Positions 1 through 61,427 of a stretch of 61,427 nucleotides of DNA are shown piece by piece (within the stretch, counting starts at the first letter, position 1; each line of letters opens with the position of its first letter). Where the stretch lies: positions 1 through 61,427 of IMG/VR virus record IMGVR_UViG_3300035670_000214. One strand, 5' to 3'. The notes below the pieces were generated by a model. That model did no database searches. It saw only the letters and a program-made list of their open reading frames with translations, and was not told the DNA's origin. The position numbers were made by a program, and so were the translations under genes. The DNA is from a virus.

Positions 1-1263
1 GGTAAGACGCAAACCTGCTCCCGGCTTACAGCTTGGGTGCTTGCTGAGAACCATCCACATTGGTCCAGACCCAAAAGCTGGAACAAGGAACCTCTTCTTC
101 TTCTCGTCTGCGGACGTACTGGAAAGCAGCTAGAGGAATCTCTCGTACCACGTATCTGTGCCTACCTACCTAGCGAAGATTACAAGGTAGTACGTATAGG
201 CAATATCACCCAACGTATAGAACACGTCAACGGTAACCGTATAGTATTCCAATCACTAGAGAATCCACAGTTAGCCCGCGAGCGCGTCCAGTCCTACGTA
301 GCCAATTTCGTCTGGGTAGACGAGATGCCATCGACAGTTCAGATTATAAACGAACTACTGATGCGTGTTCAATCAAAACAAGGCTACTTCATAGCTAGTT
401 TTACCCCACTCGTCCACAATGCTGAAATACGCAAAATGGTAGACGAGGTTGCAGAGAATATAGGAAAGAAATATCGCTTCCGGATGTTCGATAACCCCAT
501 CTATTCTGACCCAGAACGCCAGGCCCAACTATTAGCTTCTTACGCTCACCTTACCGATATAGAGCGTAACTGTCGTCTCAATGGCGATTGGATGGAAGCA
601 GAGAGTGCGGTATGGCATATTGACCGTGACTTCATGACTGAGACCCCACCAAATTACCACCCAAGCTGGCGTCACGTAGAAGCTTCAGACCCAGCAGTCA
701 GTAGTAAGTTTGGTATCAGTATCTGGGCTGAATGTCCAGAGAACGGTATCTGGTATTGTATCAGGGACGACTACATTGAAGGTATAGCTGCCCCAGACGA
801 CATTGTAGCCGAAGTGAAACGTAGGACAGCTAACATTAACATCATGCGCCGTATCTGTGACCCGCATGAGAGCTGGTACCTAGGCCAAGCGTCCAAGGCA
901 AAATTAAGCTACATCTGTCCTAAAAAGGATGGACGTAAAGACGAGATGATAAAGAACTTGCAAACAGCCCTGAGCTCAGGCAAAATCAAGATTGCCCCTT
1001 GGTGCACCAGATTGGTAGATGAATTAGAACGAGCGCAGTGGTCCGTAACTGACACTAACAAGGCTAGAATAGTAGGCGGTAGTAAGCTACACTTGGCAGA
1101 TACCGCACAATACTTCGTAGACCTTATACCCCAAGCTAGTAAGGACTACCAAGCAAAACCCTGGCATGCTGAACTTCGCCAAGCTAATGAGGAAAGAAAA
1201 GCTACGGTACTAGAACAGCGTATGCTAAAAGTAGGAAAGAAGAAAAGATGGATAATACGTTAA
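1..1263 (+). CDS. terL: Terminase large subunit, 3' part (continues from 61124)
   Basis: ATPase and nuclease motor that packages DNA into the prohead. The window opens inside the gene: codon 60 starts at base 1, and codons 1-59 lie at 61124-61300, giving a 479-residue protein. Seen: the Walker A lysine and threonine (GKT) are the first residues here, completing SNQSGKT; a Walker B-like strand VWVDE follows; the C-terminal half has acidic positions (SDPAV, CDPHE, ADTAQ) fitting the RNase H-like nuclease fold of terminases. The frame is open with no stop across the junction. It overlaps the next gene by 16 bases. Family assignment is firm; the exact nuclease residues are inferred. Confidence 0.9.
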   Translation, partial: GKTQTCSRLTAWVLAENHPHWSRPKSWNKEPLLLLVCGRTGKQLEESLVPRICAYLPSEDYKVVRIGNITQRIEHVNGNRIVFQSLENPQLARERVQSYVANFVWVDEMPSTVQIINELLMRVQSKQGYFIASFTPLVHNAEIRKMVDEVAENIGKKYRFRMFDNPIYSDPERQAQLLASYAHLTDIERNCRLNGDWMEAESAVWHIDRDFMTETPPNYHPSWRHVEASDPAVSSKFGISIWAECPENGIWYCIRDDYIEGIAAPDDIVAEVKRRTANINIMRRICDPHESWYLGQASKAKLSYICPKKDGRKDEMIKNLQTALSSGKIKIAPWCTRLVDELERAQWSVTDTNKARIVGGSKLHLADTAQYFVDLIPQASKDYQAKPWHAELRQANEERKATVLEQRMLKVGKKKRWIIR

Positions 1264-1439
1264 GTCTTTGGTTAAGCTTAAGCATAATTCTACCTGTACT
1301 AATCACCATGCTTAGCGTACTGGTATACATGCAGTTAAAGTTACGACGTGAACTGAAACTAGCTAAACAGAAGATGCGAGAAGGTACCTTAAAACGTAAT
1401 CATAAGAGACTATACCTTATAGACACGGAGCGTAAATAA
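1248..1439 (+). CDS. Small one-helix membrane protein
   Basis: A 63-residue protein between terL and the portal gene. One long hydrophobic stretch (about residues 6-28) is followed by a strongly basic tail, predicting a single transmembrane helix with a cytoplasmic tail. It starts inside the terL 3' end and its TAA shares a base with the portal ATG (TAATG), so translation is probably coupled. No family recognised. Position and topology would fit a small lysis or assembly accessory protein, but nothing in the sequence proves this. Confidence 0.6.
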   Translation: MDNTLSLWLSLSIILPVLITMLSVLVYMQLKLRRELKLAKQKMREGTLKRNHKRLYLIDTERK

Positions 1440-3463
1440 TGGCTAAGATTATGCGATGGACACCTGAGCAGGCTAAGAAGGAACTAGCTAAAAGGCTTAA
1501 GTTCGCCAAAGAGCAGAGGATACGTCTAGAGTCTGAATGGGACAGTAACGAGTCTACCGTCATGAATGCAGCTGGAGAAACGTCCCGCGTAAACATGGGA
1601 GTTGACTGGAATAGCGGCTCCTTGATAGAGGATATCGACCAATCAGATAGCGACATCGGAGTTAACTATGCTTTTAAAAATTTCCGTTTCATCCATAGCC
1701 AACTGTGCGCAAACCCTCCTACTGTTATACCACGTCCAACTAGTAGCGACTTATCAGACCGTAGAAAAGCTGATGCGGCAGATAGGCTAGTCCGCTACGC
1801 CATGCGTACCTATGGCCTTCCTGACGTATTCGCTCAGGCTAGCTACTACGCCTTGGAGTTCGGTACTGGCTTCATTAAGACTACTTGGGATACTGAAGCA
1901 GGTGAACCATTAGACTTCGATGAAGAAACTGGCGAGCTCACAATGGAGGGCGATATCCAGTTTAAATCCCTAAGCCCCCGTAGTGTCTTCCTTGACCCAG
2001 ACGCGACGAGATGGTCAGAAGTTAAATACGTAATCGAACTAATGTATATGCCTTATGAGGAAGCTATCTATCGTTTCCCAGAGAAAGCCGAGGAGCTTAA
2101 AAAGTATAGAAGAGAGCAGGCTGGTTACTCAGCGGAGGCTCCAATCTCCTACGATAGCGCATTTAAAACTAGCCCTTACGACGTGGTCGAGATATACGAA
2201 TACTACGAGAAGGGATTACCATACAACGGTATGATAGGCAGGCACTGCTACTTTCTGGTAGACGGCACTCCATTGACTGACATGGCACCTAACCCTTTCC
2301 GTTTCACTAGCCCTAAAGACAGAGGACTTGGTCTTCCAGAGCAGGCGTTAAATGAGGAAGCCAAGGATTTACCGGCTACTGCCTATCTTCCTTACCACAT
2401 CTTAACTGACATTGATGTAGGTGGTTCTGTCTGGGGTCGTTCGTTTATAGCTTACGAGGCTCCGCTACAATCAACCTATAATAGGGTGCTTAGCTCCTTG
2501 CTTGATTGCGTGCAAGCCCATGGCGTCACCAGGGTATTGCTACCAGAGGGCGCTGAGATTGCTGACAAGTCCATCACCAATAGTCCGTGGGATATAGTTA
2601 GGTTCACTGGAAACCAGGAACCTAAATTCATGGAACCTATGCCATTTCCTCCAGCTGCAGCTGACCTACTCCAACTCGTTAAGCAGGGTGGAGATGATAT
2701 GGCCGCTGTCAACGAGTCAATGTTCGGACAACAATCCAGGGAACAATCTGGCTTTAGCATGCAATACGCTACCAATCAAGGCAACATGATACGCCGCCGA
2801 CTCTTCGATAAGTACGTCACCTTGGTCGAGAACGTTTACAAGGCATACCTTAACCTCGTCAGAAAGCATTGGTCTGAACCTAGAACCATATTAGTATTGG
2901 GTAAAGAGAAGGCTTTTGAATCTATCGACATTCAAGGCGCTGACATTGATGGTGGATTCGACCTGGTTGTGGAATATGGTGCCAGCTTGTCGCTTGACCC
3001 TACTAGCCGTAGGCAGGAATTGCTACAGTTGTTCCCAATTTTCCAACAAGCTGAGACTGACCCAGCTGCTAAGAAGCTCTTGAGTATGCTGAGGCTAAAT
3101 GAGCTAGAAGGTATGTATGACCGTATCCAGCTAGCAGCCGATAGACAGAGGGAGATATTCGAGGAAATGATAGCTACTGACATGTACATAGCTCCAGCTG
3201 AAGCCGAGGACGACGTCAACATGCTAGCTTGGGCATCAGATTACCGCATGAGTGCAGAGTTCAAATACCTTAAGCCTGAACATCAATTGCTTATACTCCG
3301 TCACATTAAGGAAAGAGCTATGAAGGTAGCCCAGACTGCAGGCGGCATGCCGGGTCCTGGGGGCCCAGGTGGAGGCGGAGCAGCAGCAGGTCAATTACCA
3401 GTAGTACCAGGCGGAGCACCTATGGATATCGCGGCAAGTCCCGCAGCAATGCTTCAGAAGTGA
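1439..3463 (+). CDS. Portal protein
   Basis: A 674-residue protein directly after the terminase, the usual place for the portal (head-tail connector dodecamer through which DNA passes). The long alpha/beta body with conserved-looking segments such as SVWGRSFIAYEAPLQ and the C-terminal region rich in Gly, Ala and Pro (about residues 630-674) are typical of podoviral portal proteins. The call rests on position, size and general look rather than on a diagnostic motif. A 91-base gap with a promoter candidate follows, ending the packaging block. Confidence 0.8.
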   Translation: MAKIMRWTPEQAKKELAKRLKFAKEQRIRLESEWDSNESTVMNAAGETSRVNMGVDWNSGSLIEDIDQSDSDIGVNYAFKNFRFIHSQLCANPPTVIPRPTSSDLSDRRKADAADRLVRYAMRTYGLPDVFAQASYYALEFGTGFIKTTWDTEAGEPLDFDEETGELTMEGDIQFKSLSPRSVFLDPDATRWSEVKYVIELMYMPYEEAIYRFPEKAEELKKYRREQAGYSAEAPISYDSAFKTSPYDVVEIYEYYEKGLPYNGMIGRHCYFLVDGTPLTDMAPNPFRFTSPKDRGLGLPEQALNEEAKDLPATAYLPYHILTDIDVGGSVWGRSFIAYEAPLQSTYNRVLSSLLDCVQAHGVTRVLLPEGAEIADKSITNSPWDIVRFTGNQEPKFMEPMPFPPAAADLLQLVKQGGDDMAAVNESMFGQQSREQSGFSMQYATNQGNMIRRRLFDKYVTLVENVYKAYLNLVRKHWSEPRTILVLGKEKAFESIDIQGADIDGGFDLVVEYGASLSLDPTSRRQELLQLFPIFQQAETDPAAKKLLSMLRLNELEGMYDRIQLAADRQREIFEEMIATDMYIAPAEAEDDVNMLAWASDYRMSAEFKYLKPEHQLLILRHIKERAMKVAQTAGGMPGPGGPGGGGAAAGQLPVVPGGAPMDIAASPAAMLQK

Positions 3464-3494
3464 TACTGATTCACTAGCATCAATAATATTACTG

Positions 3495-3524
3495 TTGACT
3501 AGCTCCTTGACTTGCTGTTATTAT
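3495..3524 (+). promoter_or_regulatory. Sigma70-like promoter for the nucleotide cassette
   Basis: TTGACT at 3495-3500 and TATTAT at 3519-3524, separated by 18 bases, 31 bases before the dut start. It lies in an AT-rich gap with the inverted elements AATAATA and TATTATT. It would drive dut, the small RHH-like gene, nrdJ and perhaps thyX. Confidence 0.55.
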
Positions 3525-3554
3525 TAGACTGTAATCACAAGGAGAATTACATAG

Positions 3555-3995
3555 ATGAAACTACGTATACAGCGATTGCACCCAGATGCTAAGCTGCCTC
3601 TGCGAGCTACCCCAGGCGCTGCCGGTTATGACCTAACAGCGGTCAGCGTAAAGCACGACCCAGAATTACACACTTGGACCTACGACACAGGCTTAGCCTT
3701 TGAACTTCCTATGGGCTACGAGGGCCAACTGCGTCCTAGGTCTAGCATTTACAAGACTGGCGCAGTGTTGGCCAATTCTGTAGGTACGCTGGACAGTGAC
3801 TACCGAGGACCAGTCAAACTGGTATTTCTATCTCACCACCAACCATACCAGGTTGGCGAACGTATAGCTCAGCTCATCATTGCTAAAGTAGAGACAGCCA
3901 ATTTCGAGGTAGTGGACGACCTGTCTGCAACCGAGAGAAATCAGGGTGGATTTGGTTCTACTGGCAATGGGAGCTTAGGATATGGCAAACTATAA
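3555..3995 (+). CDS. dut: dUTP diphosphatase
   Basis: Hydrolyses dUTP to dUMP and diphosphate, keeping uracil out of DNA and feeding dUMP to thymidylate synthase (ThyX is encoded nearby). 146 residues, the normal length of the trimeric family. All five motifs can be seen in order: ATPGAAGYDLTA, RPRSSIYKTG, GTLDSDYRGP (catalytic Asp), RIAQLII and NQGGFGSTG. AAGGAG precedes the ATG at a normal distance. It overlaps the next gene by 14 bases. Confidence 0.95.
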   Translation: MKLRIQRLHPDAKLPLRATPGAAGYDLTAVSVKHDPELHTWTYDTGLAFELPMGYEGQLRPRSSIYKTGAVLANSVGTLDSDYRGPVKLVFLSHHQPYQVGERIAQLIIAKVETANFEVVDDLSATERNQGGFGSTGNGSLGYGKL

Positions 3996-4203
3996 CGACA
4001 AGTCTGAAAAGCCCAACTATAGTTCCGCTATGGAGATGGGCAAAGGTAAATATGGTGTTTACGTCACCTTTACCAAAGAGGAATTGGAGAAGATTCAAGC
4101 TCATTGCAACGGCATGCGGGTCAATCTGTCAAAGTGGATAAGCAACATGGTACGCGATGAGCTAATGTTAACCGACATCATGGATAAATCAAAGGACGTC
4201 TAA
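3982..4203 (+). CDS. Small ribbon-helix-helix-like protein
   Basis: 73 residues between dut and the ribonucleotide reductase gene. The central part (about residues 22-58) reads as a short beta strand, VYVTFTKEELEKIQ, then two helices, the pattern of ribbon-helix-helix DNA-binding proteins such as Arc or MetJ. It could regulate the cassette it sits in; this is inference. Its TAA overlaps the nrdJ ATG (TAATG). Confidence 0.55.
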   Translation: MANYNDKSEKPNYSSAMEMGKGKYGVYVTFTKEELEKIQAHCNGMRVNLSKWISNMVRDELMLTDIMDKSKDV

Positions 4204-7037
4204 TGAGCTGGCAGAATCCGTCGCAAGAATTCGTTTACCTACGTACCTACGCTAGATACCTTACTGAAGAGCAGAGAAGAGAGACTTGGCCTGAGACCGT
4301 AGACAGAGTAGTCTCCTTCCTTAAATTGCAGAGAGCTAATGTTCCAGCCAAGGTCTGGATTAAACTTACGAAGTATATGTTAAATCTGGACGTACTTCCT
4401 AGCATGCGACTTGTCTGGGCAGCTGGCCCAGCGGCAGCTAGGTGTAACGTACCCATCTACAATTGTTCCTTCGTAGAGATGAAGGACATTCAATCCTTCA
4501 GCGAGATGTTATATGTACTTATGTGCGGCACTGGTGTTGGCTTTAGTGTGCAGGCTTGCCACGTGGAGCAGCTACCGGAAGTTCCTAAATTCCCGCTACA
4601 GCAGGAATATATCGAGCACAAGGTCGAAGACAGTAAAGAAGGATGGGCCGATTCCCTGAAATTACTGTTAGAGCAGTTATTTTTGGGCAAGAGCGTAAAC
4701 TTTGATTATTCCGCTATCCGGCCTAAAGGAGCGCGGCTGGCTACCATGGGCGGTAGAGCCTCTGGCCCAGAGCCACTCGTAGTCTTGCATCAATTCGTGA
4801 AGGATACCCTGCACGCTGCCCAAGGCCGTAAACTTAAGCCTATAGAAGTCCACGACATTTGCAATAAGATAGCCGAGATAGTGGTAGTTGGTGGCGTTAG
4901 GCGTAGCAGTCAAATTAGCCTCTCTGACCTTAATGATGAGGACATGCGCCACGCTAAGGACTGGCCCTGCCCTATCCACAGGTTCATGGCTAATAATAGC
5001 GCAGTATATCTGGAACGTCCAGACGCGGTACAGTTCATGAAGGAGTGGCACGCTCTGGCAGCTTCTGGCTCAGGTGAGCGTGGTATATTTAACTTGGGTT
5101 CCGTCCGAACTAATTCGCCTAAACGTAGAAACAAGGAGCTTATCTCAGGCACTAATCCCTGCGTACCCGGCGATACCGAGATATTGACACGTCAAGGTTA
5201 CCAGCGTATTGACCAATTACTCGGTCAAGAGGTAGAAGTCTGGAACGGTTTTGAATGGTCCAAAGTAGAACCAAAGATTACTGGAGAGAATCAAGCTATA
5301 GTAAAGGTCACCCTATCCAATGGACGCTCTTTACGCTGTACACCCGCACACAAGTGGGTAATAGCTGAAGGATACAACGGTAAAACTAAACGACTTAGAG
5401 CAGATGAATTAGCTGTAGGTATGAAGCTAATAAAGCATGAATATCCTGTTATAAAAGAAGGACGTAGGTTCGAGCAGGCTTATACTCAAGGCTTTATCTC
5501 AGCAGATGGCATGGATGATTACGACTTCTTATACTTGTATGAAACTAAGTTCGTCTGTGAATCTAGATTAGTAGGTCAAGCGGTAGGTAGTGGATACACT
5601 AGCCTTAATGGAACTGAGCGTAAAACTTTTAAGCTTGACTTTCAGCCTATGTCTAAAGACTATGTACCATTCGACTGTGACCTTCAATCTAGGCTAGATT
5701 GGCTAGCAGGGTTATTAGATGGAGATGGTACAGAATTAAAAGAGGGCGGAGTTCAAGTTAGCTCAGTTAATAGGTCATTCCTTCTCGAAGTACAAAAGTT
5801 ACTTACCACCTGTGGCGTAGCATCGAAAGTAACGCTAGGTAATCCAGCTGGGCATCGAATAATGCCAGATGGCAGAGGCGGAGTTAAAGCCTACCTCTGC
5901 CAAGAGGGATATAGATTACTTATAGGCGCAACACAGATGCAAGAGCTAAAAGAACTGGGTCTTAAGTGTGAGCGTTTGAAGCTGGAAGCAAGTCCTAACC
6001 GTGATGCTTCTAGATTTGTAACTATTGCTAGTATTGAAGAGGATGGAGTCGAGGAACTAGTATATTGCTTCACTGAGCCACTCCGCAACCTAGGCTGTTT
6101 CGATGGTATAATAACAGGGCAGTGCGGCGAGATTGCCCTGCGTGACAAGCAGTTCTGTAACCTATCTACTGTCATCGTCAGACCTGAGGACACCCTTACT
6201 AGCCTACTCGATAAGGTAGAGACTGCTGCTTGGATAGGCACAATCCAGGCTTCATTTACCAACTTCCCTTACCTCCGTAAAGAGTGGAGTGAGAACTGTA
6301 AGGAGGAGGCCCTCCTTGGGGTCAGCCTATCGGGCCAGATGGACAATGTTCCCTTGCTCACCAAACAGACCTTAGCTGAGCTGAAACGTAAATGCGTCGA
6401 GGTAAATAAGCACGCGGCTGAGGTATTAGGTATTAAGCAGGCTGCTGCGATAACCTGCGGTAAGCCTGAGGGTACTACTAGCCAACTTACCTTCAGCGGC
6501 TCTGGCTGTCACCCTTGGTACTCAAAATACTTTATCCGTAGGTACCGTATATCTGCTAGCGACCCTCTCTGTCACCTATTAAAGGAGTCTGGTGCTCCCC
6601 TTGTCCCGGAGGTAGGCCAGACCTGGGAGACAGCCAATACCCTTGTGGTAGAGTTTCCGTGCAAGGCCCCCGAAGGGGCCATCTTGCGTGAACAGGTATC
6701 AGCTCTGGACCAGTTAAAGTGGTATAAGCGGGTACAGACCAACTGGTGCGAACATAATCAGTCCATCACCGTCTACGTCAAGCCTGACGAGTGGTTCGAC
6801 GTAGGTAACTGGGTATATAAGAACTGGGACATAGCGTGCGGTCTATCCTTCCTGCCCTACGATGGCGGTAACTACCAGCTAGCTCCCTATGAGGAAATCT
6901 CGCAGGAGGAGTACCAAGACCGGTTAGCCAGGTTCCCGACTATCGACTACTCCCAGTTATGGAAGTACGAGCAGGAAGACCAGACTGAAGGAGCTAAAAC
7001 TTACGCTTGCGTTGGCGATAAGTGTGAGCTAAGCTGA
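4203..7037 (+). CDS. nrdJ: Class II (B12-dependent) ribonucleotide reductase with intein
   Basis: Reduces ribonucleotides to deoxyribonucleotides using adenosylcobalamin, so no NrdB or oxygen is needed. The 944-residue precursor holds a 321-residue intein (residues 320-640), leaving a 623-residue enzyme of the monomeric RTPR-like group. Seen: first active-site Cys in YNCSF (Cys88); after splicing, NPCGEIALRD with the thiyl-radical Cys (641 of the precursor); its redox partner 11 residues on in QFCNLS (Cys652); a C-terminal CVGDKC pair for thioredoxin-type re-reduction. The 11-residue spacing matches the RTPR pattern. It overlaps the upstream gene by one base. The enzyme is shorter than bacterial RTPR (about 740 residues), as is common in phages. 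Confidence 0.92.
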   Translation: MSWQNPSQEFVYLRTYARYLTEEQRRETWPETVDRVVSFLKLQRANVPAKVWIKLTKYMLNLDVLPSMRLVWAAGPAAARCNVPIYNCSFVEMKDIQSFSEMLYVLMCGTGVGFSVQACHVEQLPEVPKFPLQQEYIEHKVEDSKEGWADSLKLLLEQLFLGKSVNFDYSAIRPKGARLATMGGRASGPEPLVVLHQFVKDTLHAAQGRKLKPIEVHDICNKIAEIVVVGGVRRSSQISLSDLNDEDMRHAKDWPCPIHRFMANNSAVYLERPDAVQFMKEWHALAASGSGERGIFNLGSVRTNSPKRRNKELISGTNPCVPGDTEILTRQGYQRIDQLLGQEVEVWNGFEWSKVEPKITGENQAIVKVTLSNGRSLRCTPAHKWVIAEGYNGKTKRLRADELAVGMKLIKHEYPVIKEGRRFEQAYTQGFISADGMDDYDFLYLYETKFVCESRLVGQAVGSGYTSLNGTERKTFKLDFQPMSKDYVPFDCDLQSRLDWLAGLLDGDGTELKEGGVQVSSVNRSFLLEVQKLLTTCGVASKVTLGNPAGHRIMPDGRGGVKAYLCQEGYRLLIGATQMQELKELGLKCERLKLEASPNRDASRFVTIASIEEDGVEELVYCFTEPLRNLGCFDGIITGQCGEIALRDKQFCNLSTVIVRPEDTLTSLLDKVETAAWIGTIQASFTNFPYLRKEWSENCKEEALLGVSLSGQMDNVPLLTKQTLAELKRKCVEVNKHAAEVLGIKQAAAITCGKPEGTTSQLTFSGSGCHPWYSKYFIRRYRISASDPLCHLLKESGAPLVPEVGQTWETANTLVVEFPCKAPEGAILREQVSALDQLKWYKRVQTNWCEHNQSITVYVKPDEWFDVGNWVYKNWDIACGLSFLPYDGGNYQLAPYEEISQEEYQDRLARFPTIDYSQLWKYEQEDQTEGAKTYACVGDKCELS
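5160..6122 (+). other. Intein with LAGLIDADG homing endonuclease in NrdJ
   Basis: A 321-residue in-frame insertion beginning CVPGDTEIL (block A, nucleophile Cys1), then RCTPAHKW (block B, Thr and His), a degenerate first endonuclease motif GFISADG, a second motif LAGLLDGDG, block F around VYCFTEP, and the end FDGIITGQ followed by extein Cys. Splicing would join ...SGTNP to CGEIALRD. The terminal residue is Gln instead of the usual Asn and the penultimate is Gly instead of His, a known but uncommon variant. The two motifs suggest a single-chain homing endonuclease; whether it still cuts is unknown. Confidence 0.9.
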
Positions 7038-7160
7038 GTACCAGTATGTTGTCAATCCGTCCACTTATTGGCACATTATGACAATTATTTAACATTCTAG
7101 TAGCGTATGTGGTAAGATAATTGCAATAAATGCAGTTAGGTTTCTGCGGAGGGATTGCTG

Positions 7161-7853
7161 GTGTACGCACGTCTCGTTAGCTATACGCAATGGAGTCCGG
7201 AATACTTGGCTCTATCAGGTATCCCAGACGGCCTGGTGAGCCCGGAGGGACCTGTCGCCTACACGGCGCGGGTCTCCTCCCCTAACCCTCTGAATGAATC
7301 CTACGAGCGGTTGCTAAGCTACTGCATTCGCAAAGGACACTGGTCCGTCTTTGAGATGGTTGATGCTACCGTGGAACTGGAGACCAGTAGGGCAATTGCG
7401 GCTCAGATATTGCGACACCGGTCCTTTACCTTCCAAGAATTTAGCCAAAGATATTCAGCAGTTGAGCCTAATTACGAAGCTTCTACATGCCGTATGCAAG
7501 ACAGTAAGAATAGACAGTCCAGTTTACCTTGCGATGACGAGGAATTACGCATGTGGTGGGAATACACGCAGAACGCGCAAGCAGAACGCGCATTCGCCAA
7601 CTATGAGCTAGCCATACAGTTAGGGATAGCCAAGGAGGTAGCCAGGATGCTCCTCCCTATGTCCGTTACCACGAAGCTATACATGAAGGGTAGCCTAAGA
7701 AGCTGGCTCCATTACCTGAACACCAGGCTCGACCCTAGTACCCAACTGGAGCACAGGGAGCTGGCCCAGGCCATATTGACGCAGTTAGCCCCGGTCTACC
7801 CAGTAATCTTCCAGGCAGCCCAGGACGTGTACCCCAACCTGACCCGAATCTGA
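7161..7853 (+). CDS. thyX: FAD-dependent thymidylate synthase ThyX
   Basis: Methylates dUMP to dTMP with methylenetetrahydrofolate and reduced FAD. The ThyX signature RHR-x7-S is present (RHRSFTFQEFSQRY), followed by conserved-looking ARMLLPMS and the segment with LRSWLHYLNTRLD. 230 residues, normal for the family. I prefer GTG at 7161 because GGAGGG lies 7 bases upstream; a TTG at 7155 is in frame but too close to it. With dut and nrdJ it forms a dNTP supply cassette. A 117-base spacer separates it from nrdJ. A strong hairpin starts at its stop codon. Confidence 0.95.
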   Translation: MYARLVSYTQWSPEYLALSGIPDGLVSPEGPVAYTARVSSPNPLNESYERLLSYCIRKGHWSVFEMVDATVELETSRAIAAQILRHRSFTFQEFSQRYSAVEPNYEASTCRMQDSKNRQSSLPCDDEELRMWWEYTQNAQAERAFANYELAIQLGIAKEVARMLLPMSVTTKLYMKGSLRSWLHYLNTRLDPSTQLEHRELAQAILTQLAPVYPVIFQAAQDVYPNLTRI

Positions 7854-7874
7854 CCCGAAAATCCCTTTCGGGTC
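7852..7874 (+). terminator. Hairpin terminator after thyX
   Basis: Nine-base perfect stem GACCCGAAA / TTTCGGGTC with a 5-base loop, starting within the thyX stop codon. No long U tract follows, so it may be a weak terminator or an mRNA 3' end stabiliser. A second 6-base hairpin (GGTCAA / TTGACC) lies at 7885-7899. The rest of the gap up to 8086 shows no convincing gene. Confidence 0.6.
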
Positions 7875-7983
7875 CTGCTAATCGGGTCAAATATTGACCG
7901 GTTTAATATTGTCTAGCATACTGTACATATTGGTCTGTTACGTTCACTACAATAAACTTTTACGTTCCGTAGAAAAAAAAGAC

Positions 7984-8013
7984 TTGACAACTAGCGTAAG
8001 CTATGAGATTGTG
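7984..8013 (+). promoter_or_regulatory. Promoter candidate before the capsid genes
   Basis: Perfect TTGACA at 7984-7989. The -10 is weak: GATTGT sits 17 bases on, inside ATGAGATTGT. A near-identical arrangement (TTGACA, 14 bases, ATGAGATAGT) occurs at 28154, which suggests a phage-specific promoter form. Placed 75-100 bases before the scaffold gene. Confidence 0.45.
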
Positions 8014-8086
8014 TATATTGCACATCCCTCCTTAGGCACTGGCGCGGGGCCGGTAGCCATTTTAGGGCCTGCTTTTGGAGTCTACC

Positions 8087-9193
8087 ATGTCTAACGCAAA
8101 TGAAGTACTGACCGCCCTTTCCAACGGAACTGCCGACCAAATCAGTGATTGGTCAACCGGAGATGCCCCTGGCCTGAATATCAGTGCTGACAGCGGAAGC
8201 TCAGACTCCCCACTTAATACTTATGAATCCTACCTTCAATCTTTGGAGAAGCCAGAGGACGAAGCCGTAGAAGGAACCCAGCCACCCCAACCAGAAGCAG
8301 CAGATTCGGTTGATTCACCGGCCAGTGAATCCCAAGACCTCCCGGCCACGGAGGAAATCTACGTAACGCTGGAAGACGGGCGCAGGGCGAAAATTACAGC
8401 TGACTACTCAGACCGAAACAAGATTAAGAAGGCTTATGAAATGGCTGCCGGGATGCGTAAGTTCGCCGCCGAAAGGGACAAGGAGCGAACCCGCGTCAAG
8501 GAGCTTGATAGCAAAATGCAGGAGCTGAAAGGTACCTGGGATAAGCTGGAAAATGCCTACCAAACCGGCGGCATCGAAGGACTTATCGACCTACTGGAAG
8601 GCCGAGCAGGAGCTAGTAAAGACTACATAGCCAAACGTCTTGAGCAGGAGCGGTTGCGGGAAGCAATGAGCCCTGCCGAGCGAGCCCAGCTGGACATGCA
8701 AGAACGACTCGAGATGGACCGTCGCCAGCGCGAAGCGCAGGAACGTATCCAACGACTAGAGCTTGACAAGATGCAGCAGAGACTCGCCGAGGCTGACGAG
8801 AAGGAAACACGGGCGTTAATAACCCCGGCCTTCGAGAAGTACCGTTTCACGGGCAAACTGGGAGACCCAGTAGCTGAACACCACTTCGACCAGGCTGTAT
8901 GGATGCAGGCACTGTCGAATCTGGAACAGCTAGATGACGACCAGATTACCCCGCAAGTTATCGACAGGGAGTTCGCAAAGGTTAGCAGTGCGTTCGCCAG
9001 GGCAGCAAAGACCCAGGCGGCTAAGGCTACTAAGCAAGCAGTCGATACCAAGAAACAGGAAGCCAAGACTCAGGCAGCAGTATCAGCCATGAAGGGTATG
9101 AATACCGACAGTCGGGAAAAAGACCTGACGAAACGTCTATGGGCCGGTGATGGCGTAGGCGTATTAAAAGACCTATTAATGAAAAAGAAATAA
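8087..9193 (+). CDS. Capsid scaffolding protein
   Basis: 368 residues, rich in Glu, Lys, Gln and Ala, with an acidic disordered N-terminal third and a long coiled-coil core (about residues 110-250). This composition and its place immediately before the major capsid gene are those of phage scaffolding proteins, which template the prohead and are lost on maturation. The ATG at 8087 has GGAG 6 bases upstream; an in-frame TTG 12 bases earlier lies on that site and is rejected. The call is from composition and context. Confidence 0.75.
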   Translation: MSNANEVLTALSNGTADQISDWSTGDAPGLNISADSGSSDSPLNTYESYLQSLEKPEDEAVEGTQPPQPEAADSVDSPASESQDLPATEEIYVTLEDGRRAKITADYSDRNKIKKAYEMAAGMRKFAAERDKERTRVKELDSKMQELKGTWDKLENAYQTGGIEGLIDLLEGRAGASKDYIAKRLEQERLREAMSPAERAQLDMQERLEMDRRQREAQERIQRLELDKMQQRLAEADEKETRALITPAFEKYRFTGKLGDPVAEHHFDQAVWMQALSNLEQLDDDQITPQVIDREFAKVSSAFARAAKTQAAKATKQAVDTKKQEAKTQAAVSAMKGMNTDSREKDLTKRLWAGDGVGVLKDLLMKKK

Positions 9194-9204
9194 GGAATAA
9201 GTAA

Positions 9205-10560
9205 ATGGCATTTTCTCCTATTGGAAACCTAGACCTTGGTAAGTATTTACAGATAGTCTTCACTCGTGGAGCAATGGTTCAAGTTAGCAAATCACAGCGT
9301 GAATGGGACATGGTAAGTCGCATGCGTGATGGCAACCCTAACGGTCGCGAGCGTCGCTTCCTTTTCATCAACAGCCTCGGTTACGCAGCTGCTCAGACTT
9401 CTAACCCAGCTTTTACTGGCGCTTTCCCAGCAGCACAGAAGGCTAGCATCGCTGAATACACAGCCCTCTACAAGCAAATCGACGTAACTGTTGAGCTTGA
9501 GTATAACCTCTGGAAGTCGGCTCAATTGACTCCTGAGAAGTACGCGGAGCCTCTCGCAAAAGAGATTGAACTCAAAGCTATCGTTGCTCGTCGTTTGATG
9601 GGTACCCACCTCTTCGGTGACGGAACTGGCGTATACGGTACAGCTGCTTCTGCTTCTGATACTACAGGTGCTGGCGGCTCAGTAACTGTAACCCTTAACC
9701 CAGCTGCACGCGGCCACGTTCGTTGGTTTCAGTACGGTGACCTTTTCCTCTGCGCTAACGCAGATGGTAGCTTGGACAGCCCAACTGTCGTAGGTACCTT
9801 CTACGCATGGAGAGTTAAAAACATCTTGCCTAAAACTAACCAAGTAGTACTCGAAGCCATCAACAGCGCCGGTTCTGTACTTAGCCTTACCGCCTCTAGC
9901 ATTGACGCAACTGACGTATTCTACCGCGTTGGTCAGCAAACTCTTCCAGACCTTTCTTCTGTAGGCGACTACGGTTCTGCTACAGACGTTATGCCAGGAC
10001 TAGCCTCGCTCATCTCTAACGATGGCCGACTTGTTCACGGCATCACAATGTCTGGTGCAGCTGCTGGTACTGTCCTTAACTGGGGCGGCTCAGCTATCGA
10101 CATCGACGCCTTCCAAGAGGGCTTGGATGAAGTTGACATGAGAACTGGTAAGGGCGAATTCAGCTACAAGTTAGCTGTTATGGCTCCTGAAACACGTGCT
10201 GCTCTCATCGCTTCTCGCGAAGATGACCGTCGCTTTAACGTAGTAACGGACGGCCTCCGAGGTGGTAAGGGCTTTGGTTACATGCACGATGAAGATACAG
10301 TAATCTACACTCCATCTGAATTCTGCCCTAAGCAGGAAATCTACGTCCTTCCAGAAGGCAAGCAAGATGGTAACAAGATTATCTCTTACTTCGGAACAGA
10401 CTACGAAGCAGTTAGCGTTTCTGGCGGAAACAGCATGATGCTGAAGCCTTCCTCCAGCGGTGGATTTGAAAAGAATATCGTTAGCTACATGCAAGCTCGC
10501 GGTACTATGGTCTGTCACCGTCCAGCAGCTGTATTGCGCGTAACAAACTTTACTGCCTAA
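9205..10560 (+). CDS. Major capsid protein
   Basis: 451 residues immediately downstream of the scaffold gene, preceded by AAGGAAT. It has an HK97-like look: a helical region near residues 80-140 and a beta-rich insert with GTGVYGTAASASDTTGAGG. Codons are visibly more uniform than in neighbours, as in highly expressed structural genes. It is followed by a terminator hairpin. The fold is inferred from position and size; no signature motif was used. Confidence 0.85.
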   Translation: MAFSPIGNLDLGKYLQIVFTRGAMVQVSKSQREWDMVSRMRDGNPNGRERRFLFINSLGYAAAQTSNPAFTGAFPAAQKASIAEYTALYKQIDVTVELEYNLWKSAQLTPEKYAEPLAKEIELKAIVARRLMGTHLFGDGTGVYGTAASASDTTGAGGSVTVTLNPAARGHVRWFQYGDLFLCANADGSLDSPTVVGTFYAWRVKNILPKTNQVVLEAINSAGSVLSLTASSIDATDVFYRVGQQTLPDLSSVGDYGSATDVMPGLASLISNDGRLVHGITMSGAAAGTVLNWGGSAIDIDAFQEGLDEVDMRTGKGEFSYKLAVMAPETRAALIASREDDRRFNVVTDGLRGGKGFGYMHDEDTVIYTPSEFCPKQEIYVLPEGKQDGNKIISYFGTDYEAVSVSGGNSMMLKPSSSGGFEKNIVSYMQARGTMVCHRPAAVLRVTNFTA

Positions 10561-10581
10561 TTGAAGCAAGAGTAAAGTTAG

Positions 10582-10605
10582 GATACTCTTCGGAGTATCT
10601 ATTTT
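10582..10605 (+). terminator. Terminator after the capsid gene
   Basis: Stem GATACTC / GAGTATC capped by TTCG, followed by TATTTT: a good intrinsic terminator 22 bases after the capsid stop. The remaining gap to 10732 holds a second nested structure: CGGCC at about 10641 pairing with GGCCG at about 10672, enclosing an AGTTCT / AGAACT hairpin, then GTTTTT. Confidence 0.75.
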
Positions 10606-10732
10606 ACAGCTTAATAATTAATACTCGGATAAAAGGGAGTCGGCCAACCCCGCAAGTTCTTTTAAGAACTAGGCCGAAACGTTTTTGGGGTACCGTACAA
10701 CCCCTACCTCACTCTACCCATGAGGACGCGGG

Positions 10733-11872
10733 ATGGCAACCAGATATACCACCAATCTACGTTTGCGCATTGAGGATAACCTCACCGCAGACGCCATATA
10801 CAACCTTCAACGTATAGACGAACTGGGAGCTGTATTCAAGCTCTCGACCAGTAGCACAGTCGAACTATCCTCAGCTGAAGACGTGCTCATCCAACCAAAT
10901 AATCCAGCAGCAGGTGGCTCGGGCGTAGGCGGACTCGTTCGCGTAGGTTCATCGGGTCAACCAGCCGATGACATTAATCTATTCGCTAGTCGTGTCAACT
11001 TCTCCGCTCAGACTGTAGACTTCGGCAACGCAAATCTATTAGGCAACTTCACTATACCATGGGACAGGATTGACGCTAGCGGTGGCGGAAGTGTAGCTAA
11101 CTTTCCAGACTTTGAATCAGCCGTACTAGCCATACCAGCAGTATCAGCTAATACCTCTCACCCAAGCATTATCGGTAACCCACACCAGACTACCGCAGCT
11201 GACGTCGGAGCTTACAGCACGAGTCAAATTGACGCACTACTTGCAGCCAAAGCTAACCTTAGCCTATTAACGACCCACACTAGCGCAAGTACTGGAGTCC
11301 ACGGTATTACTGGTGCGGTTGTAGGTACAACTGATGCTCAGACTCTTAGCAATAAGTACCTAGACGCTGACAGCAACCAAATAGTCAACCTCAAGAATGC
11401 CAGCATAGCTGAGGGTGCTAACATCCACGGTTCTAAGATTAGACCGCTGTTCGGGAATCAACAGGTCCAGACCTCAGCAGGTCTACGCCTAGATGGCGCA
11501 TCCCAATACGTGGTTCTTCTACCGTCTGCTGCCGTCCAAGCTACACCCCTAAGCTTTCGCCTTCCTAGCTCTTATGGCTCGGCAGGCCAGGTGCTTGCCA
11601 CAGATGGCAACGGCAACCTTAGCTGGCAGAATACCGCCGGAGCTGCCATCAGCGAGGAAGTCTACCTCTGGCTTGATACCGATGGGGTACAGAAGACCGT
11701 CATCCATAACTTTAACAGTCAATCCCTCGACATTACCATTAGAGATACTACTGACAATGAATTAATCTACGTACCAGACATTAATTTCCTTGACAATAGT
11801 ACCCTAGTTCTGATAAGCTCTGAACCACCAAGCAATGCGTGGCAAGTAATAATACAAGGAGTAGCTAAATGA
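10733..11872 (+). CDS. Fibre-like structural protein 1 (MATRY start)
   Basis: 379 residues, beginning MATRYTTNLRLR. The middle contains a DAQTLSNKYLD segment like the QTLTNKTL repeats of many phage fibres. The C-terminal 70 residues (HNFNSQSLDITIRDT to SNAWQVIIQG) form the same domain seen at the end of the next gene (HNLGSTDVVVSL to SGWRVIVQKI). It probably belongs to the tail fibre or adsorption apparatus. It ends in ATGA overlap with the next gene, so the two are co-translated. The precise role is unknown. Confidence 0.65.
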   Translation: MATRYTTNLRLRIEDNLTADAIYNLQRIDELGAVFKLSTSSTVELSSAEDVLIQPNNPAAGGSGVGGLVRVGSSGQPADDINLFASRVNFSAQTVDFGNANLLGNFTIPWDRIDASGGGSVANFPDFESAVLAIPAVSANTSHPSIIGNPHQTTAADVGAYSTSQIDALLAAKANLSLLTTHTSASTGVHGITGAVVGTTDAQTLSNKYLDADSNQIVNLKNASIAEGANIHGSKIRPLFGNQQVQTSAGLRLDGASQYVVLLPSAAVQATPLSFRLPSSYGSAGQVLATDGNGNLSWQNTAGAAISEEVYLWLDTDGVQKTVIHNFNSQSLDITIRDTTDNELIYVPDINFLDNSTLVLISSEPPSNAWQVIIQGVAK

Positions 11873-13659
11873 AAATTTTCGGTAGTATCAGTAGGTTGGT
11901 GAGTATCATCTTCCGCAAAGACGGTCAAGATGTTACTTTCCGCCCAAATCAGTCAACCACTTACACAGCAGCCCGTGACATCCAGTTGCCAGTTGGCGAC
12001 GCTGACCATGAATTGGTTGGCAAGGCCGCTAGTCAGACGCTCACTAACAAGTCAATGTCTGGCGATGACAACACATTCTCAAACATTGGGATTAGCTCCC
12101 TTAAGACTGCTCTGTCTGACGCAGACAAGTTGCTACTTCGTGACGTATCCGGCGCAGTAGTATCTGCTAAGTTGGAAGACAAGCACGTTGCCGCTGGTGC
12201 AGCCATTGCCCTCAGCAAATTGGCAGCCCTCACAGCTAGCAAGGTACTTGTATCTGATGGCTCAGGCGTCATCAGCGCATCTAGCGTAACTAGCACTGAA
12301 CTCGGCTACCTCTCTGGTGTAACCTCTGGTATCCAAAGCCAATTGGACGCACTCTCTGCTTCTAGCTCTGGCGCTCTTTCAGACGCTATCGACGACATCC
12401 AAGCTGATATTGCGGCCCTCACCACTGACGACATCGAAGAGGGTTCTTCAAACCTGTACTTCACCGACGCTCGCGCTCAGGCAGCAGCTGTCGTTGACAC
12501 TGGCTACGCTGGAACCGAAACTAACAAGGCTCCTTCTGTCCGTGCAGTTGTTGCAGCTATCCAAGACGTAACTGACGCTATCGACAGCCTCCAATCTAGC
12601 CTGGAAGCTGCTGACGACGCTTTGGCCGCTGACATTGCTTCTGAGGCTTCTGCTCGTGCAGCTGCCGACAGTTCGCTTCAGACTGCCATCGACAATGAAG
12701 TGTCTGCTCGCCAATCTGCAGTTTCCAGCGAAGCTAGCACACGAGCCGCCGCTGACCTTTCTCTCCAAGCTGAAATTGACGCTGAAGAGATTGCACGTGC
12801 TGCAGCCGATGACGCTCTCGACGCTCGTTTGGACGTATTGGAAGGCGCAGACACAGTAGCTGGTTCAGTAGCCAAAGCGCTCAAAGATGCTAATGCTTAT
12901 ACTGATACTGAAATCTCTGCTCTTGAATCCTCAGTCAATAGTTCAGTTTCTGCCCTTGAATCTGCAGACGATGCAATTGAAGCTCGCCTCGACATCCTCG
13001 AAGGTTCAGCTGCAACTGTTGGTAGTGTTGCTAAAGCCGAAGCTGACGCTAAAGCTTACGCTGACCAAAAGATTGCTGACCTTATCGACGGCGCTCCTGC
13101 CCTCCTCGATACACTTAATGAATTGGCTGCTGCTATTGGCGACGACGAGAACTTCGTCACCACTATCACTACCAGCATCAGCAATGAAGCCTCGGCTAGA
13201 GCTAGTGCGGATACCACGCTCCAGAACAACATCAACGCCCTCGAGACTGCTCTCGAAGCCGCTGACTCTGACCTCCAGGACGCTATCGACGCTGAACAAG
13301 CTCGTGCCGAAGCTGCCGAAGCTACTCTCCAGTCGAACATCGACCTCAAGCTAAATAAGCCTAGCTCAGGTGACGCAGCGGATAAATACCTCCGTAGCAA
13401 TGGCGACGGTAGCACCTACTGGGACGTAGGCTACATTCTTCCAGTCTACAAAACTAACTGGGTTGCAGCCGCTGGTACAAGCAAGACTGTCTCCCACAAC
13501 CTCGGTTCAACGGACGTGGTCGTCAGTCTGGTGGACCTGAGCGATAACCAGGTTATCGGCGTAGATAGCATCGTCGTAACGGACAGCAACACAGTAACAC
13601 TCTCCTCCTCGGAGGCTCCTTCGGCTTCCGGCTGGAGAGTTATCGTTCAGAAAATCTAA
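11869..13659 (+). CDS. Tail fibre with coiled-coil repeats (MKIFGSIS start)
   Basis: 596 residues. The N-terminus MKIFGSISRLVSIIFR is shared with the fibre gene at 14003 and is probably the virion attachment peptide. A SQTLTNKSM repeat follows at about 55-65. Residues about 230-480 are heptad-rich with repeated SARAAADSSLQ / ARLDILEG / EAEAKAYAD-type units, a long trimeric coiled-coil shaft. The C-terminal domain is shared with the preceding gene. Starts by ATGA overlap. Long open frames on other strands here are artefacts of the repeats. Confidence 0.75.
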   Translation: MKIFGSISRLVSIIFRKDGQDVTFRPNQSTTYTAARDIQLPVGDADHELVGKAASQTLTNKSMSGDDNTFSNIGISSLKTALSDADKLLLRDVSGAVVSAKLEDKHVAAGAAIALSKLAALTASKVLVSDGSGVISASSVTSTELGYLSGVTSGIQSQLDALSASSSGALSDAIDDIQADIAALTTDDIEEGSSNLYFTDARAQAAAVVDTGYAGTETNKAPSVRAVVAAIQDVTDAIDSLQSSLEAADDALAADIASEASARAAADSSLQTAIDNEVSARQSAVSSEASTRAAADLSLQAEIDAEEIARAAADDALDARLDVLEGADTVAGSVAKALKDANAYTDTEISALESSVNSSVSALESADDAIEARLDILEGSAATVGSVAKAEADAKAYADQKIADLIDGAPALLDTLNELAAAIGDDENFVTTITTSISNEASARASADTTLQNNINALETALEAADSDLQDAIDAEQARAEAAEATLQSNIDLKLNKPSSGDAADKYLRSNGDGSTYWDVGYILPVYKTNWVAAAGTSKTVSHNLGSTDVVVSLVDLSDNQVIGVDSIVVTDSNTVTLSSSEAPSASGWRVIVQKI

Positions 13660-14002
13660 CTTTGGCTAATAGGAGCTGGACGTTAGATTAAGTTACCTTC
13701 GGTAACCAATCTAATGTCGGCCCCTTCGCCTTATAACGAGGGCCAGGGTTGGCCCCCGCTTCCCAAGTATAGGATGTACTTGGCTGACGACATTTAGACG
13801 GGTCAGATGATATTAAAAAAATATCGTGGTGACACTTTAGATGTCAACTTGTAACTTTACTTTTCAGGTAGGAAGAGCTAAAGTTATTCACGCATCCTAC
13901 CGAAGAGTCCTTCAGACTCTAAGTTACGTGATGGGTATCACTTAACCGGTCGGATGAGCATAACATCGGGGCGACACCCCGCCAATAAGGAGAAGCTAAA
14001 GT
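13660..14002 (+). other. 343-base non-coding spacer packed with hairpins
   Basis: No gene seen. At least nine inverted repeats can be read: nested stems TTAGATT / AATCTAA and GTTACC / GGTAAC (13683-13714); GGCC / GGCC (13741-13754); CCAAGTA / TACTTGG (13763-13783); GATATT / AATATC (13809-13825); TGACA / TGTCA (about 13830-13845); GGTAGGA / TCCTACC (from about 13867), AGAGTC / GACTCT, GTGAT / ATCAC and GGGG / CCCC before the AAGGAG site of the next gene. It separates two fibre genes with the same start peptide. Confidence 0.7.
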
Positions 14003-17000
14003 ATGAAGATTTTTGGTAGTATCAGTGAATTGGTTGACTTAGCCTTTAGACTCGCTGGCGGGAAGCAAGTGAAGCTTCGCTCCGCTACCCAGACCACCGC
14101 AGGTAGCACAGTAACAGTAAACGTCCCGGACGTAGCAGCTACCGGTGACACGCAGAACATGATATTGACGAATGCTACTCAGACCTTAACTAATAAGACG
14201 CTGACTAGCCCAGTAGTTAGCGGTGGTACCATCAACAACTCCATCATCGGCGGGTCTACCCCAGCAGCTGGTACCTTCACTGACATCGTAGGTTCTACGC
14301 TCGATATCAATACTTCCGCCGAGTTACAGACACTTACTATTCCTAGCTTATCAACAGCTGGTGTATTGCACAATAACTCCTCAGGCGCAGTAAGTTCTTC
14401 CCTTGTCGTTAACGCCGACGTAGATGCTGCAGCAGCTATCGCATTTAGCAAATTGGCTACCCTCGCTTCCGGAAATATCCTCGTAGGCTCTAATACAGGC
14501 GTAGCTACCTCTCGTGCAGTCACTGGTGATGTAACCATCAGCGACCTTGGTGTTACCGCCATTGGCGCTAGCAAGGTCACCGATAGCATGCTAGCTGGTA
14601 ACATAGCTAGAACTAAGCTGGCTACTGGTAACAACTACCGCATACTTGCTAACGATTCCTCAGGTGCAGTGTCTGAGAACGCTGCTTTGACAGCTAACGA
14701 AGCAGTAGCTACCGATGCAAATGGCCAACTGGTATCAGTAACCGGCGTATCCGCTACTGAACTGGGTTACTTATCTGGCGTAACATCCGACGTCCAAACA
14801 CAAATAGATAGTAAGCAAGCAGCTGATGCTACCCTTACTGCTATTGCTGGTGTAACCACTGCCGCCGATAAGTATATCTACTTCGATGGTGTAGATAGCG
14901 CACAAGCAGCTACTATCACCTCATTTGCTCGCGGCCTTTTGGACGATACTAGTGCTACTATAGCCCAGAATACCCTGGGTTTGGGCTCTATGTCCACCCA
15001 GGCTGCCACCAGTGTTAATATTACCGGCGGCACCATACAGACAACTAACCTTCAGAATAACACCCTGAACGGCCATAAACTCGGTTCTGGTTCTGCAAGC
15101 ATTGCTAGCTCTACTCTAACTCCAGCATCTAATAAGTCACTTCAACTTATCGCTTCAGCAGCCAACTTCGGCATGATAGCCAGTCCAAGTGACGGACAGG
15201 AATATGTCCTCGTCAATGAATCTGCATCTGACATTACTATACAGAATCTTACAGGCGCTACTGCAGCTAACCAAATTTATACTGGTACTGGAGCAGATTT
15301 TACCTTTAAGGCTAAATCAGCCGTATCAGTAGTCTACGACGGTACACTTAGCAAGTGGATGTTGACTGGCGGCGGCGGTGGAGCTGGTGGACTTGCTACC
15401 ACCTACGTTACAGCTGGCGGCATCACTGCAGTCAAGAATACTCACTACCTTACGAATCTGGCTGCATCGGGCCAGACCATTACTCTCCCAGCTGGTGTTG
15501 ATGGCGACGTCATCCGCTTCTCTGACGCAGGTGAAGTCTGGGATGTATACCCACTTACCATCGCCCCAGCAAGTGGCGAGAAGATTGATAAGCTTGCGAT
15601 AGATGAGACGCTCGTATGTGACGTCAAGCGCGGCTGGGTTGAGCTCTCCTACAACAGCACCTTCGGCGGCTGGGCTTTCATGTCTCTGGCTTCCAGCTCT
15701 GGCAGTGCCTCTGGCTCTGGCGAGATTAATGCTGTGCTTAACGCCTCGGCAGCAGCTGACACTACTGGCTGGACGAATGCTACACGCGTAAGCTCTGGCT
15801 CACCTTTGGACCCAGTTGTCACTACAGCCCTCAGCATTTCAAATGTGGCAGCTTCCGAAGGCCCTACCTCAGGTGGCTACTACTCTATCGCAACAATGCC
15901 AGCTTCATTACGAAGCAGAAAACTTAAACTAGAATTCTACTATTCCACACCGGCTACAGATGTGTACAAGGTGTCGGTTTATGCCGGTTCAACCAGACTG
16001 TCCCTCAGCAGTGACAACTCAGGAGCTACAAGCCTACCAGCCAACGTAACAGGAGGCTTCTTCAGCGCATCCTTCGACGCTACTACAGCTTCGGCTTACA
16101 CACTGAACATCACCCGTACCTCCGGTACTACTGGCGCAATCACGGTTACGAATGTTGTCGTAGGCCCAGGCATCGTAGCTCAGGGTGCAGCTATTAGTGA
16201 GTGGCAGAGTTATACGCCTGCAAGTACGCAAGGTTTTGGTAATCCCACTGCTACGGTTTATAGATATAAACGTTCAGGTAGCTCAATAATTGTCTCCGTG
16301 AAATTTACCGCTGGCACGGTTACAACTGACGAAGCACGTATATCCCTCCCGTCCGGGCTCACGAGCGCAACCACAAATGCATTGACTATGGTGGGAGCGT
16401 ATGCAAGGGGTACAGGTACTACAGCATCGGCAAATCAAGTATATATTGAAAACGGTGCGGCTTACTTAACTTTTGGACGGGCAGATGGAACCTTAGCTGG
16501 ATATGCTAAGCGGCAAGGTAGTCAGCTTGTTTCCGCTGGTGAGGATTTTGGTTTTACTACTGCAGAAATCCCCATCGCTGAGTGGGCCGGAAATGGCACA
16601 GTCAATTTGGGACAAGGTGCTAACCTCGAATATGCCTTTAATAGCTCGGCTACCACCACGACGGACACGACGAGTTTTGGCTATGGTCCGACCGGCGCTG
16701 CTTTTGCTGCGTTTGCTCCAGGTGGAACAGCAAGTGTAGATAAACGAGTCAGGTTTCAGTATCCAATACAACAAGATGATGAATTGGTTGTCGAAGTGCA
16801 AGAAGCTGGTACTGGAACTTGGGTGCCCTTAATTTCCCGTTTAGGGGCTTTTTACAGCAACGCTGCAGGTACTACCTACTACGGGACTCAATTGATACGT
16901 GTATCTGGTAGCTCGACTGATGTTGATGTTGCATTCTACGCCGCAGCTCCATCTCAAGGAGCCTGGTCTTCATTAAGTACCTGGAAATGGCGAGTACGCA

Positions 17001-17494
17001 AAGCCAAGGCCAGCGCCCCTGTTGGTTTCGGTCTAGCTACAGCTGACCAAGCTGGTCTGTTACGTGGCTACAGCAACATGTCCAAGATTCGCCTGAATAC
17101 TGGTAATGGCTACGGGTCTACTAACACAGCTATCCGACGGTTCACTAACACAGTAGTTAATACCGGAACAGGTATTACCTACGCTGATAGTGCAACGCTT
17201 GGAGCTACGTTTACTGTCAATGAAGCTGGTATTTATGCAATATCGTATAGTGACGGATTTAATGCTGCAGCTGCTTTTGGGATTAGTTTAAACTCAACTC
17301 AATTAACAACAGCTATCGCAACTATTACAGCAGCAGACCGTTTGTGTATGTCAGTAACATCGGCAGCTGATTACCATTCCAGCGTCAGCGTAACTTTAGC
17401 CCTTTCTGTAGGTGATGTTATTCGCGCACATGCAGGAACTGCGGACAGTACAGCTCCTGTAAGAACGCAATTTACTATCCAACGTATCGGTTAA
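14003..17494 (+). CDS. Long tail fibre / receptor-binding protein
   Basis: 1,163 residues. N-terminus MKIFGSISELVDLAFR matches the fibre at 11869. Residues about 55-75 carry TQTLTNKTLTSPVVSGGTI, a repeat common in phage fibres. The middle is a beta-rich shaft. Around residues 730-870 is a beta-sandwich of the YTPASTQGFGNPT type, and the last 150 residues (from about NTAIRRFTNTVVNTGTG) look like a C1q/TNF-type jelly roll, a frequent receptor-binding tip. AAGGAG precedes the ATG. It ends before two hairpins, closing the transcript. Confidence 0.8.
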   Translation: MKIFGSISELVDLAFRLAGGKQVKLRSATQTTAGSTVTVNVPDVAATGDTQNMILTNATQTLTNKTLTSPVVSGGTINNSIIGGSTPAAGTFTDIVGSTLDINTSAELQTLTIPSLSTAGVLHNNSSGAVSSSLVVNADVDAAAAIAFSKLATLASGNILVGSNTGVATSRAVTGDVTISDLGVTAIGASKVTDSMLAGNIARTKLATGNNYRILANDSSGAVSENAALTANEAVATDANGQLVSVTGVSATELGYLSGVTSDVQTQIDSKQAADATLTAIAGVTTAADKYIYFDGVDSAQAATITSFARGLLDDTSATIAQNTLGLGSMSTQAATSVNITGGTIQTTNLQNNTLNGHKLGSGSASIASSTLTPASNKSLQLIASAANFGMIASPSDGQEYVLVNESASDITIQNLTGATAANQIYTGTGADFTFKAKSAVSVVYDGTLSKWMLTGGGGGAGGLATTYVTAGGITAVKNTHYLTNLAASGQTITLPAGVDGDVIRFSDAGEVWDVYPLTIAPASGEKIDKLAIDETLVCDVKRGWVELSYNSTFGGWAFMSLASSSGSASGSGEINAVLNASAAADTTGWTNATRVSSGSPLDPVVTTALSISNVAASEGPTSGGYYSIATMPASLRSRKLKLEFYYSTPATDVYKVSVYAGSTRLSLSSDNSGATSLPANVTGGFFSASFDATTASAYTLNITRTSGTTGAITVTNVVVGPGIVAQGAAISEWQSYTPASTQGFGNPTATVYRYKRSGSSIIVSVKFTAGTVTTDEARISLPSGLTSATTNALTMVGAYARGTGTTASANQVYIENGAAYLTFGRADGTLAGYAKRQGSQLVSAGEDFGFTTAEIPIAEWAGNGTVNLGQGANLEYAFNSSATTTTDTTSFGYGPTGAAFAAFAPGGTASVDKRVRFQYPIQQDDELVVEVQEAGTGTWVPLISRLGAFYSNAAGTTYYGTQLIRVSGSSTDVDVAFYAAAPSQGAWSSLSTWKWRVRKAKASAPVGFGLATADQAGLLRGYSNMSKIRLNTGNGYGSTNTAIRRFTNTVVNTGTGITYADSATLGATFTVNEAGIYAISYSDGFNAAAAFGISLNSTQLTTAIATITAADRLCMSVTSAADYHSSVSVTLALSVGDVIRAHAGTADSTAPVRTQFTIQRIG

Positions 17495-17497
17495 TCC

Positions 17498-17538
17498 GGT
17501 CCCGAAGGGGACCATCCCGTTACTTCTAGCGAAGTAAC
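17498..17538 (+). terminator. Twin hairpins after the long fibre gene
   Basis: GGTCCC / GGGACC with loop GAAG (17498-17513), then an 8-base stem GTTACTTC / GAAGTAAC (17519-17538). The promoter that follows immediately makes a terminator function likely even though the U tract is short. Confidence 0.55.
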
Positions 17539-17545
17539 TTCTGAC

Positions 17546-17574
17546 TTGACCTGGCACCTCAGCAGGTTTACAAT
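17546..17574 (+). promoter_or_regulatory. Sigma70-like promoter, fibre locus
   Basis: TTGACC at 17546-17551, 17-base spacer, TACAAT at 17569-17574. It directly follows the twin hairpins and precedes a 90-base leader before the fibre gene at 17666. Confidence 0.75.
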
Positions 17575-17605
17575 CTGAGGTGTATTCTTTCTGTTTTAAC
17601 CACTT

Positions 17606-17643
17606 ATGGCTAACCCGTTCCCGACAGGGAACCTGGTGGCCAT
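17606..17643 (+). promoter_or_regulatory. Leader hairpin before fibre gene
   Basis: ATGGC... pairs with ...GCCAT as an outer stem and GTTCCC / GGGAAC as an inner stem. It begins with an in-frame ATG, but that ATG has no ribosome site and is buried in the stem, so the real start is taken as 17666. It may control mRNA stability or ribosome access. Confidence 0.55.
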
Positions 17644-17665
17644 ACAACGAATAAGGAATAAACGC

Positions 17666-18544
17666 ATGGCCAACTTGTCTAGTAAAACAGGCACCATTAC
17701 CACGCCTGTCCAGACCCAGATATCACTATCCAACAATGCCACCACGTCAGTTCAAGACATGTCTGCTTACGATTCCCAGGAAGTAACTGGCTTCGTATAC
17801 GTGGATGCAACCAACGACCTCCGCTGCAGCTTTAGCGTAACCGTCGTCAAGAACGGCGCAGGCACTTACGAAGTTGCAGCAGTAGACCAATCTGGTGATA
17901 ACTATTCCTCAGCCCCGCTTCTCACGTTTAGCATGAGTAGCAGCACCCTCCGCGTAACTCTACCGAACGTAACAGGCTTCGCATCCGCCTACATGCGCTA
18001 CCAACTCTCGGCCCCTTACCTCGGGGGTAACTACCCACTGAGTGTATCGGCTAGTCAGGTTTTAGGAAATGCTGCAGGTACAGCACCAACTGCTGGCTAC
18101 ATTGGGGAAATTAAGAAAAGCACAGTGACAACGGCAACAAATATACCGGGTGCAACAGGTACTTTTGCTGACGCAGCAAATATATCTATTACGGCAGGTA
18201 TTTGGTTGGTATATGGAGCAGTCAGTATTGCGAGAAACTCGGCAACATTTAGTTCTACAGACATTGCATGTGGATTTAACACGACATCAGGAAACTCAGC
18301 AGCAGGTCTGAAGGAAGGTATAAATTATATAAACCCAGCAGCTTTAATAACCACAACGTTCACGAGGGTTGATTTGGTTTTGCCTCCAACACTTGTCAGG
18401 TGCGATGGAACCACTATTACTCGTGAAGAAGATAGTGTAGCGTTTGCTTCCGGAACCACTTTGTACCTCAAGCTTTATGTAGCAGCATTTAGTGCGGCAA
18501 CGCCACAATATACTGGAAAATTTGTAGCTATTCGCATAGCTTAA
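17666..18544 (+). CDS. Fibre-like structural protein 3
   Basis: 292 residues from the ATG at 17666, chosen because ATAAGGAAT lies just upstream, as in other genes of this phage. An in-frame ATG at 17606 would add 20 residues but lies in a hairpin. The protein is beta-rich and Thr/Ser-rich. From about residue 145 it matches the whole of the next small gene: AGYIGEIKKSTVTTATN here and DGYIGEIKSVSTATAIT there, both ending in RIA. This is probably a receptor-contacting domain. Transcribed from the promoter at 17546. Confidence 0.65.
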   Translation: MANLSSKTGTITTPVQTQISLSNNATTSVQDMSAYDSQEVTGFVYVDATNDLRCSFSVTVVKNGAGTYEVAAVDQSGDNYSSAPLLTFSMSSSTLRVTLPNVTGFASAYMRYQLSAPYLGGNYPLSVSASQVLGNAAGTAPTAGYIGEIKKSTVTTATNIPGATGTFADAANISITAGIWLVYGAVSIARNSATFSSTDIACGFNTTSGNSAAGLKEGINYINPAALITTTFTRVDLVLPPTLVRCDGTTITREEDSVAFASGTTLYLKLYVAAFSAATPQYTGKFVAIRIA

Positions 18545-18623
18545 CAAGTTGGACTCTATCGAGTCCACCAGGCTGACCGAAAGGTCAGCTGTCTCCCTCA
18601 AAAATGAATTGAACGATAAGGAA
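18545..18623 (+). other. Spacer with hairpins GGACTC and GCTGACC
   Basis: Two clean stem-loops, GGACTC / GAGTCC with loop TATC and GCTGACC / GGTCAGC with a GAAA loop (18551-18589). No U tract. Probably an mRNA 3' end or processing structure. Confidence 0.5.
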
Positions 18624-18775
18624 ATGGGGGGGTTGCTAACAGCAACTGGACGTTTCCAACCAACAACAGATAAACAATCCACTCTGGCGGGTGTCCTTAA
18701 AAAGATGTGACTGTTGCCAATCCCACTAACGTGGTCCTGCAACTTCGCATTTACCCCCGCCAGAATCCGCCCTAA
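18624..18775 (+). pseudogene. Frameshifted small fibre fragment
   Basis: ATAAGGAA precedes an ATG at 18624. Frame 0 gives 28 residues and stops at 18710 (TGA) just after TTAAAAAG. A -1 step at that A run continues with an uninterrupted, protein-like sequence, KKDVTVANPTNVVLQLRIYP, to a TAA at 18775, for about 50 residues. One extra A would restore the frame. It may be a decayed fragment, a sequencing indel or a -1 frameshift site (U AAA AAG). An inverted repeat TCTGGCGGG / CCCGCCAGA spans the region and CGCCC / GGGCG follows it. Confidence 0.45.
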
Positions 18776-18825
18776 CGGGCGTCCTATCAACAGATTCAAC
18801 AACCTTCATTAGAAAGGGTAAATGC

Positions 18826-18855
18826 GTGGCTACTAGATACATAAGGCGTGAATAA
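18826..18855 (+). CDS. Short MATRY-type leader ORF
   Basis: GTG GCT ACT AGA TAC ATA... encodes VATRYIRRE then TAA. GAAAGGGTAA upstream could bind ribosomes. The frame ends inside the start of the 139-residue gene at 18848 (+1 frame), so it may couple translation or be a remnant of a start module found also at 10733, 21734, 21811 and 21883. Confidence 0.35.
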   Translation: MATRYIRRE

Positions 18856-19267
18856 GGTACAGAGCTCAAATGACGGGATAGCACCACCAGATGGATACAT
18901 TGGAGAAATAAAATCAGTATCTACAGCAACGGCTATTACTACTTCTAATTCAAATCTTGCAACCCTAACATTAACTCCTGGTACCTGGATTGTGACTGGC
19001 GGATATCGCTTCGGCGGAGATGCTGTAGCAAGATACTTGATAATCAGCCTTTCTACTACATCTGCGACAGCGGACACAGAGGCAGGAAGAACTGTAGTAG
19101 CGGATTATAATACAGTGGGTGGTGTTGTAGGAGCAACTACATTCTCTCGTACTTTTAGAGTCACCTCGGTAGCTTCTACCCAAACTATATATCTTGTCGG
19201 CCTTACTTCCAGTGTATCCGGAGCAGCATCATTTTATGGTTATATTGAAGCAGTTCGTATAGCTTAA
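18848..19267 (+). CDS. Small fibre-tip paralogue
   Basis: 139 residues in a beta-rich, Thr/Ser-rich frame homologous to the C-terminal half of the gene at 17666 (shared PDGYIGEIK start block and RIA end). The start is unsure: the GTG at 18848 lies only 1-2 bases after an ATAAGG and overlaps a short MATRY-type ORF. It may be a spare receptor-binding domain or a tip whose N-terminal part was lost. A CTACCCC / GGGGTAG hairpin follows at 19281-19298. Confidence 0.6.
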   Translation: MNKVQSSNDGIAPPDGYIGEIKSVSTATAITTSNSNLATLTLTPGTWIVTGGYRFGGDAVARYLIISLSTTSATADTEAGRTVVADYNTVGGVVGATTFSRTFRVTSVASTQTIYLVGLTSSVSGAASFYGYIEAVRIA

Positions 19268-19280
19268 CAATCCGGCAATC

Positions 19281-19298
19281 CTACCCCTTACGGGGTAG
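19281..19298 (+). terminator. Hairpin after fibre-tip paralogue
   Basis: Perfect 7-base stem CTACCCC / GGGGTAG with loop TTAC. There is no U tract, so it may be a processing or stabilising hairpin. Confidence 0.45.
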
Positions 19299-19330
19299 TC
19301 CGGGCCATCGACTTGCCAGGGAGGCTAATT

Positions 19331-19636
19331 GTGAACCAAGAGCATGACGAGCAGACTAGGTGGCTTGTTTCTTATCTCGAAACTAGGTTCGGTCGGTTAG
19401 AGGATAGAATATCCTCCGTGGCCGAAGGACTTGAAGATAGGTTAGACCAGGCCATTATGGCGCAGTCGGTCAAGATTGATACTCTAGAGGAAAAGGTCAA
19501 CCAATTGGAGAATGACCACCTCAAGTTGTCGAACCAGGCTGGTCTGGTGCGGAATTTGCTTGCATTCATTGGCACAGGTATGCTATCCTTACTTGGTTGG
19601 GCGATTACTTACTTTTGGCCTACTGGCGGTAAGTAG
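19331..19636 (+). CDS. Holin-like coiled-coil membrane protein
   Basis: 101 residues from GTG 19331, which has CAGGGAGG 6 bases upstream. An acidic coiled coil (about residues 10-75, FGRLEDRISSVAEGLEDRL, then VKIDTLEEKVNQLEND) is followed by a single C-terminal transmembrane helix (LLAFIGTGMLSLLGWAITYFW) and a short tail. This is the layout of XhlA-type holin accessory proteins. It could release the endolysin or anchor to the membrane for another purpose. It lies in the virion gene block, not beside the hydrolases. Confidence 0.5.
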   Translation: MNQEHDEQTRWLVSYLETRFGRLEDRISSVAEGLEDRLDQAIMAQSVKIDTLEEKVNQLENDHLKLSNQAGLVRNLLAFIGTGMLSLLGWAITYFWPTGGK

Positions 19637-19644
19637 TCCCTCGA

Positions 19645-19654
19645 CCCCCCCCCC
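19645..19654. repeat. Run of ten C
   Basis: A homopolymer C10 in the gap between the holin-like gene and the acidic protein gene. It is the longest such run I noticed; such tracts slip in replication and in sequencing. Confidence 0.9.
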
Positions 19655-19696
19655 TCATACATCCTTGACCTAACTACTAATATAAGGAATAGACAG

Positions 19697-19966
19697 ATGA
19701 AAAAAGAACTACTCAAGAAGATGAAGTACGACATGCCTAAGGGCCCGAAGGGTGAAGCCCCTGAGGGAACTGAGATTGAGATTAGTCTTGGTGAGGAATC
19801 TGAGGAACTTGGCGGACCTAAAATGCCAGGCGAGTCCGAGGACGAGATGATGGCCGAAGAAGAGATGGACATGGAAGAGCCCGAAGCTCTCGACCTATCC
19901 CTCGCATCTGACGAGGAATTGATGGCTGAACTCAAAAAGCGCAAAGCTAAGCCAGCGATGGCCTAG
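19697..19966 (+). CDS. Small acidic protein
   Basis: 89 residues, extremely acidic in the middle (runs of Glu, Asp and Met) with a basic N-terminus MKKELLKKMK and a basic C-terminus. ATAAGGAAT precedes the ATG. No family recognised. Its place just before the connector-region gene suggests a virion or assembly role, for example a chaperone or DNA-mimic-like protein, but this is a guess. Confidence 0.65.
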   Translation: MKKELLKKMKYDMPKGPKGEAPEGTEIEISLGEESEELGGPKMPGESEDEMMAEEEMDMEEPEALDLSLASDEELMAELKKRKAKPAMA

Positions 19967-19992
19967 TCCTTTTAGACTAGGAGACCCTGATT

Positions 19993-20991
19993 ATGGCTAG
20001 GTCACTTACTACCCGCCAGTTGATTGCTGCCGTCCGCTCTCTCATTGACGAGCAGAACGAAGCAGAGATTAACGATACTATTGACATACTACCATCCCTT
20101 AACCGGGGATTCGATGACGCCATCGACATTCTAGCACGGCGCTACCCTGATGCCCTTATAACCAACCGCACTGTCTCCTTAAGCGAGGGCGATGAGGGTC
20201 TATTCCCCATCCCGGAAGATGCCTTTCAAGAGCGCTTAGAGAAGGTAGAAGCTAGCATCAATGGCTACTACACCGAGATTCAAAGGATAGACTACCGGGA
20301 CATTACCTACTACGATGTACCCCAGAACTCGGGTTCACCCTTCTACTACGCAGTCATAGGTTCAGATTATAAATTGGTCCCTCCGCCTTCAGGTATTGAT
20401 GGCCTTCGCATCTGGTATATACCAGAAGTAGGGCCACTCGTCGAGGAGTACGGGCGCATAACTGTGATAGGTACCGACAATTCGCTACCTACGGCAAGGT
20501 CGTACGTCAGATTGACCGACGTAACTGACCCTGACCAAGTTAGTCAAGATATAAGCTCCTTGTCTAGCTTCGTTAACCTCATCGACCACAGAACTGGTCG
20601 GATAAAGGCTACCCTCCAGATTGCTAGTATCTCAGGACCTAAGGTAATATTCAGTGCTAGTCCTAATAGGGCAGTTGTTCAGGGCCGCACTGTCAGTACT
20701 TCGCTTCCAGCAGGTACTGAGCTGGATGACTACCTCTGTCCGGTTGACGGTACTTGCATACCTCCTATGCGCTCTCCTTTGACCAACTTCCTCATTACCT
20801 ATAGTTCAGCCGAACTGAAAGCACTGAAGCTGGACGGCGACCCTAACGTGGTACTAGCTCAGCTTAAAAAATTCGAGGAGCGAATAGAGAAGACCTGGGT
20901 AAGAAGAGAGCAGTCTCAGCGAGTTTACCGAGCATCCAAGAACTGGGGTCCACGTACCAATAACCTCTGGGTGCGTACTCCGCGAACATAA
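19993..20991 (+). CDS. Putative head-tail adaptor
   Basis: 332 residues. The N-terminal helical region (LTTRQLIAAVRSLIDEQNEA, then LNRGFDDAIDILARRYPDAL) followed by beta segments such as SPFYYAVIGSDYKLVPPPS resembles adaptor or tail-tubular proteins that sit between portal and nozzle. It is upstream of the nozzle gene. AGGAG precedes the ATG. Assignment by layout and general resemblance only. Confidence 0.5.
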   Translation: MARSLTTRQLIAAVRSLIDEQNEAEINDTIDILPSLNRGFDDAIDILARRYPDALITNRTVSLSEGDEGLFPIPEDAFQERLEKVEASINGYYTEIQRIDYRDITYYDVPQNSGSPFYYAVIGSDYKLVPPPSGIDGLRIWYIPEVGPLVEEYGRITVIGTDNSLPTARSYVRLTDVTDPDQVSQDISSLSSFVNLIDHRTGRIKATLQIASISGPKVIFSASPNRAVVQGRTVSTSLPAGTELDDYLCPVDGTCIPPMRSPLTNFLITYSSAELKALKLDGDPNVVLAQLKKFEERIEKTWVRREQSQRVYRASKNWGPRTNNLWVRTPRT

Positions 20992-20999
20992 GGCATACC

Positions 21000-21152
21000 A
21001 TGGCTACTACTAAAGAAGCAATAGCTAAGCTAAAGGACCAGGGTCCCTGCTGGAAGAACTACGAGCAGGTAGGGATGAAGCCGACCAAAAAAGGTAAGAT
21101 GGTGCCTAATTGCGTTCCTAAGAAGAAAAAGAAGGAAGGCGAAAATAAATGA
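21000..21152 (+). CDS. Small CWKNYEQVGMK / VPNCVP protein
   Basis: 50 residues, only 9 bases after the adaptor gene. It contains GPCWKNYEQVGMKPTKKGK and MVPNCVPKKKKK. This two-cysteine pattern with a lysine tail recurs as a small protein or domain in many phage structural regions. Function unknown. Easily missed because of its length. Confidence 0.65.
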   Translation: MATTKEAIAKLKDQGPCWKNYEQVGMKPTKKGKMVPNCVPKKKKKEGENK

Positions 21153-21200
21153 TGGCAGTCACAATCCCTGCGGTCACAGTGTCTGTGAAGGAGCCTGAAT

Positions 21201-21467
21201 ATGGCAGTCACTAAGAAGGCAGTATCAAGCCTAAAAGATAAGATGCCCTGCAATAAACCTAGACGGGCTAATGACGGTAAGCACGACTACGTAGTCAAGG
21301 CTTGCCAGGATGGTGAAGAGCGGATAGTCCGTTACGGCGATTCCAGTATGCCTAACCACCCAGATGACCCTGAACGTAGAGCGAACTTCCGAGCTCGACA
21401 TAACTGCGACGAGAAGAAAGATAAGTTCTCGGCTGGCTACTGGGCGTGTAGGAAACCAGCATGGTAA
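21201..21467 (+). CDS. Small Cys/His-rich conserved phage protein
   Basis: 88 residues with a cysteine/histidine pattern: MPCNKP, KACQDG, FRARHNCDEKKDKFSAGYW and ACRKPAW. The RARHxC...AGYWxC block is a familiar small phage protein, often near connector genes, possibly metal-binding. AAGGAG precedes the ATG. Function unknown. Adjacent to two other short genes of the same kind. Confidence 0.7.
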   Translation: MAVTKKAVSSLKDKMPCNKPRRANDGKHDYVVKACQDGEERIVRYGDSSMPNHPDDPERRANFRARHNCDEKKDKFSAGYWACRKPAW

Positions 21468-21520
21468 CTAACGAAGACGATTGGAAGATATTACAGATAG
21501 CATATACAGGGAGAGTAAAG

Positions 21521-21700
21521 ATGCCACTAGCTAAAGGTTACAGCCAAAAGTCAATCAGTAAGAATATCAGTAAGCTCAAAGAAGAAGGCTATGATGCCAA
21601 AGGTGGCAAACAAGCCGTAGCCATCGCCATGCAAACAGCTTGCAAGTCCTGTCGCAAAGCAGGCAAAGGCAAGTGTGAGATGTGTCAGAAGAAGGGTTAG
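21521..21700 (+). CDS. Small KGYSQKSISKNI protein with zinc-knuckle tail
   Basis: 59 residues from ATG 21521, chosen for GGGAGAG upstream and because MPLAKGYSQKSISKNISKL is the usual start of this small phage family (also KQAVAIAMQTA). An ATG 60 bases upstream is in frame but overlaps the previous gene. The tail holds CKSCRKAGKGKCEMCQ, a C-x2-C / C-x2-C zinc site. Function unknown. Confidence 0.7.
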   Translation: MPLAKGYSQKSISKNISKLKEEGYDAKGGKQAVAIAMQTACKSCRKAGKGKCEMCQKKG

Positions 21701-21733
21701 GCGTGCGTCATATTGACGTAGCAGGAGTAATAG

Positions 21734-21808
21734 ATGGCGACTAGATATCAGGATGTTAGGGTTGCCATAGGCAACTTGGATATATCGCCAACAGACAGGA
21801 TTAACTAA
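21734..21808 (+). CDS. Short leader ORF MATRYQD (copy 1)
   Basis: 24 codons beginning MATRYQDVRVAIG with GCAGGAG upstream. The first seven codons match the start of the nozzle gene at 21883 almost base for base. Inside it is a GTTGCC / GGCAAC hairpin. It may be a degraded duplicate of the gene's 5' end or a translated leader peptide. Confidence 0.45.
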   Translation: MATRYQDVRVAIGNLDISPTDRIN

Positions 21809-21810
21809 CT

Positions 21811-21873
21811 ATGGCTACGCGCTATCAAGACAAGTTGAGCTTACAGCTCACCACGATGTCCTTGCTGATATAG
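21811..21873 (+). CDS. Short leader ORF MATRYQD (copy 2)
   Basis: 20 codons beginning MATRYQDKLSLQL, two bases after the first leader ends. It contains a GAGCT...AGCTC hairpin and its TAG forms part of the TAGGAG ribosome site of the nozzle gene, so terminating ribosomes would be delivered to that start. Leader role is inference; decayed duplication is the alternative. Confidence 0.45.
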   Translation: MATRYQDKLSLQLTTMSLLI

Positions 21874-21882
21874 GAGTTCTAA

Positions 21883-24800
21883 ATGGCGACTAGATATCAG
21901 GACATCTCCTACGGTAGCTTCGGTGGTGGTATAGACCAGCTCTCACCCGAGAGCAAGATACCGGATGACTTCGTAGAGCTTTTAGACAATGTAGACCCTA
22001 CGCCTAACGGCTCGCTAGTTAAGCGTACTGGTACCCAGCTATTCGGCTCGGTACCTGTTCGCGTTGAGCGTATAGAGTACATCCGTGTCGGCAGTCCTGG
22101 AGATTACTCCGGTGAGCTCTGCTTTTTCCTCGATACTAGCGTGGACGTTATCAGTCTTCGCTCTACCCCCATTTACGTCTACGGTAGAACCAGCGAGGGC
22201 CAAGCAGCTGGCGATTTCACCAGCGTTAGCTCCGGTAAGTACTACCCTAAATTTACAACTGACGTCCGGCAATCAGTACTTGAATCGGATGGTATAAGCG
22301 AGCAAACTACTACCATACTGCTAGAAGGTAATACCCACGACCAAGGTTCCCTTCTAGCCTTCGGCCTCTTCCAGAGTATTAGTAGCACTAACCTCGGTAA
22401 CCAGGTAATAGTACCTACCAGCGTTAAGGTAGATAAGCTAAGTGCCGACGTTACCGCCGAAGTAACTACTGGCTTGACTAGCGATGAATCGACCGTAATA
22501 TTTGATACCTTCGCCGTCGCCAAGTCAAGAGCATTCGACCCAGGTACCTCTTACGTCTACACCGCTAGCTTAGCTACAGCTGCTAGCTTTCCTAACCCAG
22601 TCACAGTTAGTATAGCAGCTGGTACCCATAACCTTACCAGCTTTAACATCCTGGCTGATTGCTACCTAGACAATGGTACCGAATACGAGCGTATAGTACC
22701 GGATAGCTACGTGATTACCCCGGCTGGTTCTGTTGAACTATCCTTTAGCTACTATCAGAATTTTAACCTAGTAGCCTGCCTCTACGCTGCACCCAGCAGT
22801 CAATCTAAGATGCAGCTTGTGGAGTCGGGCGAGATAAATGAAACTATAATAGTAGATTACCCAGATACTCCTTTCCTATTCTATCAGCTATTTGCCGAGC
22901 AGCTCGATGGTTCTCGCGTAGCCTTCTACGGTAGCGCCAATTTGGATACGGTAAACGCAGCAGCCGCTAGCGCCGTACTCGACGTAAGACTACTTCCAGG
23001 TGCAACCTCTGACTATCGTTCCACCTTTTACGTCACTAACCAATCTGGTACCGACCTTACTACCTTAACAGTTTGGGATTACGGAAGATTGGTTTCCAAC
23101 AAACTATGCGTAGAAGCAAGCGACCCTGTAATCGACACATTTGCAATAAGCATACCAGGTAGTGAGCATAAATTGGGGGAATTCGTAGCTACCACATTGC
23201 TACAATCCACTAACCCTACTAACCAGAATAACCTACTTATCCAGTATGACGAGGCTAGTACAGCAGTAGTAGACGACACCGTCACCATCAATCTGGCAAA
23301 TAATACCACCAGCCAATTTACTGCCTATGCCATTTTGGCCGATAGGTCTATAATGAGCGGAGCCTATCACCACCCGGCTACACTAGTTGCCGGAGGGACT
23401 ACTCAAACTATTAGCATACCAGCTAGTACGCATAACAAGGGTGCTGATGTAAACCTAAGCCTATTTAGAGTGGTACCGGGAACTGGAGCTACTACTAGCT
23501 ACGAGGAATTACCAGTAACCGATTTAACGATTAGTAGCACAGGCAATATCACCTTATTGGTAGAGAATACCGGAACTAGTGAATACTACGTAATACCGGT
23601 AGTATATTCCGTCACGAATACAGCCACTTCAGGTAGTATAGCTAGTGGAACTACCGGCACACTTAGTATCAGTAGCCTTACCAATCCATTTGCTTTCATC
23701 CATGTCTACCAGATATCTGGCACAGATAGAATACGTATAACCCCAGACCGCGTCTCTGTCAATAGCATTCTCGGAACTGGCAGTATTCAGGTGACTAATA
23801 ATACCGGTTCTGCCCTGACGTATAAAGCATTGTGGGACTACGCCGACTATACCAGCGAAGAGGTGGTTCCTATCACGTCTAGCAGTGGTACTGGTTATAG
23901 GGATAATAACCCGCAGATGACTATCTGGGGTTTACCTCACCGACAGTTGTACTCAGGTGCTACTGGCTCGACTCCAGGCTACGTAACTCACGTAGACGTC
24001 TATAGAGCGCAGGCAGAGGAAAGACCAGTCTGTGGACTTGGCGGAAACCTCTACAATGCTATAGACTTTAGCGAGGCTCCGGCTAGTTACGGTATGGGAG
24101 AATACTATCCTAACCTTAGAGCTAGGGTAGATACGCCAGTTGTAGTAGGCCCTGCTTTCATCAATACCACAGATAGCGATACTAGCCGAACTCAAGGTGT
24201 TATTCGTTTCACTACTGCTGGCAACAATTTGGCTGCCATCGTTCGCTCCGTCTACCAGCAAGGGACTGAAGCGTATCCTGATTATTCCTCTAGCTCCACC
24301 TACACTACCGGAGCTATCGTTAGATTTAACGCTAGCTACTACCAGGCGCTTATGAGTGTACCTGCAGGTCAGGCACCTAGCAATACTGCTTACTGGGAGG
24401 AGGTATTTGAGGGGCATGTAACCTATCGCCTTTACGTACCTAATCTAACTGTGATAGGCTCACTGTCACAAATATTCAATAGCAGCGAATTTCTCACCGT
24501 TAGCGGTATGGGTTACTCCATTAATAATGGTGAATTTAACGTTATAAGTGCAGCCCTGGTACCTAGCAGCGATTACCTGGACGTCACCGTCTATAACCCT
24601 GAGCTCGATACCGCTGACTGGAATGAAGCTAGTTCAGACGGAAGAGCTGGTATCTTCACTGACCGCATTCCTCTGGAAGTGACCTGCCCATTCTTCGAGA
24701 ACGATAGATTACTGTCAGCAAGCTGGGGCGAGGAGCAATTGTTAACCGTTACCGGCACTTCAGCTGGTAATGAAGTCCGCATGGATGGACTCTACGAGAA

Positions 24801-27800
24801 TGTAAGTATACCTGATGGTCTTCTCCTCGTCGGCTCTAGAACCAGCCGTATCATACCTCTCCGCTCGCTTAACGCTATACCTACTACCCAGAATCTGGTA
24901 GCAGGCGATATTCTTAGCTTCACTAACCTCAGCCGTGAGCTTAGAGCTAAATTCGTGAATCCACGGGCAGATGAGGTCGTTAGCATTTCCAGCAACCTCA
25001 GCTATACCTTGGACGACAATCCACCTGTCCGCGTCAATGTGGCCGATTCCAACCTATTCCAGGTAGGCCAGCGTATACTATTACTTAACGCTGGTCAGTT
25101 CACTGGCGAGCAGTTGATAGAAGAGATTATCAGCCCAACTCAGGTTCAACTAGTAGTTAAAGCTTATACCCCAGCACTGGGGGGATGTGTAATTTTTGGC
25201 TATAACGTCGAGGTAGACGAGGATTTTCCTTGGTTCGACAGCTTGACCTCTACCATCAGTTTCACGGTAACCAGACGCTGGTGGCCTATCGAGGAGCCAG
25301 ACAACGACTACCTGCAGTTACCTCCTAATAGGTACCGCTACTTCAACAGTGCTGCGTACGACAACCAGCCATTCCTCCGCTCTACCATGGTACAGGATAC
25401 CATGTATCTGACCAATGGTCTGGATGCGGTACAGCGCTACGACGGCCAGAACCTGACTAGGGCTGGTCTCTTCCGTTGGCAGGCAGGTCTATACCTAACA
25501 CTAGATACTACGACGGTAGGTAAGGTAGTACCTAATACCTATCAAATAGATAACGCTAAAATTGGCTCAGTTGGTAGTAACTTCTTTAACGTAGATAAGT
25601 ACCTTGATAAACACTTCGCTATTGGAGATGTTATACGTTATACCAATGTTACTAGCGGAGTTACGGTAACGCGAGACCTTACTATCACCAAAACCTGGGA
25701 AGGAAACACTGAATCTGTTATAGAAGTAGACACAGATGGTGTAGCCCTGCTAACTAGTGGTACTAAGACGCTTAATAAGGTAAGTACGTACTCCTATTAC
25801 TATCGCCTTAATATGATAGATGTTAATGGAAATATTATAGCTAGTGCCGTTACCAACGCACAAGATGCTAGGATAGATATAGCCCAAGCCGCTGCTATCA
25901 AGCACTTGCTTGTCCGGCCTCCGTTCCTAGATAACTTTGACTTCGCTCGTATCGAGATACAGGTGTACAGAACCAAGGCAAACTTAACTGGACCTTATTA
26001 CCTAGTAGCTACATTGCAGCCTAACTGGAATATCGGTGGCGAAGCCTACCTTGAGTTCACTGACACAGCTGCGGATAACACTCTCGCTAGCACCAACCTT
26101 GACCCAGTTAACGCCACACTCTTAGGGCAAGAATTGGGCCAGACTTGGTCAGGTCCTTTACGTAGTAAGTATCTAACTTCCAATTCCAATAGCCTTGTAC
26201 TAGCCAACTTCCGTAGCTGGCCTAGCCTAAGTCTGCGTCCTCAACGCCTAGCCGAGATAGAGAAGACGGAGTTAGCCGACTACGCAGGCCGTAAGCTATT
26301 AATACTAAAGGATAGTACTGACATTGGGCTTACTACCGATAACCTGAATAGGATGCAATTTGAGTTCCTCTCATCCGGTGCCCATACCATAAGTCTGTCT
26401 GGTGCAGCTATAGACTATGACACTAACGAATTGACTATAACTAATGCAAGTCATGGACTGGTTGAGGGTAACTGGATATATCTGTTCTTTACTAATAGCG
26501 GGCCAACTTCCATTGACCCACGAGTAGGCGGGCACTACCAGGTTAGTTCGGTAGTGGATACTAATAGCTTCCGTATCCAACTGTCCAACACCTTACTTGA
26601 TAGTATCAATACTTACCCACTTAACGGGCAGGACGTCAATCGTTACGTCCACGCTACTAATGCAAATGACGTGCCAGTCTGGATAGGTTCTGACCTATTA
26701 TATAGCACTAAAGCTGGTCTAAAGCAAGCCTCCGTTGACCCTAGCACCTTTGTATTCCTGCGACTTGCCAACGCTATCAATAGTGCGCAAGCTGCTTGTA
26801 ACACTCAAGATTTCGTTCCTTGGATGGTAGCTAACGCTGGTGGCGAGTGGCGAGATAATCGTATAGTAATCGAGACACCTTACGTCACTGATAGCAGGCT
26901 AGCAGCTATACTTCCTAGCTTTGATAACCTCATCATCTACGCTAACGAGCTTAGAGTTAACGCTGGCTCAACCGTACTTGCTGAAGTTCAGGTCTTCCCT
27001 AGCCGTATACTGGTGAGCTACCCTAACTATCCAGAAATATTTGATGCACCTTTAGCCTTCCTAGACACAGATAGTGAATCAGCTATCGACATCAATCCTT
27101 CAGATGGTCAAGAGATAACAGGGGTTATACCGTTCTTTGGCGAGTCGGCTTTCGGAGCTGCGCAAAAGGATAGTATCCTTCTGGTATTTAAGACTGCTTC
27201 CGTCTACCTAGTCAATATTGCGGCCAAGAGGGCAGGCCAGCCTTGCGTACAGCGCCTCGATACCAGAGGCCTTGGTTGTACCGCGCCGTATTCGATAGCA
27301 CCTACCCAGAACGGTATAATGTTCGCTAACCAATCTGGTATCTACCGTATTACCACTAACCTCCAGTGTCAGTACATCGGTCGCCGTGTAGAGCGTATCT
27401 GGAAGGAAGAAGTAGACCTTAACCAGCTAGACTTACAACTACACGGACACTATTACCCGCTGGGGCACCAGTACAAGCTGTCTGTTCCCTATCGGGATGA
27501 TGAGAGGGATTACTCCCAGCGCGTACTGGTCTACAACACCGTTCGGGAATACACGGCTGACGGGTACAGGGACGGTAGCTGGACTTCCTACTCTAATCTA
27601 CCAGCTATCGGCTGGGCTAACATGCTAAGACAACCACTGTTTGCAACCCCTAACGGAGAGGTATTTACTCTCCGCATGACTGGGGATAGCACAGACTACC
27701 GTGACGATGGCTCGCCTATCGAGGCTGTAGCTACCTTACGGGCTATGGACTTTGGCTCGGCTAGTATAAGGAAAGCGGTGGCTAGCTTTAACATGCAATT

Positions 27801-28110
27801 CCGACCAGAAGATAAGGATAGCGAGGTAGTCGTGGAGGCATCCATCGACCTCATCGACAACTGGGAGACCTTGGACCAAGCCGTGGTCAGTAAGCAACGG
27901 GTGGTCGGCAACATTAATAACAGGGCTACCCAAGACTTAGCAGTGATACAGTACATGAGCAATAAGCGCAAGGGTGTTTACTATCAGTTACGGGTAAGTA
28001 ACGGGAAGCTGGACCAGGGTATGCAGCTTAATGGAGCTAGCATGATGGTAGCAGGACTCGGGTCCGAGGGTATCATACAGGCTAAAGAGACAGGTACTGG
28101 TCGAAGCTAG
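21883..28110 (+). CDS. Giant tail nozzle protein (gp12/gp10-like)
   Basis: 2,075 residues. The start (SFGGGIDQLSPESKIPDDF, then LLDNVDPTPNGSLVKRTGTQ) is the typical opening of podoviral tail tubular B / nozzle proteins. The C-terminal part from about residue 1740 (GVIPFFGESAFG, ILLVFKTASVYLVN, GLGCTAPYSIAPTQNGIMFA) is the beta-propeller-like signature of the same group. Family members are usually about 800 residues; here roughly 1,000 extra beta-rich, Thr/Ser-rich residues lie between (about 100-1100), possibly adhesin-like domains on the outside of the nozzle. TAGGAG precedes the ATG. Ends before a 200-base gap with promoters. Confidence 0.75.
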   Translation: MATRYQDISYGSFGGGIDQLSPESKIPDDFVELLDNVDPTPNGSLVKRTGTQLFGSVPVRVERIEYIRVGSPGDYSGELCFFLDTSVDVISLRSTPIYVYGRTSEGQAAGDFTSVSSGKYYPKFTTDVRQSVLESDGISEQTTTILLEGNTHDQGSLLAFGLFQSISSTNLGNQVIVPTSVKVDKLSADVTAEVTTGLTSDESTVIFDTFAVAKSRAFDPGTSYVYTASLATAASFPNPVTVSIAAGTHNLTSFNILADCYLDNGTEYERIVPDSYVITPAGSVELSFSYYQNFNLVACLYAAPSSQSKMQLVESGEINETIIVDYPDTPFLFYQLFAEQLDGSRVAFYGSANLDTVNAAAASAVLDVRLLPGATSDYRSTFYVTNQSGTDLTTLTVWDYGRLVSNKLCVEASDPVIDTFAISIPGSEHKLGEFVATTLLQSTNPTNQNNLLIQYDEASTAVVDDTVTINLANNTTSQFTAYAILADRSIMSGAYHHPATLVAGGTTQTISIPASTHNKGADVNLSLFRVVPGTGATTSYEELPVTDLTISSTGNITLLVENTGTSEYYVIPVVYSVTNTATSGSIASGTTGTLSISSLTNPFAFIHVYQISGTDRIRITPDRVSVNSILGTGSIQVTNNTGSALTYKALWDYADYTSEEVVPITSSSGTGYRDNNPQMTIWGLPHRQLYSGATGSTPGYVTHVDVYRAQAEERPVCGLGGNLYNAIDFSEAPASYGMGEYYPNLRARVDTPVVVGPAFINTTDSDTSRTQGVIRFTTAGNNLAAIVRSVYQQGTEAYPDYSSSSTYTTGAIVRFNASYYQALMSVPAGQAPSNTAYWEEVFEGHVTYRLYVPNLTVIGSLSQIFNSSEFLTVSGMGYSINNGEFNVISAALVPSSDYLDVTVYNPELDTADWNEASSDGRAGIFTDRIPLEVTCPFFENDRLLSASWGEEQLLTVTGTSAGNEVRMDGLYENVSIPDGLLLVGSRTSRIIPLRSLNAIPTTQNLVAGDILSFTNLSRELRAKFVNPRADEVVSISSNLSYTLDDNPPVRVNVADSNLFQVGQRILLLNAGQFTGEQLIEEIISPTQVQLVVKAYTPALGGCVIFGYNVEVDEDFPWFDSLTSTISFTVTRRWWPIEEPDNDYLQLPPNRYRYFNSAAYDNQPFLRSTMVQDTMYLTNGLDAVQRYDGQNLTRAGLFRWQAGLYLTLDTTTVGKVVPNTYQIDNAKIGSVGSNFFNVDKYLDKHFAIGDVIRYTNVTSGVTVTRDLTITKTWEGNTESVIEVDTDGVALLTSGTKTLNKVSTYSYYYRLNMIDVNGNIIASAVTNAQDARIDIAQAAAIKHLLVRPPFLDNFDFARIEIQVYRTKANLTGPYYLVATLQPNWNIGGEAYLEFTDTAADNTLASTNLDPVNATLLGQELGQTWSGPLRSKYLTSNSNSLVLANFRSWPSLSLRPQRLAEIEKTELADYAGRKLLILKDSTDIGLTTDNLNRMQFEFLSSGAHTISLSGAAIDYDTNELTITNASHGLVEGNWIYLFFTNSGPTSIDPRVGGHYQVSSVVDTNSFRIQLSNTLLDSINTYPLNGQDVNRYVHATNANDVPVWIGSDLLYSTKAGLKQASVDPSTFVFLRLANAINSAQAACNTQDFVPWMVANAGGEWRDNRIVIETPYVTDSRLAAILPSFDNLIIYANELRVNAGSTVLAEVQVFPSRILVSYPNYPEIFDAPLAFLDTDSESAIDINPSDGQEITGVIPFFGESAFGAAQKDSILLVFKTASVYLVNIAAKRAGQPCVQRLDTRGLGCTAPYSIAPTQNGIMFANQSGIYRITTNLQCQYIGRRVERIWKEEVDLNQLDLQLHGHYYPLGHQYKLSVPYRDDERDYSQRVLVYNTVREYTADGYRDGSWTSYSNLPAIGWANMLRQPLFATPNGEVFTLRMTGDSTDYRDDGSPIEAVATLRAMDFGSASIRKAVASFNMQFRPEDKDSEVVVEASIDLIDNWETLDQAVVSKQRVVGNINNRATQDLAVIQYMSNKRKGVYYQLRVSNGKLDQGMQLNGASMMVAGLGSEGIIQAKETGTGRS

Positions 28111-28267
28111 CTTAGGTCAAGTACTTTTATTAGTAGGAATATTTAGAAAGTGCTTGACAAGGCTTCGCCTAGCATGAGATAGTTCTTGTACCCCCCTATC
28201 AGTCTGGGGACTCTGAGGTTCTTCCGAAGAGTCTCCTTACTGTAGGCCCTAGCTACTGGTACTGTAC
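28111..28267 (+). promoter_or_regulatory. Spacer with hairpins and promoter candidate at 28154
   Basis: TTGACA at 28154-28159, then 18 bases to GATAGT (28178-28183), in the same context ATGAGATAGT as the candidate at 7984. A stem GGGACTCT / AGAGTCTCC lies at about 28205-28235. No gene seen. Confidence 0.45.
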
Positions 28268-28297
28268 TTGCTTTTACACTTACACCTGTGCTATACT
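28268..28297 (+). promoter_or_regulatory. Sigma70-like promoter for internal virion genes
   Basis: TTGCTT at 28268-28273, 18-base spacer, TATACT at 28292-28297, with the ATG at 28314 and GGGGTGA between. The transcript would have a very short leader. Confidence 0.6.
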
Positions 28298-28313
28298 ACC
28301 TCAGGGGTGATTT

Positions 28314-30677
28314 ATGGCCGATTTGGTCAATACTATCAAACGAAATAGTCAGTTATTGAAGCGTGGCTCGCAACTGTTCGAGGCCGCGCCAGAGTCGTTA
28401 TATCAACAGGTGTCTAAGCAGGGCTTAGCTCCAGGGGCTGTTGTCTCTCCTCAAGCTGCTGCAGATACTGGACTTACACCTGACCAAGCCAAAATGGCCG
28501 GGTCTGGTGCTCAGGTACAGAAAGCTATCAGGGAGTCGGTAGAACCTACTCGCCAGGCACCTACTAGTTTATTCGCTAGAACCCAAGCTAGTGCTCAAGA
28601 GCAACAGAGAATGGCTAAAGCTCAGCAGTTGCAAGGACTTGAGGCCCTTGGCGGTCGTATATCTGGCCTGGTAAATAGCTACATGCAAGAAGCTAGCGCT
28701 AAGGCTGCTGGTGCTCAAGCTAAGGCTGATGAAGCTAAGATAAAAAATGACTTGCCTAACGCTACCCCAGAGCAGGTAGCTAAGATTAAGAGTGCTATAG
28801 AGACCGGTACCATAGACGCCGAACTCTGGTCACTATTCCCACAAGCTAAGAGTGCGGATGAACTGACCACGGCTCTTAAGCTCTACACTAAAGCTGCTAA
28901 AGAGGTGGTGACTGAGACCATAAAGAATACCTTTGGTCCTGATGTTACCCTTGCTCAGTTAAAACCTAACGACTTCGCTGCCCTTGGTCTTCAAGGTCTT
29001 GGTGATATCGCTACCATGCTTGGCATGGAAGAGGATAAACTAAGAGACCTTACCATAGACCAGTTCCAGGCTAAAGTAAATGAGCTAGTATCCGGTGACT
29101 TTGACCGGGTACAGGAGCTGATGGCTATAGCTAACGACGCCTTCTACCCCGCTAACCTTAGAGAGCAGGCTAAAGCTGAGCTGCGCGACCTCTCCTCCGT
29201 AGGAGTTCAGGCTAGTGAGCAGCAGGTTGCTCAACTGAACGAGGCTATACAATCAGCTGACACCATTACGGTTGGTGATGAACAGATGACAGTAGCTGAA
29301 CTACTAGCTGACGATGGTATCAGTAGCGTGATAGCTAGCTACCTAGATGATACTACGGGTGAATACAGGAAGCTCCTGGAAGAGCAGTACCCTGACCTAG
29401 TTGCCTTCATCAATAAGAATCAGGACGCGCTTAAAGCTGCGACCGCGAAGCTATCAGACGCGGCTAAGGCTAGCGCTAATATACAGCAATCTAACGCTAA
29501 ACTAGAGTATTCAGCTGACGGTAACGTCAAGATGACTGACTTCAATAAATTGGCGTTCGGGGCAGAGTACGACCCTACCAAGCCGTCGAATACTGATTGG
29601 GCTAGTAAAAAGACCGAAGCTCACAAGATACTGGACCCAGAGACTAAAGAGTTCTCGGCTGAAGACAAGTCAGCTTACGCTCAGTTCCTAAATGACATGG
29701 CTAAGATAGCGCCTGATGTATTGCGTAATGAGTTCCTCAACCTCAATGCAGCTGGATTACGTGCTAAATTACCTCCAGGCCAGTCGCTCGCTACTTACGT
29801 AAATAACCTAAAAGGGTACTACACTAACGTTAAAAATCTAGACCCAGCTTCAGGTCTGTCAAATGAAGCTGCCATATCCCAAGCCTTAGGCGGGGAAGCC
29901 AACCTCCAGACTATGGTCAATACCTATAAGCAACTAGCTCTATTCCGTGAGATGGGATTCGGAGACATACCTGACAAGCTAAAGCCTGTAATGGCTATAC
30001 TAGATACAGCTATGGCTGATGGTACGTTAGACCCCAACGAACTAGCGGGGGTTCGCGTCAATTTGGCACAGTACCTTAAGTCTGGGTATAGTGTCAATGA
30101 CGGAAAGTCACTGTATGATTTAGTACGAGATGCTGGCAACAGTTTGACCACTGATACTTACAGGGTGCTATGGTCTAAAGTAAAAGATGGCGAAATTACT
30201 GCTGAAGAAGCAGCTGATTTAGCTGGCACCAATAGTATAAATGAAATATCTAGATTATACGACAAGCTAAATGCCAAGGGACTTATTGTAACAGGCGATG
30301 TCGCAGGTACCCTTAGTCCGGCTATAGAAGCTAACATTAGAACTAAACTGAAGGATAGCGGAGTTAATCCAGATTTAGCCTTTATAACTCCAGATAAACA
30401 AGAGGAGTACTTAAATACTCTGGTTAATCCCAATCAGTATTTGACTAGTTGGTCTAACCTGATTAGGTTACAACAGGAATTAGATAGAAATAAAGGAATT
30501 ATTGCTAACTATGGAGCAGGTTCTCCTGGTCAAGGCAAGCAAGCTTCTGATAAACTAATAGCAGGATTGGATGCTTTTGCAGATAAAATCAGACAGAGAA
30601 TTGAAACTTTAAATCGTGCTAGAGAAGCTGAATCAGATGAAAATATAGCAGCTATAAATGCTCTGGAAGGTAGATAA
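28314..30677 (+). CDS. Putative internal virion protein 1
   Basis: 787 residues, almost wholly helical, Ala/Leu/Lys/Gln-rich, without signal peptide or membrane segment. First of five large helical genes between the nozzle and the end of the rightward block, the position of ejected core proteins in podoviruses. The last 500 bases are noticeably richer in A and T than the start, a codon-use shift within one frame. No enzymatic motif recognised. Confidence 0.55.
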   Translation: MADLVNTIKRNSQLLKRGSQLFEAAPESLYQQVSKQGLAPGAVVSPQAAADTGLTPDQAKMAGSGAQVQKAIRESVEPTRQAPTSLFARTQASAQEQQRMAKAQQLQGLEALGGRISGLVNSYMQEASAKAAGAQAKADEAKIKNDLPNATPEQVAKIKSAIETGTIDAELWSLFPQAKSADELTTALKLYTKAAKEVVTETIKNTFGPDVTLAQLKPNDFAALGLQGLGDIATMLGMEEDKLRDLTIDQFQAKVNELVSGDFDRVQELMAIANDAFYPANLREQAKAELRDLSSVGVQASEQQVAQLNEAIQSADTITVGDEQMTVAELLADDGISSVIASYLDDTTGEYRKLLEEQYPDLVAFINKNQDALKAATAKLSDAAKASANIQQSNAKLEYSADGNVKMTDFNKLAFGAEYDPTKPSNTDWASKKTEAHKILDPETKEFSAEDKSAYAQFLNDMAKIAPDVLRNEFLNLNAAGLRAKLPPGQSLATYVNNLKGYYTNVKNLDPASGLSNEAAISQALGGEANLQTMVNTYKQLALFREMGFGDIPDKLKPVMAILDTAMADGTLDPNELAGVRVNLAQYLKSGYSVNDGKSLYDLVRDAGNSLTTDTYRVLWSKVKDGEITAEEAADLAGTNSINEISRLYDKLNAKGLIVTGDVAGTLSPAIEANIRTKLKDSGVNPDLAFITPDKQEEYLNTLVNPNQYLTSWSNLIRLQQELDRNKGIIANYGAGSPGQGKQASDKLIAGLDAFADKIRQRIETLNRAREAESDENIAAINALEGR

Positions 30678-30678
30678 T

Positions 30679-31584
30679 ATGGCTGAGCAAGTACCTAAAA
30701 CACCGGCACAAGGACCTAGTCTGTTCTCACAGATACAGCAGAACCTATCCAAACTAGCGCAACCAGCGCAAGCTCCTGGTCAGGTTACCGGACAGACCGA
30801 GGCATTAAGCCGTATATCTCAAGCTGCATCTGGTAAGGCTGTACCTGGAGCCGGTATGGGTGCCGGTCCTGCCCGTAGCACTCAAGCCGAACTAGCCGTC
30901 GTTGACCAGGTTAAGCGTGGTCAAGACGAGCTATTCAAGCAGAATCAGATACAACAGTTAGCCTTGGCTCAGGAACAGAAATCCATTCAAGACCAGGCTG
31001 AGTTCAAGAACCGCCTACTGTCAGAAGACCAACTGGCTACCAGAGATAAGTACTTGACTACCCAAGAACGGATACTGAACGAATACTCCAACAATCAAAG
31101 ACAGTTGGACCTGAATAAAGATAAAGCTAGACTGGAACAGTTAGGCTTTAGCATGCGCCTCAGCAATGATAAGTACTTGCAGGAATTAGACAGACAAGCT
31201 AGAATGGCTAATCTCTCGGATGCGGTAGCCTTCGAGGAGGAAATGTACCGCAGCATCTTCGCTGACGAGGAGGAGCTGTTCCGGGATAATCTAGACTTTA
31301 GAGCGCTGATGGCAGCTGACGAACGTACATTCCGGGACGAGATGTCCCAGATTAGTCTAGACATGGCACTAGACCTAGCAAGGGCCGAGAATAAGGCCCT
31401 GTCTCAGAAGCAAATGTGGGATGGTATAGGCGGACTAGCCCAAGCAGGGGCGTATGGCTATGCTACTTTTGGCGGACCTAGTCCTACTACTACCACAGGC
31501 TATAATGTAGGAGAAGGACCTGAGGCCCTTTCGTACGGTGAGACTCAACAGATGTCGCCTTGGGGCGGTGGAGGCCCCAGATAA
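30679..31584 (+). CDS. Putative internal virion protein 2
   Basis: 301 residues from ATG 30679, one base after the previous stop and preceded by GGAAGG; an in-frame upstream TTG is rejected. Gln/Ala-rich N-terminus, long coiled coil (about residues 80-235), Gly-rich C-terminus ending WGGGGPR. Probably an ejected or core protein. It ends in TAATG overlap with the next gene. Confidence 0.55.
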   Translation: MAEQVPKTPAQGPSLFSQIQQNLSKLAQPAQAPGQVTGQTEALSRISQAASGKAVPGAGMGAGPARSTQAELAVVDQVKRGQDELFKQNQIQQLALAQEQKSIQDQAEFKNRLLSEDQLATRDKYLTTQERILNEYSNNQRQLDLNKDKARLEQLGFSMRLSNDKYLQELDRQARMANLSDAVAFEEEMYRSIFADEEELFRDNLDFRALMAADERTFRDEMSQISLDMALDLARAENKALSQKQMWDGIGGLAQAGAYGYATFGGPSPTTTTGYNVGEGPEALSYGETQQMSPWGGGGPR

Positions 31585-32453
31585 TGGCTAGTCCTAATCA
31601 ATCAATCTTTCGTAACCTAGCTGGTCAGATGCCTGGACAGAATCAACAGGTAGTTACTGGCCTTCAAGAGGCTGCCAAGTCTCAGATGCTAGGTCAAATT
31701 GGCGCACAGGGTCCTATGGGTCAGCCTATGGGTGTACGTCAAGTGCAGCAGGCTGGAGCACAAGCTACGGCTATGCAAGCTCAACCTCTGCTTCAGGTAC
31801 AGGAACAGGCTCAGAAGCAAGCTGCACAGCTAGGCCAGATGGCACTTAAGGAAGAAGCTAATCTAGCTCAGGCTAAGTTGCAAGAGCGGCAGCTAAACCA
31901 GACTAAGCAGCAGCGTATGTTCGAGTCTCAACTTAATCAATTGAATAGCGGACTTAAGCAACGCCTGCTAGATGACCAGATGACTTTCCAAAAAGATGAA
32001 CTGGGAAGAACCTTCTTTAATGAACGACAGCTGCTAGATTATAAGCTAGCTAACGCTAAATCAAATATCGAACTACGCGACTTCGAGCAGAAGATGCGCC
32101 AAGCTAGTCAACGTAAGTTACAGTTACTTAAGGCTGCTCAGGCTAAGATTAATCAGGAACTGTCCCAGACCTTCGCTCAAGGTCAGCAGGAGCTTGACCA
32201 AGCACAGACTAAACGATTAGCAGAAGCTAAAAGGGCCATGGACGAGAAGATAAGACGGGAACAAGCTAAGGCTAGGAATAGAGGTTCCATGTTCTCGGCT
32301 ATTGGTACACTCGCTGGCATGGCTGTTGGCGCAGCACTTGTTGCGACTGGAGTAGGGGCCCCTGCTGGTGCAACTATACTTGCCGGAACTATGGCAGGCG
32401 GTGCAGCTGGTGGCGGCGTAGGTAACATATTAGCAGGAACAACGAAGATATAA
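31584..32453 (+). CDS. Putative internal virion protein 3
   Basis: 289 residues from ATG 31584 (TAATG with the previous gene, GGAGG upstream). A Gln-rich coiled coil (about 60-230) is followed by a Gly/Ala-rich hydrophobic C-terminus (AVGAALVATGVGAPAGATIL...), which could insert into a membrane like a glycine-zipper segment. That would fit an ejection protein that helps DNA cross the envelope; this is inference. Confidence 0.55.
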   Translation: MASPNQSIFRNLAGQMPGQNQQVVTGLQEAAKSQMLGQIGAQGPMGQPMGVRQVQQAGAQATAMQAQPLLQVQEQAQKQAAQLGQMALKEEANLAQAKLQERQLNQTKQQRMFESQLNQLNSGLKQRLLDDQMTFQKDELGRTFFNERQLLDYKLANAKSNIELRDFEQKMRQASQRKLQLLKAAQAKINQELSQTFAQGQQELDQAQTKRLAEAKRAMDEKIRREQAKARNRGSMFSAIGTLAGMAVGAALVATGVGAPAGATILAGTMAGGAAGGGVGNILAGTTKI

Positions 32454-32462
32454 GGTATTAAT

Positions 32463-33914
32463 ATGGATATCACACAAGAGTTAGCTAAGAAATTAGGTAT
32501 AAGTGAGGAAATGGCTGCAGAGCAATTGCAGCGCGACCCTAGTCTAGCTAGTTTAATCACCGGACAGGCTGTACCTAAAGCTATACCAACGCAAGCTTCT
32601 GCAACCGCCCTTGACGAGGAAGCACAGGCTAAGCAAAGGGGGTTCTCTACCTTACAGGAATTAATTAAAAATAGCGAGCCGGGTCTATCTCCTTCTGCTA
32701 AATTAGCAGAGAGAATGCCTAATCTATCTCCAGAAGCAAGGACTGGATTATTAGCACAAAAATATAGCCTATCCGAAATGGCTGAACCAGAAAAACCTAG
32801 CCCATCCAATCTATTGGATTCGTTTAAGCAAGCTACTGAAATGAAGGAAACCAGGTTACCAGAGCCCGCTATAGTTACAGCTCAGGCTGAGGCTCCTAAA
32901 TTAGCGGAAGCTCCTGGTTTAGTAGAGACTAAACCTAAACCAAAGAAAGAGGAATTTCCTCCACCGGTAAAGAAACCTACACTTCAAGAGCGAATTGCTG
33001 GTGAGATGGCAGGTTTACGCACCGAACGAGAGACGGCTAAAGCAGAGAGACAGGAGCAGCTGCGTCGAGCTGACATAGGTGAATTAGCCTCGCTGATAGG
33101 TAGAAGTCTGGCCCAGATTGGAGCTGCAGCTCAGGGTATGAGAACAGGCGTTGACATGTCTGGTGTTGCTCAACAAGCTATGGTAAACTGGGATAAGAAG
33201 CGGGAGCAGATATACGACAGCTACGCTCAGCAGATAAAGGAACTGGACACTCAGCAGTCTCAATTGATACGTCAGTCTGAACGCCTTGAAGATAAACAGG
33301 AAAGAGACGACGCTAGAAGGGCCGCAGCTAAACTCCGACGAGAAGAGTTGAATTTGCGCGAATCGCAATTTCAAAAACAAGAAGCTTTAAAGAGAAGTGT
33401 AGCTTTACTGAACGCCAAAGTAAAAGGTGATAAAGAAGAGCAAGCAAGGATTCAAAAAGAAGTTGACGATAAACTAAAAGAATTTGAAACACAATATAAA
33501 GACGCAGCAGACTTAGAAGGACTTATTAGTGAATTAGATGTAGCCGACTCTAAGACTAAGAAGAAAGTAGAAGCTCAGATACAGAATAAGGCTGCTATAA
33601 TATTTGGCAAGGAAGGCATACCACAGGAAGAAGGTTGGTTCAGTTCTGGTACTAATATGGATGAGCTATTAAAGTTGACACAGAGTAGGCGAGCATCTTT
33701 AGGTCAAGATATAGATTTACAGAAACAAATACTGTACGGGACAAGAGGACAGGCTGTTCCAGCTCAGGCTCCTGCCCCGACTCCTACCCAGACACCTCCT
33801 TCTGGAAAAGTCTTAAGTTCAGCTAAAGTAAAAGAAGTAGCTCAAAGGGATGGAGTACCCGAAGATGAGGCCAGAAGAAAGCTACAGAAACTAGGCTACA
33901 CTATAAGAGATTAA
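32463..33914 (+). CDS. Putative internal virion protein 4
   Basis: 483 residues, charged and helical, with a Pro/Lys-rich hinge near residues 150-175 and a long coiled coil (about 185-340). The C-terminal 30 residues (VAQRDGVPEDEARRKLQKLGY) resemble a small helical UBA-like motif; a similar LGISEEMAAEQLQRDP starts the protein. ATAAGG precedes the ATG. Function assigned only by position. Confidence 0.55.
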   Translation: MDITQELAKKLGISEEMAAEQLQRDPSLASLITGQAVPKAIPTQASATALDEEAQAKQRGFSTLQELIKNSEPGLSPSAKLAERMPNLSPEARTGLLAQKYSLSEMAEPEKPSPSNLLDSFKQATEMKETRLPEPAIVTAQAEAPKLAEAPGLVETKPKPKKEEFPPPVKKPTLQERIAGEMAGLRTERETAKAERQEQLRRADIGELASLIGRSLAQIGAAAQGMRTGVDMSGVAQQAMVNWDKKREQIYDSYAQQIKELDTQQSQLIRQSERLEDKQERDDARRAAAKLRREELNLRESQFQKQEALKRSVALLNAKVKGDKEEQARIQKEVDDKLKEFETQYKDAADLEGLISELDVADSKTKKKVEAQIQNKAAIIFGKEGIPQEEGWFSSGTNMDELLKLTQSRRASLGQDIDLQKQILYGTRGQAVPAQAPAPTPTQTPPSGKVLSSAKVKEVAQRDGVPEDEARRKLQKLGYTIRD

Positions 33915-33917
33915 GTA

Positions 33918-36900
33918 ATGGCTAGCAATATACTAGACGAAATACCGGACCTTAAGACCGTTGGTGAAGCTGACGAACTCTCTGCAATTCCTGACCTAAA
34001 GACAGTGAATGAGGAAGAGCTAGCTGCTATTCCTAATCTAAAGGAAATACCAGATGAGCCAGAAAAGGGTGGTATATTTGAAGGTAAGGATATCACCCAA
34101 GCAGAGATACAGGATATAGCTAGTCGTAACCAGACTGACCCAGAACTATTAAAGATGTTCGCACCTTACCTAGGCCGTAGCGTAGAGGGTGAGAAGGGTG
34201 CGGTTACCACCGCTCGTAGGACCATAGGGTTTGTATCCGAAGCACTTGGCGGTCTTCCTACCTGGGTAGCTAAAAAAGCACAGGACCCTAATGTAGAGAA
34301 AGCGATTGACGAGCTTAACGAACTAACTGAGAGAAAGAAATCTTACGCTCAAAAGGGAACCGAAATAGCGGCAGGACTAGTTACGCCTACAGCTATGGTA
34401 GCCCAGACTGGAAGTAGAGCAGCGTTAGCTGGTGCCGGTGCGTTAGAGAGTGCAGGCTTTGCCTTAGGTGAATCTAAGTCTGGAGAAGAATTAAAGCAGG
34501 CTGCTATGGGGGCGGGTATCGGTGCTATTGCTGGTACGGTATTAGCTCCATTGATATTACGTGGTGGCAAAGCTGGTAAGCTAGCTGCAGAGGAACCCCT
34601 TAGCCCAACTGGAATAGATGAATTAAAGCAAATAGCTACACCTGATACCGTCAAGATATTAGATACGGTGGAGCAGGAAGTAGCTGGCAAGGTACCTGGA
34701 TGGGAAAGGGAATTGTCTGAACTACTTGCCTTAGTGGAAGATACCCCTAAGACTATTGGACCAGCTGACATTGATGACCTTAAAGGTAAAATGCCGGATG
34801 AACTGAAAGAACTTTTACTTGACTTTTCCGATAAGTTAGGTGGACCTAGGACATTTGATGGCGCTATCAATAAGGTTAGGGAGTTAAAAGCGACCTTAGC
34901 ACCGGAAGACCTTCAGAAGGCTTATACCCGTTGGCGTACCATTAAGACGGTAGGTGACGACCTTGAGAAGCTAGCAGTAAATGAACCAAGAATAGCCACG
35001 GAGCTAAGGGCAATAAAGGATTTCTTTATAGACTTCTCTTCTGTAGCTAGAGATATGGACAGGCGTTTAGGTATCGACGTCAGCGGAACCCTGCTAGAGG
35101 CTACAAAGCGCACCAATCTCTACCAGGTAGCTCTGAGGGATTACCTTAAAGGTAAATTAAATCTTAACTCTAGCTATGAGAAGCTAGCTCCAGAACTTCA
35201 GACCGAAGTAGCTGACGCCCTTGATGGTGTAGGTGCCTATGCCAATATGACGCGTGAGCAAATAGCACAGGCTATACCTGATGCCGCTAAGGATAATTAC
35301 CTAGGCTGGCGTAAGTTCTTCGACGATGCCGCTACTAAGGTAAAAACTGACTACAAGCTGCCGCTTGAGACTAGGGCTAACTATTTACCGCACCAAATGA
35401 TGGATATGCCTAGGGTAATAGTAGCTATAGAGAAGAAGATAGAAGAGGCCGCAAAGGGACTAAAGATAAATCCCTTGAGTCTACCAGCTAATTACGACCT
35501 AAGTCAGGTGCAGCGTGGTACTCCTTTGGATGAACTAGTAAGGGCTATACATTACCTTACTGGTAAGGAGCCTACTAACGGGGCCGAGTTATCGGCTCAA
35601 CTAAAACAGGCGATACAACCAGGTGGTTCAGTCTATGCAGATGAGATAAAGGCGTCAGCCCTATTACAACGTACCAACCTCATGCCTAAATTCATACAAG
35701 AGAGGGATGTAAGGAAACTGAGTACTAAATGGGGTCAACAAGTGTACCGTTACGCTAACCTAAAGAATAGCTTAGCTGACCTTAGGTATCAAGCTGAACT
35801 ATTACGAAAGTCAGGTAACGTAGATGATGCTATAAAGTTAGAACGGTTACACGATGAATTCTTAGGTCAAGCTAGATTCCTAGCTAAGACCACAAGACAG
35901 GCAGCTGTCTGGTTTCAGACCAGGGCTCTGCGTCTAGCTGAAAGACAGGAAGAGGGCGCTATAAAAGGATTCTATAACTTCTTAGCTGAATCTCCCGATA
36001 TGTTCCAGAATATGGTACTTAACGTATACCCTAACTTTCTGGGTGCATCGCCTAGAGCTGCTATACAGAACCTTACTGGCGGGCTCTACATGATGATACC
36101 AGAACTTGGGTTTATATATGGAACACGGGCTGTAGTACCTGCCTACCTTAAAGCCCTGGCTAATGTAGGTAAGGAGTCATACAGAGAACAATTAGAGCGG
36201 GCTGGATTTTTAGCGCCGCAATGGACTACGGAGTTAAGGGAAGCTATACGTACTGGCAGACCGCCTGGGTTAGTAGGTCAAAGTGCAGAGAAACTATCCA
36301 ACGCAGTTATGTGGATGTTTGAATTCAGTGAACGTATCAACCGAGCAGTAGCTTACGAGACTGGTAAGTTCTTAGCTAAGGACGCAGCAGCTGGAGATAA
36401 GCTTGCTCTTAAGTACCTGAATACTATGCCGGAGCGTATACGAAAAGACACCTTGAAATATCTAGCTAAAAAGGATGACGAAAAGAGTCTTGAAAAAGCA
36501 CAGGACCTTATAACCAGATACCTCGCTGACCGTACACTCTTCAGCTACAACCGTATAACCAGTAGCGAATTATCCAGGGCTATAGGTCCGCTCTTCAGTA
36601 TGTTTAGCAAGTACCCATCTGCAATCAGTGGAAGGATAGCCGATATATTCCAAGAGCGAGGAGCTGTAAAAGGTGGCGCTGAATTTCTTAGATTCTTTGT
36701 TGCTCCCTTAATGGCCGGAGTAGGTATAAACGCCATATTGACTCAGCCAGGTTCTAATCTTGAGACCTGGTTATTTGGAGAACCTAAATCTCCAGACGCT
36801 TCTATCTGGGCACGTGGAGCTACTTCAAGTTCTCCCATATTTGCAGTAAAGAGTATACTAGAGGGTAGACAGTTTCAGCCACCCCTTGTAGCTACGGCAA

Positions 36901-37070
36901 AGGAGCTTACTATGGGCGGGTTTGAATTATTTGAGGGAGACCCGGACCGTCTAGGTAGAGCTATGAGAAATGCAGCTAGGGCTTTTACTCCCGGAGGAGC
37001 ACAGGCAATAGTCAGTCTAACAGAACAACTGTCAGGTAAAGATATACCAATATTAGGAAAGGAAGAGTAA
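33918..37070 (+). CDS. Putative large internal virion / ejection protein
   Basis: 1,050 residues. The N-terminus has three linear repeats (EIPDLKTV, AIPDLKTV, AIPNLKEI). A Gly/Ala-rich segment (about 150-215, AAMGAGIGAIAGTVLAPLIL) may be membrane-active. The long remainder is helical with no catalytic motif recognised. Size and place as the last big gene before the late terminator match the largest ejected core protein of podoviruses. The stop overlaps the next ATG (TAATG). Confidence 0.55.
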   Translation: MASNILDEIPDLKTVGEADELSAIPDLKTVNEEELAAIPNLKEIPDEPEKGGIFEGKDITQAEIQDIASRNQTDPELLKMFAPYLGRSVEGEKGAVTTARRTIGFVSEALGGLPTWVAKKAQDPNVEKAIDELNELTERKKSYAQKGTEIAAGLVTPTAMVAQTGSRAALAGAGALESAGFALGESKSGEELKQAAMGAGIGAIAGTVLAPLILRGGKAGKLAAEEPLSPTGIDELKQIATPDTVKILDTVEQEVAGKVPGWERELSELLALVEDTPKTIGPADIDDLKGKMPDELKELLLDFSDKLGGPRTFDGAINKVRELKATLAPEDLQKAYTRWRTIKTVGDDLEKLAVNEPRIATELRAIKDFFIDFSSVARDMDRRLGIDVSGTLLEATKRTNLYQVALRDYLKGKLNLNSSYEKLAPELQTEVADALDGVGAYANMTREQIAQAIPDAAKDNYLGWRKFFDDAATKVKTDYKLPLETRANYLPHQMMDMPRVIVAIEKKIEEAAKGLKINPLSLPANYDLSQVQRGTPLDELVRAIHYLTGKEPTNGAELSAQLKQAIQPGGSVYADEIKASALLQRTNLMPKFIQERDVRKLSTKWGQQVYRYANLKNSLADLRYQAELLRKSGNVDDAIKLERLHDEFLGQARFLAKTTRQAAVWFQTRALRLAERQEEGAIKGFYNFLAESPDMFQNMVLNVYPNFLGASPRAAIQNLTGGLYMMIPELGFIYGTRAVVPAYLKALANVGKESYREQLERAGFLAPQWTTELREAIRTGRPPGLVGQSAEKLSNAVMWMFEFSERINRAVAYETGKFLAKDAAAGDKLALKYLNTMPERIRKDTLKYLAKKDDEKSLEKAQDLITRYLADRTLFSYNRITSSELSRAIGPLFSMFSKYPSAISGRIADIFQERGAVKGGAEFLRFFVAPLMAGVGINAILTQPGSNLETWLFGEPKSPDASIWARGATSSSPIFAVKSILEGRQFQPPLVATAKELTMGGFELFEGDPDRLGRAMRNAARAFTPGGAQAIVSLTEQLSGKDIPILGKEE

Positions 37071-37297
37071 TGAATCCAGCAGTATTAGCTACCATCGCAG
37101 CAGCCGTAGGCGGAGCCCTTGGTAAGGTGCTCCTTAGTCTTTTAACTAGTCTTGTTACTGAGACTGTACTCAAGAAGGTAATCATACTTCTCCTTGAGAA
37201 GGTATCGGCTAAGACCGAGAATGACCTGGATAACCAACTACTAGCCATAGCCAAGGAAGCTTGGGAAGCTCCGAAGTTACCAGTGCAGGGTGAATAA
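37070..37297 (+). CDS. Small hydrophobic protein, possible holin
   Basis: 75 residues. Residues 2-20 and about 36-46 are hydrophobic (VLATIAAAVGGALGKVLLSLL, then VIILLLEKV), followed by an acidic soluble tail. The layout would fit a small holin or a membrane-pore peptide made last on the rightward transcript. It is not adjacent to a co-directional endolysin; the cell-wall hydrolases start just beyond, on the other strand. Confidence 0.45.
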   Translation: MNPAVLATIAAAVGGALGKVLLSLLTSLVTETVLKKVIILLLEKVSAKTENDLDNQLLAIAKEAWEAPKLPVQGE

Positions 37298-37371
37298 AAA
37301 GAGCCTACGCCGTGGCGTACTTAAAGTACGACTTGACGCAGGCCCCAAGTAGTCAAGATTTCAGTGAAAGC

Positions 37372-37395
37372 AGGTCTATCTCTAGACCTCTTTTT
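37372..37395 (+). terminator. Late-operon terminator between convergent blocks
   Basis: Perfect 7-base stem AGGTCTA / TAGACCT with loop TCTC followed by CTTTTT: a textbook intrinsic terminator for the rightward transcript. It overlaps the stop of the first leftward gene, so the two blocks converge here. A GTAC / GTAC stem lies upstream in the 74-base gap. Confidence 0.85.
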
Positions 37396-37600
37396 CTAGT
37401 CTCGATAGTAACTCATTTAAAGCACGGACCAGTTGTAGTTGACGGAGCTCCAAGTCTTGAACCCGAGCATCCAGCTCGTCTATTACTTCCAGTAATTGTT
37501 CCAGTTGCTTCTCCATCTTCTTTTCGCTTGGACTACGGAAGGAGTCAATCTCCTGACGCAGCTTCTTTTTCCTCTCCGCTAGACTGATAATCCGTGACAT
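37382..37600 (-). CDS. Small coiled-coil protein
   Basis: 72 residues, nearly all heptad-like Leu/Glu/Arg sequence (QLEQLLEVIDELDARVQDLE), predicting a dimeric coiled coil. It starts 56 bases inside the previous gene with GAGGCGGCG upstream. Last gene of the leftward block, next to the lysis enzymes. Function unknown. Confidence 0.55.
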   Translation of the reverse strand: MSRIISLAERKKKLRQEIDSFRSPSEKKMEKQLEQLLEVIDELDARVQDLELRQLQLVRALNELLSRLEKEV

Positions 37601-37739
37601 TCGCCGCCTCTTTCATTCTTTCCGTTAATTGCCACAACGCAGTTATGGCGTTACTAGCTTGTGTGAATTCCTGTATAGCTAGCTGTTTTCTTTGCTCCCA
37701 CTCGTCCAGTTCCTTGCTAATAATACCTAGCAAGTCCAT
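37545..37739 (-). CDS. Small helical protein
   Basis: 64 residues with a strong AAGGAGGG site. Helical and amphipathic (KELDEWEQRKQLAIQEFTQA), no membrane segment. It overlaps the next gene by 56 bases. Unrecognised; downstream of the lysis enzymes. Confidence 0.6.
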   Translation of the reverse strand: MDLLGIISKELDEWEQRKQLAIQEFTQASNAITALWQLTERMKEAANVTDYQSSGEEKEAASGD

Positions 37740-37749
37740 GATTCCCTCC

Positions 37750-38154
37750 TTAATCTACCAAGTAAATGCGGAAGAGGTAGCTTAATTTGGCTAGCTCTAC
37801 GCCACGTTCTACCTTTAGCATGTAGTCTAATCTCTCAGACTCATAGGGCTCCATTAGTATGGGTCCGCCGATGTAAGCCATCCTTGCTAATTCTGGATTG
37901 GGTATTAACATTAAGTGATACTTATCTGCACTAATCCTGCCTAGGTCCAGTTTCGCCCTTTGCCCAGACTTTAGTATGCCATCCTTGATGGGTTCTCCAT
38001 CCTTATCAAACAGAACCTTAGTGAAGTCTTCCACATTAAGACTAAGGCAGTACTTATCGCTAGCGTACTGCAACTTGACTACACCTTCATTTAACTCGTC
38101 ATGTATATGCTTGCTTACTGTAGTTCCTCGGTCTGGTCTTAAAAAGATTGGCAT
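37750..38154 (-). CDS. Hypothetical protein
   Basis: 134 residues, mixed alpha/beta, with AAGAGGGAAT upstream. No motif recognised. It sits between the D,D-peptidase gene and two small helical genes, so it may be part of the lysis end of the leftward block. Confidence 0.65.
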   Translation of the reverse strand: MPIFLRPDRGTTVSKHIHDELNEGVVKLQYASDKYCLSLNVEDFTKVLFDKDGEPIKDGILKSGQRAKLDLGRISADKYHLMLIPNPELARMAYIGGPILMEPYESERLDYMLKVERGVELAKLSYLFRIYLVD

Positions 38155-38167
38155 GATTCCCTCTTAT

Positions 38168-38575
38168 TTATGGATTAAATGTACGCGACTTTCTAGGTCT
38201 GATGTCGAGATGGCACCACCCTGGACTCCTATCCGGCGCCTCTCTCCACAGTTCACACTCTACTAGCTTTGCGTGGTTACTGTCAAGCCATTGGTCTAAG
38301 CCATTGCCTGGGTCCTTAATATCTACAGCTTCGCAGGTGAGGTGCGTAGAGCGCTTAGCTCCGCCAGCCTGAGTATTGTAGTGGCCAGGACGGTACCCTG
38401 AGCTCACTATAGGAGCCGTAAGGGTAGCTGGATATTGAGCTACCAGCTTATTAATACGGAACCAGACCCGCGCCATATTGATAGCATCCGCCTCAGTTAG
38501 CGGATACTGCCAATGTCTATTCATAAGTAGCTCGTCATAACTAATGTAGTTGTGCGGTTTGGACGACTGTGTCAT
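38168..38575 (-). CDS. Peptidase M15-type D,D-carboxypeptidase (endolysin)
   Basis: 135 residues. The M15/VanY zinc site is visible: SSGYRPGHYN, then STHLTCEAVDI (His78, Asp85) and PGWCHLD (His122). Such enzymes cut D-Ala peptide bonds in peptidoglycan and serve as phage endolysins. No signal peptide, so it would need a holin. It overlaps the transglycosylase gene upstream by 35 bases, making a paired cell-wall hydrolase unit. Confidence 0.85.
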   Translation of the reverse strand: MTQSSKPHNYISYDELLMNRHWQYPLTEADAINMARVWFRINKLVAQYPATLTAPIVSSGYRPGHYNTQAGGAKRSTHLTCEAVDIKDPGNGLDQWLDSNHAKLVECELWREAPDRSPGWCHLDIRPRKSRTFNP

Positions 38576-39224
38576 TTTGGCCTGCCCGTGTCATACGTTG
38601 GTTGAGTACGAAGGCTGCGGCCAGGTAGCCTATGGTTTCTGGGTGTCCAGTCCTAACGTCCAGGCTCGCAGTCTTACGTACCGTGGGGGAATCGAGGCCA
38701 CTGTTATAGGCTGCAAGAGCCAAAGCAGGGTCTCCCTTATAGTGTAGCATAAGTTCCTTGAACCTGCAAGCCCCAACGATGAGGTTGACCTGGGAATCGG
38801 CTAGGTCCTTTGGGTCTATCTCCCCGATACCACAAGCCTTAGCGAACTCAGGGGCGTATTTTGGCATGACCTGGGTAAGCCCAGTAGCCCCTACGGGGGA
38901 GCGAGACTCATTATTGAATCTGGACTCAATACAGATAAGGAAGTAGAACCACTTACGCTCTTCATTCTTAGGGAAGAAGGCTTCGCCTACCAGGCGTATC
39001 TGCTCGGCTAGTATCTCTCGTTTAGCAGGAGACACCTTAGCGTTACATGCGTCCATAACGGATTGCACGTAGAGGCGTCCTTCCGGTATCTCGTCTGCTT
39101 CTGGCTGCATAGTACTTTCAGCTACGTCTTGTGGCTTTACTTCTACGTCATTGGTATGAGCGTCGATACACCCTACTGCCAAAAGACTGATACCCAGATA
39201 TAACTTATTCTTTAACTTTTGCAT
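38541..39224 (-). CDS. Lytic transglycosylase lipoprotein
   Basis: 227 residues. An N-terminal signal with a lipobox-like AVGC (Cys19) predicts an outer or inner membrane lipoprotein. The SLT domain follows: catalytic Glu100 in CIESRFN, SPVGATGLTQVMP and LALAAYNSG. It cuts glycan strands of peptidoglycan. It may act in lysis with the adjacent D,D-peptidase, or be carried in the virion for entry; the location with lysis genes favours lysis. AAGGAG precedes the ATG. Confidence 0.88.
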   Translation of the reverse strand: MQKLKNKLYLGISLLAVGCIDAHTNDVEVKPQDVAESTMQPEADEIPEGRLYVQSVMDACNAKVSPAKREILAEQIRLVGEAFFPKNEERKWFYFLICIESRFNNESRSPVGATGLTQVMPKYAPEFAKACGIGEIDPKDLADSQVNLIVGACRFKELMLHYKGDPALALAAYNSGLDSPTVRKTASLDVRTGHPETIGYLAAAFVLNQRMTRAGQNDTVVQTAQLH

Positions 39225-39426
39225 TCGTAGTCTCCTTAAGATTGCGCATAAGTTCGTTAATACGGTTAAGGCTTTCTTTTATGCGCTGTAGTCTAACGTC
39301 TAGCATGTTTCTTTCCAGGTCGTCAGCGTACTTGAACTCAGCCTCAACGTGAATCTCAGCATTTCCTTTCCTGGTTGTTGGTAGTTGTATAACCTTTCCC
39401 ATTTTAGTCTCAGTCTTATCCATCAT
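39205..39426 (-). CDS. Small helical protein
   Basis: 73 residues with a helical charged C-terminal half (DDLERNMLDVRLQRIKES). It overlaps the transglycosylase gene start by 20 bases and its ATG overlaps the stop of the zinc-ribbon gene upstream. Unrecognised. Confidence 0.6.
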   Translation of the reverse strand: MMDKTETKMGKVIQLPTTRKGNAEIHVEAEFKYADDLERNMLDVRLQRIKESLNRINELMRNLKETTNAKVKE

Positions 39427-39602
39427 TCCCTCTCTAGTATTAGTGGTATCCTAGCTTCACAGTGCGGGCAAGCTATAATTTCTGCACCAGTAACCCACAT
39501 CTGATAGCCAGACTGCTCACACTCAGAGCAGTAGACGTAACCTACTGACCAGTTGCGTCGGTATAGGTCCAGGTATCGGATGTTGGATTTATCATCGGCC
39601 AC
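39423..39602 (-). CDS. Small zinc-ribbon protein
   Basis: 59 residues from GTG 39602, 5 bases after the upstream stop. Two C-x2-C knuckles (YCSEC and ACPHC) 16 residues apart form a zinc ribbon. The TGA overlaps the next ATG (ATGATGG). Not previously obvious because of its length and GTG start. Possibly nucleic-acid binding. Confidence 0.7.
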   Translation of the reverse strand: MADDKSNIRYLDLYRRNWSVGYVYCSECEQSGYQMWVTGAEIIACPHCEARIPLILERE

Positions 39603-39606
39603 GTTA

Positions 39607-40020
39607 TTACTCTGGTTTATCTATGCCGCAATGCTTGCAAGCCAGCTGTAAATGATGAAAGCTAATATTAACCCATTCGTGAGTGCAAGTACGATTACTA
39701 CCATCCAACCCAACATCACGAGAAACTCCAGTACCGTATTCAGCTCCTTCATTAGGCGTTTCACTCTCGTCCTCCCATGGCCAGTTCCATCCGTCAATCT
39801 CCCATTCCCATACACCATTAGCGGAGTTCCATGCCATACTAATCTTGGAATTAGGATTCATGTCAATACTACGCTTAAATCTAGGGTACTGGGCTACTGT
39901 GTAGATAGGCAAATTGTCAGCAACGGTATAATCCATAGTCCAAGTATTGTTATTACCCTTAACCTGGTGCCAATGTGCACTAGTGATAGCGGCATTGCCT
40001 CCGTTAATTATTAGTCCCAT
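39607..40020 (-). CDS. Hypothetical protein with C-terminal CxxC
   Basis: 137 residues, Trp- and Asn-rich, with repeated aromatic stretches (SANGVWEWEIDGWNWPWE) and a C-terminal His/Cys group (THEW...HHLQLACKHCGI) that could bind a metal. AAGGAGG upstream. No family recognised. A second frame within it encodes a hydrophobic peptide (see 39621-39752). Confidence 0.65.
   Translation of the reverse strand: MGLIINGGNAAITSAHWHQVKGNNNTWTMDYTVADNLPIYTVAQYPRFKRSIDMNPNSKISMAWNSANGVWEWEIDGWNWPWEDESETPNEGAEYGTGVSRDVGLDGSNRTCTHEWVNISFHHLQLACKHCGIDKPE
39621..39752 (-). CDS. Possible embedded membrane peptide
   Basis: A 43-residue frame from ATG 39752 lies wholly inside the 137-residue gene in another frame. 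It is strongly hydrophobic (LEFLVMLGWMVVIVLALTNG, then ILAFIIYSW), enough for one long or two short membrane helices. Embedded hydrophobic genes near lysis enzymes are known in phages, but no clear ribosome site is present. Speculative. Confidence 0.25.
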   Translation of the reverse strand: MKELNTVLEFLVMLGWMVVIVLALTNGLILAFIIYSWLASIAA

Positions 40021-40253
40021 GGTAGTGCCTCCTTATCGTAGTTACTTGTAGCGAACTCCAGGGCATCCCTTAGTATTTCCTTGTGATGCGGGTAATCCTC
40101 TGCGTGCAACTCGGTAATGTGACCATAGTCCTCATGCTCTACTACCAGGTATACCTCGCCATTACTTTCCGTCTCTTGTATAACGGAAAGAAGGCTATTA
40201 AGTGCCTTAACTGTATTAGTCATATTCTTTAACTTGGCTTCTACACTTAGCAT
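40011..40253 (-). CDS. Hypothetical protein
   Basis: 80 residues with AAAGGAGG upstream. Mixed helix and acidic/His segment (EHEDYGHITELHAEDYPHH). Overlaps the next gene by 10 bases. Unrecognised. Confidence 0.6.
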   Translation of the reverse strand: MLSVEAKLKNMTNTVKALNSLLSVIQETESNGEVYLVVEHEDYGHITELHAEDYPHHKEILRDALEFATSNYDKEALPWD

Positions 40254-40276
40254 TTACTAGCCTCCTTTACTATAGA

Positions 40277-40501
40277 TTACGGAATAGCGTTACGGCACTG
40301 ATATTTAACAACTAGCTCAGCTAGTTCACTCTCTGGTTCGCCCATGCGCTCGACGAACTGCTCAGCGCAGATAGCCCTGAGGTCTGCCCGGAGCTTACGC
40401 TGCTCAATCTCATCTCCTACGATGTAGCCAAGAGCTAGCCCGACCAAGGCAAAGCAAGCTATTTTCAGAATCATTGCCAGAATTTCCAGATACTTCTTCA
40501 T
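40277..40501 (-). CDS. Small membrane protein with soluble tail
   Basis: 74 residues: an N-terminal transmembrane helix (about residues 8-27, MILKIACFALVGLALGYIVG) then a charged domain with two Cys. Type II topology would place the tail in the periplasm, as in an inner-membrane spanin, but no partner was recognised. AAGGAG upstream; four-base overlap with the previous gene. Confidence 0.6.
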   Translation of the reverse strand: MKKYLEILAMILKIACFALVGLALGYIVGDEIEQRKLRADLRAICAEQFVERMGEPESELAELVVKYQCRNAIP

Positions 40502-40953
40502 ACGGTCTCCTTATTAGCAGCGGGTCTTGGATGCCTATCATCCTCCCCCACGCCGTGCTGCTCATGATACACCAGGAATAGTAGATTGCAAGCACAATGT
40601 GCTAGATGGCTAAGACCAGTCTCGGGGTCCTTGTCCTCTCCACGCATATGGGCGTAGAGATGTCTAAGACTTGCGGCATACAACCTGGACCATTTAAATC
40701 CCTTAGCCCAATTCCAGTCCTGATACTTATCGGCACCGAAAGCCAAAACTTTAGCCACCTCTTCGATAGCTTCTGCTGGTACTAGATGTAGCGGTAACTT
40801 GCCCTTATCGTGCTTAATACCAGCTGTCTGCGTCACTTTGACGTGCCCCTCCACTAGCTTACGTCCTTGGTCTTCTAGGCTATCCTTATGGAACTTTCTG
40901 AGTTCCTCGAAGCTCCAACCCCAGGCATCTAACTCCCGCTTGATATTACTCAT
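40498..40953 (-). CDS. dATP/dGTP diphosphohydrolase-like protein (DUF5664/MazG-type)
   Basis: 151 residues. The segment KLPLHLVPAEAIEEVAKVLAF, AFGADKYQDWNWAKGFKW, SRLYAASLRHLYAH and GLSHLAHCACNLLFLVY is characteristic of the phage dATP/dGTP diphosphohydrolase family (all-alpha NTP pyrophosphohydrolases; MazZ of 2-aminoadenine phages is related). It would trim purine nucleotide pools. No PurZ was found, so a modified-purine genome is not supported. Confidence 0.75.
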   Translation of the reverse strand: MSNIKRELDAWGWSFEELRKFHKDSLEDQGRKLVEGHVKVTQTAGIKHDKGKLPLHLVPAEAIEEVAKVLAFGADKYQDWNWAKGFKWSRLYAASLRHLYAHMRGEDKDPETGLSHLAHCACNLLFLVYHEQHGVGEDDRHPRPAANKETV

Positions 40954-41215
40954 CTGAGATACCTCTTTCTTGCTTAAGCTCGTAGTACATTTCTTCCAGT
41001 AATCCTATGGCCAGGTCTACTTCTGGATGAGCTTCGATGAGCTCGTTCAATTTCCTACCCCGAACGCTATCTGGGTAGCCATGCTTACGGTGAGGCCGAA
41101 ACACTAGCTGTTCCACGTCCCAGATGAAGCAAGAGAGGTCGGTTGCTTGAAGCATACGCTTATGCTCTATCCTATCGTCAGCGTCATTAAGGTCGAATTC
41201 AATTATCGCTTTCAT
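40946..41215 (-). CDS. Small conserved phage protein
   Basis: 89 residues beginning MKAIIEFDLNDADDR, a start seen in small proteins of many phage replication regions (often followed, as here, by a short region with W and a helical C-terminus). Function unknown. Overlaps its neighbours on both sides by a few bases. Confidence 0.6.
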   Translation of the reverse strand: MKAIIEFDLNDADDRIEHKRMLQATDLSCFIWDVEQLVFRPHRKHGYPDSVRGRKLNELIEAHPEVDLAIGLLEEMYYELKQERGISDE

Positions 41216-41321
41216 TATCGTATTCCTCCGACATTAGCTGGTTAGCTAGGTTAAACAGACCAATGATGGACAGTACAACCAGGGATGGGATGATGAGGCC
41301 AAAGAGTATTCCGTAGTACAT
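41199..41321 (-). CDS. 40-residue membrane protein
   Basis: Begins MYYGILFGLIIPSLVVLSII: one transmembrane helix, then an acidic tail. The ATG shares a base with the upstream stop (TAATG) and the 3' end overlaps the next gene by 17 bases. Unrecognised; inferred inner-membrane peptide. Confidence 0.6.
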   Translation of the reverse strand: MYYGILFGLIIPSLVVLSIIGLFNLANQLMSEEYDNESDN

Positions 41322-41653
41322 TATTTATCCTTTCTCTGTTCTAATCGGTTAATCTCGGACTCAGCTTTAGCACGTTCTACTGGCGGAAGTCCAGATATTT
41401 CTGCTCGAAGATTATTAGCCTCCTTAAGTTCCTGGAATCCTGAGCGCTTAGTACCGGAGGGATAGCTAGCTTTCATCACCATAGGGGCACTGGGTACGCG
41501 CTTGACTGTATTGAACTCGCGGCATTGGTCACAGTTCCAGCGGTTCTCGTAGCTAGCCTCGGAGCGTCGCATGGTAGTGACGGTACGAGTGTTACAGGTC
41601 TCGCACCAGAGGTCTACGCTAATTAGTGTGCCGTTTCCATATTCATGACTCAT
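41321..41653 (-). CDS. Zinc-ribbon protein
   Basis: 110 residues with two knuckles, WCETC and NCDQC, in the first 45 residues, then a basic linker and a helical C-terminus (about 75-110). Likely nucleic-acid or protein binding. AAGGAG upstream. Confidence 0.65.
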   Translation of the reverse strand: MSHEYGNGTLISVDLWCETCNTRTVTTMRRSEASYENRWNCDQCREFNTVKRVPSAPMVMKASYPSGTKRSGFQELKEANNLRAEISGLPPVERAKAESEINRLEQRKDK

Positions 41654-42105
41654 AATCCTAACTCCTTATTCTCTAGCAGTAATTCTTGCAGGTATTCCAT
41701 AAGGTCCTGCTTTAATTGCTCTGGATTGTCGGACTGCTTTACCGCAGCCTGTGCTGCCTCGGAGGCATACTTGGTAGCCAGTACGTCCTTGCCGGAGTAG
41801 CTCTGTATCGGGTTATTCTCGTACCGGTAAGCAGAGTTACTGTAAGCTAACTTCCCGGTGTAGATGGCAGCCCAGTCGTCGTGGGTATTACGCAGGTTTG
41901 CCGCTGTATGTGCAATGTCCGCAGCTTGCGAACAGGCATAGGCGTAGCTGTCATCCTCCAGCCACTTGCTCACTATGTATAGGCAGAAGCGTCCAGTCTC
42001 GGAACTGGTTACGGACATGGCAGCATCCAAAGCAAACAGTACTTTAGACCTATGGTCTAGCTTATGTATGTAACGTATCTGGTCATCCCACTTTACAGTA
42101 TCCAT
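41650..42105 (-). CDS. Hypothetical helical protein
   Basis: 151 residues, Ala/Asp/Tyr-rich and mainly helical (DIAHTAANLRNTHDDWAAIY), with AAGGAGG upstream. No motif recognised. Four-base overlap with the zinc-ribbon gene. Confidence 0.65.
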   Translation of the reverse strand: MDTVKWDDQIRYIHKLDHRSKVLFALDAAMSVTSSETGRFCLYIVSKWLEDDSYAYACSQAADIAHTAANLRNTHDDWAAIYTGKLAYSNSAYRYENNPIQSYSGKDVLATKYASEAAQAAVKQSDNPEQLKQDLMEYLQELLLENKELGL

Positions 42106-42114
42106 ACTTCCTCC

Positions 42115-42330
42115 TTATTCTATCAATCCTTGTCCATCTATTACTTGTACTTCTAATGGCTTAGCTAGTAGATATACGCCACTATTTCCTTTAATTACCC
42201 TCGGTTTAAACAGGGATTCTAATAGTGAACTAGCCTCTTCTGGGGTGGAGGCAAGTCCTCTGTATTCCCGTACATGCGTGATGTCTTTTCTAGCTAGATA
42301 AAATCTGACCTCAAACACTAGCTCTTTCAT
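42115..42330 (-). CDS. Hypothetical protein
   Basis: 71 residues, alpha/beta, with AGGAGG directly upstream. Unrecognised. Its leader carries the folded element at 42355-42403. Confidence 0.6.
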   Translation of the reverse strand: MKELVFEVRFYLARKDITHVREYRGLASTPEEASSLLESLFKPRVIKGNSGVYLLAKPLEVQVIDGQGLIE

Positions 42331-42354
42331 ATTTCCTCCTAATTCGTGGGATTT

Positions 42355-42403
42355 GTTACCGAGATGTACACATCGGGATGCCCGAAGGGCAGATTGGTAA
42401 CCT
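42355..42403 (-). ncRNA. Three-way-junction-like RNA element
   Basis: Read on the minus strand: outer stem GTTACC / GGTAAC encloses two hairpins, TGCCC-TTCG-like-GGGCA and GATGT / ACATC. It lies between the nuclease-like gene and a small gene. It could be a processing site, attenuator or cis-regulatory RNA; no known riboswitch recognised. Confidence 0.45.
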
Positions 42404-42890
42404 AAGTCCCGGTCACTTCGTAGATATCGTACAGCTCTTCTAACAGATGGCGAGGGACTTTATAGCCGCCAGTACGGTACCCTCTATTCTTTATCAGTAC
42501 CAGTCCTAGCTTTTCCTTTCGGATAATCCGGTCCAAAACTTTACACAATTTCTTGATGTCGTTAAACTGGTAGTAGATTCCATTCCTTGCAAAGTAGTAA
42601 ACTAGTACATCTACTCGCTTTGCTCGGGATTGCCAAGGGCCACCGGGTGTTTGCTTCTCCCAGTTGCTCCATCTCTCGAAGAAAAAGTTAGAAGTAGACT
42701 CGTGGTCCCAGTCATCAGTCTTAAGTTCCAGCTTCTCGCCAGTCTTAACTACCTTGAAATCGTAGGCAAAAGTGGTGGCTGCCGTTAACGGCCTATGGTA
42801 GATGTCGTGAAAGTCCTGCTGAGCTTGAAGCCCATAGGCTAGCTGCTGTTCCCAGGTATATACCTTATTTCCACGTCCAGAGGTCGTCAC
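42402..42890 (-). CDS. Putative PD-(D/E)XK nuclease
   Basis: 162 residues from GTG 42890 (TGGAG upstream), chosen because a longer frame (to 43022) would bury most of the cysteine-rich gene upstream. The core AYDFKVVKTGEKLELKTDDW has the Asp ... Glu-x-Lys layout of PD-(D/E)XK nucleases, followed by basic and aromatic segments. Probably a DNA-processing nuclease; substrate unknown. Alternatives include a catalytically inactive DNA-binding protein. Confidence 0.5.
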   Translation of the reverse strand: MTTSGRGNKVYTWEQQLAYGLQAQQDFHDIYHRPLTAATTFAYDFKVVKTGEKLELKTDDWDHESTSNFFFERWSNWEKQTPGGPWQSRAKRVDVLVYYFARNGIYYQFNDIKKLCKVLDRIIRKEKLGLVLIKNRGYRTGGYKVPRHLLEELYDIYEVTGT

Positions 42891-43152
42891 ACTCCACCCA
42901 TCCTTTCTCAAGCTTTCGCTTCGTAGTCTTACATTTACAGCAGGTCCAGGTGTGCTGATAGCCACCGTGGCAGGGAGTGCTGGGGTATTCAGGGCCAGCT
43001 GGGTCATAAGCACTACACCCACACATTCCCTTATTTGCTTCCCAGAACGGGCAGGTCGCGCCTATTCCCTCATACCAGGTGTCCTTGTGTGGCGTTACGC
43101 TAGCGCATTTACGGCAGCGCTTTCGCTTAACCTTAAGCCAATACCTATTCAT
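42865..43152 (-). CDS. Cysteine-rich zinc-binding protein
   Basis: 95 residues with ten cysteines: KRCRKCAS, ATCPFW, GMCGCSA, TPCHGG and WTCCKCKTTK. Two or more zinc sites are likely. It overlaps the helicase gene stop by four bases and the nuclease-like gene by about 26 bases. Could be a cofactor of the helicase; inference only. Confidence 0.7.
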   Translation of the reverse strand: MNRYWLKVKRKRCRKCASVTPHKDTWYEGIGATCPFWEANKGMCGCSAYDPAGPEYPSTPCHGGYQHTWTCCKCKTTKRKLEKGWVECDDLWTWK

Positions 43153-44624
43153 AGTCCTATAGCCTTATGCGTAGGCTCCTCTGATACTGCATCACAGAAC
43201 CAACCAGGGAACAGCTCTCGGTAGTCATTGTACAGGCGTTTAAAGGAACGGTCTACGATGAATGTCTCCCCGAAGTCATTGGGGTTACGACAGACTCGGC
43301 CATAGGCTTGGACAACTAGTCTGGCTGCCTCGTTAGCGTAGCCCTCTGGGTCCTGCTGAGCTAAATACTGCATAGCTGGTTCGGTTAGGTTAGCCCAAGG
43401 TACCTTACAGATTACCTGCCACCTGGCTAGGTCATCGGCTAGGTCAATACCCTCATACATACCAGAGGCTACCATTATCTTACCTTCAGTCTCCTGGAAC
43501 TCTTTGAATATTGCCTGCTTATTTTGGTTACTGTGGAACAGGAACCTCGGATGATTACCTAGCAGTAAGCTTAGGTTCTTGGCTAAGGCGTAAGGAGCGT
43601 GGATGAAGCCTCGACCGGGTTTGGTCTCGGCTAGTTCTAGCAAATAGTCAGCAAGTTTGGGTATGTCTCTACCGTTGGCTGCGGCTGATAGGTTAAATCT
43701 TAGGTCAAGGTGTAAGGGTCTGCGTTCCACTGGTATAGGACTGGGTGCATCAATAACACAGATGCGCCTGTCACCTAAGCCCATGTCCTCTACATCCTTA
43801 CGATTTATTGTACCGGATAAGAAGAATAGTTTCTTAACCTTACCTAAGGGCCAGAGTAGTGGCGGTTGGTCTTTGACGTCTACGGGTATCAATTTAAGGC
43901 ACTCCCGTTCCTCGCCCCTATACAGGGAATAGCCCTTCTCTACTAGGTAATGTACCTTGTTGGACATGAGCTCTGCTCTTAGCTCTTTCAGCTTCTTGTC
44001 ATTGGGTGTTCTAGTCAAACGCTCAGTGACCCAGCGGAGTAGCTGGCCGTAGGTCCGTACATACGATGGGAACTCGTAATCGTGGTGCCATAACTTCTTA
44101 GCCGCTAAGTCCTTTATCATGCCTTGCAGCAGATGGCCCTCATCTATAATCAAGCCTTCACCGTATAACCTATAAGCTAGGTAGGTATAATTATTGATAA
44201 CTACGTAAGGCATAGCTTGGGCTTTACGCAAGGCTCCTACGTAAGGGCAACCCTTGCAATAAGCTCCACGCTTCTTACTGGTACCAGTTAACTTGGTATG
44301 CTCGCCACAGTCAAACTTAACAGTCTGATTCTCGTAGAGGGAGCAAGTATAACTCTCCCGCTTCTTTAGCGTATTGATACTAGGGAAGCTGTCTAGGTAC
44401 TGCTGTAACAATAGGTTATTAGGTACTAATATCCTAGACTTCCACTTATTCCGCTGCTGAAGGTATCTTGCAATAGTCATGGATAGTAGCGTCTTACCAG
44501 AAGCGACAGGTGCTCTGATGATGAATACATCTGAGCTATCGAACTTCTCTTCTAGCTTTAGCAACACGTCGCGTTGAACATCTCTTAACTGCCATCCTCC
44601 AGGTACAGCTTTAAGTATGCTCAT
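43149..44624 (-). CDS. Fe-S helicase of the DinG/XPD type
   Basis: 491 residues, ATP-driven 5'-3' DNA helicase family. Walker A VASGKT (40-45), DEAH-like box DEGH (161-164), and between them four cysteines (94, 106, 123, 126) in the place of the 4Fe-4S cluster of XPD and DinG. Motif VI appears as QAYGRVCRNP near the C-terminus, with SGTINRKD and GMYEGIDL before it. Likely the replication or recombination helicase, since no DnaB-type gene was found. ATGA overlap with the next gene. Confidence 0.85.
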   Translation of the reverse strand: MSILKAVPGGWQLRDVQRDVLLKLEEKFDSSDVFIIRAPVASGKTLLSMTIARYLQQRNKWKSRILVPNNLLLQQYLDSFPSINTLKKRESYTCSLYENQTVKFDCGEHTKLTGTSKKRGAYCKGCPYVGALRKAQAMPYVVINNYTYLAYRLYGEGLIIDEGHLLQGMIKDLAAKKLWHHDYEFPSYVRTYGQLLRWVTERLTRTPNDKKLKELRAELMSNKVHYLVEKGYSLYRGEERECLKLIPVDVKDQPPLLWPLGKVKKLFFLSGTINRKDVEDMGLGDRRICVIDAPSPIPVERRPLHLDLRFNLSAAANGRDIPKLADYLLELAETKPGRGFIHAPYALAKNLSLLLGNHPRFLFHSNQNKQAIFKEFQETEGKIMVASGMYEGIDLADDLARWQVICKVPWANLTEPAMQYLAQQDPEGYANEAARLVVQAYGRVCRNPNDFGETFIVDRSFKRLYNDYRELFPGWFCDAVSEEPTHKAIGL

Positions 44625-45091
44625 CTATCGCCTCGCTTGTAAAAGTTTATGCGTATCCCGTAGCTATCCTCAACAGGATATTTCATGCGGGTCCAGGTTT
44701 CGGTTTTCATATCCACGTAATAGGGCTGAGCCTGGTCAAAAGTATGCCTAGAATGGTGCTCCCAGAATAGCTCGACTTTACCGAGGTCTAGCCCGAACTC
44801 ATAGTGCCAGCCCATGGTCATGAACTTAGCATCTGTCCCCTCTCCATGTACCTCGTTATTCCAATAGAGGTAGTCGTTGAGCATCCGTAGGTCAAACTCA
44901 GCAGCTACCCTGCCCTTATACTCATAGCAGTCTAGTTCAGGTGTCTGGAACTCTCTATTGCAACCAAACTTCATCAGCTTAAGGCTAAACCTGTCTAGTT
45001 CAGCCCAACGAATGCCCTCAGTCTCCTCAGCCAATACTGGATGGGTATAGTAGAGTGGTATTATAAACCATAAGGCTAGTAATGGATTCAT
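44621..45091 (-). CDS. Secreted protein of unknown function
   Basis: 156 residues with a clear N-terminal signal (PLLALWFIIPLYYTHPVLA, cleavage near Ala21), then a beta-rich soluble domain with two cysteines that could form a disulphide. Expected in the periplasm. The helicase gene starts in its last bases. Could be a superinfection or envelope-modifying factor; unproven. Confidence 0.6.
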   Translation of the reverse strand: MNPLLALWFIIPLYYTHPVLAEETEGIRWAELDRFSLKLMKFGCNREFQTPELDCYEYKGRVAAEFDLRMLNDYLYWNNEVHGEGTDAKFMTMGWHYEFGLDLGKVELFWEHHSRHTFDQAQPYYVDMKTETWTRMKYPVEDSYGIRINFYKRGDR

Positions 45092-45426
45092 TTATTTGAC
45101 CTCCGCTTATACATCTGGAGGAAGCCGTGCTCGAATGCCCGGATTATACCTTCCTCATCTTCCTCGCTAATCTTAAAGTGATGGCCGGATAGGAACAATA
45201 GCATGTGACAGAGTTCATGAAACAGGGTGCGTTCCATCTCTTCTCTGGGTTGGTCCAAGCAGATATATATTACCTTCTCATTCAAATAACTTAGACCAAA
45301 GGAATCGGCCTCACCTCTAGGCATAGTGTGGCAGTAGTAAATGCGTATCTTATAGCCGAATAGTTCCACGGTGCTAGGGAAGCCTCTAGGCTTTCTGCCA
45401 CGCTTTACTCTAGGTAGGCGTCCCAT
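45088..45426 (-). CDS. Minimal HExxH metallopeptidase-like protein
   Basis: 112 residues from ATG 45426 (GAGGAG upstream). A zinc site HELCH is at residues 70-74, followed by a helical tail with Glu/His-rich ISEEDEEGIIRAFEHG that may give the third ligand. Similar small proteins occur in phage replication blocks and are SprT- or ImmA-like. Proteolytic activity is inferred. Confidence 0.7.
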   Translation of the reverse strand: MGRLPRVKRGRKPRGFPSTVELFGYKIRIYYCHTMPRGEADSFGLSYLNEKVIYICLDQPREEMERTLFHELCHMLLFLSGHHFKISEEDEEGIIRAFEHGFLQMYKRRSNK

Positions 45427-45428
45427 TG

Positions 45429-45698
45429 TCACTCCTCCTCGTCATCGAAGTATGCGTCCTCTTCGTACTCATCTGAATAGATAGCAGATGCTAGTAGTAA
45501 TAGCAAGTCCTGAACGTCATCTGGGAACAGTATGTAAGTGTTAGCACTAAAGTCCATGGAGTAACCCTCGCAACCGCCCATCCTGTCTACATATTCACTA
45601 GCATCCATCTCGTCTGGGTCGATGGGTGATAGTTCCATTACGCCAAAACGCTCTAAGAGTTCTGCGACCAGGGATGCTAGCTCCTCGTGTGATTTCAT
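45429..45698 (-). CDS. Small acidic protein
   Basis: 89 residues from ATG 45698 (GGAG 7 bases upstream; ATGA overlap with the RuvC-like gene). Strongly acidic, ending in a run of Asp/Glu (YEEDAYFDDEEE). Unrecognised; a DNA mimic is possible but untested. Confidence 0.6.
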   Translation of the reverse strand: MKSHEELASLVAELLERFGVMELSPIDPDEMDASEYVDRMGGCEGYSMDFSANTYILFPDDVQDLLLLLASAIYSDEYEEDAYFDDEEE

Positions 45699-46300
45699 GG
45701 CCATACTCCAGTAGTAAGTTTATATATAAGACGTTCGTCAAACTCTCTGAACTCTAAGCTATTTGCCAAAAGAGCCTTGTGAATGGCGGTCCAGCCTAGC
45801 ATTATCGCATCATTCTCATCTGACTTATGGTAGTTATCTGGTACTAGGCTACGCCAACTGCGCGGACTTACTAGTAGTACAGGTACATCCCAGATACTCA
45901 TGATTACCCCTACAGATTGATGCAGGCTTATTACGTTACGGGTAGCGAAAGCTGCGCCTGGTCCTTCCCCCATAAAGGGAGGGATGTTCTCGGTAACGAG
46001 TAGGTCTGGTTGCTCGAAATCCTCCCTCAATGAGTGGGATAGTCTATACAAGCGGTTATGTACCTCGTCTCCGGAGCGGATACGTACAAGGCCGCTATCC
46101 TCCAGCTGCCCTGACTTATAGATAGCATAACCTGGCTGACTATTAGCACTACCGCTAGAGGGGTCAAAGGCTAGGACAGTGCCGTTGAGCAGTGCGCCTA
46201 TGTTGGATGCTACTGCCTTGTCTAGCTTAGACGCCCCCGTCTTTCTTCCTTGCTGTAGAGGTGAGGTAGTTTTGCGTTTTCTCGTTCGTTTTCCAGTCAT
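45695..46300 (-). CDS. RuvC-like Holliday junction resolvase
   Basis: 201 residues. RNase H-fold nuclease residues in the RuvC order: Asp46 in VLAFDPSSG, Glu104 in LLVTENIPP and the acidic pair Asp161/Asp164 in HKSDENDAIMLG. It would resolve branched DNA before packaging. ATG 46300 was chosen for AAGGAT 8 bases upstream; it overlaps the polymerase 3' end by 74 bases. The N-terminal 35 residues are basic and probably disordered. Confidence 0.8.
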   Translation of the reverse strand: MTGKRTRKRKTTSPLQQGRKTGASKLDKAVASNIGALLNGTVLAFDPSSGSANSQPGYAIYKSGQLEDSGLVRIRSGDEVHNRLYRLSHSLREDFEQPDLLVTENIPPFMGEGPGAAFATRNVISLHQSVGVIMSIWDVPVLLVSPRSWRSLVPDNYHKSDENDAIMLGWTAIHKALLANSLEFREFDERLIYKLTTGVWP

Positions 46301-48641
46301 AAGTTTCATCCTTATCATCTGCCCATGATAGGCATACGTTTGGTTCGCCTTTAAGGTGTATCTCTCCGCCTAACATCTTATTCAACTTAGGGTACACTAC
46401 ATCCTTCAGTAGCTTTACAGCTTGCTCCGCTTGGTCCTTATGTACAGCAAACATTAAGCAATCGTGTAGGTCCATGTGCCAGGGGTACCAGTCGAACCCG
46501 TTGCTAGACAATTCCTCTGCAGTCAATACCTGGAACAATACGTGAGCATCATGGCCGACAGACTGACACTGCGAGTTCACTAGGTCCTTCTCTCGCATTG
46601 GTTCAAGGCAGATTGGTCTACCAAAACCATTGAGTAGCCAACCCCCGTTATCCTTCCACTGTCTTCGGAGTTCTGCTTCCCAAACTTTAACCCCACGTCG
46701 CAAGTCCCAGAAACCACGATGCATCTTTATTACTTCATCGAGACTGATGTCAATACCATCCTCCCTTAAGGAAGCATGTATCTTACCTGGACCCGCTTGA
46801 TAGTTGGCCGAGAGTACTACCTTCTTTGCTACCTGACGCCATTTACTAGCTGCCTTCTTCGCTGCCTTTACTGACTCAGGTGTCCAGTTCTCTGGGTCGT
46901 AACCGCACTCGCGTATCTTTTGACCGAGTACAGGAAGACGCGCTCCGACCGATAGGTACATACAGTCCCCTTTGCGACTGGTCGGGCCATAGAAGTTCCA
47001 AAGACTAGCATCTCGGGATAGTTCAGCAAGAACATAGTCCTCTAGTGAGGCGTGGTCGCAGGTAATAATGACATAGGGTTCAGGTACGGTAAATGCGGCT
47101 AAGTAATCTAATGACTTAGGAGGATTCTGGGCATTGAATCCACCAGCCCCAGCCAGACGACCGGTATGTGTACCTGGTACCTTGAAGGATGGATGGTACT
47201 TGCCTGTATCCAAATTGATGACGTTCCTCAGAGACTGGTTAAAACCCAACTCCTTCTCAGCACTAATGTAGTCAGATAGTAGTTTACCGGGGGCGCCAAA
47301 TTGACGCAGAGCCACCTCATCTGTAGCAGGCTGTCCAGATTCGGTAGTCGATACTATTGGATAGCCCATAGCCTCGTAGAATAGCCACTGCTTTTGTGGT
47401 CCACTGTTCAGGTTAAAGAGGCTTTCAGTCTGCAAGTCCTCGAGCTTTCGCTTCCAATTAAGCCAGACCTGACTGGTAATAGGACCAGCAGCTAGTTTAG
47501 CTTGGTAGGAAAGCCAAGCTTGGGTCTCAGTTCCGTCCTTTTTGTAACGATTAGTTGGCTCTGCTGGAGGCCACTCGCCCTTATGTTGCTTGGGCTCCTT
47601 ACTTAGGTGCTCGTCAATGATACGCTTGGAATAGGCATCTACGTGAGGCTTAACCTCTGGATGTTCTAGGAATTCCTGCTTCAAACCTTGGATGCGAGAT
47701 TCCAGGTTTACTTTATGTGTATCGAGCATAGTAAAATCGACGGTAATCCCGGAGATTTTTTGCCAGATAAGCAGGTATAGGAAGCGCATGTAGAGTTCGT
47801 GCATGTACCACTGCAGGCCCTCGAACTTATGTAACACAGGCTCTAATACCTTGACGTAAAAGTCAAATGTTGATTGGGCATCGAGGCGACAGTATTCTCC
47901 TAGCACCTCCGCAGGAGCTAGGTACATCATTTCTTTTTTGGGGCTGACCCAGCGGTCGTCTTCTTCCGTAATCTCAGGGATAGACTGAGAGTACTGTCTA
48001 GCACCCTTAGCGTAAGCCGGAAAATAATAATAGCCCTCTTTCGCTGTTCTGCTGATATTCGCCACATGTTCGTTCTCTATAAGCCAGAGGTCGAGTTTAG
48101 CTTCGTTACTATTAGGCCATTTAAGAAGGTCTACCTGAGCCTTCTTGAGACCATACTGCTGCCCTGGGTAGCCTTCAGATGCTAATAATCTGTATAAAGC
48201 ATAAGTACATACGTGCCAGTTAAGCCAGCAACCAGGCTCCTTACTAGCAAGTCCTTGACGTGGTCTGCCAGTCTGGTCCAGGTCTCGCATGAACCAGCCT
48301 GCATCGAAGAATAGGTTATGGGCCATCAATCTTATAGATTTACGGCGTAAAATGTCAACTAACACTGGGAGCGTATCTGGAGCGCTATTTGTGATGGAGA
48401 TGTAAATGGAACCCTGTTCATTGGCGAGGCCGACGCCCACAACGTAACTGTCAGGGTCTGCGTAATCGCCTTTGGTTTCAAGGTCAAGAGCTAGGAGGCT
48501 TCCCTCCGGGACGGCGGATAGTAGAAGAGGCAGTACCGTTGCTGGCTTGTCGGTGGCTATTAGCCCCGGCCACTTTGGATGCAAAGGGCGCAGGCTGGGA
48601 GGAGTTGGAGCGGCTTTCAGGAGAGCTAGGGATACATCCAT
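46227..48641 (-). CDS. polA: Family A DNA polymerase with 3'-5' exonuclease
   Basis: 804 residues from ATG 48641 (TTGGAG upstream). Exonuclease motifs: LALDLET (Asp53, Glu55), AHNLFFDAGW and YCRLDAQSTFDFY. Polymerase motif A is CDHASLED (Asp529), motif B spans RQVAKKVVLSANYQAG with Arg602, Lys606 and Tyr614, and motif C reads LHDCL (His726, Asp727, Cys728) instead of the usual HDE. The residue equal to E. coli Phe762 is Leu610. No 5'-3' exonuclease domain. This is the replicative polymerase of the phage. Confidence 0.93.
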   Translation of the reverse strand: MDVSLALLKAAPTPPSLRPLHPKWPGLIATDKPATVLPLLLSAVPEGSLLALDLETKGDYADPDSYVVGVGLANEQGSIYISITNSAPDTLPVLVDILRRKSIRLMAHNLFFDAGWFMRDLDQTGRPRQGLASKEPGCWLNWHVCTYALYRLLASEGYPGQQYGLKKAQVDLLKWPNSNEAKLDLWLIENEHVANISRTAKEGYYYFPAYAKGARQYSQSIPEITEEDDRWVSPKKEMMYLAPAEVLGEYCRLDAQSTFDFYVKVLEPVLHKFEGLQWYMHELYMRFLYLLIWQKISGITVDFTMLDTHKVNLESRIQGLKQEFLEHPEVKPHVDAYSKRIIDEHLSKEPKQHKGEWPPAEPTNRYKKDGTETQAWLSYQAKLAAGPITSQVWLNWKRKLEDLQTESLFNLNSGPQKQWLFYEAMGYPIVSTTESGQPATDEVALRQFGAPGKLLSDYISAEKELGFNQSLRNVINLDTGKYHPSFKVPGTHTGRLAGAGGFNAQNPPKSLDYLAAFTVPEPYVIITCDHASLEDYVLAELSRDASLWNFYGPTSRKGDCMYLSVGARLPVLGQKIRECGYDPENWTPESVKAAKKAASKWRQVAKKVVLSANYQAGPGKIHASLREDGIDISLDEVIKMHRGFWDLRRGVKVWEAELRRQWKDNGGWLLNGFGRPICLEPMREKDLVNSQCQSVGHDAHVLFQVLTAEELSSNGFDWYPWHMDLHDCLMFAVHKDQAEQAVKLLKDVVYPKLNKMLGGEIHLKGEPNVCLSWADDKDETYDWKTNEKTQNYLTSTARKKDGGV

Positions 48642-48831
48642 GAGAGACTCCAAGCAACGGTTGACTGCCGAAACGCTTAAGCTTATTGCCTGAGAACTGA
48701 CCTAAGTTACCCATCTCTTCAGGATGGAAGAGATAACCACCAAATTCGTAACCCTCACTAGCTAACAGTTCGGAGCTGTTACTTAGGGAAACGGTAGCCA
48801 GGATTGGGTCAAAGGGCCAGTTCTTAGTCAT
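48484..48831 (-). CDS. Small gene overlapping the polymerase start
   Basis: 115 residues; the first 65 look like a normal protein (NWPFDPILATVSLSNSSELL, then FGGYLFHPEEMGN), while the last 50 overlap the polymerase N-terminus in another frame and are Ser/Pro-rich, typical of off-frame reading. It may be a genuine overlapping gene, or the N-terminus of a longer polymerase separated by a frameshift. Unrecognised. Confidence 0.45.
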   Translation of the reverse strand: MTKNWPFDPILATVSLSNSSELLASEGYEFGGYLFHPEEMGNLGQFSGNKLKRFGSQPLLGVSHGCIPSSPESRSNSSQPAPFASKVAGANSHRQASNGTASSTIRRPGGKPPSS

Positions 48832-48870
48832 AGCTTAGGGCTCTTTCAATCTGATTCTGTGAATAGCCCA

Positions 48871-48890
48871 AGTTACACTTACGTGTAACC
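48871..48890 (-). terminator. Hairpin in leftward spacer
   Basis: GTTACAC / GTGTAAC with loop TTAC in the 65-base gap before the polymerase-region genes. No U tract on the minus strand, so attenuation is possible but unproven. Confidence 0.35.
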
Positions 48891-48896
48891 TGCACA

Positions 48897-49205
48897 TCAA
48901 TTCTTCGCAGTGACAATCAAAGACTCAACCTTTAGTTCACGACCATCTTCCATGCGAATGAAGACTTCGAGCTTGTTAGGCTTGCCCTTGAACATGGCGC
49001 GACCATCCTTAGTTTGACCGGGGAAAAGGCCAGTAAGGTTAATGAATTCCACGCTCTCGCCTTCTCCAACCTTAGCTGAAAGGCTGTGAGTGGGACGATT
49101 CTCGCCCTCAGCCTTTGGCTTTGATGGAGCGCTAGCGGGCTTGTTGCCTGCGTAGCTACTGCGTGGTGCTGTTGCTGCTGCTGCTGATTTCTGTACGTAT
49201 GCCAT
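48897..49205 (-). CDS. Hypothetical replication-region protein
   Basis: 102 residues from ATG 49205 (AGGAGG 7 bases upstream; an ATG six bases earlier is too close). The N-terminal 45 residues are Ala/Ser/Pro-rich and disordered; the rest is beta-rich (SVEFINLTGLFPGQTKDGRA, LEVFIRMEDGRELKVESLIV). Size and place between nuclease and polymerase would suit a single-strand DNA-binding or processivity protein, but no signature was seen. Confidence 0.6.
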   Translation of the reverse strand: MAYVQKSAAAATAPRSSYAGNKPASAPSKPKAEGENRPTHSLSAKVGEGESVEFINLTGLFPGQTKDGRAMFKGKPNKLEVFIRMEDGRELKVESLIVTAKN

Positions 49206-49216
49206 GAACATTCCTC

Positions 49217-50206
49217 CTAGGAATAAAGGCTAGACACTGCGTCCAACCATTTCTTGTAGTCTGACTCTAGCTTATCACAGGTAGCTTGTAAAGGACAATA
49301 ATCGCAGTTGCTGAAAGTCCCTGGACTACCATCTGCTTTAAGTGTACTCGGTCTAGGTGCAAGCTTCTGTTTTGATTTCTGTTCTACCACGACTTCGTAG
49401 TAGTCGATGATACCTTGTTGAGTGATAGGTGTCCAAGTCCATTCCATACCCTCAGGTCTATCGGCAAGTATGGGTCTATACTTTAATTGTTTACCCTTAG
49501 TCCATTCTAACTCGTATCCTTGACGGAACTGTAGCAACTTCTTAACTGTAACCTTGCCCTTTGATTCACCAAACTCCAGTACATTAGTGAGCAGGTTATC
49601 CTTAGGTGGAAAGGTACGTTGTTCCCAGCCACTGCCTACTGCAAACTCCGCACGATTGGTATACCAGAGTTGGAACGGCACACCTAACTGCCAACTGTAA
49701 TGACCTGCTTGCATGAGGTGAACGAGCTTGGGTTCTAGCATTACGCCAGTATCTCTACCGGTCCATACGCTAGAGACAAGTTTAAGCTCTAGACCTACTA
49801 CTGGCTTAAACTCTTCACCTTCCATTCGGCCTAGTACAATGTCAGGTCTACCAGTAACCGCAATACCAGAGGGTGTAACCCACCTGATAGGTACTTCCTC
49901 CTCACGCTTAACAACAAGGCTTTCGCCTAAGGCTTTTATCCCAGTCTCCAATGACTTTACCCAGATATCTTCGTTGGATAGACCAGCATCAAACATAAGG
50001 CGCTTACTATCCTCGACCTGTTCGTAGCGTATACCCTCGAATCTCAGTAGGGTAGTACGGGCGCATGGACCTGCTACCTTACCGCCATCCATAATAATGC
50101 CAGTATTACCAGCACGCAATATCCCCTTCTTATCCGCCTCTTTCAGGTCATGTTCGGCTGCCATAGACTGGATGCCTGCATCGTATAGTGCATTAATATC
50201 AAGCAC
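49217..50206 (-). CDS. Cas4-like Fe-S PD-(D/E)XK exonuclease
   Basis: 329 residues from GTG 50206 (GAGGTAAG upstream). The PD-(D/E)XK core is TGRPDIVLG (Asp122) and VGLELKLVS (Glu140, Lys142). Cys48 near the N-terminus and a C-terminal NCDYCPLQATC (Cys301, 304, 310) supply four ligands for a 4Fe-4S cluster as in Cas4 and AddB-type nucleases. Likely a recombination exonuclease working with the helicase and polymerase. There are no CRISPR genes nearby. Confidence 0.8.
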   Translation of the reverse strand: MLDINALYDAGIQSMAAEHDLKEADKKGILRAGNTGIIMDGGKVAGPCARTTLLRFEGIRYEQVEDSKRLMFDAGLSNEDIWVKSLETGIKALGESLVVKREEEVPIRWVTPSGIAVTGRPDIVLGRMEGEEFKPVVGLELKLVSSVWTGRDTGVMLEPKLVHLMQAGHYSWQLGVPFQLWYTNRAEFAVGSGWEQRTFPPKDNLLTNVLEFGESKGKVTVKKLLQFRQGYELEWTKGKQLKYRPILADRPEGMEWTWTPITQQGIIDYYEVVVEQKSKQKLAPRPSTLKADGSPGTFSNCDYCPLQATCDKLESDYKKWLDAVSSLYS

Positions 50207-50242
50207 ATCTTACCTCTTACCTTGATTGTTGTGTAGATGCGC

Positions 50243-50317
50243 TTAATCAATGACAGCTAGCAACATCCACTCTTTGTATTCGGCTCGGTCGGGGATAGGC
50301 TCCCCGGCCTTGAGCAT
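50243..50317 (-). CDS. Possible 24-residue peptide
   Basis: A short frame MLKAGEPIPDRAEYKEWMLL... in the 118-base gap between two genes, starting 8 bases after the upstream stop. No clear ribosome site beyond AGCAG. Listed because nearly every other gap in this block is filled by a coupled small gene. Confidence 0.3.
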   Translation of the reverse strand: MLKAGEPIPDRAEYKEWMLLAVID

Positions 50318-50324
50318 TAGCTGC

Positions 50325-50630
50325 TTACCCGTGTAACGATTCCTTAGTATCCAGGCTCTCTGGTTCGGGAACCTGCTCAGTATCTCCCGAAGACTCATGA
50401 CCAGCAGCTTCATCCGCTAGCTCCTTTAGTATTTCCTGTTCAAGTTCTGCGTCCTCTTTGGAGCTAGCTAGTTGTTTCTTATGCTCTTCTAACATTTGAT
50501 TCCACACCAGGTCCACGCAATAGTTGACGAAGGTGTCCAGCTTTAGGTTTACCCCATCAAGCTGGCTCTTCATCAGTTGGTACTGCTCCAGGTCTGCGAA
50601 CGATACGTCTACTCTTACCTTGTGTGCCAT
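50325..50630 (-). CDS. Small acidic RHH-like protein
   Basis: 101 residues with AAGGAG upstream. The N-terminal 50 (VRVDVSFADLEQYQLMKSQL) has a strand-helix-helix pattern like ribbon-helix-helix proteins; the C-terminal half is acidic and disordered. Possible regulator. Starts inside the previous gene. Confidence 0.5.
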   Translation of the reverse strand: MAHKVRVDVSFADLEQYQLMKSQLDGVNLKLDTFVNYCVDLVWNQMLEEHKKQLASSKEDAELEQEILKELADEAAGHESSGDTEQVPEPESLDTKESLHG

Positions 50631-50859
50631 GGTACGTCTCCTTGTTCACTGTTAATACTATACACTGCCTATCGCCTAACTTACGTGCTAACTGGTACTG
50701 AAGTTTCTCGTTAAATATTACTATCAAGTCGGGGTACTTGTAACGCTCAATCATAAGAGTGCGGTGTTTCAGGTGACTTATAGTCTCCACATCCACTACC
50801 TGGGCCGTGTCCTTGGAGTGTTGTATATACCAGGTACCCTTATACTTTGACGGTATCAT
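50557..50859 (-). CDS. Hypothetical protein
   Basis: 100 residues; the first 75 are alpha/beta (GTWYIQHSKDTAQVVDVETI), the last 25 overlap the next gene and are basic. GAGG upstream; four-base overlap with the protease gene. Unrecognised. Confidence 0.5.
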   Translation of the reverse strand: MIPSKYKGTWYIQHSKDTAQVVDVETISHLKHRTLMIERYKYPDLIVIFNEKLQYQLARKLGDRQCIVLTVNKETYHGTQGKSRRIVRRPGAVPTDEEPA

Positions 50860-51479
50860 CTGGCTAACCTCAATACGTAGTAGTCCAGCACTTTAAACCA
50901 TACCTTAGTAGACTTCTGTTGCACCTTAGTTATAGACCACATGCTATTATCCGAGTCACGGAACGCTAAGTAGTCTAGCTCACTCATGCCAGTAACTTCC
51001 ATGCCCAACTGGTCCCACTTCTCTTGCTCAGCAGCTGTCTGTAAGCCAGTCTCAATAAGGTCTTGAGGCAGAACAGGCTGGTTAAAACTGACGTGTATCT
51101 TATGTGGAAACAAGCGGCTAGACTTAAGGGCGTAGCGTTTATCGCAGTGCAAGTAAATGAAGAAGGCTGCGCTAGCTACGTAGTTACCGGCATAACAATG
51201 TATAGTCTTACCTCTAGCGCGGAGCATGTCAAACTGACCCACCAACCACTCAGCTGCACGCATGTCTCCACCTGGACTATTGATGAGCAGGTGTACATCC
51301 TTAAAGGTAGCGGCTGCTTGCATAGCTACCATGCGTACACTGTAGATACTAACGGCATCTTGTAGCTGCACTGTGTCCTCGTCTAAGCTAACGTAGTTCA
51401 CCTTGACGGCGTTAGTTTGTGCAAACAGACCTGCCGTGAGTGTCATGCTTAGGATTAGTGAGCTAAGTATAGGTAACAT
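50856..51479 (-). CDS. Secreted ClpP-like serine protease
   Basis: 207 residues. An N-terminal signal peptide (about residues 1-20, LSSLILSMTLTAGLFA) precedes a ClpP/crotonase-fold core: LLINSPGGD (65-72), catalytic Ser103 in YVASAAFF, and His126 in SSRLFPHK. A third acidic residue lies further on (candidates in LPQDLIETG). Cytosolic ClpP lacks a signal peptide, so this one would act in the periplasm or at the membrane, like SppA or a NfeD-linked protease. Role in infection unknown. A 29-residue membrane peptide is encoded just upstream. Confidence 0.7.
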   Translation of the reverse strand: MLPILSSLILSMTLTAGLFAQTNAVKVNYVSLDEDTVQLQDAVSIYSVRMVAMQAAATFKDVHLLINSPGGDMRAAEWLVGQFDMLRARGKTIHCYAGNYVASAAFFIYLHCDKRYALKSSRLFPHKIHVSFNQPVLPQDLIETGLQTAAEQEKWDQLGMEVTGMSELDYLAFRDSDNSMWSITKVQQKSTKVWFKVLDYYVLRLAR

Positions 51480-51482
51480 CTG

Positions 51483-51572
51483 TCATTCCTCATCGTCAGG
51501 TTTGCCATCAGTGAACGTCGCTATCAAGAATAGCACGAGTACTAGGGTTGCTGCAAGCAATATCGGGTCCAT
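51483..51572 (-). CDS. 29-residue membrane peptide
   Basis: MDPILLAATLVLVLFLIATF then an acidic tail (DGKPDDEE). AAGGAAT lies 7 bases upstream. Ends 3 bases before the secreted protease ATG. One transmembrane helix. Same length (90 bases) as peptides at 52511 and 55402. Confidence 0.6.
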   Translation of the reverse strand: MDPILLAATLVLVLFLIATFTDGKPDDEE

Positions 51573-51584
51573 GCTAGGTATTCC

Positions 51585-51737
51585 TTAAAAGGGTGCGTTC
51601 CAGAGGTGGCTGTCGTCATTCGCCACCAGGTACCACTCGGCCCAGAGGTCTACTGCATCTGGTACCCAGTCGGTATCCAGTATACCTTCCACCTGGCAGG
51701 TGAGTACGTAATTACTTCTCGGGTTTCCCAATTCCAT
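51585..51737 (-). CDS. 50-residue protein
   Basis: Starts at ATG 51737 inside the end of the previous gene. Trp- and Asp-rich (DTDWVPDAVDLWAEWYLV). A longer frame reaching 51944 lies within the neighbouring gene and is rejected. Unrecognised. Confidence 0.5.
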   Translation of the reverse strand: MELGNPRSNYVLTCQVEGILDTDWVPDAVDLWAEWYLVANDDSHLWNAPF

Positions 51738-52089
51738 CAAGCATAGACTGTGCGAGCCTGGCCAGCCGCTCTTCCTCACTGCTTGGCCCGTAATCATTAT
51801 CCTCCTCGCAGTCTTCCAGTTCATATGGTTCGCAGTAGCAGTCGTCGTCTTGCTTGTTCTCATCGAATACTTCCTCCTTAGTGTAACCGCCAAACTGAAC
51901 CATACATCGGATGAATAGCAGTAATTCTTTAGCATCCATTCCATCTGCTGAATCTTCTGAGCTTAAGTATAAATGATTACCGTATAGATGTAGACTGGGT
52001 AGAAAACGACGCGCCTGCCAGAAGGGTAAATCCTTTATTAGTTTAGCTTCCAGTTGTTTTGTAGTAGCTTGATATTGTTTAAAGTTCAT
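51712..52089 (-). CDS. Hypothetical acidic protein
   Basis: 125 residues with GAAGGAAG upstream. A globular N-terminal 75 residues are followed by an acidic Cys-containing stretch (QDDDCYCEPYELEDCEEDND) and a basic helix. Overlaps both neighbours by a few bases. Unrecognised. Confidence 0.6.
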   Translation of the reverse strand: MNFKQYQATTKQLEAKLIKDLPFWQARRFLPSLHLYGNHLYLSSEDSADGMDAKELLLFIRCMVQFGGYTKEEVFDENKQDDDCYCEPYELEDCEEDNDYGPSSEEERLARLAQSMLDGIGKPEK

Positions 52090-52511
52090 TGTTCTTCCTT
52101 CTTACGAAATGGTATAACCTTAGACTCTTTACCGGCGTTCAGCTTCTTAGCGTTAGCCTGTTCCTTCTGACGCTTGCCTCTGCGAAGCTCGTTGGTTATG
52201 CGCTCGTTACTGCGCTTGCGCTCCAGCTCCCGTATCCGCTTCTGGTCCTCTGGACTAATCTCGTTATCTCTCAGTTCTATCTCTGGCTTAGCAATAAATA
52301 CCCACTTGTTATAGCCACCGTAGATAAGCTGGGTACCTACGCCAGCTTGGGGCTTATACTGGTTGGGACTCAAGGGTTTAGCCTTGTAGATGAAGCCATG
52401 GTTTGACTCCTCATCCTTGCCCAGTATCAGGAACCAGCTGTGCGAGAAGGCGTCCCGGACTACCATAGGGCAGCCGTGGGTACGTTCCAGTTCAAGAAGG
52501 GTGCTGTACAT
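52086..52511 (-). CDS. Hypothetical protein with basic tail
   Basis: 141 residues from ATG 52511 (GGGAGG upstream; TGATG overlap with the small membrane peptide). The N-terminal 85 are alpha/beta with aromatic residues (SHSWFLILGKDEESNHGF); the C-terminal 50 are basic and helical (RIRELERKRSNERITNELRR), possibly nucleic-acid binding. Unrecognised. Confidence 0.6.
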   Translation of the reverse strand: MYSTLLELERTHGCPMVVRDAFSHSWFLILGKDEESNHGFIYKAKPLSPNQYKPQAGVGTQLIYGGYNKWVFIAKPEIELRDNEISPEDQKRIRELERKRSNERITNELRRGKRQKEQANAKKLNAGKESKVIPFRKKEEQ

Positions 52512-52600
52512 CAATCGTCCTCCCTCATAAATACTAAGCACAAGATTAGCATGGTGCTAATGAATATGCCAAGTACTATATGCGCTACGGTATGGTCCAT
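52511..52600 (-). CDS. 29-residue membrane peptide
   Basis: MDHTVAHIVLGIFISTMLIL then CLVFMREDD. AAGGAG is well placed upstream. TGATG overlap with the following gene. One transmembrane helix with a short charged tail; same 90-base length as the peptides at 51483 and 55402. Confidence 0.65.
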   Translation of the reverse strand: MDHTVAHIVLGIFISTMLILCLVFMREDD

Positions 52601-52702
52601 TAGTAAGCTCCTTGTAATCATTGGTAAATAAAAATAGTACTTGACAGTCCGCTTCGCGTCGTGATACCTATAAGGTATCTGGGTTTTACCTTATAACCCT
52701 CT
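52601..52702 (-). promoter_or_regulatory. Gap with hairpins and repeated 13-mer
   Basis: The only sizeable gap within the 52.0-53.8 kb operon. It holds a GATACC / GGTATC hairpin (52663-52679) and the 13-mer TCCGCTTCGCGTC (52648-52660), which recurs at 55917-55929 before the other leftward unit. Possibly a shared regulatory site. No convincing promoter on the minus strand. Confidence 0.4.
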
Positions 52703-53107
52703 CTACTCATTACCCTCATTACCATTACCTACCCCTACCGTAGGTATATCTGCAAGAACTGTACCAGTCGTACCTTGGATGTTGCAAACATCCTTGTCTT
52801 GCCTATCCCAGAACGCATGTATTATACTGTCTACTAGTAGCTGTAGCTCTGGCTCCAGGTCCTCGGTAACTATTGCCTTTATAATAGGCTCATTCTGTTT
52901 AATGTGTCTAGTGTAAGCATCGTATATCTCTGCTTCATCCATATCCAGGTAGTGGTCTACCAGTCCATTCCACATGAAGAGTTTATGCTCATCGCATAAC
53001 TCTAGGCCATAATGACTTGGTGACTCCCGTACTATCACCTCGTCTGGTAACTCACGTAGATGTTTATCTGCCAACTGATAGGCTATGCGTCTGAATTTAC
53101 TTTCCAT
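52703..53107 (-). CDS. Hypothetical protein
   Basis: 134 residues, acidic and helical, with AAGGAG upstream and TAATG overlap with the regulator gene. The C-terminus is Gly/Asn-rich. Unrecognised. Confidence 0.6.
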   Translation of the reverse strand: MESKFRRIAYQLADKHLRELPDEVIVRESPSHYGLELCDEHKLFMWNGLVDHYLDMDEAEIYDAYTRHIKQNEPIIKAIVTEDLEPELQLLVDSIIHAFWDRQDKDVCNIQGTTGTVLADIPTVGVGNGNEGNE

Positions 53108-53613
53108 TACTTGGCTCCTTTGAACTGGGAGATAGCTTCTTCGGCCATCATTACTGTATCCGGTTGTATGTCTGCTAAGGAGACTCTAGCGTTAAGTGAA
53201 TGCTTCACGCCATAAGCATTCAGCTTACGCTGGAGGGTGCGAAGACCTATACCCAGACTCTGTGCCGTCTTAGTCTTGTTGCCCTTCATGTGGATAAGGC
53301 GGGTCAGAATCAGATACTTCTCCATGTCCCTAATACTAGTAGTGTCGCCTGGTAAGTAGTTCACGTGTGCTCCTCTGTTGTTGTTCATGGTACCTCCTAT
53401 GTCATTTCGTCGTAGTTGTTTACGCACCGTGTTGATGTGCATATTAAGTGTATCGGCAACTGCTTCCAAATTCTTTAGCCTTCTGAAACGAATAATTATG
53501 CAATGGGTTCTAAACTCCTGAATAGTCTGGTAATTCCGTAACCTAGGTAGCTTACTATGCCGCCAGATATTCCGTATCTCTCCATCTATCCACAGTTGTT
53601 TAGGCTTAGTCAT
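53107..53613 (-). CDS. Fis-type helix-turn-helix regulator
   Basis: 168 residues from ATG 53613. The C-terminal domain (YLILTRLIHMKGNKTKTAQS, LGIGLRTLQRKLNAYG) is the Fis / NtrC C-terminal HTH. A second, weaker HTH lies near residues 45-75 (LEAVADTLNMHINTVRKQL), so the protein may bind two sites. No ATPase domain. Located second in the operon after the strong leftward promoter, as an early transcription regulator would be. Confidence 0.8.
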   Translation of the reverse strand: MTKPKQLWIDGEIRNIWRHSKLPRLRNYQTIQEFRTHCIIIRFRRLKNLEAVADTLNMHINTVRKQLRRNDIGGTMNNNRGAHVNYLPGDTTSIRDMEKYLILTRLIHMKGNKTKTAQSLGIGLRTLQRKLNAYGVKHSLNARVSLADIQPDTVMMAEEAISQFKGAK

Positions 53614-53839
53614 AGCTACTCCAGAACTCCTCACTCATCTTTATCCTGACGAACTCCAGCTCGAAGAGGGGAATGAATAGGCTACCTTTAAAAGCTGATG
53701 CCTCGTTACTCTCCAATTCCTCCACGTCAGCGCCAGCGTAGCCGATGAGAAGGCGGTCCCAGGGTAGCCAGAATCTGAGGCTAATCTGAAGTCCGCCATT
53801 GATACGTCTACTAATCCAAATGAATTTCAGAAGGTCCAT
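53606..53839 (-). CDS. First gene of the main leftward operon, unknown
   Basis: 77 residues, alpha/beta with two aromatic, fairly hydrophobic stretches. AAGGAT precedes the ATG. Overlaps the Fis-type regulator by 8 bases. Unrecognised; early expression is inferred from the promoter 60 bases upstream. Confidence 0.6.
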   Translation of the reverse strand: MDLLKFIWISRRINGGLQISLRFWLPWDRLLIGYAGADVEELESNEASAFKGSLFIPLFELEFVRIKMSEEFWSSYD

Positions 53840-53898
53840 GCTAATATATCCTTTAGTGTAGGTTAATGGTCCGGTGGCTTAGCTTACGGACCTATACT

Positions 53899-53927
53899 AT
53901 AGTATCCTATAGCTTAGTCCGCGTCAA
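53899..53927 (-). promoter_or_regulatory. Strong leftward sigma70-like promoter
   Basis: On the minus strand TTGACG (53927-53922), exactly 17 bases, TACTAT (53904-53899). It reads into the long leftward operon ending near 37.4 kb. It lies just after the stop of the regulator gene at 53934. Confidence 0.8.
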
Positions 53928-53933
53928 TCCGCA

Positions 53934-54707
53934 CTAGTGCGTCCGGGACGAAGTCATTCTTACATAGTCCTCCACTAGGTGGTCTGGGTATAGATACTCC
54001 TGGCCATAGCGTTCGCTAGGCGTAGTCTTTCGTTCTATACCTTTAGTCTTAGCTAACTTACCAAGCTCCCTGGATAGCTGCTGAGGAGTCTTAACCTTCA
54101 ACTCTGGGTATATGTTCTGCCAACCTATCACGGTCTTCCAGCTATCTAGTTCTTGCAGGCGTATGCGTGCGTCAACGTAGGCATCTTCGAGTACCCTGTA
54201 CCGTCGCACCGCCTGAGCTGCAGTATTCATGGCCGTAGCCTCACGCTTACTGCCTATCCAAGCCTTGGTACGCTCGGCCTCATTCAGCTTGCTTATCAGT
54301 AGGTGTACGTAATCGGCTAGCTTACTAGCATTGGCTCTCAGGTCTTGGTTCTCTAGGTCCAACTGACTCGCTCTAGCAGACTCGGTCCATAACTGACGAT
54401 TGATAGCCCAAGCCTCTGGGGTATTAACCAACTTTACAACCGCCTCTACTGTTTCTTTAGGCAAGAAGTGTGATGGTCTACCAGTTATTGGAATAACCTT
54501 TTTATTACGGAGAGTTGTCCTGGTTTCTTGAGTAATACGCATAAAACTAAGACTGTAACTTTTAATCAAGTGATGGATGGTTGAACTATCTACATTCAGT
54601 AGTCGCGCAATTTCAGATAAGAACATACCATCCTGTCCGTTAATCCGTAGTATGATTGCCCGCTTACCGTTATCCAGTTCCTTGTACTTTACGTTTACTG
54701 CTGACAT
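53934..54707 (-). CDS. Helix-turn-helix DNA-binding protein
   Basis: 257 residues from ATG 54707, chosen for AATAAGGAGC upstream; a longer in-frame start has no ribosome site and overlaps the zinc-ribbon gene. An HTH is at about residues 27-50 (FLSEIARLLNVDSSTIHHLI). The middle is a long coiled coil (about 115-215). The layout resembles phage antirepressor or regulator proteins without identifying one. Located immediately before the strong leftward promoter. Confidence 0.65.
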   Translation of the reverse strand: MSAVNVKYKELDNGKRAIILRINGQDGMFLSEIARLLNVDSSTIHHLIKSYSLSFMRITQETRTTLRNKKVIPITGRPSHFLPKETVEAVVKLVNTPEAWAINRQLWTESARASQLDLENQDLRANASKLADYVHLLISKLNEAERTKAWIGSKREATAMNTAAQAVRRYRVLEDAYVDARIRLQELDSWKTVIGWQNIYPELKVKTPQQLSRELGKLAKTKGIERKTTPSERYGQEYLYPDHLVEDYVRMTSSRTH

Positions 54708-54777
54708 TGTTTGCTCCTTATTGTTAATAGCCGTCTTTATAGACCTTCGGTCGCCAAAGAGATGTTCATCATCTTGT

Positions 54778-54975
54778 TCAGTACCCATCTTTATACCAAT
54801 TACCACCCTTGAGTTGGAAGCTACCTAAGCTAATCAATCTATGCCATTCTGGCGCAGTACACTTAGGACACTCTTTAACCTTAGCCTGGTACTCATCTCC
54901 TTCCTTCATGCTCTGTATCAATTCTAGCTCATGGCCACAAGTCTTACATTTATACCTATAAATAGGCACCCTCAT
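54778..54975 (-). CDS. FmdB-type zinc-ribbon protein
   Basis: 65 residues: PIYRYKCKTCGHELEL, KECPKC and a tail GSFQLKGGNWYKDGY. This is the small regulatory zinc-ribbon family named after FmdB, found in bacteria and phages. Likely a transcription cofactor or protein-interaction module. ATGA overlap with the gene upstream. Confidence 0.8.
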   Translation of the reverse strand: MRVPIYRYKCKTCGHELELIQSMKEGDEYQAKVKECPKCTAPEWHRLISLGSFQLKGGNWYKDGY

Positions 54976-55121
54976 TCTCCTTCTTTTTTTTCGTTTGATA
55001 ACTTAAATGGATTGGGTTTTCCTGCTTGTTCAGCTAGTAGATTTGTTAAACTAGCTAATACTATTTTAATATCATTTAATTGGTCTGCAATTTCTTTTAA
55101 ATTGCTGGCTTCTTTTCTCAT
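54972..55121 (-). CDS. 49-residue coiled-coil protein
   Basis: Begins MRKEASNLKEIADQLNDIK, with a helical heptad pattern to about residue 32 and a Lys/Glu tail. AT-rich codons unlike neighbours. Ends in ATGA overlap with the FmdB gene. Unrecognised. Confidence 0.6.
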   Translation of the reverse strand: MRKEASNLKEIADQLNDIKIVLASLTNLLAEQAGKPNPFKLSNEKKEGE

Positions 55122-55402
55122 GTATTATCCTCATCTTCCCAGACCATATTTTCTGGGTCGTCAGAACTAGAGAACTGTATTGAGAGTAGGTCCATAGAGT
55201 TTAACGGACTCTCGAAACGAACCACGTGGCCTTTTGGTTCAGTCACATCCATCTCCGGTTCTTCCTCGCCCATCACCTCGTCGAAGCAGGCCTCGCAGGT
55301 GCCGCTGATGAACAACTCCTTGTAGCCGAGGTCAGTGAAGACATTCTCCTCGCTGTAGGGATGCTTACAGCGCCAGCAGTTACCTCGTGGTAGATTGTAC
55401 AT
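55118..55402 (-). CDS. Zinc-binding acidic protein
   Basis: 94 residues from ATG 55402 (AGGAGT upstream). Two knuckles, NCWRCKH and TCEACFD, form a zinc site in the first 40 residues; the rest is acidic. Overlaps the 29-residue peptide stop (TGATG). Confidence 0.65.
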   Translation of the reverse strand: MYNLPRGNCWRCKHPYSEENVFTDLGYKELFISGTCEACFDEVMGEEEPEMDVTEPKGHVVRFESPLNSMDLLSIQFSSSDDPENMVWEDEDNT

Positions 55403-55491
55403 CACAGACTCCTGATGAGTATTATTAGTACTACTACGCTAACCAGTACACCAAAGCTAAGGGAGAACAACAGGTAGGCTAGTGAAATCAT
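55402..55491 (-). CDS. 29-residue membrane peptide
   Basis: MISLAYLLFSLSFGVLVSVV, then VLIILIRSL: almost entirely one membrane helix. ATGA overlap upstream and TGATG overlap downstream, so it can only be made by coupled translation. Third peptide of exactly 90 bases in the leftward block. Confidence 0.65.
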   Translation of the reverse strand: MISLAYLLFSLSFGVLVSVVVLIILIRSL

Positions 55492-55649
55492 ACGTATACC
55501 TCGTACTGTAGGGTACTGAACGAACTGTCGCATACAGCCATAGGCCAATCTTCGAGCAGCTCTTCCAGGCTATCGTATTCTATACTATCGACAGCTTCAT
55601 TGTCCAAGTTAATCAGGTGGCAGTAGAAAACTACTCGGTAGCTATTCAT
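55488..55649 (-). CDS. 53-residue hypothetical protein
   Basis: Begins MNSYRVVFYCHLINLDNEAV; alpha/beta, acidic (EYDSLEELLEDWPMAVCD). Its ATG shares a base with the upstream TAA. Unrecognised. Confidence 0.6.
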   Translation of the reverse strand: MNSYRVVFYCHLINLDNEAVDSIEYDSLEELLEDWPMAVCDSSFSTLQYEVYV

Positions 55650-55837
55650 TATCCAACCCTCCTCGTAAGTTTAAGCTGTTCACGTTGCTTAGCTAGGAAT
55701 CCGTTAACAGCGTTGAGTGCCTCACGTTCAGTAGCGAAAGATTTCTGGCGCATACCGTACTTATCATGCCAGAGAAGTACAAGCACTACGTCATTCTGAC
55801 GCACGACCTCTGCCGACCAACCTATTAAGCTTACCAT
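55649..55837 (-). CDS. First gene of the upper leftward unit, unknown
   Basis: 62 residues from ATG 55837 with CAGGAGAC upstream; a longer frame to 55873 is rejected. Begins MVSLIGWSAEVVRQNDVVLV and has a basic helical C-terminus (REALNAVNGFLAKQREQLKL). Unrecognised. Confidence 0.6.
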   Translation of the reverse strand: MVSLIGWSAEVVRQNDVVLVLLWHDKYGMRQKSFATEREALNAVNGFLAKQREQLKLTRRVG

Positions 55838-55959
55838 CACTTGTCTCCTGTATATCATTGGTGCCGTAGGCATACTATCGTCAGACTAGCGAAAAACTTG
55901 AGGGCTGTTTTGGGAATCCGCTTCGCGTCCAATCCTCTTTCAGAGTCCTCGAAGGTAAC

Positions 55960-55968
55960 TGATTTGCG
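55960..55968. repeat. Target-site duplication, left copy
   Basis: TGATTTGCG directly abutting the left inverted repeat; identical to 57418-57426. Confidence 0.9.
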
Positions 55969-56114
55969 TCAGCTGGGGTAGTTCGTCGGGGGAGACCCCC
56001 TAGTAAACGCCCGTTTTTTCTATATTTTTTAACCAAAACTTAACTCTTTTCTCGAAATTCTAAAGAAACGGTTCGAACTTCCGATCTTCGCCTTGATTGG
56101 TCGGAGGGTTCTGG

Positions 56115-57026
56115 ATGCGAGATAGGCGGGGACAGGAAAGAAGGGTCTGCCCTAATGAAAGGTGTAAGAACCATTCTGTCCCTAGTTTTGACTTCACAAA
56201 AGATGGCTTTTACCTTCGAAAGACGGGAAAAAAGGACCGAGTGCAAAGGTATAGGTGTAAGTCCTGCGGTAAAAGATTTCACGGGACATACGGGAGGCTC
56301 ACCTATAGGCAGCGAAAGCCCGAGATAAATAAGCCCTTCGTTGAAGTATACCTATCTGGTGTAAGCCTAAGACGGACGGCACACATCCTAAAGGTAAACA
56401 GAAAGACCTTAGCAAGGCGAATACTAACCCAAGGGGCTATGGCCAGAAAAAGCCACGAAGATAGACTCTTAAAATCCGACGACTTTAAAGGACGGAACTA
56501 TTCCTTCGACGATATGATTACAAAGGTCGGTAGCAAATACTTTCCCGTATCGTTATCAATAGCGGTAAATGAGGATACAGGCAAAATCGTAGACATCAAA
56601 GTTTCAAGAATCAATGCCTACGGTTATCCCGCCAGAAATTCTTCCAAGGTCCCTGGCCTTACCAAAGTCCCAACCGACCTACACAACCAGGAAATGATAA
56701 ATGTGCTTTCCGCCATTAAAATTGCCTCTAAAGGCACAAAATTCTTTCTTCATACGGATAAAGCCAACAACATAGTATCGACAGGACGAATCGCCCTTGG
56801 CAAAAATTTTGTTCATAAACCTGTGAAGGCCCCTAAGAAGGGCGAACAAAGAGCGGGTTTTTCCGCTATGTTCTGGCTGAATCATGTTTGTGCTAGGATA
56901 AGGGCCGACTTAGCAAGGATGGGAAGGTCCAGTTGGTGCTTTAGCCGATCGATGGATTCCCTACAATCGCACCTTGATATGTTCATGGAGTTCTTCAATA
57001 ATAGACAGTATAGAATAGCCTCTTGA
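56115..57026 (+). CDS. tnp: IS1-like transposase
   Basis: 303 residues in a single frame from ATG 56115 (GGAGGG 6 bases upstream). Zinc ribbon at the N-terminus (VCPNERCKN and YRCKSCGKRF), helix-turn-helix (SLRRTAHILKVNRKTLARRI), then the DDE region: FDDM (first Asp), FFLHTDKAN (second Asp) and the C-terminal NHVCARIRADLARM...SWCFSR block typical of IS1 and IS1595-type enzymes. All parts seem intact, with no frameshift of the kind IS1 itself uses. It catalyses movement of the surrounding element. Confidence 0.88.
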   Translation: MRDRRGQERRVCPNERCKNHSVPSFDFTKDGFYLRKTGKKDRVQRYRCKSCGKRFHGTYGRLTYRQRKPEINKPFVEVYLSGVSLRRTAHILKVNRKTLARRILTQGAMARKSHEDRLLKSDDFKGRNYSFDDMITKVGSKYFPVSLSIAVNEDTGKIVDIKVSRINAYGYPARNSSKVPGLTKVPTDLHNQEMINVLSAIKIASKGTKFFLHTDKANNIVSTGRIALGKNFVHKPVKAPKKGEQRAGFSAMFWLNHVCARIRADLARMGRSSWCFSRSMDSLQSHLDMFMEFFNNRQYRIAS

Positions 57027-57051
57027 TTGCGGTTGTGTTTGTTTTTATGAA

Positions 57052-57067
57052 GTCTTATTAATAAGAC
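57052..57067. terminator. Palindrome between convergent IS genes
   Basis: Perfect 16-base palindrome GTCTTATTAATAAGAC at the junction of the two convergent genes, with T runs on the left side. Likely a bidirectional terminator. Confidence 0.6.
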
Positions 57068-57294
57068 ATTAGGTCTTTCCAATCATTTCGACGTTTTTCA
57101 TCTGCCCATATAAATACACTCTGGTCGTATTCCTTAGGGCAGCCATGCGGTTTTGTTACGGCACCACGGAGGTCTTTTGTAGCAAAAGGAATCCACTGGT
57201 CAAGGATTTTGCCGCAGCGCTCGCAAGGGTCTGGGGTCAGATCAAGGTCATATTTTGCTGCCCATTTTTTGACTGGAACATTCGGATAAATCAT
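57058..57294 (-). CDS. IS passenger gene, Cys-containing protein
   Basis: 78 residues inside the insertion sequence, convergent with the transposase. PCERCGKIL and a later GCPKEYDQ suggest a metal site; other features are DQWIPFATKDLRGAV and a basic/aromatic end ADEKRRNDWKDLMSY. No family recognised. Many IS1/IS1595-type elements carry passengers; this one could serve regulation, maintenance or nothing. Confidence 0.6.
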   Translation of the reverse strand: MIYPNVPVKKWAAKYDLDLTPDPCERCGKILDQWIPFATKDLRGAVTKPHGCPKEYDQSVFIWADEKRRNDWKDLMSY

Positions 57295-57417
57295 AAATAT
57301 AAAATCCTCTGATGGTTTATTCTACTGCTTATCGGAAAAATTAAGAATAAACTTTTTAAAAGTTCAACCTGGAAGAAAAAGTCCTTATAGAAAACCCCCG
57401 TTGTCTACCCCAGCTGA

Positions 57418-57426
57418 TGATTTGCG
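57418..57426. repeat. Target-site duplication, right copy
   Basis: TGATTTGCG directly abutting the right inverted repeat; identical to 55960-55968. Confidence 0.9.
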
Positions 57427-57695
57427 ATTTCCCTTCTCTTACCCTTACCGCCTGTAAGAATTAGTCGAAAGACAAATGCATAGACCGTGCCAATTTGACG
57501 CGGTTGCGTCTGGCTAAAGGTTAAAAATATCCTAGCCCATCTATCGGCAGAAGTGAAATAAAACTTAAGTTTGAAGTATAATGTACGGATATTATTAATC
57601 ATTTATTGACCTGTAAAATTACTTTGAATTTTCTGACCCCAGTTGTCGATGAGTTCATTGTGGTCAGTGAGATAAACAACAACGGGGTAATTACA
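57427..57695 (+). promoter_or_regulatory. Leader of rightward small-gene island
   Basis: AT-rich gap between the IS and the first island gene. A TATAAT at 57577-57582 with TGAAAT 17 bases upstream is the best promoter candidate; a TTGACC at about 57606 is another. No gene seen. Confidence 0.4.
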
Positions 57696-57968
57696 ATGGA
57701 AAACTATAATGGATATCAGAATAGGGAGACATATGATGTGGTGCTGTGGTGTCAGAATGACGAGGGTCTCTATCATATGTTTAGGGACCAAGACGCCCAG
57801 ACCATTAAAATTCAGTTTCAGGAGTGGGCGGATCAGTCAGTGACTGAACCCATGGAGCTCACCGAGGAGCTACGCTCGGTGCTCCGCGATATCGGCTCTC
57901 TCTGGCGGGTCAATTGGTACGAGGTCTCCGACGCGTTAACAGACGAAACAGAGGAGGAATCGGTATGA
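57696..57968 (+). CDS. Small NYNGYQNRETYDVVLW protein
   Basis: 90 residues from ATG 57696; a TTG-started longer frame is rejected. The start NYNGYQNRETYDVVLWCQND resembles small phage and plasmid proteins that begin N-x-NG-x-x-N-x-ET-x-x-V-x-LW-x-x-NDE. Acidic, likely helical. It contains one of the rare GATC sites (57831). The stop overlaps the next ATG (ATGA). Confidence 0.6.
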   Translation: MENYNGYQNRETYDVVLWCQNDEGLYHMFRDQDAQTIKIQFQEWADQSVTEPMELTEELRSVLRDIGSLWRVNWYEVSDALTDETEEESV

Positions 57969-58315
57969 ATAGGAAACAGATGAAAGAGCTAGGAAAAGCG
58001 ATGAACGAATTGGAACGATACCGTGCACCCGCCGTCCGGTTTGTTGTGAAGCGCGGTAAGACCGTTGGACAACCGGAGCACCGCTGGGTCGTTTGGGATA
58101 CCCGGTTCCAGGAATGGATGATAGCTGGGGAGAACTATAGGGTGATAAAAAACACGGCAGACGGTTGGAACGTGGAAGAGATAAAGAGACCTCAATTGGT
58201 TTTGGTGGTTTCCAATTCTTACGATTGGTATCAATTGACGGTCAGGAAATTAAGTCGTGTTTTACCTAGGCAGAATGATAGGAAAAATCAGGTGCATTTA
58301 AGTTTGGTCCGGTGA
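57965..58315 (+). CDS. Small basic island protein
   Basis: 116 residues from ATG 57965 (GAGGAGG upstream), basic, with several Trp and Val-rich strands (VVKRGKTVGQPEHRWVVWDT, PQLVLVVSNSYDWYQLTV). Function unknown; could be a host-interacting protein. Confidence 0.6.
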   Translation: MNRKQMKELGKAMNELERYRAPAVRFVVKRGKTVGQPEHRWVVWDTRFQEWMIAGENYRVIKNTADGWNVEEIKRPQLVLVVSNSYDWYQLTVRKLSRVLPRQNDRKNQVHLSLVR

Positions 58316-58375
58316 TTCCCGAAAAGTCTTATATCAGGTCGGTGATGGCACCGGCCAAGAACAAGGAGACCTAAG

Positions 58376-58564
58376 ATGTTTCAGCACAACGATATCATCA
58401 GTGGAGACCAAGAATTCCTTAAAGAATGGCTAGGACTAGAAAAAGGCGCGGCCAGCTGTTTCTCTGACGGCTTTCTGTTCATCGTGCAGCGTCAGAACGG
58501 TCACTGGGTGACCCTTAAGGCCTTCGACCTCAAAATTGAAACCGATATCCTAGGAGGGAAATAA
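58376..58564 (+). CDS. Small island protein
   Basis: 62 residues with a strong AAGGAG site. Starts MFQHNDIISGDQEFLKEWLG; alpha/beta. Ends one base before the next gene. Unrecognised. Confidence 0.6.
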   Translation: MFQHNDIISGDQEFLKEWLGLEKGAASCFSDGFLFIVQRQNGHWVTLKAFDLKIETDILGGK

Positions 58565-58565
58565 G

Positions 58566-58886
58566 ATGAGTATTCAGATTATTACCTGGTATGATACCGT
58601 CAGTCCCGAGTCAGCGGAGCAGGGTGAGTATGAGAGTACCGGAAACGACGAGCGGGTCTATCGGTTTGATCCGGTTGAATTGGCTGAGGCTGTCGCTGAG
58701 TTCCGGTCCATGGTTGAGCAAGGGGCTTGGGAAACGACTGATATCCGCGTGAATGAGGTCCTGTACTCTGCCGACCCGTCGCTGGACTATAGGACAGGAC
58801 ACGAGGACAGCGATTGTCTCGTGCTGCACATCGACGACCCTGAACTTCGCAAAAAGGCCCAGGCTCTCATAGACTCCTGGGACTAA
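58566..58886 (+). CDS. Small acidic island protein
   Basis: 106 residues with TAGGAGG upstream, strongly acidic (VYRFDPVELAEAVAEFRSM, RTGHEDSDCLVLHIDDPEL). Last gene before a strong terminator. Contains the other rare GATC (58668). Unrecognised; acidic small early proteins often target host enzymes, but this is inference. Confidence 0.6.
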   Translation: MSIQIITWYDTVSPESAEQGEYESTGNDERVYRFDPVELAEAVAEFRSMVEQGAWETTDIRVNEVLYSADPSLDYRTGHEDSDCLVLHIDDPELRKKAQALIDSWD

Positions 58887-58930
58887 GAGACAGCCCCCCT
58901 GAAGTCGTGTCTTAATAGACACGCCACGGC

Positions 58931-58965
58931 CCCGTTGGCAGACGCTGACGGGGTCTTTTAGTTTT
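58931..58965 (+). terminator. Terminator of the small-gene island
   Basis: CCCCGT ... ACGGGG stem around a GC-rich loop, followed by TCTTTTAGTTTT. A good intrinsic terminator 45 bases after the last island gene. Confidence 0.85.
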
Positions 58966-59729
58966 AGACCTAGCTCAATCCACCGCCCCGCCAATTTAGC
59001 GCCGCGCCCTTTCGACCGGACCATCCCATCGCCGTCGGGAACTTCCCCTCCACCACCACCACACCACGCCTCACGTGTAAGCAGCGACAAGATGGTCGCC
59101 AAGTGGGGTCAACCGACGCGCTGAAGAGAATTTCCGGGCACACACTCGGGGATAATCGGGGGCAAAAGGTCAATAATATTAGGCTGTTAGAGGAATAGAT
59201 ACGAGGGGTAATAGTAGGTGCTAAGTTACGAATATCACTAGCATTAATTAGCAGTACCAAATGTCAGCCAAAAACCCGGCCCAAAAGTACTAAGCCCCCT
59301 GCTAGCAACTGCTAGAGGGGGCGTATAGGTGCTTGCTTCGGCCTCTCCCTCGGCCTCGTCTCTCTCTACCTCCCCTCTTCGGGGTAGCTATCGAGCTCCT
59401 CGGCCTCGGGGTACTACCTATTAACTAGGTACTAGCAACCAGCCCAGTACCAGATAACGACACTAGTTGTCTCGTTCTGGTAACATCCTGCTAGATAGTA
59501 CAAGCCACTTCGTGTCAGGTGCCAATAACCTGCTAGATAGTACACAAAAGAAGGTACTTACCGGGCACTTGAAAAGTCCAGTACTCTAGATATAACAAGT
59601 TATCAGTCACAGGTCAACTACGTAGTTATAGACCAACCCATATATATTCACATAGGGTAGGGGAGTAATAAGAATGTAGCACGACCTGAAGGGTCTGTCA
59701 AGTAAAAAATTAATCAAGACACAAAAAAC
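58966..59729. other. Non-coding region with repeats, upstream of terminase genes
   Basis: No gene supported. Seen: a hairpin GCCCCCT / AGGGGGC (59294-59322); three TCGGCCTC repeats (59338, 59350, 59400); TACCTA / TAGGTA (about 59414-59431); an imperfect 35-base stem TACCAGA / TCTGGTA (about 59448-59482); a 16-base direct repeat CCTGCTAGATAGTACA (59487-59502 and 59529-59544); palindromes ATAACaaGTTAT and AACTACGTAGTT (59592-59627). Could hold a packaging site, operators or a replication origin. Confidence 0.6.
59487..59544. repeat. 16-base direct repeat pair
   Basis: CCTGCTAGATAGTACA at 59487-59502 and 59529-59544, 42 bases apart start to start, with an AGGT...ACCT stem between them. Possible protein-binding iterons ahead of the terminase operon. 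Confidence 0.75.
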
Positions 59730-59758
59730 TTGACTTGCCCCTACCGATAGGCTAATAT
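59730..59758 (+). promoter_or_regulatory. Promoter of the packaging operon
   Basis: TTGACT at 59730-59735, exactly 17 bases, TAATAT at 59753-59758, 25 bases before the first gene. It reads into the small terminase, large terminase and portal genes. Confidence 0.85.
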
Positions 59759-59783
59759 ATACTCTGGTCTGGAGGTCTACGCG

Positions 59784-60089
59784 ATGCTTAAACCATTCCA
59801 GAAGTCCCATAACACCGCCTTTAGGCTGTTCACCGTCCTGCTATACGGCTTGGAATCCAACCTACCCTACCTGGAATACCTAGGTCAAGAGGGAAGATAC
59901 CGCCGATTACGGCTTCGACCAGCCCCTTGCTCTTACTCCATGCGTATGACGGTCCACCGCATGAAGCAGCACCTGGTCTGGCTGCAGGAAATCGGTCTAA
60001 TAGACCAGCTGGAACTATCCCCAGGCCGGATAGACCTTAGCATAAAGCTACCCGACCCAGCTCCGTACACCGAGGAAGCAGAAGAATGA
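59784..60089 (+). CDS. Small putative DNA-binding protein
   Basis: 101 residues with TGGAGG upstream. Basic N-terminal half and a winged-helix-like central part (YSMRMTVHRMKQHLVWLQEI, GLIDQLELSPGRIDLSIKL); acidic tail. Right before the small terminase gene with ATGA overlap. Could regulate the operon or assist packaging; not recognised. Confidence 0.55.
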   Translation: MLKPFQKSHNTAFRLFTVLLYGLESNLPYLEYLGQEGRYRRLRLRPAPCSYSMRMTVHRMKQHLVWLQEIGLIDQLELSPGRIDLSIKLPDPAPYTEEAEE

Positions 60090-60655
60090 GCCGAGAATCC
60101 AGCAAAGGGGCCGCTAATACCCCTCAGTCCACCGAAATGAAGGATGCCGTAGAGCAAATAATCTACGTACCTACTACCCAGGAGAGAAAACTCAAGGCAA
60201 AATTCTGGTCAAAAGCCGGTGAGAACCCCCTCATGCCCATAGCAGGCTCCAATATCAGCCTAGCCAATATTAAACAACTGACCGGCAATAATCAATCCCT
60301 CGATGCAGCCTGGAAAAAGCCAGGATTCCAGAACTGGTTCATGAATGCCGATGACGGGCGAGCCAAAATGGAGTACCTATTTGACCTAGGGCTGGACGCC
60401 ATCGAGGAATTGCTCATGAGCCCAGACCCCAAAACCTCCTCCGCCAAGGTAAACGCCCTAAAGCTTCTAGCTGAATTGACGGGCAGGTACATTAAGGGCA
60501 AGCAGGGTCAAATAGGCGGACTTGGCGAAGCTATCGCCCATGCCGACAAGGCTAGCCTGGAAGCCCTCTTCGAGTCAGCCGGATTAAAAGTAGCAGTTTC
60601 AGCCTCTAAAGGCCAAGAACAAATGATAACCATAGAACCAGAAGGAGACAAGTAA
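60086..60655 (+). CDS. terS: Putative terminase small subunit
   Basis: 189 residues. Helical (MPIAGSNISLANIKQLTGNN, KMEYLFDLGLDAIEELLM, AKVNALKLLAELTGRYIKG), typical of the DNA-recognition and oligomerisation parts of small terminases, and followed two genes later by terL. It would bind the packaging site, possibly in the structured region just upstream. Call based on position and helical pattern; no diagnostic motif. Confidence 0.6.
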   Translation: MSRESSKGAANTPQSTEMKDAVEQIIYVPTTQERKLKAKFWSKAGENPLMPIAGSNISLANIKQLTGNNQSLDAAWKKPGFQNWFMNADDGRAKMEYLFDLGLDAIEELLMSPDPKTSSAKVNALKLLAELTGRYIKGKQGQIGGLGEAIAHADKASLEALFESAGLKVAVSASKGQEQMITIEPEGDK

Positions 60656-61038
60656 TGTCTAAAGCCTATTATCCACAGGAATGCAAACTATCAAATGTGA
60701 CAGTTATAGGTGCAAGCCAAACTAACACCCCAATTTCTCTAACATTTTCAGTCTCCAAAGCTGGTTCCTTGAACATCCTGGTAGCCATCCAGTGCTCTGC
60801 GGTTACAGCAGGTGCAGGGATTACTGCCAAGCTACAATCTAGCGTAACAGGCGCTGATTGGCTAGATGGAAATAGCGTATCAGTAACAGGTAATGGCTGG
60901 TTCTACATCCGCATGAACATCGAGGTCAGCGCCGACCAAGCTAAATTACCATTAGCCGACCTAGGTAGAGTAGTACTTACTACAGGTGCAGGCTCAGCAG
61001 CTACCATTGACGCAGTCTACGTGGTTCAAGCCCATTGA
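60655..61038 (+). CDS. Putative head decoration or structural protein
   Basis: 127 residues, beta-rich, Ser/Thr/Val/Gly-rich (ISLTFSVSKAGSLNILVAIQ, NGWFYIRMNIEVSADQAKLP), no charged helices. TAATG overlap with the small terminase gene. Such compact beta proteins between terminase genes may be decoration or head-fibre proteins. Not recognised. Confidence 0.5.
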   Translation: MSKAYYPQECKLSNVTVIGASQTNTPISLTFSVSKAGSLNILVAIQCSAVTAGAGITAKLQSSVTGADWLDGNSVSVTGNGWFYIRMNIEVSADQAKLPLADLGRVVLTTGAGSAATIDAVYVVQAH

Positions 61039-61123
61039 CTCTAGATGAAAAAAACCTAGTACGGATACGTAGTATCTTGGTCGAAGACCTCGTAGTGTCC
61101 CACTTCTTAACTTAGGCTGTGCA

Positions 61124-61427
61124 ATGACCACACTGTCCCCAGAAATGCTAGCCAAAGCTGCCGAGCGTTATAGACGTCTTGCTTTGCAGGACGCCTTTGA
61201 CCCTCACAACCTAAGCACCAGACCCACGGCAGTACAGCAACAAGTATTCGAGGAGTTTGGCCAAAGAAGCCAACAGTGGATAGTAGCGTCCAACCAATCG
61301 GGTAAGACGCAAACCTGCTCCCGGCTTACAGCTTGGGTGCTTGCTGAGAACCATCCACATTGGTCCAGACCCAAAAGCTGGAACAAGGAACCTCTTCTTC
61401 TTCTCGTCTGCGGACGTACTGGAAAGC
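61124..61427 (+). CDS. terL: Terminase large subunit, 5' part (continues at base 1)
   Basis: ATG 61124 opens the 479-residue large terminase. Residues 1-59 are unique to this end; from 61301 the sequence duplicates bases 1-127. The N-terminus is helical (LAKAAERYRRLALQDAFDPH), then RPTAVQQQVFEEF and the strand WIVASNQSGKT with Walker A Lys61 and Thr62. An 85-base gap with a GATAC / GTATC hairpin precedes it. Upstream AGG is 7 bases from the start. Confidence 0.9.
   Translation, partial: MTTLSPEMLAKAAERYRRLALQDAFDPHNLSTRPTAVQQQVFEEFGQRSQQWIVASNQSGKTQTCSRLTAWVLAENHPHWSRPKSWNKEPLLLLVCGRTGK
61301..61427 (+). repeat. 127-base terminal repeat (assembly overlap)
   Basis: Identical to 1-127. The length equals a common assembler k-mer and the repeat falls inside terL with the frame continuing, so it marks a circular contig rather than a real phage end. 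True genome length about 61,300 bp. Confidence 0.93.

Follow-up and report, generated by a model that had tools for sequence, protein, structure and literature searches.

Solitary restriction enzymes are already known in prokaryotes, and the avoidance of restriction sites is already known in phages, where it has been credited to the hosts. PacI, whose recognition site is 8 bases long, is a solitary enzyme of this kind. It is a restriction endonuclease of Pseudomonas alcaligenes, whose genome is reportedly free of its sites, a lack by which the solitary state is explained (PMC3488263). In phages, GATC was avoided in 46 of 46 genomes whose hosts encode the corresponding enzyme (PMC6286503) and is absent from the HF1-group haloviruses (PMC7230728), and in an example of interference competition the phage homing endonuclease gp210 has been implicated (PMC11620839). 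Type II restriction-modification systems recognising GATC (the DpnII/MboI type) provide a further point of reference, as they employ a PD-(D/E)XK nuclease.

Here we compare these systems with a viral locus in a stretch of 61,427 nucleotides, the window, in which GATC is almost completely absent. The nuclease encoded in the window resembles the DpnII/MboI type in its predicted PD-(D/E)XK signature, and some of its homologues (L191, L193) adjoin a D12 methylase; unlike these systems, the window and most of its relatives have no methylase, and the absence of sites would itself protect. As with PacI, the enzyme appears to be solitary and the genome that carries it is site-free outside a single interval; however, PacI is bacterial and chance alone can readily make an 8-base site rare, whereas the site purged from these viruses, with several specificities represented, is of 4 bases and would be expected ~150-240 times. 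The loss is as extreme as that of short palindromes, GATC included, in other phages (PMC6286503; PMC7230728), but where those cases are ascribed to host enzymes, we infer a phage-encoded one. Like gp210, the nuclease may act on the DNA of a competing phage, although gp210 is an intron-borne HNH nuclease with a specific target gene and the present nuclease is a free-standing gene with a putative 4-base site. Our searches, which covered part of the open-access literature, turned up no account of restriction enzymes that phages carry without a methylase and whose 4-base sites have been purged from the genome.

Distribution of GATC in the window

GATC occurs 5 times in the 61,427 bases of the whole window, at 56083, 56947, 57240, 57831 and 58668, against ~182 occurrences expected under a maximal-order Markov model and 239 expected from base composition. 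It is the most depleted of all 4-mers in the window (z -16.9; the runner-up stands at -6.1), while GATG, GATA, TATC and CATC, each one substitution away, are among the most over-represented, as would be expected if GATC sites had disappeared through point mutation. Coding sequence (45 kb) contains no GATC, where 300 rounds of synonymous-codon shuffling gave a mean of 125 and a minimum of 97. Minima among 5-base and 6-base words in the window are weak. A 127-bp terminal repeat indicates that the record represents a complete circular map of ~61.3 kb.

All five sites fall inside 55,970-59,100, and the native phage genome to the left (1-55968) and right (59101-61427) has none. Three (56083, 56947 and 57240) lie in an IS1-like insertion sequence (55969-57417, plus strand), recognised by its transposase and by terminal inverted repeats TCAGCTGGGGTAG. 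The element is flanked on both sides by exact 9-bp direct repeats TGATTTGCG (55960-55968 and 57418-57426, plus strand), a perfect target-site duplication which indicates that the insertion is young. Its transposase (56097-57026) matches the NCBIfam model transpos_IS1 with an E-value of 2.6e-15, although the match falls short of the family's cut-off; a search for transposase relatives yielded none in genome contigs and one weak plasmid match. The remaining sites (57831 and 58668) lie in an adjoining island of small genes (57427-59100, plus strand), which encodes a DUF7249 protein (57606-57968) among others and two of whose genes have homologues in GATC-free relatives (L004 and G008). A second contig (L002) has the same sequence as the window.

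These counts bear on an earlier note, which had claimed a near-total absence of GATC, to be given up if more than about ten sites were spread through the rest of the genome, and had proposed a count of 4-mers against a Markov model. The absence holds on that count (5 against ~182; z -16.9), with 0 sites outside 55970-59100. The note was also right in placing three sites in the IS1-like element and two in the adjoining island; four of its five positions stand, one of them off by a single base (56946 for 56947), and the first belongs at 56083 rather than at ~56091, 8 bases away.

Word loss and the nuclease family among relatives

Comparison with related phages, as the earlier note had advised, revealed that loss of GATC is all-or-none. 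Among about 130 loci gathered from viral contigs by their portal and major-capsid proteins, GATC is exactly 0 in most and near expectation in others, with a single site in one locus; many of the loci that are not GATC-zero have a CGCG count of 0 and three a GGCC count of 0, and one group of CGCG-zero loci is also nearly devoid of CCWGG. Complete or near-complete relatives gave observed/expected GATC counts of 0/145, 0/146, 0/191, 0/202, 0/244, 0/192, 0/213 and 0/182, the remainder having 204-370 sites, with no intermediates; two of these GATC-normal genomes have CGCG counts of 0/119 and 1/127, and another a GGCC count of 0/80. On the portal tree, the GATC-zero state requires at least 4 changes and the four labels 10 changes in all. 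That the purge is complete, that intermediates are lacking and that a genome usually misses just one word suggested that the phages themselves carry the cause.

Several other ideas on the identity of the phage were set aside. Its nearest isolates by portal protein are only 22-26% identical, and no gene match supported a cyanophage. A 2-aminoadenine genome was considered on account of a weak DpoZ match and a dATP/dGTP pyrophosphohydrolase, but no PurZ match was seen. Portal relatives occur in a Saprospiraceae MAG and a Nanoarchaeia MAG, which disagree as to the host and may reflect binning errors; a search of 395 genomes from the phylum of the Saprospiraceae MAG returned, besides the phage contig, a single very weak match.

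ORFs were called and clustered in 18 genomes, 11 GATC-zero and 7 others, and exactly one widespread multi-genome family was present in 10 of the former and none of the latter. The exception among the GATC-zero genomes is a 46-kb fragment in which no polymerase or helicase was matched either. As this family was chosen from dozens, the first association is partly selected and its p-value is not clean; the tests that followed (other phages, methylase pairing and roseophages) are free of that selection and constitute the main support. The member in the window, ~162 aa, is encoded at 42402-42890 on the minus strand, with a GTG start at 42890 deduced from the overlapping upstream ORF; the frame is open up to 43022, and this upstream stretch overlaps an ORF at 42865-43152. 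A conserved neighbour, a DinG/Rad3-like helicase (43149-44624, minus strand; Pfam Helicase_C_2 and ResIII), marks the nuclease locus in neighbourhood comparisons.

A search of viral contigs in which the nuclease family was the sole query returned 26 loci, 20 with a GATC count of 0 and 6 with normal counts. With duplicates removed, the methylase-free loci (n=19, 353 kb) contain 0 GATC against ~973 expected. The GATC-zero loci span 34-60% GC and include phages missed by the portal and capsid searches; tblastn of the nuclease against cultured phages gave no match. Some of the records are near-copies of one another (L193-195; L199/L200), and the Fisher tests reported here treat related records as independent.

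The six loci with normal GATC (L191, L193-195, L196 and L206) share a further property. At its start, the nuclease gene of L191 and L193-195 touches or overlaps a D12 adenine methylase gene; L196 has the two fused in a single 384-aa protein; and in L206 the catalytic K is replaced by R, with a D12 methylase a few kb away in the same genome. A search of whole records with PF02086 found it in exactly these 6 and in none of 25 others, the window included, and thus the nuclease coexists with GATC only in records that also encode a GATC-type methylase. In the PDB, the best match to the partner methylase of L191 is M.DpnII (E 3e-58), followed by Dam; both are GATC enzymes. The GATC specificity of the window nuclease is accordingly suggested by comparative evidence of two kinds, the absence of GATC from 19 loci and the DpnM/Dam-like partner methylase. 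The pairing also suggests that the enzyme would be blocked by adenine methylation and is DpnII-like rather than DpnI-like, DpnI requiring methylated GATC where methylation here appears to be protective; the victims of such an enzyme would need to have unmethylated GATC.

Members of the family share an invariant E-L/V-x-T-D, a near-invariant K and D, and the motifs ERWS/ERYS and GGPW. In the window protein, D...E-L-K-T-D corresponds to the PD-(D/E)XK signature, and across 24 homologues D45 and K58 are near-invariant and E56 invariant (E56 and K58 being numbered on the 163-aa sequence folded by AlphaFold2). The AlphaFold2 model (pLDDT 89) has predicted strands at 46-48 and 54-60 and places the catalytic D...(D/E)-x-K on a core beta sheet, by which the protein would qualify as a member of the PD-(D/E)XK nuclease superfamily. 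Its best structural matches are Eco15I (Z 8.4), PvuII (8.1) and DpnI (8.1; PDB 4kyw, 4esj), a Z near 8 being modest, although these enzymes are only 10-18% identical to it; I-Ssp6803I and Holliday-junction resolvases including Hjc are further structural neighbours, and with Foldseek by itself nothing reached E<0.001, DpnI having a probability of 0.9. Pfam searches with 10 family members and a PDB sequence search with the family returned no relevant match, absences that are compatible with kinship to MutH/Sau3AI, DpnII and DpnI. No cognate methylase (PF02086, PF01555 or PF00145) was matched in the window, in agreement with the earlier note, which had seen no GATC methyltransferase gene, and in relatives the nuclease is a free-standing ORF near a helicase, unlike a homing endonuclease, whose gene sits within its target in an intron or intein. 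The window gene is thereby best described, from its predicted product, as a solitary nuclease of restriction-modification ancestry or likeness rather than as a restriction-modification system.

A second family in CGCG-free phages

A protein of ~150-190 aa, otherwise unique, is common to the two complete CGCG-zero relatives (G007:15831-16397; G005:14459-14923). Its sequence shows no relationship to the GATC family, and most members carry D-x(n)-E-V-E-V-K or a close variant. An 87-aa family also common to CGCG-zero genomes is coil-like and was set aside in favour of this nuclease-like one. The AlphaFold model of the putative CGCG nuclease (pLDDT 38) is too poor for use.

Among cultured phages, homologues occur in roseophages as hypothetical proteins beside the class II ribonucleotide reductase. 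In P12053L the family member is encoded at 15455-15904. All ten carriers (SIO1, P12053L, ICBM2, ICBM3 and CRP-1, -3, -4, -5, -235 and -345) have a CGCG count of 0, with 12-104 expected, and the four roseophages without the family that served for comparison (CRP-6, -118, -403 and -804) have between 28 and 149 sites (28, 109, 120 and 149; Fisher p 0.001 for 10 carriers and 4 non-carriers, related records counted as independent). CRP-235 had been missed by tblastn and fetched as a presumed negative; its CGCG count proved to be 0/91, after which a profile search detected the gene (E 1.5e-26). The same host strains are infected by phages with and without the gene: on FZCC0023, CRP-1 and CRP-4 have a count of 0 and CRP-118 of 109, while on FZCC0042, CRP-345 has 0 and CRP-6 has 28. 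This argues against the host as the cause of CGCG loss, as avoidance driven by the host would be independent of phage genes. Methylases of the PF01555 and PF00145 families were not found in these roseophages. CCWGG is scarce in most roseophages, with or without the CGCG nuclease, and probably has the look of host-side pressure. For GGCC, the G006 genome offers only a candidate enzyme (35374-35973, minus strand), for which no relatives were found.

Source of the loss and its implications

The earlier note had attributed the absence of GATC to a GATC-cutting restriction system or to GATC-directed methylation or repair in the host. A GATC-cutting enzyme remains the best explanation; it is the host as its source that, in our reading, gives way to the phage itself, since the GATC-zero state goes with a single phage gene family, both within the clade and in phages unrelated to it. 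Some contribution from the host may nevertheless exist. Restriction by the hosts, evaded by the phages through site loss, has in its favour that phages commonly avoid the sites of host Type II enzymes, but it predicts neither a phage gene that tracks GATC loss nor the methylase exception, and the CGCG content of phages on one strain follows the gene; we consider it very unlikely. Selection against GATC by host Dam methylation with mismatch repair, or by a methyl-directed nuclease of the DpnI type in the host, has a precedent in phiX174, which lacks GATC and for which the lack has been linked to escape from mismatch repair (PMC5014478). Pressure of this kind leaves the CGCG or GGCC counts of 0 in relatives and the association with a nuclease unexplained; it is unneeded here and scarcely credible.

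A different order of events would have GATC lost first under host restriction, after which a methylase-free nuclease could be acquired safely and would now maintain the zero. Such an order would spare the phage an initially suicidal step, the entry of a methylase-free nuclease into a GATC-rich genome, and related phages (G005, G006 and G007) demonstrate that a complete purge of sites is possible. However, a transition through a methylase-bearing state such as that of L191/L193, followed by loss of the sites and then of the methylase, explains the same facts equally well, and if gene and word were uncoupled, some of the GATC-zero genomes that include the region should be without the gene, which is present in 10 of 10. 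We hold this order to be still less likely than host restriction.

The reading that we favour with high confidence is that the phage encodes a solitary GATC-cutting restriction enzyme without a methylase, its self-immunity residing in the complete removal of its own site. Underlying it are the observed absence of GATC, the all-or-none pattern, the association of gene and motif, the methylase exception and the predicted fold; from these we infer cleavage at GATC, sensitivity to methylation and a biological target. In this scheme the PD-(D/E)XK endonuclease (42402-42890, minus strand) would cut unmethylated GATC during infection, whether in the host chromosome or in competing phages and plasmids. 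Cutting of the host chromosome, a target to which we give roughly even chances, would shut down the host and supply nucleotides to the phage, which also encodes ribonucleotide reductase, ThyX and dUTPase; co-infecting phages and plasmids, as targets instead or in addition, appear somewhat less probable. The phage's own DNA would be spared, as point mutation would have eliminated every GATC and a newly arising site would be lethal or strongly selected against, and the passage through a nuclease with its methylase, as in L191, would offer a route free of suicide. The five sites beside a nuclease gene that looks intact conflict with strict self-cleavage, which would not allow them; they may await purging, the enzyme may be inactive or weakly expressed from its GTG start, or the population may be mixed.

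Related phages would pursue the same strategy with unrelated enzymes and other words, as in the CGCG family and the GGCC candidate. That this is a general phage weapon, in which interchangeable solitary restriction enzymes from a number of unrelated families (for GATC, for CGCG and perhaps for GGCC and further words) are each matched by complete loss of the word, we regard as reasonably likely. Where a phage lacks a short word, host defence is usually held responsible; in the present case, the lack is best understood as an antidote to a nuclease that the phage itself encodes. If this is true, some published cases of avoidance need rereading, and a missing word would provide a route, from the genome alone, to unannotated nucleases and their specificity, as it did for CRP-235. 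It would also bear on the discrimination of self from non-self without DNA modification, offer a possible source of small restriction enzymes, and imply that phage recombination is shaped by the cutting of imported DNA that bears the word. Should the weapon prove general, a nuclease could be predicted from a missing word, and phages lacking different words would fall into incompatibility groups, each cutting the DNA of the others.

Inserted sequence and nucleotide metabolism genes

The adenosylcobalamin-dependent ribonucleotide reductase of the window (4203-7037, plus strand) carries an intein at approximately residues 320-640, and alignment of this protein to its homologues at the related loci L004 and L010 is confined to two outer parts, from which it follows that the intein is missing from both. 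At L003, L004 and L005, the gene encoding the terminase large subunit is broken up at its Walker A region (residues 54-58) by approximately 360-1,000 bases, an interruption that the window's own terminase gene lacks. Despite the presence of a dATP/dGTP pyrophosphohydrolase family protein (40498-40953, minus strand; PF18909, phrog_801), no match to PurZ was found within the window.

A candidate GGCC nuclease

In the relative genome G006, which is devoid of GGCC, a protein of 199 amino acids encoded on the minus strand (35374-35973, corresponding to 15377-15973 of locus L171) is a candidate GGCC nuclease; its sequence holds a possible D...HVK core, and a search for relatives of this protein found none.

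Other words missing from related phages

Loci L113-L123 (G018) have no CGCG and almost no CCWGG (0 of 45 expected in G018), such that two words are missing at once. GRGCYC is nearly gone from the relatives L044 and L045 (0/10 and 1/14, observed/expected), and AAAA is gone from L046 and L100 (0/10 and 0/17). Among the roseophages L209-L224, CCWGG is scarce in most, with or without the predicted CGCG nuclease, and CCGG is scarce in many, which perhaps reflects host-driven avoidance.
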